Shown: one piece after another, positions 1 through 27,743 of the stretch
Layout of the letters: each line of letters starts with the position of its first letter
Position numbering within the stretch: position 1 is the first letter of the stretch
IMG/VR virus record: IMGVR_UViG_3300033004_000010
Location: 1 to 27,743 of that record
Length of the DNA stretch: 27,743 nt
Source of the DNA: a virus
Direction: 5' to 3' (one strand)
Notes under the pieces: model-generated
The model's database searches: none
The model's input: only the letters and a program-made list of their open reading frames with translations
What the model was told of the DNA's origin: nothing
Position numbers and translations under genes: made by a program

Positions 1-1605
1 CTAACTGGTAAAGTTGCTGCTATACCGGGAGCTAAACCAGTGCCACAAAGAGAAGAGATTGGTCCAACTCCCGAGCGTGGTTATCCGAATACTCCTGTTC
101 CCTATGTGCATCAGCCTTCTCAATGGGACATTAGGTCTCCTTCTGACTTTCGTGAACGGGTACATAGGCCGAGTGGGCCAATTTATGGAGAAGCACCCGA
201 GCCCCTAGGTGAGCTTCCTATGCCTCGCGGTGGGTACAGGCTTCCTCGCCCATCTACCATCTATGGTCAGGCTCCTGAAGAACCGTTGTATCTTCCTAAA
301 CCTAGTGGTCTTTCTGAGCCAAGTGGACCGCGTTCTGAACCACTTCCATCTATACCAACTAAAGCAACTCCTGTACCTCAGCCTCCTGAGTTTAATGCCC
401 CCCGTACAACAACGGCTGCTAAAGCACCTAAAGATGTTACTGTCTACGGTGATTACAAAGTCGGCGACAGTGTGCAGATGAAACAGATTATCGGCGGACA
501 GGTTTACACTGGCCCACAAAAGAAGATCAGCGAATTGTTTCTGAAACCAGAAAAAGTGCTTAAGCAAAATCTTGGTGGAGGTGCAGATAAGCCTAGTCGT
601 ACTGCTGTTACTGAGCAGGTGCCTTATGCCCGTTTCGAAGATGGCACAGAAGCTAAACTATCCCAACTTCAAAGAACTAATGCAGAGAATAAGCAGCAAG
701 TTGAACAAGCTAGGCAGCGTCCCCCGAGTGCATCTCCTGAGAAGGTGCAAGAGATGCTTAAGGGTAAACCATCCATTCAGTCTATGATAGATGATAAAAA
801 TCTATCTTCTCAAGATCTTGTGCATAAATTAAAAAGCTTAGGCACCGACGATGCTACTATAGAGCGTGCACTATTTGAGCGTGGTCATTTTGGTACAGAT
901 GTACAGAAACTTATGACCACCCCGAAAGCCGGCCGAGTTGAACCTCTTAAGCAAAGCGCTCCCAAAAAGACTTCTCCTAAGTTATCTCTCGTGCCAAAAG
1001 GAGAAACCGAGAAAAGAACTTATACGTACGCAGATGTGAACCGAGCTGTAAAGACGTCTCTTAAGGCATCTGAGGGAGAGAAAGTACCTATTGATAGGAT
1101 TATAGAAGACTATCTTCCTGGTATATCTAAGAGTAAGTTGCAACCTTTCCTTGATAGGCTTAAGGAAGAAAAGAACTTAGGTATAAAGGGTGGGGATCTT
1201 TTTTGGAGAAAACTTTCCTCTACTGAAAAAGTTACTAGGAATATTCAGTTGATGGAAGACAAGTTGCATACATTACGCCGTACACTTAATAAGCAATATC
1301 CAGCTATGGGCAAATCCGGTATCTATCGCCTTCCAGATATCTTGAAGCGTCTTCCTTCTGTTGAGATGAGCCAAGATGCTTTTGGTAAGTACATACGAAA
1401 GCTTATTGATTCTGGAGAAGCTAAGGTCTATAATCGTCACACAGGTAGAAAATCTAGGTTAGCTCCGAATACTCTTGATAGAAGTGATCTTCGTAAAGAC
1501 ATCGTTATAGAGTTTACAGGGCCGACGAAATCTGCTAAAGCTAAGAAGCCCGCGTTGTCCGTTGAGGTGGATGCACCCAAGCGTCCTAAGCCGAGTGAAG
1601 ACTAA
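1..1605 (+). CDS. Pro-rich late-operon protein, 5' partial, function unknown
   Basis: The reading frame is open from base 1, so the true start lies before the window; the GTG at 40 has no reason to be preferred. At least 534 residues are visible. The first ~130 are rich in Pro, Gly, Tyr and Arg and look disordered. A short region near residues 145-175 (GDYKVGDSVQMKQIIGG) could be a small beta domain. From about residue 250 the protein is charged and helical, rich in Lys and Glu, and the C-terminus is basic. I recognise no family. It ends TAA at 1603-1605, and the A is shared with the ATG of the next gene (TAATG), so the two are probably translationally coupled. Its place directly before a large probable virion protein suggests a structural or ejected protein (inference). 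Confidence 0.75.
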   Translation, partial: LTGKVAAIPGAKPVPQREEIGPTPERGYPNTPVPYVHQPSQWDIRSPSDFRERVHRPSGPIYGEAPEPLGELPMPRGGYRLPRPSTIYGQAPEEPLYLPKPSGLSEPSGPRSEPLPSIPTKATPVPQPPEFNAPRTTTAAKAPKDVTVYGDYKVGDSVQMKQIIGGQVYTGPQKKISELFLKPEKVLKQNLGGGADKPSRTAVTEQVPYARFEDGTEAKLSQLQRTNAENKQQVEQARQRPPSASPEKVQEMLKGKPSIQSMIDDKNLSSQDLVHKLKSLGTDDATIERALFERGHFGTDVQKLMTTPKAGRVEPLKQSAPKKTSPKLSLVPKGETEKRTYTYADVNRAVKTSLKASEGEKVPIDRIIEDYLPGISKSKLQPFLDRLKEEKNLGIKGGDLFWRKLSSTEKVTRNIQLMEDKLHTLRRTLNKQYPAMGKSGIYRLPDILKRLPSVEMSQDAFGKYIRKLIDSGEAKVYNRHTGRKSRLAPNTLDRSDLRKDIVIEFTGPTKSAKAKKPALSVEVDAPKRPKPSED

Positions 1606-3989
1606 TGCCTGATGCCTATGACCAGCTTATGGGGAAGCCGAGCGCGCCAGCGCCGCGCGGGGATGCGTTCGACCAGCTCATGAGCGGCACCCCTGCCCAG
1701 CCGTCGCCCGATCAGGCACCGGCTGGGCAAGATGACTCCTGGTGGCAGAAGCACGGGCGCACGGTCGAGGGCGCGGCGCTGGCGGGCTTGGCGATCCTTG
1801 GGGGGCCGCGCCTTGGGCGAGCGGCGCTGAGTGGCCTAGAGCGCGCGGGCACGCTTGGCGAGACGGCCATAAAGGCAGGCAGGGCTGTGCGTGGCGTGCT
1901 TGCCCCCTCCACTGTTGACGAAGCCTCACGGCGTGCGGCTGGCGCGGCCCGGCAGTTCACGGGCGAGGCTGCACGATCCACAGCCCAGGCTCGCACGCGG
2001 TTCGAGCCGTTGTGGAAGGGCATCGGGGGCGCGGACGAAGCCGCGCAGCGCTCCTTTATCGGTTATGTCGAAGGCCGCTCGAAGGGTGCCAAGCTCACCG
2101 ATCCGAAGTTGCAGCCGCTCGCCGACGAGATGCGCGACGCTTATGCATCCGTGCACAAAGATATGGGATCACTCAATCAGTCTCAGAAGATCGGCTATGT
2201 AGAAGACTATTATAGGCATCTATGGGAAAGAGATCCTAACGCAGACAAATTTATAGGTGGGATGACTAAAGAGGGTTCTGGATACTTCACTAAAGAAAGA
2301 AGCATTCCAACTATCGAAGAAGGACTAGCGAGAGGTCTTAAGCCCCGCACACTTGACCCTGTGCAGAACACATTAGAGTATATCGGTAATGCTAGGCGCT
2401 TCATAGCGACTAATAAGTTGCTTGACACAGGCCGTGCACAAGGAGATGTATTTTACCGTCCTCTTGGTTATAAGGGCAAGTTTCCTACTGACGAAAGATG
2501 GATGCCACTTGAGGGTGCGCTGGCCAAACGTGGTGGTGGGCAATTATATGCTAAAGAAGGTTGGGCTAGAGTCTATAATAACTTTATTAGCCACGGTTTC
2601 ACTGGTCCTGCCGGTGATCTCGTTACTGGCCTTCGGAGAACCTCTAACATTGCTACTGCTTTTGAGCTTGGTTTATCTGGATTCCATGCTACTACTATGG
2701 CTAACGAAGCAATTATAAATGATGTATCGCGAGCTATACAAAACTTAGCAGGAGGACGAGCCGGTGAAGCTATTAAAGATTTGGTTAAAGCGCCTGCTGC
2801 TCCATATAGAAGTTATCAAACTGGAAAGAAGCTTGAGAAAGTCTACCTTGGCCAAAGTGGAGGAACACCGCAGGAAAGGCGAATGGCCGACCTTCTAGCT
2901 AAGGCAGGTGGTAGGCAGGGACGTGAACATGCTAAGGACTACGAATATACGGCTATGGGTTCGTTTATGCAGTCCTTTAGGCGAGGTGCACTGCAAGCTG
3001 AGCGTACCAAGTATGCACAAGATATAAGAGCTAACCCCTTCATTGGTGTGCCAAAGACTTTGTTTAGTCTTATTGGGCGCACTATGCAGTCTATATCTGA
3101 GCCTCTCTTTAAGACCTACATCCCGCGTATTAAGTTCGGCGCATTCTCTGATAATATGGCACAATGGATTGCAACACATCCTAACGCTACTGAAGCGCAA
3201 CAAATATCTGCTGCTGCAAAGATGTGGGATAGCATTGATAATCGTTTCGGTGAGCTAGTGCAAGATAATATATTCTGGCGCCAGCATATGAAGCAATTGT
3301 CTATGATAGCTATGCGTTCTTATAGCTGGAATATGGGTACTGTACGAGAGATCGGAGGAGGGTTAGTTGATATTGCCTCACATAAATTTACTCCCCGTGC
3401 TGCTTATGTTATTGCCCTTCCTATTGTTTATGGTACAATGTCTGCTATATATCAGGCGATCAAGACAGGAGAGAAGCCGAAAGACGTACAGGATATATTG
3501 GCTCCTCGGACTGGAGGAGTAGATGCGCGTACAGGTATGCCCGAACGCATGATAATGCCGGGGTATATGAAGGATGTATTTGCGTGGCAAGAAGATCCTA
3601 TTAAGACTTTACAAAATAAAGAGTCTGCATTCCTTGCTACTGGTCAAGCTATGGTTACAGGTAAGGATTGGAAAGGTGATCCTATTAGTCCCCCGACACA
3701 AGACCCTAACGCGCCTTTTGAGCAAACTGTACCTCCGTGGCTTCGTGCATATCTCGGTCTTGTTACAGAGAATGTCACTCCTATTTCTGTGCGGGAATTT
3801 AGAAAAGGTCAGCTTCAGGGGACTGCCATATCACCTGCTGAGCAGCTTATGGGTCTCAGAGCCGCCGGACGTCGCTTCACTGATCCAGAAGGATATAAAG
3901 CGCTCAGAGAATACAGAGAAATGAAAGACTGGCGTAAAAAGCAAAAATACGATGCTAGGCAACAGAACTTATATGGTGGGGTTGAATAA
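1605..3989 (+). CDS. large probable virion/ejection protein, 794 aa
   Basis: A 794-residue protein coupled to the previous gene by TAATG. The N-terminus carries two copies of a short peptide, AYDQLM and AFDQLM (residues ~4-9 and ~21-26), spaced by Pro/Ala linkers. Repeats of this kind are familiar to me at the N-termini of large phage internal proteins. A hydrophobic Ala/Gly/Leu stretch follows at residues ~55-80, and the rest is mostly helical with aromatic clusters. There are no enzyme motifs I can name. Late-operon position and size suggest an internal virion or large polyvalent-type protein (inference). Codon choice changes sharply inside the gene: bases ~1630-2150 are very GC-rich with G/C wobble positions, then usage becomes AT-richer without any break in frame. 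The stop TAA overlaps the next ATG by one base. Confidence 0.8.
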   Translation: MPDAYDQLMGKPSAPAPRGDAFDQLMSGTPAQPSPDQAPAGQDDSWWQKHGRTVEGAALAGLAILGGPRLGRAALSGLERAGTLGETAIKAGRAVRGVLAPSTVDEASRRAAGAARQFTGEAARSTAQARTRFEPLWKGIGGADEAAQRSFIGYVEGRSKGAKLTDPKLQPLADEMRDAYASVHKDMGSLNQSQKIGYVEDYYRHLWERDPNADKFIGGMTKEGSGYFTKERSIPTIEEGLARGLKPRTLDPVQNTLEYIGNARRFIATNKLLDTGRAQGDVFYRPLGYKGKFPTDERWMPLEGALAKRGGGQLYAKEGWARVYNNFISHGFTGPAGDLVTGLRRTSNIATAFELGLSGFHATTMANEAIINDVSRAIQNLAGGRAGEAIKDLVKAPAAPYRSYQTGKKLEKVYLGQSGGTPQERRMADLLAKAGGRQGREHAKDYEYTAMGSFMQSFRRGALQAERTKYAQDIRANPFIGVPKTLFSLIGRTMQSISEPLFKTYIPRIKFGAFSDNMAQWIATHPNATEAQQISAAAKMWDSIDNRFGELVQDNIFWRQHMKQLSMIAMRSYSWNMGTVREIGGGLVDIASHKFTPRAAYVIALPIVYGTMSAIYQAIKTGEKPKDVQDILAPRTGGVDARTGMPERMIMPGYMKDVFAWQEDPIKTLQNKESAFLATGQAMVTGKDWKGDPISPPTQDPNAPFEQTVPPWLRAYLGLVTENVTPISVREFRKGQLQGTAISPAEQLMGLRAAGRRFTDPEGYKALREYREMKDWRKKQKYDARQQNLYGGVE

Positions 3990-4162
3990 TGTCAAAGGGA
4001 ACGAAGGTAGATCAGATCTATCAAGCGATCAAAAAGAAAACAGGTGATAAGGGCAAGGCTGCTCGTATTGCACAAGCGAAAACAGGAAAGTCTTTGAAGA
4101 CAGGTAAGAAACCCAAGTCTAAGAAGGCTCGTAAGAAGAGACTCGAAGGAGCTAAGTTCTAG
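3989..4162 (+). CDS. 57-aa Lys-rich basic protein
   Basis: A short gene begins with the ATG of TAATG at 3989 and ends with the TAG at 4160-4162, whose G starts the next gene (TAGTG). The product is extremely basic. It contains a small helical motif (GKAARIAQAKTGKSLKTGKK, residues ~22-41) and three KTG triplets, followed by a Lys/Arg tail. The helical part resembles small basic proteins I recall from phage structural regions, with unknown function. Coupling on both sides strongly supports that it is real. It could bind nucleic acid, or be a substrate of the ATP-grasp enzyme beside it (pure speculation). Confidence 0.8.
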   Translation: MSKGTKVDQIYQAIKKKTGDKGKAARIAQAKTGKSLKTGKKPKSKKARKKRLEGAKF

Positions 4163-5490
4163 TGAAAGTTCTTATTGTAGAAAATGATCCAGATGTCGGA
4201 TGTGGTGCACTTAATTTAGCTATAAGGGCTAAAAGCTATGACCATGGTGTCAGACTGTTCATGCGAACCACGGAAAGAAACAAGTTCGTTGGCAAGGGAC
4301 TTGTTAATCGTGTTGCCGATCTGGATTCTAACATTGGTTGGTGTGATTTTATTTTTAATTGTGACAATTCAAAATATCTTGGTTCTATGGAGAGGGCAAG
4401 GAATTTAGGCAAGATCGTTATCTCTGCTACTCCTGAAACTGCTAAGTGGGAGTTGGATCGCGGCTATGGCATGGAGATCCTAAAGAAAGCTAAGGTCCAA
4501 ATACCCGAGAGCCAACTATTTGCAGATTACAATAAAGCTATTGCCTACGTTAAAAAGACCATGAAGCGATGTGTCTCTAAGCCAAACGGAGATGCTGATA
4601 AAGATTTATCTTATTGTGCAAAATCGCCTGCTGATTTAGTTTATATGTTGGAGCGATGGAAGAAGAGTAATAAGCTTAAAAGTTCTTTCTTTATTCAGGA
4701 TTTTATTCCTGGCGTTGAGATGGCTGTAGGTGGCTGGTTTGGTCCTGGTGGATTTAACCAGGGATTCTGCGAGAACTTCGAGTTTAAGAAACTAATGAAT
4801 GGGGATATCGGTGTTGCAACTGGTGAAATGGGGACAGTGCTTAGGTACGTTCGTACCAGTAAACTTGCTGACAAGGTGCTCTTACCCCTTGTACCCCAGC
4901 TTGAAAAGGCGCAATACTGTGGATATATCGATGTTAACTGCATTATCGACGAAGAAGGTAGTCCGTGGCCATTGGAGTTTACAACACGGCCAGGATGGCC
5001 GACTTTTAATATACAGCAAGAATTGCATGATGGAGATCCGATAGAATGGATGGTAGCTCTAGCAAATGGAGAGGATCTAAAAGCATCCCGTATGAACGAG
5101 ATAGCAGTAGGAGTGGTCCTTGCAATCCCCGACTTTCCTTATTCTCGTCTAACAAACAAGGATATAGTGGGGATTCCTATTTACAACATAACCCCGAGCC
5201 TATGGCCCCACATACACCCCTGTTCAATGATGTTAGGGCAAGCTCCAATGGAAGTGAAAGGCGCGATAGTCACTTGCCCGTGTCCGTGCACGGCGGGGGA
5301 TTATGTGATGGTAGTGACAGCATCCGGTCAAACAGTGGTGGAGGCAAAAGAAAGAGTGTATCGAAGAGTAGAGAAAATGGAAATCCCGAACAACTTAATG
5401 TACCGAACGGACATTGGGAGTCGTTTACAGAAACAATTACCGAAAGTGCAGTTGCACGGATACGCCAAGGGGATGCAGTACAGGAGCTAG
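4162..5490 (+). CDS. PurD-like ATP-grasp enzyme (phosphoribosylamine-glycine ligase family)
   Basis: 442 residues starting at GTG 4162. The fold order matches glycinamide ribonucleotide synthetase (PurD, EC 6.3.4.13): an N-terminal Rossmann-like region (MKVLIVENDPDVGCGA), then an ATP-grasp domain with IQDFIPGVEMAVGGW (178-192), the metal/ATP-binding segment GYIDVNCIIDEEG (254-266) and EFTTRPGWP (272-280), which corresponds to the PurD EFNVRFGDPE motif. The C-terminal segment VVTASGQTVVEAKERVY and the YRTDIG ending also fit PurD. It lacks the usual N-terminal glycine-rich PurD start, so the substrate may differ. Known role of the family: ATP-dependent ligation of glycine to phosphoribosylamine in purine synthesis. 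The late-operon location is odd for a purely metabolic gene. From 5202 onward the gene also encodes the next protein in another frame. Confidence 0.85.
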   Translation: MKVLIVENDPDVGCGALNLAIRAKSYDHGVRLFMRTTERNKFVGKGLVNRVADLDSNIGWCDFIFNCDNSKYLGSMERARNLGKIVISATPETAKWELDRGYGMEILKKAKVQIPESQLFADYNKAIAYVKKTMKRCVSKPNGDADKDLSYCAKSPADLVYMLERWKKSNKLKSSFFIQDFIPGVEMAVGGWFGPGGFNQGFCENFEFKKLMNGDIGVATGEMGTVLRYVRTSKLADKVLLPLVPQLEKAQYCGYIDVNCIIDEEGSPWPLEFTTRPGWPTFNIQQELHDGDPIEWMVALANGEDLKASRMNEIAVGVVLAIPDFPYSRLTNKDIVGIPIYNITPSLWPHIHPCSMMLGQAPMEVKGAIVTCPCPCTAGDYVMVVTASGQTVVEAKERVYRRVEKMEIPNNLMYRTDIGSRLQKQLPKVQLHGYAKGMQYRS

Positions 5491-5798
5491 ATGGTAAAGA
5501 GCCGAGTAACTCAGAGGAATTTGGTACTTCGTTTACACTGGCTACTCGTCTACAGAGAAAGATGATAAAAAAATATAATGACGATTTTGACGCTGGTTTA
5601 ATAGACTTAGGTGATACTAAGCAAGTTGCCGCGATCTCTACTCTTATTAGAGATGTGCACAGCACGCAGATTAAAGTCACTGATACCGTATATAAGAAGC
5701 AAGATGCTGATAGACGCACTAAGGTTTTGGAAGAGCTAAGCCGTGCTCTGGCGCAATCAACTGCTCCATCAATTCTTGATTTAGAGATGGATGATTAG
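5202..5798 (+). CDS. 198-aa unknown protein, N-terminus overprinted on the ATP-grasp gene
   Basis: This frame lies inside the 3' end of the ATP-grasp gene and continues 308 bases beyond it. The frame is open from 5046, whose ATG has a good GGAG 10 bases upstream. I prefer ATG 5202 because the ATP-grasp codon pattern changes exactly there: by my count T-ending codons fall from about 10 of 34 (5049-5151) to 11 of 97 (5202-5490), as expected when those wobble bases become first codon positions of a second gene. The first ~100 residues are Ser/Asn/Gly-rich and disordered-looking. The C-terminal ~80 are helical and charged (TRLQRKMIKKYNDDFDAG, KQDADRRTKVLEELSRALAQ). No family recognised. The last 80 bases overlap the opposite-strand PrimPol gene. 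Confidence 0.7.
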   Translation: MAPHTPLFNDVRASSNGSERRDSHLPVSVHGGGLCDGSDSIRSNSGGGKRKSVSKSRENGNPEQLNVPNGHWESFTETITESAVARIRQGDAVQELDGKEPSNSEEFGTSFTLATRLQRKMIKKYNDDFDAGLIDLGDTKQVAAISTLIRDVHSTQIKVTDTVYKKQDADRRTKVLEELSRALAQSTAPSILDLEMDD

Positions 5799-8451
5799 AG
5801 TCAAAGATCAAGCAGTATTCCTGCCCGGATGCATACTCTTTAAATCCTGCACCCAAGCATTTCTTATGGTTCTTGTGTTTGATAATACCTTTCTTTTCTA
5901 AGTCTCTAACGAATTCTCTTGTTGACCTGTTTTTCTTAGCAAGGAATTCATCGATGTGTTTTCTTGTTGTTGCGATCTCCCCTGTATCTGTTTCTACTCT
6001 AATCTTAAGTTCGTGCATAGGATGGCGCACCGCACTAAGGATTGTCCTAGGGACAAAGCTTCTTGTCACAAGTGTTTTACTAATATTCTCTCTGAAATAT
6101 GCGGACAGCAAATCTTCGTTTGTTATTTTTGGCGCACGCTCTTCAACTGTATAGCCTCTAACTTGTTCGAGCATCCATTTGATGCGCTCTTCCGCATTGA
6201 TAGTCAGAAGCTCGGATGCTTCGATAAGACGGCAAGCTACGTCGAATGCAGCTAAGTGCGCGGCTAGAAATCTATCTTTGGTGCTACCTAGATTGCTATT
6301 ATACTCTTTCATCTTGTGCACAAGTTCGCGTCTAATCCAGTCCATATTAGATAGGCACAGAAAAACAAAGATAGGGCCAGCGTAACCTGGGTTTTCCAGA
6401 AAAGTGTTCTTGATATCATTACTGAGTTCTTTTTTATTAAGGGGTAATCCTTCAACAGAGATTTCAAGTACTCTGTCTGCCATTGCGTCGGAACCATTAT
6501 CAGCCCTAATAGAACCAGCCAATTCGATATTAGCGTTACTAATAAGAATAGTTTTCCAATGTCTGGGCTCACGTGCTAATTCTCCTGCCCTGTTAAGTCT
6601 TTCTTTCTCGCGTCCTACTGTAAACGACTTAACAAAGTCATTGGCAATCTTGGGGCTATCTCGGCTTTGCTCGTCAAAGAAGGTGGGGATATTGCCAAGC
6701 GTGGCGATCTTGGCAAAGCGCGCGTTGAGCGTGTCGCCTGGGGTGCAGTTAAGCGCGTCGAAGTCTCCCCAGACGCTTGCGGCGGCAATCGTCGCGGTGC
6801 TCTTGCCGGTGCCCCCCTCGGTCGAAGCAAGCGACCAAATCACCCCTCCCTCGGCATCAGGCGAGAAGGCCAGCAGCAACGCGGCGAAGCTGGTCAGCAG
6901 CGTGGCAGCTTGCCACTCGTGCCCACGGGCGAAAAGGCTCTGTGCAGCCTCGCGCCAGCGTCTCAGGCCGTCTGGATGCGCGCCGCGCCTGCCGCCCTTG
7001 CGCAACGATCGGGCGATGGTGACGGCTTCCCCGGTCAGTGAGACGGTGCGCTCGCACGCCTTGCCGTCCTTGAGATAGAGCAGCTTGTCACCAAGCAGGA
7101 ATCCGTCTCCCTTCCACCCGAAAGTTTCATACGAGAGTTCCTGTTGTTTATCTCTTATATAGTTGTGCATGACGTTCATATATGTAACTAGCTCTTTGCT
7201 TTTTAGATAAGGTATATTGCACTGGCTGAATGTAGCTGGAGCATTGCTATTATACTCAGCAGGGCTTACTAGATGGTGCGTCCACCCCTTGCGACTTCTA
7301 TATACCTTGATGCCGAGATTGTATTTATCATCTTGCGTTTCTGCCCTATACACATGTTCAACCAAAATTGGCACATCTGACAAGACCATTTCTTCAACTT
7401 CTTCGTTTTCCCTTGCCTTATATAATACCAATTTATGTTCTTTGTTAAATCCGTATGGAGATGGCAATTTAGGTAACTCAATATCATCTAATACAATACT
7501 ATTTGTATTCCTTGTTAACTGTACAGGAGTCTTTATATTGAGTATACAACCATTGCACCCTTCGGGATTATGGGACTTAAACCACTGACAGGTAATAGCA
7601 CTATCAAACTGGGATATGCCTTTCCACTTAGTATTGGCTTCTTCTTCATCATATCTAGGATCTTGCTTAGAGAATGCGTGCCATAATTCCTCGCCCTTCT
7701 TACATTTCGATAGAATAACTCCGCAAGACCTCCATACCGGCTCTGACTGGTGTACACCCATTGCGAACGAATGCATCTGGTGGCATCCTTCGAGTATGGG
7801 CTGCACATCAACAAGTGCATATTCCTTTTTCTCTGCTGGCTTGTCTTGGGATAATACAAATACACTAAATACACTAAGGTCATACTGCGGACAATCTAAA
7901 GCAAGTTGGACCGTGTTATTTTCATGATACTTAGGATTAATTGTCTCAATTGGTCTGAGGACACTAGAGGAATCAGAAGTTCGCGATGGGTCGACTCTAA
8001 GACCCCGAGTTTCACAAGCGCGCTTAAGCCCTCTAGCGTAAGGCAACCATTCTTGCTCAGTAACATCTCGGTTAAGCGGCCAATATAAATGCAGTCCACC
8101 TCCGGTAAGGATAACCATTGGGTTAGGAATTCTAATTCGCTTGCAGAAAGATCGGACCGCTTCAATGGCTTCAATAACGGTGTCATACCCACCCTTCCTA
8201 CCTATGTCTATATCCAACCAAAGTGCACGGATGTACTTAACATTTTCTTGCTTCCTACTGCCTTGCACACAATATGTGGAGCAAGCATGATACACATTCT
8301 CGTAACAATGATCAAAAATAAATTGCCTAAGTTCTTCAACTGTGTTAAAGAAACTATTTCTCGTCCCCCCTTTCCCTGGCTTACTAATCGTTGTTGCACA
8401 ATACATCCCCTCGCTTGGAAGTATCTTTTTCAGGAAGTCCAAACAGTTCAT
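5719..8451 (-). CDS. PrimPol (RepB-like AEP) primase-helicase, 910 aa
   Basis: A replicative primase fused to a helicase. The N-terminal archaeo-eukaryotic primase domain shows motif I LWLDIDIG (acidic residues 80 and 82), motif II TGGGLHLYW (116-124) and motif III with DPSRTSDSSSVLRP (154-167). A PriCT-2-like region follows at ~235-285 and a Cys cluster at ~288-302 (C-x-W ... CNGC). The C-terminal half is a DUF927-type P-loop helicase with Walker A EGGTGKST (545-552) and Walker B-like IPTFFDEQ (588-595). The start at 8451 keeps the expected FLKKILPSEG segment. The first 68 bases overlap the upstream HTH gene. Bases ~6690-7080, which include the Walker A codons, form a GC-rich island inside an otherwise AT-richer gene. 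It is the last gene of the replication operon and overlaps the late operon by 80 bases. Confidence 0.92.
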   Translation of the reverse strand: MNCLDFLKKILPSEGMYCATTISKPGKGGTRNSFFNTVEELRQFIFDHCYENVYHACSTYCVQGSRKQENVKYIRALWLDIDIGRKGGYDTVIEAIEAVRSFCKRIRIPNPMVILTGGGLHLYWPLNRDVTEQEWLPYARGLKRACETRGLRVDPSRTSDSSSVLRPIETINPKYHENNTVQLALDCPQYDLSVFSVFVLSQDKPAEKKEYALVDVQPILEGCHQMHSFAMGVHQSEPVWRSCGVILSKCKKGEELWHAFSKQDPRYDEEEANTKWKGISQFDSAITCQWFKSHNPEGCNGCILNIKTPVQLTRNTNSIVLDDIELPKLPSPYGFNKEHKLVLYKARENEEVEEMVLSDVPILVEHVYRAETQDDKYNLGIKVYRSRKGWTHHLVSPAEYNSNAPATFSQCNIPYLKSKELVTYMNVMHNYIRDKQQELSYETFGWKGDGFLLGDKLLYLKDGKACERTVSLTGEAVTIARSLRKGGRRGAHPDGLRRWREAAQSLFARGHEWQAATLLTSFAALLLAFSPDAEGGVIWSLASTEGGTGKSTATIAAASVWGDFDALNCTPGDTLNARFAKIATLGNIPTFFDEQSRDSPKIANDFVKSFTVGREKERLNRAGELAREPRHWKTILISNANIELAGSIRADNGSDAMADRVLEISVEGLPLNKKELSNDIKNTFLENPGYAGPIFVFLCLSNMDWIRRELVHKMKEYNSNLGSTKDRFLAAHLAAFDVACRLIEASELLTINAEERIKWMLEQVRGYTVEERAPKITNEDLLSAYFRENISKTLVTRSFVPRTILSAVRHPMHELKIRVETDTGEIATTRKHIDEFLAKKNRSTREFVRDLEKKGIIKHKNHKKCLGAGFKEYASGQEYCLIFDSNHPSLNQELMEQLIAPEHGLALPKP

Positions 8452-8710
8452 ATTTGATACTCTTAATCAAGAGTTTTCTTTTTGGAGGGCTTAGTGTGTC
8501 TCTAACAAGATGACCATCTTTAGTATTTATTCTTTTTACTAGCTTGTTCATCCTGCGAGCAATATGCTGTTTAGTATTCCTTCTCGGTATAGCGCCCATC
8601 TTCCATGTGTGCACAGTACATCTGGGCACGTCGAGAAGCAAGGCAAGGTCGGCGAGTGTTAACCCGCCTACCTCCTCGCAATAGTGTATGAGTGTTTGGA
8701 TTTCATTCAT
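8384..8710 (-). CDS. helix-turn-helix DNA-binding protein, 108 aa
   Basis: Residues ~17-45 (LTLADLALLLDVPRCTVHTW) form a clear helix-turn-helix of the Cro/CI or YdaS kind, followed by a basic stretch (KQHIARRMNKLVKRIN). The last 22 codons overlap the primase start. A perfect 9-bp dyad lies 32-50 bases upstream of the start codon (8742-8760), so auto-regulation is plausible (inference). The start ATG 8710 has only a weak ribosome binding site. It sits between the Cys-rich protein and the primase in the replication operon, so it may tune primase expression. Family known; exact role unknown. Confidence 0.8.
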   Translation of the reverse strand: MNEIQTLIHYCEEVGGLTLADLALLLDVPRCTVHTWKMGAIPRRNTKQHIARRMNKLVKRINTKDGHLVRDTLSPPKRKLLIKSIKYELFGLPEKDTSKRGDVLCNND

Positions 8711-8741
8711 AGTTGGTTCTGAACCTAGTGAAGAAGCAAAT

Positions 8742-8760
8742 ATCGCAACTAAGTTGCGAT
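8742..8760. promoter_or_regulatory. perfect 9-bp dyad, probable operator
   Basis: ATCGCAACT and AGTTGCGAT are perfect inverted arms around a single central A. A one-base loop cannot form a useful RNA hairpin, so a dimeric DNA-binding protein site is the better reading. It lies in the 55-base gap upstream of the HTH gene. Confidence 0.65.
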
Positions 8761-8765
8761 GATTA

Positions 8766-9725
8766 CTAGGAGTTCATAATATTGTTAATCATGCTCTGCA
8801 AACCTTCAGGCATATTCAGCTTTGGAATACCTGATGGGCCGCTAGATTTCGCACCTCCGCCTTCTCCATCCTCTTCAGCCCCTTCAAATTTTGGCTTGCT
8901 GGCCTTCGTGCGCATGCCAGTCATGTCAAGAAGTTTAGGCTTTTCCACCTTAGCATTATTGGTTTTCGGTGCCTCATCCACAATCTTACCTGCTTTAGGA
9001 GCTTCAATCTGCTTCTGCTGTGCAGGAGCTTCCAAGGCGTGATGTGACTGCACATTGTGCATACCTATAATGTTGTTAGCTGATCCTTCCTCAGCAATCC
9101 GAGCCGCAAGACCTTTTTCGTTCTGGTCAAGATTGGCAGGGGCGAAATTGACGATGCCCTGCTTACCTTGTTCGAAATAGATATAAGTCTTAAAGTCACC
9201 AAGATTGGCTTTCCTACCGCCCATGTCCACATCATCAAACTTGGTTGCATAAGAAAAAAAGTTCTTCAATGATGCCGGAGGAACGCGGAACAGCCAAATC
9301 TTATCCATGCCCATCTTAGGCACGACGACAGCCATCTTAAGAAAGTCCTGGCAAGCTTTGACCTGTGCACCTGTCTTGCTGGTCTTACTCCCCCAGACGT
9401 TCTTAGGACACTGAGCGCACGTCTCTGCCTGCTTGTTCTGTGCACTAGTGGCGGGGATTACGCCGTCATCCGAAAAGCAATCAGGTGCTTTGTGATCATC
9501 AGCTTTAGGGTCGAAATCTTCCTTATAGAAAATCTTGCACAAGTTAGGATTGCCATCAACGAAGATGACAGGACACATAACAAGCCCGTCATCATCCATC
9601 TCAGACACGACTTTAGTGTTATCTCCGTCAATGCAAGTAAACGTGTTACCTGCAATAGAGAGCATGGGGACAGCTTGTCCGCCAAGGACTTTGCGAAGGT
9701 TGGTTGTGAGTGCTGCGAGGCGCAT
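8766..9725 (-). CDS. Cys-rich phage replication-operon protein, possible ssDNA-binding role, 319 aa
   Basis: Start ATG 9725 has a good AGGAG about 9 bases upstream. The central region carries PDCFSDDG ... CAQCPKNVWGS ... VKACQDF (residues ~81-126), a four-Cys pattern that looks like a zinc ribbon. The N-terminal half is compact and globular. The last ~100 residues are Pro/Lys/Ala/Gly-rich and disordered, with a short final helix (LQSMINNIMNS). I recall proteins with this Cys pattern in phage replication operons without an established function. A single-strand-binding role is only an inference from position and from the acidic, flexible tail. Confidence 0.75.
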   Translation of the reverse strand: MRLAALTTNLRKVLGGQAVPMLSIAGNTFTCIDGDNTKVVSEMDDDGLVMCPVIFVDGNPNLCKIFYKEDFDPKADDHKAPDCFSDDGVIPATSAQNKQAETCAQCPKNVWGSKTSKTGAQVKACQDFLKMAVVVPKMGMDKIWLFRVPPASLKNFFSYATKFDDVDMGGRKANLGDFKTYIYFEQGKQGIVNFAPANLDQNEKGLAARIAEEGSANNIIGMHNVQSHHALEAPAQQKQIEAPKAGKIVDEAPKTNNAKVEKPKLLDMTGMRTKASKPKFEGAEEDGEGGGAKSSGPSGIPKLNMPEGLQSMINNIMNS

Positions 9726-9728
9726 TAG

Positions 9729-9965
9729 TTATTCTCCTGTCTTAAGATAAGCTTCGAAACGCTTAGCGGCTTCGACAACATATGATGGTTCTATACCTGA
9801 GCCATGGTATATCTGAGATGCCATTGTAATGGCTGTATACTTAAGATGATAGTCTTCAATAAAAGTCCCTGGCATTTGTGGGTATCCTGCTATGCCCACA
9901 CCTAGCATCTGCGCAGCGGCTTTTTGCTGCCTAGCCTTCTCTAGGTCTTCTATTTCTCCGTCCAC
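9729..9965 (-). CDS. 78-aa unknown protein
   Basis: Starts at GTG 9965, immediately after the stop of the upstream gene (9966), and ends 3 bases before the next start. It begins acidic and helical (GEIEDLEKARQQKAAAQ), then has a Gly/Pro stretch and a helical C-terminus. No family recognised. Tight packing in the operon supports it. Confidence 0.65.
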   Translation of the reverse strand: MDGEIEDLEKARQQKAAAQMLGVGIAGYPQMPGTFIEDYHLKYTAITMASQIYHGSGIEPSYVVEAAKRFEAYLKTGE

Positions 9966-10349
9966 TTAACTTCTCCTAACGTTGATGTTATATCTATATT
10001 CCAGTCTGATACCAGGAACGCTTGTTCCTCCCCGATCCAGATAAGCCTGAATACCAGACTTACTAGCACGGATGTCCATAAGATCTTGCCACGTGTCCAG
10101 TGCAAAATTTACAAACGCATTTTTGTCTTCAGTAACAACTGTAAGCAACTTACTTCTATAAGGTGTACCATGCTCAGTCTTGAACGACTGCATATTGTTC
10201 TGCTCAAGAAACTGCCCAAAGATACCTTCTAATGTCTGTAAAGCTTCCTTAATAGGCTCAAGCTCAAGCTTATGCCTATTCTCCAATTCAGCTTTCTTAT
10301 CCCTAAGTTGCAGATATTTCTGCACCATATCGTCTAGTGAGTAGCTCAT
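9966..10349 (-). CDS. 127-aa phage protein with N-terminal coiled coil
   Basis: Coupled to the SNF2 helicase by an ATGA overlap (10346-10349). Residues ~5-45 form a coiled coil (KYLQLRDKKAELENRHK). The rest, with KTEHGTPYRS, a YLDRGG segment and the ending YRYNINVRRS, matches a small phage family I remember near replication genes, of unknown function. The helical start superficially recalls Gam-type host-nuclease inhibitors, but I would not assign that. Confidence 0.7.
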   Translation of the reverse strand: MSYSLDDMVQKYLQLRDKKAELENRHKLELEPIKEALQTLEGIFGQFLEQNNMQSFKTEHGTPYRSKLLTVVTEDKNAFVNFALDTWQDLMDIRASKSGIQAYLDRGGTSVPGIRLEYRYNINVRRS

Positions 10350-11770
10350 TCGTCAAACCCCCCATCTTCAATTAGTTTCAGCATAGCACCTTCGAGGCTT
10401 CTTCGCTGTTCAAGTCTATCGTATATCTCTCGCTCCACTGCGCACCCGGCAATTTGTGCTGTGTATGTATCTTTAGTCTTCCCTGGTCTATCGATACGGT
10501 AATTAGCTTGTACGTAGACTTCTGACTTATCCGTAGGAGTCCACCACACTGCGGTAGTAGCAGCAGTGAGAGTAAGTCCGTGTGCCATTGTTCCGGGATC
10601 GGCGAAGATAACTTTTGGCTCATCACTATTCTGGAAGTCCTCGAAAATCTTGCTTCGTGCACGAAGGCCCACCGCACCTGTCACAAGCGCGCAAGGCACC
10701 CGCGTCTTGAAGTGCGAATATAACATATCTAACACGCATCGGAAAGAGGCAAAAACCAGGAGCTTGTCACTTGACTCCCGGATCAGGCCGGACAGGATTT
10801 CCAGCCTCGGGCCGCAGTCGATCACGTGCCCGTTGCCCTTGGCATCATAGACGGCCCCCGCCGCGATCTGCAAGAGCTTGAGCCTCAACACGCCTTCGTG
10901 AACAGCCGTGATCGGCACCCCGCTCGCCGTCGCGGCACGCATCTCCTTCTTAAGCTCGTTGTAGAGCTTGTGCTGTGCGGCGCTGAAGGGTGCCTCATAC
11001 CGCTGGGGGATCGAGGGGGGCAAGTCGTGCATCGCCCGTCTCGGGATGCGGATGCAGGGCTGCAGCAGCTTGCGCGCTTCGTTGTACGCCTCGGGGAGCG
11101 GTTCCCATTTGTGCATGGCGCGCATGACCATGGTGCGCTGTTTGAAACTCGTCTTGCTCTCGGTGTAGCCCGCGTGCATGAGGCGCGCTTGCCCGTGCGC
11201 AGCCATGTGGGAGCGAATCACTGGCGTGCCGGTCAGCATCCACAGATAAGGCCGATGCCGGAGGATTTGGCACGCCTTACGATGCCGCTCGGTGTTCGCC
11301 TCGCTATAAGCCGTGCTCTCGTCAATGATGACAATCTTAATATCGTGTCGCTGCATAAGGTGCGCAGCCACAGCAGGTATCTTAATCCCATCATAATTAA
11401 TAATATAGAAGTCAACTTTCTCTTTGAGTGCACGGAGACGTTTGTATTTATCCCCGTGCACAATGGTGCAGGACCGCCTACCAAAGAAATGTGTAGCTAT
11501 TTCTTTATACCACACTTGTCTGAGCGTCGAGAGTGGCGCTAAGACTAGTGCCTTTATGTTGTACCGCTTCTGTGTGCACATGAGATAATCTGCGGCCCAT
11601 AGTGCGGAGATCGTTTTGCCACAGCCCGGATCGTTAAATACATACATGTGCGGGTTTAATACCATAGCAGTAGCAGTAAGCTTTTGCTTCTCTGCTATGT
11701 GCTCAAACCGACATGGCCAATCATAGCCGGGTAGGAATTCAGGTTTATCTAGCATACACATGTGCCTCAA
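10346..11770 (-). CDS. SNF2-family (superfamily 2) DNA helicase/translocase, 474 aa
   Basis: ATP-driven DNA remodelling or unwinding enzyme. Motif I NDPGCGKT (46-53), motif Ia LVLAPLSTLRQVW (75-87), motif II IIDEST (148-153), motif III TGTP (180-183), and the C-terminal motifs AHGLTLT and YRIDRPGKTK are all visible and in order. 474 residues is the normal size for the phage form. The start could be M1, M4 or M6; 11770 overlaps the VRR-NUC gene by 26 bases. This helicase and VRR-NUC pair is common in PolA-encoding phages, where it is thought to act in replication or recombination. Bases ~10770-11320 form a strongly GC-rich island in the middle of the gene. Confidence 0.93.
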   Translation of the reverse strand: MRHMCMLDKPEFLPGYDWPCRFEHIAEKQKLTATAMVLNPHMYVFNDPGCGKTISALWAADYLMCTQKRYNIKALVLAPLSTLRQVWYKEIATHFFGRRSCTIVHGDKYKRLRALKEKVDFYIINYDGIKIPAVAAHLMQRHDIKIVIIDESTAYSEANTERHRKACQILRHRPYLWMLTGTPVIRSHMAAHGQARLMHAGYTESKTSFKQRTMVMRAMHKWEPLPEAYNEARKLLQPCIRIPRRAMHDLPPSIPQRYEAPFSAAQHKLYNELKKEMRAATASGVPITAVHEGVLRLKLLQIAAGAVYDAKGNGHVIDCGPRLEILSGLIRESSDKLLVFASFRCVLDMLYSHFKTRVPCALVTGAVGLRARSKIFEDFQNSDEPKVIFADPGTMAHGLTLTAATTAVWWTPTDKSEVYVQANYRIDRPGKTKDTYTAQIAGCAVEREIYDRLEQRRSLEGAMLKLIEDGGFDE

Positions 11771-12053
11771 TAGTGGCTATCATATCTATAACAGCTTGTA
11801 TGTCATAAGCAACGCAGGTCACACCTCCTGCAAGACTTACATCATCCATAAAAGCCTCTTGTAACTTAGTCACTTTGTTAGGCTTCACCTTTGTCTCGAT
11901 AGCAAAGAAAATCCCCTTATGGCAGCCGATGAAATCAACTGCACTTTTGCCGTACCCAGATGGCACGGGCATCCAATAGAATGCCCGCACCATGTCCAGA
12001 TATGCCTTAACCTCTTCCTTTAGCTTACCTTCTGGTGTCTTCTTTACCATCAC
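11745..12053 (-). CDS. VRR-NUC domain nuclease, 102 aa
   Basis: A single-domain PD-(D/E)XK nuclease of the VRR-NUC (FAN1-like) type. Conserved positions are visible: E13/E14 in the first helix, VDFIG with D40, the FAIETK motif with E53 and K55, and Q65 in the following helix. Two start codons (12053, 12050) follow a GGAG; the second has the better spacing. It overlaps both neighbours. Members cut branched or structured DNA; the phage role is probably processing of replication intermediates together with the adjacent helicase. Confidence 0.9.
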   Translation of the reverse strand: MMVKKTPEGKLKEEVKAYLDMVRAFYWMPVPSGYGKSAVDFIGCHKGIFFAIETKVKPNKVTKLQEAFMDDVSLAGGVTCVAYDIQAVIDMIATIEAHVYAR

Positions 12054-12216
12054 ACTCCACCTGAATAAAGAATTCTATACCTTCTTTGGGACGTGGGTAT
12101 AGCTCGATGTTGCCACTAGGGAGAACACAAAAGTACTGGGGCTTCCCAAAATATTTAGCCTTGTTGGTCAGCTTATTTAGTTCGACAAGAGATACTTGTC
12201 GTAGCGCATATTTCAT
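12025..12216 (-). CDS. 63-aa unknown protein
   Basis: Coupled to the upstream gene by ATGA (12213-12216) and overlapping VRR-NUC by 29 bases. Mixed alpha/beta-looking sequence with a basic helical start (ELNKLTNKAKYFGKPQ) and a charged tail. No family recognised. Confidence 0.6.
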   Translation of the reverse strand: MKYALRQVSLVELNKLTNKAKYFGKPQYFCVLPSGNIELYPRPKEGIEFFIQVECDGKEDTRR

Positions 12217-12602
12217 TCTGCGTTACCCTTATTCACACTCCTAGCCATTTGTGCAACGGAGCTAATGCCGAGCCATGCATCGTCATTCTCGGGATTGCCA
12301 TTCACAATTTTAGTTATTTCTTGCAAGATCATCTCAACAGCTTCACACTGATAGGGCTTGAGCTTCGTGACGCCATTGTGACCATAGACGATTCGCTTAA
12401 GATTTTGTGACAGTGCAGCGTGATCAGCGAATGACTTAGCTACTTCGCTAACTTCCTTATTCGTTATCACTTTCGCTTCTCCCTCTTCCATCTTCGATAA
12501 GTAGTCTGCCAGATCGTTCTTGACTTTCGCTTGCACTGGATCTTTCTCGTTGAGCATCGTTTTCCCCTGGTTGTATGGTTTCAGGTCTTCTATATCTTTC
12601 AT
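12213..12602 (-). CDS. 129-aa protein, weakly similar to DUF6378/DUF1599-like phage proteins
   Basis: The C-terminal half, with EAVEMILQEITKIVNGNPEN then DDAWLGISSVAQMA (~residues 86-120), follows the pattern of DUF6378/DUF1599-type proteins (helix, K-I, G-N-P, D-x-W, helix), but key residues differ, so the assignment is tentative. Starts at 12602 and 12557 are both possible. The first 146 bases overlap the upstream gene in another frame. In that overlap I count only about 4 of 49 T-ending codons, against 14 of 44 just after it, which is the mark of dual coding. Confidence 0.6.
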   Translation of the reverse strand: MKDIEDLKPYNQGKTMLNEKDPVQAKVKNDLADYLSKMEEGEAKVITNKEVSEVAKSFADHAALSQNLKRIVYGHNGVTKLKPYQCEAVEMILQEITKIVNGNPENDDAWLGISSVAQMARSVNKGNAE

Positions 12603-12804
12603 CTTTAGGTCCGTATAGCTTTACATCTAACTGATTGTATTCTTTTCTCAGACGGCTAACTTCCTCAGCCCAATAAGCGGCTTCTTTTTTAGCCTCCAAT
12701 AAGTCAGCCGTTATATCTATATGCTTTTCTTTATCGGTCTTTTCTCGGCGGGGCTGAGTTATACCGCGGTTGTGCACATGACTATCTATATTGCCCATAG
12801 TCAT
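12457..12804 (-). CDS. 115-aa coiled-coil protein with overprinted, disordered C-terminus
   Basis: ATG 12804 follows GGGGAG at normal spacing and lies right after the stop of the DUF4031 gene. Residues ~30-65 form a coiled coil (LLEAKKEAAYWAEEVSRLRK). The last ~48 residues are Arg/Glu/Ser/Gly-rich and disordered-looking, and they are encoded on top of the next gene. Loss of T at the wobble positions of the partner gene, which are first positions here, supports translation of this frame to its end. Function unknown. Confidence 0.6.
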   Translation of the reverse strand: MTMGNIDSHVHNRGITQPRREKTDKEKHIDITADLLEAKKEAAYWAEEVSRLRKEYNQLDVKLYGPKDERYRRPETIQPGENDAQRERSSASESQERSGRLLIEDGRGRSESDNE

Positions 12805-13065
12805 CTATTTTCTCCCCCTATCCTTTAGCCATTGTGGCAGGTCTTTCCATTTGATCTCCTGTGCACCGAGATCCATAGCTAGTTTCTTTTTACTTAAGCA
12901 AATATCGTAGTGAGACCAGCTAGCCTTGGGAGGGCACTGATGCCATTTTTTATTTACCCCTATTTTTGCAGCCATATAATGCAGCTCTGCATCTGTATCG
13001 GCAAACATATGACACATGATCATCCTGCCGAACGGTGCTCGCATGGTATCCACAAACACAGCCAT
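12805..13065 (-). CDS. DUF4031 family protein, 86 aa
   Basis: The sequence follows the DUF4031 signature closely: FVDTMRAPFGRMIMCHMFAD at the N-terminus, then the ELHYMAAKIGV helix, WHQCP, HYDICLSKKK and an AVEITW-like QEIKW segment. Normal length for the family. GGAG lies 7 bases before ATG 13065. The biochemical function of DUF4031 is not established; it is common in phages and bacteria. It sits between the Fe-S nuclease and the coiled-coil protein in the replication operon. Confidence 0.85.
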   Translation of the reverse strand: MAVFVDTMRAPFGRMIMCHMFADTDAELHYMAAKIGVNKKWHQCPPKASWSHYDICLSKKKLAMDLGAQEIKWKDLPQWLKDRGRK

Positions 13066-13117
13066 TTATTTTCTCCTCGTCTCGATAGCTTCGCTCTCGA
13101 CGCCATAAGACATCGCT

Positions 13118-13783
13118 TTAGCTTCGTCTTCTGGTTTCTTTATAGAACTTGCAATGAGAATGCTCACACCAGCCGCATAAAGCATTCTTGCTAGCATGCC
13201 ATACTTCCATGTTGATACGAGACATAATGTTCTCTATCCTCTTCTGCGTCTCATAGATAGTTGGACCTAAGTTATATACATCTCCGAACTTACCATCTTT
13301 CAACCATACATACATGCCGGCAATGTTTTTAACTGCAGGATAAAAGATACTAAGGAATAGAGCTTGTATCTCTAGCTCGAACGGGTCTTCCCAAATCTTA
13401 CCAGTTTTCCAATCAAGTATAACTGCACTATCCCCATTAATCACATAAAAGTCTATCTTGCACCGGCCCCAGACATCGCTAGCCTTGAAACCCGTTTGTC
13501 TCCACTCACGAGTTAAGCCCATCTCATGCTCAGCCGCGCTAATACCACGCATGGCTTTAGCCTTATCGAAGAGCGGCTTATAAGCTGCATAATTCTTCTC
13601 AATATCTTCCGGCTTAAGTACACCCTTTATATAGTGTTCTGCTGCTTTGTGCACGTCGTTACCGAACTTCATCTCCGGGCTTTCCTTATAAGGATAAGTC
13701 CGAGTTACATAGCGGGCCTCAGCTTGCAAACGACAACGAAGGTACGTGCTTAGGAAAGAGTAAGACCAAACGAGTGGCTTCAT
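13118..13783 (-). CDS. PD-(D/E)XK nuclease, Cas4/RecB-like with a Cys cluster, 221 aa
   Basis: RecB-family nuclease. Visible catalytic residues: H45 in GNDVHKAAE, D111 in RCKIDFY, D124-x-K126 in VILDWKTGK, and Q140 in ELEIQALF. One Cys near the N-terminus (C17 in YLRCRLQAEARY) and three near the C-terminus (C203, C206, C211) have the layout of the 4Fe-4S cluster of Cas4 and AddB-type nucleases. Such enzymes resect DNA ends. In the phage context it probably serves recombination or replication-end processing, as there is no CRISPR array here. The stop of the upstream small gene is one base before its ATG (TGA-A-ATG). Confidence 0.9.
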   Translation of the reverse strand: MKPLVWSYSFLSTYLRCRLQAEARYVTRTYPYKESPEMKFGNDVHKAAEHYIKGVLKPEDIEKNYAAYKPLFDKAKAMRGISAAEHEMGLTREWRQTGFKASDVWGRCKIDFYVINGDSAVILDWKTGKIWEDPFELEIQALFLSIFYPAVKNIAGMYVWLKDGKFGDVYNLGPTIYETQKRIENIMSRINMEVWHASKNALCGWCEHSHCKFYKETRRRS

Positions 13784-13784
13784 T

Positions 13785-13979
13785 TCACACCTTAGGTTTC
13801 TCTAACTCATTTGCATATTCTCGAAACATGGCTATTATTTTATGTTTATCTACTTCCCACACAATTAGCAATTCAGTTGCAGCACCTATCATAGCTAAGG
13901 CAGTTGTTATGTCGGTAGGGCAACCACTGTCGATAATAACCTGCTTTATGAAAGTAGCTCTATTTTTCGTATCGGTCAT
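13785..13979 (-). CDS. 64-aa unknown protein
   Basis: ATG 13979 follows a GGGGG-rich ribosome site and lies 20 bases inside the end of the polymerase gene; the stop is one base from the nuclease start. Largely helical, with one moderately hydrophobic stretch (ITTALAMIGAATELLIVW) that could be a buried helix or a weak membrane segment. No family recognised. Confidence 0.65.
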   Translation of the reverse strand: MTDTKNRATFIKQVIIDSGCPTDITTALAMIGAATELLIVWEVDKHKIIAMFREYANELEKPKV

Positions 13980-15795
13980 AAATTCCCCCTTCCATCTCTA
14001 TTGGTAAGTCCGGTGCCCAGCTAGGGCGGATCTCAGCTATTCTCATCAGTGCCATATGCTGATTCTCTGTGTGCACGAGATGCACAAGCTCGTCATACGT
14101 CTCTAAAACTAAAGGGACATCTTTAGGCATGCGCAAAGCTGCTTCAGCAACGACACAACGTGCGAGAAATTGGTTGATGTTCTCAATAAATTTCGCTCCA
14201 TACATTTTAGATTTTCTATTTCTTTTTGGGTACATGAACCAATCTGGTTTTGCATCATCTGGATATATAAGCCCATACTGCAGTGTATCGTAGTGCATAT
14301 AACTCCCTGTAGGAGCGTACACTTTTTTATCTCTAATTGTAAAGCACTTCCAAGAGAATTCTTCTCCATTTGCTATTGCTTTCATAACTCTTAGTCCTTC
14401 CTTCCATAGTTGGAGGACAAGAGGATTATCTTCTCGAAACACTCGAACAGCTGTGCTTGCTAGTTCTTCGGTTATAACCAGTTTAGAACCATCAGGTAAT
14501 TTGATATTTTTACCGTTGACATACTTAAAGAATTTCATATCTCCCATACCGTACTGGCATCCAAGTTTTGTTTCTTTACCTATATGCCTTCTCTCAATGT
14601 CTTTTTTCGTAACCTCGAAGCCAAATATTTTTGTAGCCATATCGCAATAGCTATCTTCCCCCCGTTCAATAAATTCTAGTTTTTCTTTATCGCCAGCTAA
14701 CCATAGTAGCGTCCTTAGTTCTATTTGCTTGGCATCAATGATGCTAAGCTTAAAGCCTTCGGGTGCACAAACCGCTTTGCGAAGCTCCGAGCCGCGTGGA
14801 AGGTTGCGAAAGTTAGCCTTATCTCCACCAGTTCCCCGGAGGGTATGGGCTCCTGCGTGGTGAGTGTAGTTGCAGAGCCTACCCCGCTCAGCCATTGTAA
14901 GAAGGCGTCCAGCTCTTGTTGACTTAATTGTAGATCGCACACCAAGCCTTGCTTCGGCGAGCGCGCTGATAGTCTCGTCTTCATGCTCACATAGCTCCTG
15001 CATGAATTCGTCAGTTTTCGCTATCGCGGGTATCTTTTTACAAACCCCGGTCTTCTCATTAAACTTTCCGTCTTTGTGTTCTACGTGCACACCGAGTGAC
15101 TCCAGTATGCGGACAAACTTAGGTGCACTTTGCAAGTCCTTCTCTAGCACGCCAAGCTCGTCTAATATTGTCTGCTTCCTATCCGCTTCTTCCTTGCATA
15201 CGCGTGTCAGCATCTCTATATCACCGACAAGCTTAGGCTCGGTGAACATCCGTACAGTCTTGTCTATAAGTTTCATTTCGAACGAGGGGACAAGCGAGAG
15301 CATCTCAACGAAAAGTTGATAGCATAGCTTACAATCGTGCACAGAGCCTTCGCCAAGCTGCTGCATCACTCCGTTTGAGAGTTCATGGAAGCGCTTTCCG
15401 TCGAAGAGCTGGTAGGGGACTGTCTTTTCTCCGAGTCCGTGCTTTTCAGCCAGTGCTGCAAGAGAGAGTCTCTGACATGGGCCGTATGCAATGCGACCCA
15501 TGCTAACAGTATCAAAGAGAAAAGCAGGGACAACATTGAAATGGTGGGAAAGTATAAATCCATCAAATTGAGCATGGTGAAAGATAACTCCTGTATTTAG
15601 CCAATCAACAGAAGCAAGGAAAGAAGCTATATCTGGCTTAGTATAGTATGACCCCCGGTCGGTTAAGGGGTCATACACACCGAGGCACAGGGCTTCAAAG
15701 CGAGGGTCACGGACATAGCTTTCCGTGGTCATCTTCTTAAGTGTGTAGTCTTTTGACGACCAATAAGTTTCGAAGTCGAGTGCGAGGATTTTCAT
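13960..15795 (-). CDS. family A DNA polymerase with 3'-5' exonuclease, 611 aa
   Basis: The replicative polymerase of the phage. The N-terminal exonuclease shows ExoI DFETY (7-11) and ExoII HHAQFD (73-78). The polymerase domain shows motif A IIDAKQIELR (catalytic D354), motif B RRHIGKETKLGCQYG (402-416), and motif C ETYDELVHL (D568, E569). The segment FIENINQFLARCVVAEA (537-553) is also typical of phage PolA. The residue equivalent to E. coli Phe762 is Leu (L411), and the His normally before the motif C Asp is Tyr. The length fits T7-like PolA without the 5' nuclease domain. The start overlaps the upstream stop by ATGA. Bases ~14760-14950 are a weaker GC-rich patch. Confidence 0.95.
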   Translation of the reverse strand: MKILALDFETYWSSKDYTLKKMTTESYVRDPRFEALCLGVYDPLTDRGSYYTKPDIASFLASVDWLNTGVIFHHAQFDGFILSHHFNVVPAFLFDTVSMGRIAYGPCQRLSLAALAEKHGLGEKTVPYQLFDGKRFHELSNGVMQQLGEGSVHDCKLCYQLFVEMLSLVPSFEMKLIDKTVRMFTEPKLVGDIEMLTRVCKEEADRKQTILDELGVLEKDLQSAPKFVRILESLGVHVEHKDGKFNEKTGVCKKIPAIAKTDEFMQELCEHEDETISALAEARLGVRSTIKSTRAGRLLTMAERGRLCNYTHHAGAHTLRGTGGDKANFRNLPRGSELRKAVCAPEGFKLSIIDAKQIELRTLLWLAGDKEKLEFIERGEDSYCDMATKIFGFEVTKKDIERRHIGKETKLGCQYGMGDMKFFKYVNGKNIKLPDGSKLVITEELASTAVRVFREDNPLVLQLWKEGLRVMKAIANGEEFSWKCFTIRDKKVYAPTGSYMHYDTLQYGLIYPDDAKPDWFMYPKRNRKSKMYGAKFIENINQFLARCVVAEAALRMPKDVPLVLETYDELVHLVHTENQHMALMRIAEIRPSWAPDLPIEMEGGIYDRYEK

Positions 15796-16133
15796 GCCAA
15801 ACCTACATCGGCTCTTTTTTGTTTTTCGAAAGCCGCTTCTTGTTCGGCGATTGCTTTCTTAAGCAATTCTTCTCTAGTAGGGCTTTTTTCTTTTGCACGA
15901 TCCTCTTTTTCTTCCCGCTCTATAGAGTCCAGAAGTTTCTTAACAATATAAACTGCATCTGGTTCTTGAGCATAACCGCCCTCTCTCGGATATAGCAGAT
16001 AAACAAGCTTCTCTATAGCCCGAAAAGCCCTGGCTTCAGCATTAAGCCGCTCATTTTCATCCCTTAGTCGCTGTATAAGGTCTACACAACGTGTAAGGGC
16101 TTCTTTAGCTTGTGCTTCGTGGTGTGGTTTCAT
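15792..16133 (-). CDS. 113-aa helical/coiled-coil protein
   Basis: ATGA overlaps at both ends link it to the polymerase and to the gene upstream. Almost wholly helical and charged: LIQRLRDENERLNAEARAFR near the N-terminus and EKEDRAKEKSPTREELLKKA near the C-terminus. No recognised family. Position directly before the polymerase makes an accessory role possible, but nothing in the sequence proves it. Confidence 0.65.
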   Translation of the reverse strand: MKPHHEAQAKEALTRCVDLIQRLRDENERLNAEARAFRAIEKLVYLLYPREGGYAQEPDAVYIVKKLLDSIEREEKEDRAKEKSPTREELLKKAIAEQEAAFEKQKRADVGLA

Positions 16134-16351
16134 GCGTTTCCCGCTGGTCCAACAAATATGGTTTCAAATCTGTCTGCTTGGAAAGTCATAACACGCTGAT
16201 GACCATCAACCGTGCCCAGACTAAAATTGACAAGAATCTTATGGTTGACTCGCAAGTCATCCATAGCATTGCATAAGGAGCCAAGACTATCGTATATCAT
16301 CTTTATCTTAGCTTCTTCTTGTGGGGTAACTCGTTTAGGGTCAGTAGTCAC
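16130..16351 (-). CDS. 73-aa unknown protein
   Basis: Starts at GTG 16351 with GGGAG upstream and overlaps the preceding gene by 11 bases; ends in an ATGA overlap with the next. A helical first half is followed by a probable beta region (VNFSLGTVDGHQRVMTF). No family recognised. Confidence 0.6.
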   Translation of the reverse strand: MTTDPKRVTPQEEAKIKMIYDSLGSLCNAMDDLRVNHKILVNFSLGTVDGHQRVMTFQADRFETIFVGPAGNA

Positions 16352-16523
16352 TGAGTTTCTCCCATATCTCTCTTACTGTCTCTCTAACTTCTATCATAAG
16401 ATCTTTATCAGCAGCAAAATATATATTTGTTCCTTTGGTTCCTTTTCTAAACATATCTACATGATAGAAATTAATAGTTACTTGTTCATCTCTTTGCAGA
16501 TCATAGAGTGTTATAAACTTCAT
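16341..16523 (-). CDS. 60-aa unknown protein
   Basis: I place the start at ATG 16523, which overlaps the endolysin stop by ATGA, rather than at the longer in-frame start at 16559 inside the endolysin gene. Short alpha/beta-looking protein (MKFITLYDLQRDEQVTINFY), acidic C-terminus. No family recognised. Confidence 0.6.
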   Translation of the reverse strand: MKFITLYDLQRDEQVTINFYHVDMFRKGTKGTNIYFAADKDLMIEVRETVREIWEKLSDY

Positions 16524-17179
16524 AGCATGCTCCTTATCCAACCCCATATTCTTTGCCACCAGCTAACATTAGCTGGCTCTTCAAATTGATACTGTGGCAC
16601 TCGTGGTAACAAGCCATCAGTCTTAATCATCTCTAATGCTTGCTCGTGCACAAGGTTAACGCGATTGGTCCAGCCTTTGCCAAACACTGGCCATGTGCCC
16701 AGATGTTGCAGCATGGTCATACGGTTGCTTTCTATGCACGACAGCAGAGTCTCAGGGCTGTGCAAATAAGCATCCATTACTCTTTGTTCGGTGATCACGC
16801 CTATATGGCCATCATCATCTATAGTTGGGTAGCCCGTGTCTTTGATCGTGCTGTTGATCGCACGTTGCAGCCACTTGACAGATTGCACAGGGCCAGAATT
16901 CACAGCAGCATCAAATACCATCCAGTCTACCCCGGACGGCAGGTCATCACACTTGCATGTGTTCCAGTATTGGTACTGGTAAATCTCTTTAGCTTCTGCA
17001 CGCGAGATATAGCGCACAGACTGCAAGCCTAGACCCTTCTTAGATCGATAGGCATTGTATTCTGCCTGAGTAACACCGAGATTGGTAGGGCCACCAGGAT
17101 CGGCAGGGTGATTTGTGTATCCGCCTTCAATGTCAGGACCGACAAGGCGAGTGAAGCATAGTTCGAAATTGTCTTTCAT
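16520..17179 (-). CDS. endolysin: GH108 N-acetylmuramidase with peptidoglycan-binding C-terminus, 219 aa
   Basis: Cell-wall lysis enzyme. The N-terminus carries the family signature EGGYTNHPADPGGPTNLGVT with the presumed catalytic Glu at residue 18. The segment VDWMVFDAAVNSGP and the C-terminal domain (TEQRVMDAY, ESNRM, GKGWTNRV) fit the companion peptidoglycan-binding_3 domain. I chose ATG 17179, one base after the upstream stop; 17212 is a longer alternative inside the upstream gene. There is no signal peptide, so release should need a holin. The last residues (WWQRIWGWIRSML) are Trp-rich and amphipathic. It is unusual that the gene is in the replication operon instead of the late operon. 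Confidence 0.93.
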   Translation of the reverse strand: MKDNFELCFTRLVGPDIEGGYTNHPADPGGPTNLGVTQAEYNAYRSKKGLGLQSVRYISRAEAKEIYQYQYWNTCKCDDLPSGVDWMVFDAAVNSGPVQSVKWLQRAINSTIKDTGYPTIDDDGHIGVITEQRVMDAYLHSPETLLSCIESNRMTMLQHLGTWPVFGKGWTNRVNLVHEQALEMIKTDGLLPRVPQYQFEEPANVSWWQRIWGWIRSML

Positions 17180-17180
17180 A

Positions 17181-17393
17181 TCATTCACTCTGTGCAACAA
17201 TTTCGGACACAATACTAATCATGTGCTTCACTTGTTCGTAGGATTCGATTATTTCTGAAATATTATATGTATCGTTATCTCCTACGCACCGAACATAGCA
17301 AGCTTCACCGCACGCAAACTTAATAACAACTAGCTTATCAAGCGGGTATAAGACCTTATTGCCTTGGCGCTTAAGCGTCAGCTCTATGTGCAT
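17181..17393 (-). CDS. 70-aa unknown protein, first gene of the replication operon
   Basis: ATG 17393 with a strong GGAGGG (17404-17399). The N-terminal half looks like beta strands (IELTLKRQGNKVLYPLDKL); the C-terminal half is helical. Two Cys sit close together (GEACYVRC). No family recognised. It follows directly after the structured, terminator-like leader at 17410-17512, so it and all genes behind it may be under attenuation control. Confidence 0.65.
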   Translation of the reverse strand: MHIELTLKRQGNKVLYPLDKLVVIKFACGEACYVRCVGDNDTYNISEIIESYEQVKHMISIVSEIVAQSE

Positions 17394-17409
17394 AATTACC
17401 CTCCATAGG

Positions 17410-17512
17410 AAAAAGAAAAGGGACCACGTCAGCCGGGGCCTTTGGCGGAGCCGCTTCTTTGCTTACGCTCAGAACCAGCCCCGTATCCTAGTGCGGCAAC
17501 TGACGCGGTCCC
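17410..17512 (-). promoter_or_regulatory. structured leader RNA ending in an intrinsic terminator (attenuator-like)
   Basis: Read on the - strand, bases 17512-17500 (GGGACCGCGTCAG) pair with 17432-17420 (CTGACGTGGTCCC) as a 13-bp stem with one G-U pair, followed at once by TTTTCTTTTT (17419-17410) and then the GGAGGG of the 17393 gene. The 67-base interior holds a second pairing (CGGGGC 17483-17478 with GCCCCG 17439-17434) and smaller hairpins. The mismatch would be A-C on the + strand, so the - strand RNA is the folded form. The layout fits a riboswitch or attenuator, or a discrete short RNA that ends in front of the operon. No known riboswitch class recognised. Confidence 0.6.
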
Positions 17513-17708
17513 CCTCGCGGCTTCATGGGCCGCCACCAGAGGCGCGCCCCCCCCATGCCGGAGCGCGGTGATTCGGAAGCTAACACATGTAACGTGCACG
17601 GATCAAGCGAATTTTTCTGTTGCGCGGCAACGATTCTTGTGCAAGGGTGTGGCTAGGCGTGGTGCCCCCACTTCGCCTATTTCGCATCAGAATTACCCTC
17701 CTCCCTTG

Positions 17709-17744
17709 AAAACCCTGGTTCCACCGGACTGGGGTTTTCTTTTT
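17709..17744 (+). terminator. intrinsic terminator, + strand
   Basis: AAAACCC (17709-17715) pairs with GGGTTTT (17732-17738), with a small inner GGT/ACC hairpin, and the descending arm runs into TTTTCTTTTT. No + strand gene precedes it, so it either insulates the promoter just downstream or ends an unannotated + strand RNA. Confidence 0.55.
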
Positions 17745-17766
17745 GCCCATAGTGATCAATTTACCA

Positions 17767-17793
17767 TTGACATCTCGTGCACTCCTATATAAA
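17767..17793 (+). promoter_or_regulatory. sigma70-like promoter for the 17858 gene
   Basis: -35 TTGACA at 17767-17772 and -10 TATAAA at 17788-17793, spacer 15 bases (short). An AT-rich stretch lies upstream. The palindrome GTGCAC (17777-17782) sits inside the spacer, just after the -35 box. Confidence 0.6.
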
Positions 17794-17857
17794 TCTGGCT
17801 TACCCAATACGGGAAGGAGGGGGAAGCATCCCCGGTCAGATCAATAGGAGACTTCAC

Positions 17858-18256
17858 ATGGCTAAGCATGAACTGCGAGTTTCGTTCGAAGGTGCACCGT
17901 CACACGTGACCAGCCAGATTTACGGCAATCTAAAGCACCGCAAGCATATCCTCAATGCGCTCAAGACTGAGATGTTCAGTGGTCAAGCGCACGAAAAAGA
18001 GCTGTTTCATTGGCTCAACACCGACGACGAGGGCGGCTGGCTTGAGGCTATCAGCCAGAAAGGCCCGACCAAGGGACAGAAGACGGTTCCCGTCCCCATG
18101 TCCACCTTGCGCGGTCACCTGAGCACCATGTTGGAGCTTGGCGACGTGAAGAAGATCGCGGACGGTCGCTATGCCCTCCCCGGTTATGAGCCGGATAGCG
18201 ATGAAGAGCCGGAAGATAGCGAGGATGGCGAAGGGGTCGAAGGCGACGACGATTGA
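17858..18256 (+). CDS. 132-aa protein with probable winged-helix-like region and acidic tail
   Basis: ATG 17858 follows AGGAG (17846-17850) at 7 bases; the longer frame from 17777 runs back into the promoter. Residues ~28-95 are helical, ending with STLRGHLSTMLELGDVKKIA and DGRYALPGY, which could be the recognition helix and wing of a winged helix. The last 20 residues are almost all Asp, Glu, Ser and Gly. It is the only + strand gene between the two early - strand operons, with its own promoter and terminator, so a regulatory role is likely (inference). Acidic tails also occur in ssDNA-binding and DNA-mimic proteins. Its G+C is higher than its neighbours. Confidence 0.8.
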   Translation: MAKHELRVSFEGAPSHVTSQIYGNLKHRKHILNALKTEMFSGQAHEKELFHWLNTDDEGGWLEAISQKGPTKGQKTVPVPMSTLRGHLSTMLELGDVKKIADGRYALPGYEPDSDEEPEDSEDGEGVEGDDD

Positions 18257-18288
18257 TTCGACCCTGGTGACTGGTTGCGCGTATGAGA

Positions 18289-18314
18289 GAGGCCCCGCAA
18301 GGGGCCTTTCTTTT
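18289..18314 (+). terminator. strong intrinsic terminator with GNRA loop
   Basis: GGCCCC-GCAA-GGGGCC (18291-18306) followed by TTTCTTTT. It ends the 17858 transcript and lies 2 bases from the end of the - strand operon, so it separates two convergent units; the - strand copy lacks a clear U-run. Confidence 0.85.
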
Positions 18315-18315
18315 A

Positions 18316-18432
18316 TCACCAGAATTTTTCGTCGATACCAGGGGGATGAGGGCGATTAAGTATGACGTGCTCCACAATGAAAGCCACGACATACCAAATA
18401 CCAAGCCCTACCAAGATTTCACCGATTATCAT
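18316..18432 (-). CDS. 38-aa single-span membrane protein
   Basis: Short frame from ATG 18432 to TGA 18318-18316. A hydrophobic segment (GEILVGLGIWYVVAFIV) is followed by a Pro/His/Lys-containing tail ending DEKFW. GGGATG lies upstream, and it overlaps the next tiny gene by 14 bases. Last gene of the operon, directly before the convergent terminator. Candidate holin, spanin part or other small membrane protein. Confidence 0.6.
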   Translation of the reverse strand: MIIGEILVGLGIWYVVAFIVEHVILNRPHPPGIDEKFW

Positions 18433-18514
18433 GTCTATCATCCCAAATTATGAATGCAGCAAAGCCAGCATAGGCAACTAGCAAGCTTGTGCACACAAGT
18501 CCTACCCACCACAT
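18419..18514 (-). CDS. 31-aa single-span membrane protein
   Basis: Begins with the ATG of a TAATG overlap at the stop of the upstream gene (18514-18516) and ends 18419. Nearly the whole peptide is one hydrophobic span (WWVGLVCTSLLVAYAGFAAF) with a charged tail (WDDRHDNR). Coupling at the start supports it. Confidence 0.55.
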   Translation of the reverse strand: MWWVGLVCTSLLVAYAGFAAFIIWDDRHDNR

Positions 18515-18882
18515 TATAGCACCTTCATCACTTTCGTATTATGAGCTTCTAGTTGTTTGTGCCAGGACTGGCAACCACGCTTCCACTCGATTGTGCACGT
18601 CCCGATGCGGACCCCGTGCAGCAGATAGGTGAGGGGCAGGGCACCCTTGGGCGTCCGGCCTGTGATGGCGGCGTAGCGCCCCGATGTGGTTAGCACGTGC
18701 CCTGCGAGGTGGACGCAGGCTTTCGTGGTGCGCACGACGAGCCGGGCGAGGGGGACGCGCACAAGCGCCTCTGCGTGTTCGACCGGACCGTCGAAGTAGG
18801 TGAACACCACATAAGCCTCAAGCCCGGCCTTGCTCGCCCAGCGGCGTTGCAGGGCCGTGGCAGCGTCGAGCGGCTTAGTCAT
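18514..18882 (-). CDS. 122-aa unknown protein, GC-rich gene
   Basis: I start it at ATG 18882, which has a strong GGAGG 8 bases upstream; the open frame extends to 19125 without evidence of use. Alpha/beta-looking with a Val/Ala/Leu-rich middle (EALVRVPLARLVVRTTK) and a basic C-terminus with three Trp/Cys positions (IEWKRGCQSWHKQ). No family recognised. Codon use is strongly G/C-ending up to ~18590 from the 5' side, unlike most neighbours. It overlaps the start of the 31-aa gene by one base and the previous small frame by four. Confidence 0.65.
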   Translation of the reverse strand: MTKPLDAATALQRRWASKAGLEAYVVFTYFDGPVEHAEALVRVPLARLVVRTTKACVHLAGHVLTTSGRYAAITGRTPKGALPLTYLLHGVRIGTCTIEWKRGCQSWHKQLEAHNTKVMKVL

Positions 18883-19043
18883 GTTGCCGCCCTCCACCGT
18901 GTCGCGGGCAGCACGGGGGACAGCAAGCCGGGCCGGTGACCCTGTGCACGAAGCCGAACGTCGGCGCACGCAAGCGCGTGAGCGCCCATGCCCATAAGAA
19001 AGGCGCGGTGATGCCCGCGCCATAGAGTTTGAAGAATGACCAT
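18879..19043 (-). CDS. possible 54-aa protein (frame uncertain)
   Basis: A frame from ATG 19043 (TAATG with the upstream stop) to TGA 18881-18879 (ATGA with the next start) fills the gap exactly. However, another frame here, in line with the upstream gene after its TAA, has a stronger G/C wobble bias (about 75% versus 67%) and a membrane-helix-like sequence (LYGAGITAPFLWAWALTRL) but no start codon. I cannot decide which, if either, is translated. Confidence 0.4.
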   Translation of the reverse strand: MVILQTLWRGHHRAFLMGMGAHALACADVRLRAQGHRPGLLSPVLPATRWRAAT

Positions 19044-19312
19044 TAGTTCGGCCTCTCCATCCTAGCCAAGTTCGCCATAAGAGTGTTGACCATGCATCGT
19101 GCCAGCATGTCAAGCTTGCTGGCACGTTGTGCTCCCAGCATGGCAGTCAACTCTTCTATGCTCAAGCCAGTTAGGAGTGATGCCTCGGCTAAAGCTTCGC
19201 ATAGCACACAAATTATTGCCGCTGCATCATCCACTTCTGTTATATCCCTAATCACAGCGTGGATTTTTGCACGCCACATATCAGTTCTCTGATTAAATTC
19301 TTCATCGGTCAT
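19043..19312 (-). CDS. 89-aa helical unknown protein
   Basis: Start at ATG 19312, one base after the TGA of the upstream gene; 19327 is a longer alternative. Helical throughout, with an Ala/Cys/Leu-rich core (AAAIICVLCEALAEASLLTG) and a second amphipathic half. No family recognised. Confidence 0.6.
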   Translation of the reverse strand: MTDEEFNQRTDMWRAKIHAVIRDITEVDDAAAIICVLCEALAEASLLTGLSIEELTAMLGAQRASKLDMLARCMVNTLMANLARMERPN

Positions 19313-19313
19313 G

Positions 19314-19529
19314 TCAGAACCCCACAAGTGCAGCGCGCACGGCGCTAAGTGAATACCTATATCCGTCTGGTGTCTTTTCAGGCAGACTAGCTAAGAGCCA
19401 TTGTGCAGCCCTAGCTTTTGTCCTATTCCTACGTAGTGCATCTTGGCACAGACGATAGAGACTCTCATCGTTATTAAGCCACAGGCACACATTCCAATGT
19501 ACCTTATTCTTATGCCCCTGATAGTTCAT
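19314..19529 (-). CDS. DUF7249-like small phage protein, 71 aa
   Basis: The start MNYQGHKNKVHWNVCLWLNN fits a small phage family I recall with the pattern NY-x-G-(Y/H)-x-N-x-x-(T/H)-WNV-x-LW-x-NNDE; I believe this is DUF7249 but cannot check the number. ATG 19529 overlaps the upstream stop by ATGA. A basic helical middle (ALRRNRTKARAAQWLL) and a YRYSL segment follow. Function unknown. Confidence 0.65.
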   Translation of the reverse strand: MNYQGHKNKVHWNVCLWLNNDESLYRLCQDALRRNRTKARAAQWLLASLPEKTPDGYRYSLSAVRAALVGF

Positions 19530-19975
19530 ATCGCACCCATTGCTTTGCCCCACCTATAAGCGGCGGCTAGATCAGTCCCGAAACACTTCTTAGCTACTTC
19601 GTCGGCATAAATCTCCAGATCGCGGAGTTGCGGGTCATCTCTAGTGAACAATCCCGCCATGACCGGCATGCACATGTCTATACCGCCATGATAGCGCGCC
19701 ATACGCCAGATATAATAAGCGCGATGATAGCGCTGTTTCTCGATGGGGGTAAGATGCTGTGCAGGCATAGAGCGAAGCTGTGCACGAAGCTTGCCCTTAT
19801 TCTTACCCTGGCTGGATTGGATAATAGACAGAATCGCCGCGTGCACTTCGGACCAATGCAAATCTTCGAAATGGCCTACCGCGCAACAGGTTGTGCACGG
19901 TAAGCGCTTGTTAGCGTTCCATGATGGAGCGTAGGTTTTTTCACCGTTACATTTTGGGCAAATGGTATCAGTCAT
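19526..19975 (-). CDS. 149-aa zinc-ribbon protein
   Basis: An N-terminal CPKCNGEKTY ... CTTCCAVGHF pattern (two CxxC pairs, residues ~6-32) looks like a DnaJ-type or ribbon zinc site. The rest is helical (LRAQLRSMPAQHLTPIEKQ, AYYIWRMARYHGG). The start may be ATG 19975 or GTG 19984; the latter overlaps the upstream stop as GTGA. No function assigned; small zinc-ribbon proteins are common in phage early regions. Confidence 0.65.
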   Translation of the reverse strand: MTDTICPKCNGEKTYAPSWNANKRLPCTTCCAVGHFEDLHWSEVHAAILSIIQSSQGKNKGKLRAQLRSMPAQHLTPIEKQRYHRAYYIWRMARYHGGIDMCMPVMAGLFTRDDPQLRDLEIYADEVAKKCFGTDLAAAYRWGKAMGAI

Positions 19976-19980
19976 TGGTT

Positions 19981-20601
19981 TCACTCGCCAGTTTGTGCTG
20001 GCGACTCTCCTTCTTCGCTACGCTCAGAATGAGCGATCCAGATTTGCAGTTGGTCTAGAAGTTGTTTCTTAGCAGATGCAATGGCAGTTTGGTAAGCTTC
20101 TTCGGCAGGTGCAATGGCAGTTTCGTAAGCTTCCTGAGCAGATGCAATGGCAGTTTGGTAAGCTTCTTCGGCAGGTGCAATGGCAGTTTCGTAAGCTTCT
20201 TCGGCAGTTGCACAGGCAGTTTTGTAAGCTTCCCGAACAAATACAATGGCAGTTTCGTAAGCTTCCCGAGCAGTTGCATAGGCAGTTTGGTAAGCCTCCC
20301 GAGCAGTTGCATAGGCAGTTTGGTAAGCTTCCCGAGCAGTTGCATAGGCAGTTCGGTAAGCCTCCCGAGCAGGTGCAATGGCAGTTCGGTAAGCTTCTTC
20401 GGCAGGTGCAATGGCAGTTCGGTAAGCTTCCCAGTATTGCGCAGGGATAACACGGTTACTGGACGCCCAGCTTATCCAGCTAAAGATAGACGCATGCTCA
20501 CGCACTTCCTCCCACGTATCGCATAGGGATAGCTCATAGATCGCTTCATTACACGCGCCTCGCCCGCGAGCGAGGTCAATTAATCGTCTTAGTTTTTCCA
20601 T
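19981..20601 (-). CDS. 206-aa protein with eleven 11-residue (hendecad) repeats
   Basis: ATG 20601 follows AAGGAAA; the frame is open to 20685 but without a good ribosome site there. Residues 1-57 are a short helical head (EKLRRLIDLARGRG, TWEEVREHASIFSWIS). Residues 58-178 are eleven tandem copies of EAYxTAxAxAx, with the variable sites R/Q/E/K, I/Y/C, P/T/S and E/R/Q/K. The tail is KQLLDQLQIW then SERSEEGES. Eleven-residue periodicity predicts a long amphipathic helix or right-handed coiled coil, as in LEA-type and apolipoprotein-type repeats. I recall similar AY-x-x-A repeats in phage and metagenomic proteins; function unknown. Copies at the DNA level differ by few bases, so the repeat number is probably unstable. 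Confidence 0.75.
   Translation of the reverse strand: MEKLRRLIDLARGRGACNEAIYELSLCDTWEEVREHASIFSWISWASSNRVIPAQYWEAYRTAIAPAEEAYRTAIAPAREAYRTAYATAREAYQTAYATAREAYQTAYATAREAYETAIVFVREAYKTACATAEEAYETAIAPAEEAYQTAIASAQEAYETAIAPAEEAYQTAIASAKKQLLDQLQIWIAHSERSEEGESPAQTGE
20068..20430 (-). repeat. 33-bp tandem repeat, 11 copies
   Basis: Eleven in-frame 33-base units encode the EAYxTAxAxAx repeats. Most units keep GAAGCTTAC at the start and GCCATTGCA or GCCTATGCA near the middle. The repeat lacks stops in several frames, which creates long spurious frames on both strands. Confidence 0.9.
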
Positions 20602-20624
20602 CGTGGTTTCCTTTTGGTTGAGAT

Positions 20625-20659
20625 GTGTACGGGTAATACCCCAGCTATCACCCGTGCAC
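20625..20659 (-). promoter_or_regulatory. inverted repeat in the leader of the hendecad gene
   Basis: Arms GTGTACGGGT (20625-20634) and ACCCGTGCAC (20650-20659) pair over 10 bases with one mismatch around a 15-base spacer. In the - strand mRNA this would be a hairpin shortly before the ribosome site. Confidence 0.4.
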
Positions 20660-20687
20660 GCTATCCTAGATTTATGTGTGTGCATAC

Positions 20688-20730
20688 CTGACTAGCGTCA
20701 GATATGTTACGCCCCAATATTGGGGGCGTA
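20688..20730. promoter_or_regulatory. two adjacent inverted repeats in the 20602-20741 gap
   Basis: CTGAC-TAGC-GTCAG (20688-20701) and TACGCCCC / GGGGCGTA (20708-20715 / 20723-20730) with a 7-base AT-rich centre. Neither has a U-run, so operator or processing-site roles are more likely than termination. The gap may contain the promoter of the hendecad gene, but I see no clear -35/-10. Confidence 0.4.
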
Positions 20731-20741
20731 CACTACTAGAA

Positions 20742-20972
20742 TTAGATAATATTTGTTGCCAGGATATCACCCAAATCAGCGAATTTCTGACTAGCTGCTT
20801 CCCATAACAAAGCTAAACTTTCATTCTGCCAATTAGTGCGAATATGCTCTGCTTTGTCCTCGCATATACCTGCAATAATAGCTGCAAGCGCATCGATACC
20901 AATACGATCTATTAGCTTCTCAAGAGCTTCGCTTTCACCCTTTGTGGGCACACTGCGTATGGTTGTGATCAT
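20742..20972 (-). CDS. 76-aa helical unknown protein
   Basis: ATG 20972 has GGAGG 8 bases upstream and overlaps the stop of the 59-aa gene by ATGA. Helical, with Ala/Ile-rich first half (IDRIGIDALAAIIAGI) and a WQNESLALLWEAA segment. No family recognised; its general look resembles the 89-aa protein at 19043. Confidence 0.6.
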   Translation of the reverse strand: MITTIRSVPTKGESEALEKLIDRIGIDALAAIIAGICEDKAEHIRTNWQNESLALLWEAASQKFADLGDILATNII

Positions 20973-21148
20973 ATGATAATCCTCCGTCCCATCTTTTCGC
21001 GCAAGTCATCCATGTTGATGCCGTGCACAATGTTGTGAAGCTTATATGCACACTCGTAAGCATCAATCATACCGTCTTTATAATGCTTGATAGTGTCCTC
21101 GATAAGTTGCAGGACTTCGTCAAATGCAGGTTCATTTTGTGTAGGCAT
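20969..21148 (-). CDS. 59-aa acidic helical protein
   Basis: ATG 21148 is preceded by GGAGGG at 6 bases; the stop overlaps the next ATG (ATGA). The peptide is helical (FDEVLQLIEDTIKHYKDG, IDAYECAYKLHNIVHG) with a basic end (REKMGRRIII). Strong ribosome site and coupling support it despite its length. Confidence 0.65.
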   Translation of the reverse strand: MPTQNEPAFDEVLQLIEDTIKHYKDGMIDAYECAYKLHNIVHGINMDDLREKMGRRIII

Positions 21149-21175
21149 GTCGTACCCTCCTTAGTTAAATCGGCT

Positions 21176-21200
21176 GGATGCTGTGGCGTGCACAGCACCC
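21176..21200 (-). promoter_or_regulatory. 10-bp hairpin between two small genes
   Basis: GGATGCTGTG and CACAGCACCC pair with one mismatch around the 5-base loop GCGTG; on the - strand mRNA the mismatch is a G-U pair. It sits in the 63-base gap before the 59-aa gene, without a U-run, and contains a GTGCAC palindrome. A longer outer pairing (TAGTTA 21162-21167 with TAACTA 21209-21214) is possible. Confidence 0.45.
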
Positions 21201-21211
21201 AACGAAGCTAA

Positions 21212-21493
21212 CTAGGCGCGATGCACCTTAAGCGTAGCAACTATACGTTTCCAAGTATCTTCTATCTGTTTAAGACGATTGAGCGTATCGGTATCTTTCT
21301 GCCTTACTGCTAAGTCAACTTTATCAGTAATCCAAACGAGATTGCTGCCAATAGTATCTTCAGCTTCGGCAAGCATGGCAGTCAGCTCTTCAATCTCTTT
21401 AGCCGCCTCTAGCAACAGGGGACGCGCATCGCCCCAAATGGTAGGACGATATCGAGCCTCACTCTTAAGCGTCTTAACAGTTTCTTTAGTCAT
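21212..21493 (-). CDS. 93-aa coiled-coil unknown protein
   Basis: ATG 21493 follows GGAGGG at 6 bases, the same leader type as the genes at 21148 and 17393. Two helical halves (LLLEAAKEIEELTAMLAEAE and DTLNRLKQIEDTWKRIVA). The ELTAMLAEAE piece recalls ELTAMLGAQ in the 89-aa protein at 19043. No family recognised. Confidence 0.65.
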   Translation of the reverse strand: MTKETVKTLKSEARYRPTIWGDARPLLLEAAKEIEELTAMLAEAEDTIGSNLVWITDKVDLAVRQKDTDTLNRLKQIEDTWKRIVATLKVHRA

Positions 21494-21542
21494 ATCGTAC
21501 CCTCCTATTTAAGTAAGCCAATTTAAGTGTGTCTCTTATGCC

Positions 21543-21914
21543 TTATCGTGAGTCGCGTAAGGTGTCAAGCGCGGCGTTGTCGATGCGCAAGGGGCGGGGG
21601 ATGACGCGGGTGCATGCCCGGTGCACGCGGTAAGAGGTAGTGGTGCCAAGGGGTGTGAGGGGTGCACGATCGGCGTGAAGCTTGGCAAGGTCGCGCGCGA
21701 TGGCGACGGCCAGAGGCGCGCTCCAAAAGGCCAGCGCATCAGCCGGGGGCCGTGGCAAGCCCGTGCGGTCATCCAAGACGGAGGGGGACCACTCGCCAAA
21801 GGGCGGCTCGGGCCAATGCTCGCCAGCGAGGTAGCACACATTGTGCACGGGGCTAGCGAAAGGGATGATGCGCCGCTGGATGAGGTAGACGGGCATGACA
21901 TATACTAAAGACAT
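21543..21914 (-). CDS. 123-aa unknown protein, strongly GC-rich
   Basis: ATG 21914 after GGAGAA, one base after the stop of a 38-aa gene. The first ~15 residues use AT-rich codons; from ~21880 to 21545 the codons are nearly all G/C-ending. Pro/Arg/Ala-rich globular-looking sequence (EHWPEPPFGEWSPSVLDD, FWSAPLAVAIARDLAKLH). No family recognised. Confidence 0.65.
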   Translation of the reverse strand: MSLVYVMPVYLIQRRIIPFASPVHNVCYLAGEHWPEPPFGEWSPSVLDDRTGLPRPPADALAFWSAPLAVAIARDLAKLHADRAPLTPLGTTTSYRVHRACTRVIPRPLRIDNAALDTLRDSR

Positions 21915-21915
21915 C

Positions 21916-22032
21916 TCAGTTTCTCCACTTAGACGTAATGCAAAAGGAAAATTGCAAGTCTCCTATGCGTAGGAAGTGCAGACCTCCCACGCGCTGATAT
22001 TGGAAGTTGATAAGGTTTCTTAAGAGGGTCAT
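21916..22032 (-). CDS. 38-aa small protein
   Basis: ATG 22032 lies in an ATGA overlap with the upstream stop, has GGAGG 10 bases upstream, and its TGA is one base from the next ATG. The peptide has a regular alternation of hydrophobic and basic residues (YQRVGGLHFLRIGDLQFSFC), suggesting a small beta-rich fold. The exact fit between neighbours argues that it is real. Confidence 0.6.
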   Translation of the reverse strand: MTLLRNLINFQYQRVGGLHFLRIGDLQFSFCITSKWRN

Positions 22033-22385
22033 TTGTGCTTTTCCTCCATAATGTGGTCGAACCGCGTTGCTCCGTTGGCCATGGCACGTTGCACGGCTTT
22101 AGTGAGGCGGTTCAGCTCAGATATGAGAGCGTTGTAGTCATGTGGTTGCTTGCGTATGCCGAACGATGACGGACTGTAGCGTTTTTTAATCAGGCAAATA
22201 GACTCGGCGTAATCCCCTGTGTGCACGACGCACCAACCGGATGGGCCATAGAGCCAGGAAGGTACTGAGCGCAGAAGTGCATAGACCTGGCCATCCCGCG
22301 TATCTAACAGCCATCGTGCACGGGATAAAGTGTCGTGTTTATAGTAGCCAGGTGCATCATTGCGTGGTGGATAGACAAGGATCAT
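22029..22385 (-). CDS. 118-aa unknown protein
   Basis: Coupled at both ends by ATGA overlaps. N-terminal half with Tyr/Pro/Trp-rich beta-like sequence (SWLYGPSGWCVVHTGDYAE) and a helical C-terminal half (YNALISELNRLTKAVQRAM). No family recognised. Confidence 0.6.
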   Translation of the reverse strand: MILVYPPRNDAPGYYKHDTLSRARWLLDTRDGQVYALLRSVPSWLYGPSGWCVVHTGDYAESICLIKKRYSPSSFGIRKQPHDYNALISELNRLTKAVQRAMANGATRFDHIMEEKHK

Positions 22386-23023
22386 CCGTGCCTCTCCAAA
22401 ATGTAATCTATCGCCTCTTGTGGCATTAGTGAGCCTTGGATGTAGTCACCATCGTTCCATATGTTTAGCGTACTTGTTGCGCTATCATAGTACCATTTTT
22501 CCGGCATTATCTCTTGCAAATACTGCTCGGGGTCATCGTATCTGCGTGTGTCGATGCCCTTGCGCTTTTCCCACGCTAGTATGAGATCATTAATCGCCCG
22601 TCCAAGCTGGTCATCAGGTAAGTTTTTGCTTATCTGACCTAAAATAGAGTCATCACAGCTTGCACAGACAGCGTATTTATATGGTGACGCTGCTTTGTGT
22701 TGTGTGACATCTAGGTGTATGCCGTACTTTTCCTTTTTGAGCTTATAGATTTTGTTTTCTTCCGGTGTTAGTCCTGTTGATTTCGGTGGTTGCTTGGCTT
22801 GTACAGGCTTCGCTGCATCTGGCACGGCGTTAGCTTGTGCACGGGGATCAGATGGGGCTACAGGTTGTTTTTTGACCCAATCTTTTATGGCTAGAGTTAC
22901 TACTGTTGTGTAGGTAAATTGGGGATTATCGGTCAGATAGTGGCGGATTGCCGCATCCTCCGCAGGGGTCAGGGAAACAATGGTCTTAATACGGACCAAT
23001 GGTGTCGCAGTTTTATGGCGCAT
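22382..23023 (-). CDS. 213-aa protein with N-terminal ribbon-helix-helix-like domain
   Basis: First gene of the second early operon. Residues ~10-50 (RIKTIVSLTPAEDAAIRHYL, TTVVTLAIKDWVKKQ) have the strand-helix-helix pattern of RHH DNA-binding proteins. A Pro/Ala/Gln linker (~55-85) leads to a C-terminal domain with a possible CxxC pair (AVCASC) and a conserved-looking aromatic end. GAGGGC precedes ATG 23023. As first gene it could repress its own operon (inference). Confidence 0.65.
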   Translation of the reverse strand: MRHKTATPLVRIKTIVSLTPAEDAAIRHYLTDNPQFTYTTVVTLAIKDWVKKQPVAPSDPRAQANAVPDAAKPVQAKQPPKSTGLTPEENKIYKLKKEKYGIHLDVTQHKAASPYKYAVCASCDDSILGQISKNLPDDQLGRAINDLILAWEKRKGIDTRRYDDPEQYLQEIMPEKWYYDSATSTLNIWNDGDYIQGSLMPQEAIDYILERHG

Positions 23024-23303
23024 TATGCCCTCAGTATGTTTTGAGTGTGGTCATTGCAATGCCAGCGTAAGCCATTCTTTCCCACAATTTCCAATCACAT
23101 TTTCGTGAGAAGTGCACATAATCGGGAAAATTTCGGGCCAAATAGGGGCGGATTGAGGGAAGGTAGGTGGCGGAGGAACGTAGGTAGACCGGGGAAGCGC
23201 ATCCTGTTCGATTTCGTTGGTGGGCAAGGAAGTATGAGAGGGTAAAATTGAAAGAAGGTAAAGAAGATGCGCCGATTTCGCAAAAAGAGGAGGTTGGTTG
23301 AGT

Positions 23304-23318
23304 GGGAGGGAGGGAGGG
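23304..23318 (+). other. G-quadruplex motif (four GGG runs, one-base loops)
   Basis: GGGAGGGAGGGAGGG has the tightest possible loop arrangement and should fold very stably as single-stranded DNA or RNA. Confidence 0.8.
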
Positions 23319-23621
23319 CACTGGCAGGAATCATCGGCAGGGACCTTACCACGAGTCTTTGTTTTTTTCTGCCATATATATAAATAACTTTTAGATACAT
23401 GTATATAGAGCACCAATTTTTTCCGGCTGTCCCCGTGCCCAAACAAGGCCCATCCTACCAGACCAGTGCCCAATACAACCCGTAGGTTCCCACCTAGGCA
23501 CTTGGTTGTACCTCTTATACTTTCTTAGCCACCAAGGAAATATAAGTTTTTGTCAGCAATAGTTGCACACGCCAAATTTACTTCCGAAGGTTGAGTTACT
23601 TCACCTTAAGTTGCATTCCTC

Positions 23622-24010
23622 CTACCCAACTTCTCTTTTAGTTGTGCTGTGGCATACCACATACCAACGTCTTTCACTCTTTGTTCTCTTTTTACAACCT
23701 TACATAGAATATTTCAACCGCTCCCTCCCTCCCCCCTAGTTCCCCTGGCCACAATACTAGCCAAACCGGCTTACGAGGATTCTTTTGGCCTCAGTTCATA
23801 TATTATTCTGATAGGCTATATACTATTGGGCTGGGTAGTATTTTTTCGCTGGCTAACTCGGGGGCTTAGGGGAGGTACCCTCCTCCGAGAAAATTTTCCT
23901 TTCCTAGCCACTTCCACACCGCTACCCAATTTCAAATTTCCTAACATACCTAACTTTCCCCCCTCCTACCCAATTACCCATGCATAAATAAAAATGCATC
24001 TCCTACCCAA
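23622..24010 (+). repeat. four CTACCCAA direct repeats
   Basis: Copies at 23622-23629, 23922-23929, 23966-23973 and 24003-24010; a shorter inverted copy (TGGGTAG) at 23832-23838. Iteron-like but unevenly spaced. Confidence 0.45.
23723..23745 (-). other. G-quadruplex motif on the - strand
   Basis: On the + strand four C-runs (CCC, CCC, CCCCCC, CCCC) are separated by T, T and TAGTT; the complementary strand can form a G-quadruplex. Confidence 0.7.
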
Positions 24011-24130
24011 CCCCCGGTCTCCTAATATTCTTGGACCATAGTACACAGTATCACACAGTGCTCCTCACACGTCCCATCAGCATATCCGTGGGACAGGTGA
24101 GCTGCCTTCAGGGCGCCAGAAAATTTTTAC

Positions 24131-24159
24131 TTGACCTCGTGCCCAGAAAGCGTTACAAC
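24131..24159 (+). promoter_or_regulatory. probable sigma70-like promoter for packaging genes
   Basis: -35 TTGACC (24131-24136), 17-base spacer, -10 TACAAC (24154-24159), with an AT-rich stretch (AAAATTTTTAC) directly upstream. The spacer begins TCGTGCCC, close to the CTCGTGCAC after the -35 at 17767. It lies 33 bases before the first gene of the packaging block. Confidence 0.55.
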
Positions 24160-24191
24160 CCGTTGTGCGATGAATCTCGTAGGCAGAATCC

Positions 24192-24383
24192 ATGAAGAAA
24201 TCACGACCCTTGCCCCCGCGTCGCCACTGTGCTTATTGTGGGGAAGTGTTTCAACCGCTAAGGAAGCATGGCCGCTTCTGCAGTACTGTTTGTCGCTGTA
24301 ATAACTGGGCAGAAAAAAATATAGATACGAGGAAAGGAGGCGCCGACAATGGATCTTCTAAAGATGTGGGACTGGTGCGATGA
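24192..24383 (+). CDS. 63-aa zinc-finger protein
   Basis: CAYCGEVFQPLRKHGRFCST then VCRCNNW (residues ~13-40) forms a treble-clef-like zinc site of the kind found in small phage and HNH-associated proteins. Basic N-terminus. The ribosome site is weak. Its last 35 bases overlap the next small gene. Confidence 0.7.
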   Translation: MKKSRPLPPRRHCAYCGEVFQPLRKHGRFCSTVCRCNNWAEKNIDTRKGGADNGSSKDVGLVR

Positions 24384-24468
24384 TAATGTACCTATATTTC
24401 CCTTTCTATTCCATGTAGGAGTACAAGGGGTGCTCCTTTACGTTTTAATATCGGTGGCACGTGTCTAA
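24349..24468 (+). CDS. 39-aa single-span membrane protein before terminase
   Basis: ATG 24349 is preceded by a perfect AGGAGG with 8-base spacing, the strongest ribosome site in this part. The peptide is MDLLKMWDWCDDN followed by a hydrophobic span (FPFLFHVGVQGVLLYVLISV). It overlaps the zinc-finger gene by 35 bases and the terminase start by 8. Possibly a holin-like or phage membrane protein; no family recognised. Confidence 0.65.
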   Translation: MDLLKMWDWCDDNVPIFPFLFHVGVQGVLLYVLISVARV

Positions 24469-26449
24469 GCACCTGCACGCCCAGCTCATTGCGTCTATCC
24501 GGGATAATCCTATCCCTGTGCACGAGTATCTGTTCCCGCATAGGCACTCTATGCCCGCTGCACCCTTCCATGAGCGTGTGCTGCGCGACTGGTATACGAC
24601 CCGTGCAAGAGTAGTGCAGACGATTTTTAGAGGAGGTGCGAAGACAACTCTTGGAGAAGAAGCAGTTACTATTCTTGCCTGCCTTGGTGTTGTGCACAAT
24701 ATTCCTATTATTGGTTCTTCTGATAAGAGAGCCAAAGAGCGCTTAGAAGCGATCAAGCACGAGCTAACGACTAACGAGCGTTTGCACACGCTTTTTGGTT
24801 ATATGGGAGAGTCTGCTTGTTCTATATGGCAAGCTGACAAGATTGTGTTGCCGAATAATGTATGCATCCAATCTCTTGGTTGGAACCAATCTATGCGGGG
24901 ATTGAAGTATCTTGAGTATCGCCCTGACTATTGTTGGATAGATGATATTGAGGACGAAGAAAACTCCTCCACTCCCGAAGCCCGGCAAAAGGTGGTTAAG
25001 CGCCTCTTATCTGTTGTTATTCCCGCTGTTGATGCTCCTGGTGCACGTCTTCGCGTAACTGGTACTATTATTGAGCCGGAATCTTTAGTCGTTAAACTTG
25101 CTCAGTTGCCACAATGGAAGTCGCGAGTGTTTCCTGCACGATATACTGACCATACATCTTCTCCCCCTCGTATCCGTGCATCATGGCCAGAAAGAAAATC
25201 TCTTACAGCCCTCGCTGCTCTCGAAGCCGAATGTATAGTTGCTGGAGAGAAGACTACGTTCGATAGGGAGTACATGTGCCAAGCAATACCGGACGAGGAT
25301 AGGTCATTCACCTCTTCTCTCTTGCGTGCCGATATCATACCTCGCACGTATCAGTCTACGTATGCAATATATGATCCGGCTCGCACAACTAATGCTTCCT
25401 CTGCTCATACAGGCAAGGTTGTGTTCTCATGGCAGAACAATAAGCTCTTAGTTTGGGAGTCGTCGGGTAATTTCTGGATGCCCGATCAGATTGTGCACGA
25501 TATATTCCAGACCGATGCACAATATAATACTACTCTCATAGGTGTAGAACAGGACGGCTTACATGAGTTCCTCATGCAACCCATACGACATGAGGCCCTT
25601 AAGCGTGGGCATGTCGTGCCTATTCGCCCTCTAAAAGCTCCGAAAGGTAAGCTGTCCTTCATCCGTGCACTGCAACCGTTCTTTAAAGCAGGAGAAGTTA
25701 TCTTTGTTCCAGATATTGCTTCGCACCAGACGCTCAAGGATCAGCTACTGAATTTCCCTTCAGGTAAAATAGACATCCCGAACGCACTGGCTTATGCGCT
25801 TATCATTAGGCCAGGACAGCCTATTCTGGATTCGTTTGATCCCCACACGCATGTTGATCCCCTTCTTGCTATTACTCCCCGCTACCCTCTTACTCTCGCA
25901 ATTCATTCTGAGAACCGCTTCACTGCCGGTGTCCTTGTGCAATTGATCCGCTCGCGCTATCATGTGCTTGCCGACTGGATGCTTGAGGGCGACCCTGGCA
26001 GCACCCTTGCCGATCTGTTGCGCTATGCCGCTTCCCACACTTCCACACCCGCGAGACCCATTGCTCCGCCCGAGCATTTCGCCACCTACAGCACATCAGG
26101 CTTGCGCGCAGCAGCGTCGGCGATCCCGATACGCCTCCACCAGGGCGGGCCGCTCGCCAGAGGGCTAGAAATGGTCCGTGGTGCCTTGCAGAGCCTCCCG
26201 CACGGGCGACCGGGGCTGATCGTCTCTCCACGGGCATCTTGGACGCTGCGTGCCCTCTCAGGGGGCTTCTGCGCCGATCATCATCGGTCCGGCATCCCTA
26301 AGCCAACGCCTGTGCGCAACGGCTACGCCACGCTGGTCGATGCCCTGTGCACAGCAATCGCCTCAAGCGACTTCGCCATTGACAGCCAGACGGATAGGCA
26401 TTATGGTGTCGCGAACGATGGATCATCATACCTAACGGCGAGAAGATAG
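24461..26449 (+). CDS. terL: terminase large subunit (TerL), 662 aa
   Basis: DNA-packaging motor. ATPase: Walker A-like FRGGAKTT (56-63), Walker B WIDDIEDEE (159-167), coupling region LRVTGTIIEP (197-206). Nuclease: AIYDPARTT (D305), IGVEQDG (E363/D365) and GKIDIPNALAYAL (D438), consistent with the RNase H-like TerL nuclease. GTG 24461 is the start. The protein continues ~200 residues beyond the nuclease with a second alpha/beta region (VLADWMLEGDPGSTLADLL, YATLVDALCTAIA), longer than many TerL. This extra region coincides with a GC-rich island (~25920-26400). The portal gene follows after one small gene, the normal packaging order. Confidence 0.95.
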   Translation: MSKHLHAQLIASIRDNPIPVHEYLFPHRHSMPAAPFHERVLRDWYTTRARVVQTIFRGGAKTTLGEEAVTILACLGVVHNIPIIGSSDKRAKERLEAIKHELTTNERLHTLFGYMGESACSIWQADKIVLPNNVCIQSLGWNQSMRGLKYLEYRPDYCWIDDIEDEENSSTPEARQKVVKRLLSVVIPAVDAPGARLRVTGTIIEPESLVVKLAQLPQWKSRVFPARYTDHTSSPPRIRASWPERKSLTALAALEAECIVAGEKTTFDREYMCQAIPDEDRSFTSSLLRADIIPRTYQSTYAIYDPARTTNASSAHTGKVVFSWQNNKLLVWESSGNFWMPDQIVHDIFQTDAQYNTTLIGVEQDGLHEFLMQPIRHEALKRGHVVPIRPLKAPKGKLSFIRALQPFFKAGEVIFVPDIASHQTLKDQLLNFPSGKIDIPNALAYALIIRPGQPILDSFDPHTHVDPLLAITPRYPLTLAIHSENRFTAGVLVQLIRSRYHVLADWMLEGDPGSTLADLLRYAASHTSTPARPIAPPEHFATYSTSGLRAAASAIPIRLHQGGPLARGLEMVRGALQSLPHGRPGLIVSPRASWTLRALSGGFCADHHRSGIPKPTPVRNGYATLVDALCTAIASSDFAIDSQTDRHYGVANDGSSYLTARR

Positions 26450-26451
26450 AA

Positions 26452-26700
26452 ATGAAGCTCGTTGATCTTTTGCATGACCTCCTAGATAAGCTATTGCACT
26501 ATGCCCACAGTACTCAAGATGGGAATGCTGCTGCTCTGCTTACTCAGCTAAAGGAAAAGGCTGTTCATCTCAATCACCTTACTGCTGATACGGATGACCT
26601 CTCTACTCCTACCACTGATTCCCTCCCTCCCGTTGAGGAAACTACTACGGTAAATGAAACCAAACCGAAGAAGCAAGGATCTAAGGGGGACATCGCTTAA
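26452..26700 (+). CDS. 82-aa unknown protein between terminase and portal
   Basis: Begins 2 bases after the terminase stop. An amphipathic helical N-terminus (LVDLLHDLLDKLLHYAHS, then ALLTQLKEKAVHL) and a Thr/Pro/Glu/Lys-rich disordered tail. The last 47 bases overlap the portal gene in another frame. Function unknown; small proteins here are often packaging or head-assembly accessories (inference). Confidence 0.7.
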   Translation: MKLVDLLHDLLDKLLHYAHSTQDGNAAALLTQLKEKAVHLNHLTADTDDLSTPTTDSLPPVEETTTVNETKPKKQGSKGDIA

Positions 26701-27743
26701 GTCTCTGAACGAAGATAGCCCTGAGCTATCGAGAGATGAAGAGCTTTGCGATAAGTCCGAGTTCCAAGATACTCTTGTAAAGTTATATCGAGAAGTCGAG
26801 AGTGGGTTCGACTCTCAGTCGAACCGAGCGGATGCTATTGCCGATTATTGGGATTGCTATAACACCAAACTTAACCATTGCCAGTTCTATACTGGTAACT
26901 CGCAGATATATGTCCCGATAGTTTATGATGCAGTGAATGCCCGTGTAACTCGCTTCTCCAATCAGATCTTCCCACAATCAGGTCGTTACGTTGATGTTGT
27001 TACTGAAGATGGTAACATTCCCAACGCAACTATATCCCTCTTAGAGTTTTATATCCGCAAGTGCAAGATGCAAACGGACATCGTGCCTATGCTCATGCGC
27101 TCGGGTGATGTGGAGGGGCAGTATACTGTCTATGTGGATTGGAAGAAGACGGAGAAGGAAGTTGTTGTCCGCGTGCCACGTGCACCGCAGATAGACCCTC
27201 AGATTGTTGATCCTCTTGAGACAGTTGATGATATAGAAGAGCAAACTGTTGTTGAAGGCTATCCAACTGTAGAAGTCATTAGCGATGTAGATATTCTTAT
27301 TCTCCCTGCAACTGCTTCATCTATAGAAGATGCTCTTGACAAAGGTGGTTCGGTAACTGTTATTCGTCGCTGGTCTAAAGCTAAGCTTCAGCAGATGATA
27401 GCAGATAAGTACATCGATAAGAAACGGGGTGAAGAGCTACTTAAGGAAATGAACCAACCAAAGAAATTTGGTAGGAAAGATACTAGCAAAGATATGATTG
27501 ACGCTGCTGGTATTAAGTCAGATGGCAGTGGCGTCAAGTGTGCACAGATATATGAGACTTGGACTAAGCTTACTACTGACAAAAAATCTAGACTTCATCG
27601 TATCTTTTTTGCTGGCGTAGATAAGGTTATCGGGTGCAAGCGCAACCCATTCTGGTCTGATAATATCCCGATCATCTCGTGTTCGGTAGAAAAAGTAAAT
27701 GGGTCTTTTAAAGGTAAATCTAAGATTGCTCCTGTAGCCACAT
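26654..27743 (+). CDS. portal protein, 3' partial
   Basis: Frame 2 is open from before ATG 26654 to the window end (363 codons). After a basic, disordered start it reads SGFDSQSNRADAIADYWDCY, then YTGNSQIYVPIVYDAVNARV and TRFSNQIFPQSGRYVDV, which is the pattern of podovirus-type portal proteins (YxGxSxxxxPxVxdaVxa, FPxxxxxxv). The location after TerL supports this. GAGG lies ~15 bases before the ATG. A start inside the 82-aa gene gives a 47-base overlap. Portal proteins form the dodecameric DNA gate of the capsid. Confidence 0.85.
   Translation, partial: MKPNRRSKDLRGTSLKSLNEDSPELSRDEELCDKSEFQDTLVKLYREVESGFDSQSNRADAIADYWDCYNTKLNHCQFYTGNSQIYVPIVYDAVNARVTRFSNQIFPQSGRYVDVVTEDGNIPNATISLLEFYIRKCKMQTDIVPMLMRSGDVEGQYTVYVDWKKTEKEVVVRVPRAPQIDPQIVDPLETVDDIEEQTVVEGYPTVEVISDVDILILPATASSIEDALDKGGSVTVIRRWSKAKLQQMIADKYIDKKRGEELLKEMNQPKKFGRKDTSKDMIDAAGIKSDGSGVKCAQIYETWTKLTTDKKSRLHRIFFAGVDKVIGCKRNPFWSDNIPIISCSVEKVNGSFKGKSKIAPVAT
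26805..26825 (+). other. perfect 8-bp hairpin near the portal gene start
   Basis: GGTTCGAC-TCTCA-GTCGAACC inside coding sequence, codon ~51. It resembles a tRNA T-arm, but no tRNA surrounds it. Confidence 0.5.

Follow-up and report, generated by a model that had tools for sequence, protein, structure and literature searches.

Strong excess of the palindromic hexamer GTGCAC in 27.7 kb of tailed-phage DNA: comparison with the HIPs of cyanobacteria

INTRODUCTION

Highly iterated palindromes (HIPs) are GC-containing palindromes that occur at 500-2,500 copies per Mb and have been linked to matching methyltransferases; deviations from the word are fewest at its central positions, and G-methyl-C-directed mismatch repair has been proposed as the driver (Elhai, PMC4390886). 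In addition to the cyanobacterial HIP1 (GCGATCGC), alternate HIPs have been described, including GGCGCC (in Calothrix PCC 7103), rCCGGy, GCsGC, and GGGATCCC (Elhai 2015, PMC4390886). That paper (PMC4390886) makes no mention of GTGCAC, and the word was not found as a listed HIP in the literature consulted on HIPs. The cause of HIP build-up is an old open question that has been studied nearly exclusively in cyanobacterial chromosomes. Another kind of iterated word, the uptake sequences, are not palindromes, reside in competent cells, and are commoner in non-coding DNA (PMC1939737). The stretch of DNA analysed here (27,743 bases in full, referred to as the window) had been described in an earlier note, made from the letters alone, as carrying 52 copies of GTGCAC, with HIP1 and uptake sequences as known analogues.

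RESULTS

Identity of the window

Two gene matches are central to the identification of the window and its relatives:

13960-15795, minus strand: family A DNA polymerase, the query for relatives (Pfam PF00476, 3e-15; PHROG 17, 3.5e-54)
24461-26449, plus strand: terminase large subunit, which marks tailed-phage DNA (PHROG 38, 2e-51)

Along with matches to other genes, including those for a DUF927-type primase-helicase, an SNF2-type helicase, an exonuclease, and a GH108 endolysin, they identify the window, on the strength of its gene content, as tailed-phage DNA. The closest cultured kin, which share ~26-36% protein identity with it, have genomes of 55-64 kb and infect Pseudomonas, Rhizobium, and Xanthomonas. 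About half of the genome is probably absent from the contig, given that the record lacks end repeats and that neither a capsid nor a portal gene could be made out in it. Neither C5 (PF00145) nor N6/N4 (PF01555) methyltransferases are encoded in the 27.7-kb window, and Pfam scans of 30 predicted proteins revealed none of the other methyltransferase types. A small ORF on the minus strand (8384-8710) resembles, by eye, a helix-turn-helix protein.

Count and expectation

The claimed number of copies is exact: GTGCAC occurs 52 times in the 27,743 bases, all within 866-27545 (the first copy starts at 866 and the last occupies 27540-27545), which makes it the top-ranking of all 4,096 hexamers. Its density is 1.87 per kb, or 1,874 per Mb, and the reversed control word CACGTG has 7 copies in the window. 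With the 52 copies masked before training, Markov models of orders 1, 2, 3, and 4 predict 5.3, 7.4, 9.6, and 10.5 copies, respectively, so the excess reported in the earlier note is real and amounts to 5-7 fold by orders 2-4 (52 vs. 7.4-10.5). A model built from 5-mers had been proposed there as a check. The unmasked order-4 model gives 39 copies, but this figure is circular, because GTGCAC itself accounts for 104 of the 191 strand-occurrences of GTGCA; it was therefore rejected as a refutation, and the word-masked model of that order yields 10.5 rather than ~50.

A like excess in many other palindromes, the other suggested check, was not seen: the next ones, GCGCGC (16 observed, 5.0 expected), CTTAAG (25 and 11.4), and AAGCTT (31 and 16.3), reach 2-3 fold. 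Eight palindromic hexamers have no copy in the window, so its remainder fits the usual avoidance of 6-base palindromes by phages. Enrichment holds in each sixth of the window (5-15 copies vs. 1.0-1.9 expected), and the copies are spread evenly, with a spacing not different from random (KS p 0.12). The observation is confirmed, unusual, and sound; the mechanism is what we infer from it.

Dispersal and reading phase

The coding test covered 27 chosen ORFs, representing 79% of the window; several of these lack a family match, which makes the phase of individual sites in the following list provisional. No strand is assigned to the sites themselves.

Site 1, 866-871: plus-strand ORF, phase 1
Site 2, 2151-2156: plus-strand ORF, Val-His
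Site 3, 2434-2439: plus-strand ORF, phase 1
Site 4, 2986-2991: plus-strand ORF, phase 1
Site 5, 4205-4210: plus-strand ORF, phase 1
Site 6, 5286-5291: plus-strand ORF, phase 2
Site 7, 5655-5660: counted as gap; may code Val-His in overlapping ORF 5046-5798
Site 8, 6316-6321: minus-strand ORF, Val-His
Site 9, 8223-8228: minus-strand ORF, phase 1
Site 10, 8609-8614: minus-strand ORF, Val-His
Site 11, 9365-9370: minus-strand ORF, phase 1
Site 12, 9440-9445: minus-strand ORF, phase 1
Site 13, 10657-10662: minus-strand ORF, phase 1
Site 14, 11428-11433: minus-strand ORF, phase 1
Site 15, 11456-11461: minus-strand ORF, Val-His
Site 16, 11574-11579: minus-strand ORF, phase 2
Site 17, 12772-12777: minus-strand ORF, Val-His
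Site 18, 12861-12866: minus-strand ORF, phase 1
Site 19, 13649-13654: minus-strand ORF, Val-His
Site 20, 14071-14076: minus-strand ORF, Val-His
Site 21, 14763-14768: minus-strand ORF, phase 1
Site 22, 15085-15090: minus-strand ORF, Val-His
Site 23, 15123-15128: minus-strand ORF, phase 1
Site 24, 15337-15342: minus-strand ORF, Val-His
Site 25, 16646-16651: minus-strand ORF, Val-His
Site 26, 17594-17599: gap
Site 27, 17777-17782: GTG start of plus-strand ORF
Site 28, 17892-17897: plus-strand ORF, phase 1
Site 29, 18489-18494: gap
Site 30, 18593-18598: minus-strand ORF, phase 2
Site 31, 18944-18949: minus-strand ORF, phase 2
Site 32, 19780-19785: minus-strand ORF, phase 1
Site 33, 19841-19846: minus-strand ORF, Val-His
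Site 34, 19893-19898: minus-strand ORF, phase 2
Site 35, 20654-20659: minus-strand ORF, phase 2
Site 36, 21023-21028: gap
Site 37, 21188-21193: gap
Site 38, 21621-21626: minus-strand ORF, Val-His
Site 39, 21662-21667: minus-strand ORF, phase 1
Site 40, 21843-21848: minus-strand ORF, Val-His
Site 41, 22221-22226: minus-strand ORF, Val-His
Site 42, 22316-22321: minus-strand ORF, phase 1
Site 43, 22837-22842: minus-strand ORF, phase 1
Site 44, 23112-23117: gap
Site 45, 24518-24523: plus-strand ORF (terminase), Val-His
Site 46, 24692-24697: plus-strand ORF (terminase), Val-His
Site 47, 25041-25046: plus-strand ORF (terminase), phase 1
Site 48, 25493-25498: plus-strand ORF (terminase), Val-His
Site 49, 25665-25670: plus-strand ORF (terminase), phase 1
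Site 50, 26347-26352: plus-strand ORF (terminase), phase 2
Site 51, 27180-27185: gap
Site 52, 27540-27545: gap

The 27-ORF tally bears out the reported presence of the word in plus-strand genes, minus-strand genes, and gaps. Coding sequence, on both gene strands, holds 44 of the 52 copies, and 7 or 8 are gap copies, depending on the reading of 5655 in the overlapping ORF 5046-5798. At least two reading phases had been claimed; all three are in use, with 18, 19, and 7 copies, as opposed to 4.6, 2.2, and 1.6 in synonymous shuffles. The total of 44 copies in ORFs compares with 8.7 after synonymous codon shuffling (maximum 18 in 300 shuffles), in agreement with the earlier statement that protein sequence alone is insufficient, and a codon or protein cause was rejected on these grounds. 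No repeat family accounting for the sites was found, the flanks are unrelated, and a dispersed repeat family as the source was likewise rejected. Thus, the use of three phases, both strands, and gaps, together with the unrelated flanks, means that the copies are explained neither by the proteins encoded nor by a repeat family. Val-His dipeptides are themselves in excess (27 vs. 10.6 expected), and 18 of the 27 are written GTG-CAC, so the pressure is exerted on the DNA word and shifts the protein sequences with it.

One-base variants and flanks

The earlier note considered one-base variants of GTGCAC clearly rarer. They are indeed lower in number but not depleted, with 163 found against 121 expected, i.e., at or above expectation. 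By position, the observed/expected ratio is 1.56 for the outer bases, 1.24 for the second, and 1.04 for the central GC; this trend runs in the direction reported for HIP1, is modest, counts as weak evidence, and could reflect a wider TGCA bias. The lowest variant is GAGCAC (0.82), and raised ratios are seen for GTGTAC (1.29), GTGCAT (1.40), and GTGCGC (1.45). The copies show a flank preference for YGTGCACR (81/104, as opposed to 51/87 for GTGCAD; p 0.005).

Relatives and other viral contigs

The excess is absent from ~80 viral contigs related by polymerase (L128-L207, 33-42% identity), and the observed/expected counts in the cultured relatives Rollin, Xp15, and RHph_TM3_14A are 7/17, 5/9, and 12/15, respectively. 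A phage-family trait was rejected on this evidence, and the excess is particular to this phage. No near relatives were detected by terminase among viral contigs or by DNA among phages and plasmids. Homology-free scans of viral contigs for GTGCAC triplets, which have low sensitivity, revealed other GTGCAC-rich contigs that, among the matches listed, are mostly coding repeats in a single phase or DNA rich in GC, so that a like phenomenon was rejected for them; the richest of them have every copy in one phase, inside repeat genes, as seen in L033, L087, L092, and L123. With clusters counted once, the window scores a z of 11.9 and the next best contig among the matches listed scores 5.8.

Host survey

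Whole-genome counts of GTGCAC were made in 1,623 distinct bacterial genomes (G034-G1656), in surveys that covered 385 Alphaproteobacteria, 369 Gammaproteobacteria, 280 Burkholderiales, 247 Bacteroidota, 319 Cyanobacteria, and 31 mixed genomes. None of the 1,623 has a density like that of the window (1.87 per kb); the maximum, 0.72 per kb, comes from a Myxococcales MAG (G814), and the maxima per kb are 0.34 in Alphaproteobacteria, 0.58 in Gammaproteobacteria, about 0.5 in Burkholderiales, 0.43 in Bacteroidota, and 0.24 in Cyanobacteria. A separate genome scan by word density yielded no host among the matches listed. Alternate HIPs are known from single strains (PMC4390886) and most species are unsampled, so a host sharing GTGCAC would be compatible with this negative result.

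HIP1 in cyanophages

As a control, HIP1 (GCGATCGC) was counted in stretches of ten cyanophage genomes (30-50 kb where stated). Five are rich in it, namely, Nostoc phage N1 (33 copies in 50 kb, 0.13 expected), PaV-LD (27 in 50 kb, 0.22 expected), Elbi (21 in 30 kb, 0.13 expected), YongM (21 in 30 kb, 0.08 expected), and CL131 (54 in 30 kb, 0.09 expected), which corresponds to 0.5-1.8 copies per kb vs. 0.003-0.004 expected. In the stretches read, the HIP1-poor phages have a single copy (LMM01) or none (A-4L, Pam1, Pf-WMP3, and Mic1). A PF00145 C5 methyltransferase is encoded by all five rich phages and by one of the five poor ones, Mic1, so confinement of the enzyme to HIP1-rich phages was rejected. 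Because the N1, Elbi, and YongM enzymes are 61-63% identical and represent one lineage, and the annotation of CL131 includes several PaV-LD-like genes, the rich phages amount to about two independent cases. The control shows that the HIP signature exists in phages and goes with a phage-borne enzyme, which may or may not be its cause. Points against this control are the low number of phage lineages (about two) and Mic1, with its enzyme and no HIP1.

DISCUSSION

The best reading, to which we give about an even chance of being correct, is that GTGCAC is a HIP of this phage, maintained by a matching methyltransferase that either the host or the absent portion of the phage genome supplies. GTGCAC would be the target of a DNA methyltransferase encoded by the host or by a phage region outside the contig, and methylation-linked repair or protection would keep or favour new copies, leading to their build-up genome-wide. 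With GC at its centre, the word could carry G-methyl-C on both strands, which is what Elhai's model supposes for other HIPs. Four elements of this model are what we infer: that GTGCAC is methylated, that such an enzyme exists, that repair plays its part, and that a host has the word as well. Against the methyltransferase model stand the lack of an enzyme in the window and of a GTGCAC-rich genome among the 1,623. The interpretation in the earlier note is partly supported, and its suggestion of a host-matched methylation or protein-binding word as the role of GTGCAC remains plausible. A far-reaching version, in which GTGCAC is the first HIP found via a non-cyanobacterial phage, phage-borne cytosine methyltransferases drive the build-up of their target palindromes, and the missing half encodes a GTGCAC-specific enzyme, appears rather unlikely.

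The main rival is unlikely; it holds that a protein of the phage or of its host (a dimeric protein of the DNA-binding, packaging, replication, or nucoid type) binds GTGCAC and that many dispersed sites are selected. Palindromes suit dimers, the lean towards YGTGCACR exceeds the need of a bare 6-base enzyme site, and the ORF at 8384-8710 (minus strand) looks helix-turn-helix-like by eye; however, there is no apparent clustering of sites at gene starts, 44 of the 52 lie in coding sequence, no family match to a binding protein was found, and degenerate sites should raise the variants more strongly than 1.0-1.7 fold. Quite unlikely, too, is a sequence-specific repair or mutation bias that makes GTGCAC from a near neighbour with no methyl marking, similarly to very-short-patch repair. 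Such mutational drive would produce what is seen, an excess in all phases and gaps even where it alters proteins, but it should also use up the precursor, and none of the one-off neighbours shows clear depletion (GAGCAC, at 0.82, is the lowest).

We consider it very unlikely that GTGCAC marks the DNA as self in a contest over defence, in which sites methylated by the host or phage block another nuclease and site-rich phages win. DNA with 5-methylcytosine does resist ApaLI, which recognises GTGCAC (PMC7653180), and many other palindromes are missing from the window, as under strong restriction; nevertheless, restriction normally acts against unprotected sites and not in favour of protected ones, and no defence gene was seen in the ten proteins scanned. 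That the copies stem from a repeat family, from the encoded proteins, or from codon usage (Val-His, Arg-Ala), which is what other GTGCAC-rich viral contigs display (L033, L087, L092, and L123, with one phase each), has a negligible probability, being refuted for the window by the synonymous shuffles (8.7 vs. 44), the three phases, the unrelated flanks, and the absence of a repeat family.

With a phage that has an iterated palindrome of its own and a C5 enzyme in all HIP1-rich cyanophages examined, the question of HIP build-up becomes testable in a small genome. As a sequence tag, GTGCAC would also help to assign such phages to their hosts.

Comparison with known iterated words

Single-gene arrays (L033, L087, L092, L107, and L123) share with the window a large excess of the hexamer but differ in being confined to one phase and one region and encoding repeat proteins; a coding-repeat array occupies one phase of one or a few genes, whereas the copies here fall into all phases (18, 19, and 7), many ORFs, and gaps. 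The uptake sequences of Pasteurellaceae and Neisseriaceae are, like GTGCAC, short dispersed words built up by drive. Still, they make a poor analogue, contrary to the earlier note, because they are not palindromes (PMC1939737); GTGCAC is its own reverse complement, and the window is phage DNA.

The alternate HIPs resemble GTGCAC as sporadic, lineage-specific, GC-containing palindromes, and GGCGCC is likewise a plain hexamer; they differ in belonging to cell genomes with a reported matching methyltransferase, whereas GTGCAC is found here in phage DNA. As in HIPs generally, a single palindrome stands far above Markov expectation (52 vs. 7.4-10.5) with others at 2-3 fold, its copies are scattered over genes and gaps in any phase and outside longer repeats, and its density of 1,874 per Mb lies within the range of 500-2,500 per Mb (PMC4390886). 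HIP1 (GCGATCGC) differs in having eight bases, an excess of >100 fold, and cyanobacterial hosts; the word here is another one, of six bases and 5-7 fold excess, with no matching host genome among the 1,623 and with nearest cultured kin that infect proteobacteria. Both are palindromes that recur in genes and gaps about once in 0.5-2 kb, well beyond what Markov models predict. For HIP1, deviations are rarest at the central positions; the trend in that direction here is modest and may reflect TGCA bias. Given the similar density range, the dispersal over genes and gaps, and the existence of phages that carry HIP1 at comparable density, the likeness to HIP1 proposed in the earlier note is the best fit.

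Genes and the gene-poor region of the window

The long stretch without a convincing gene that separates the leftward from the rightward gene block contains no copies of GTGCAC and is possibly a control or origin region. Other features of the window are as follows.

4162-5490, + strand: phosphoribosylamine-glycine ligase-like protein (ATP-grasp and GARS domains), encoded here in a phage
12805-13065, - strand: DUF4031 protein (Pfam, 2.6e-23)
19981-20685, - strand: open reading frame with a tandem repeat (33-base unit, 11 residues; eleven overlapping matches)
23118-24460: gene-poor stretch

Iterated palindromes and methyltransferases in viral DNA

A PF00145 (C5 cytosine methyltransferase) gene is found in all five HIP1-rich cyanophages, namely, N1, PaV-LD, Elbi, YongM, and CL131 (L539, L540, L548, L549, and L550), and in one of the five HIP1-poor ones (L541, L542, L543, L551, and L552), Mic1. 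A brief literature search found no paper linking the HIP1 richness of cyanophages with a C5 methyltransferase.

In six other viral sequences (L033, L087, L092, L107, L123, and L068), GTGCAC is iterated in a single reading phase across several kilobases, as is CTGCAG in L087 and L107; these repeats belong to long repeat proteins and do not represent a genome-wide word. Separately, CTCGAG is in excess in the viral sequence L089 (12,452 bases; 46 copies versus 9.2 expected), as is GATATC in L153 (15,666 bases; 14 versus 2.7). The tetramer GATC is nearly missing from Microcystis phage Mic1 (3 copies versus 79 expected) and absent from Anabaena phage A-4L (0 versus 96).

GTGCAC in cyanobacterial genomes

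Among cyanobacteria, many large genomes have next to no GTGCAC, with 0 to 10 copies in 4 to 7 Mb (e.g., G1104, G1167, G1136, and G1368), which suggests that a GTGCAC-directed restriction system is widespread. The scarcity of this palindrome in such genomes is the reverse of the situation in the window.
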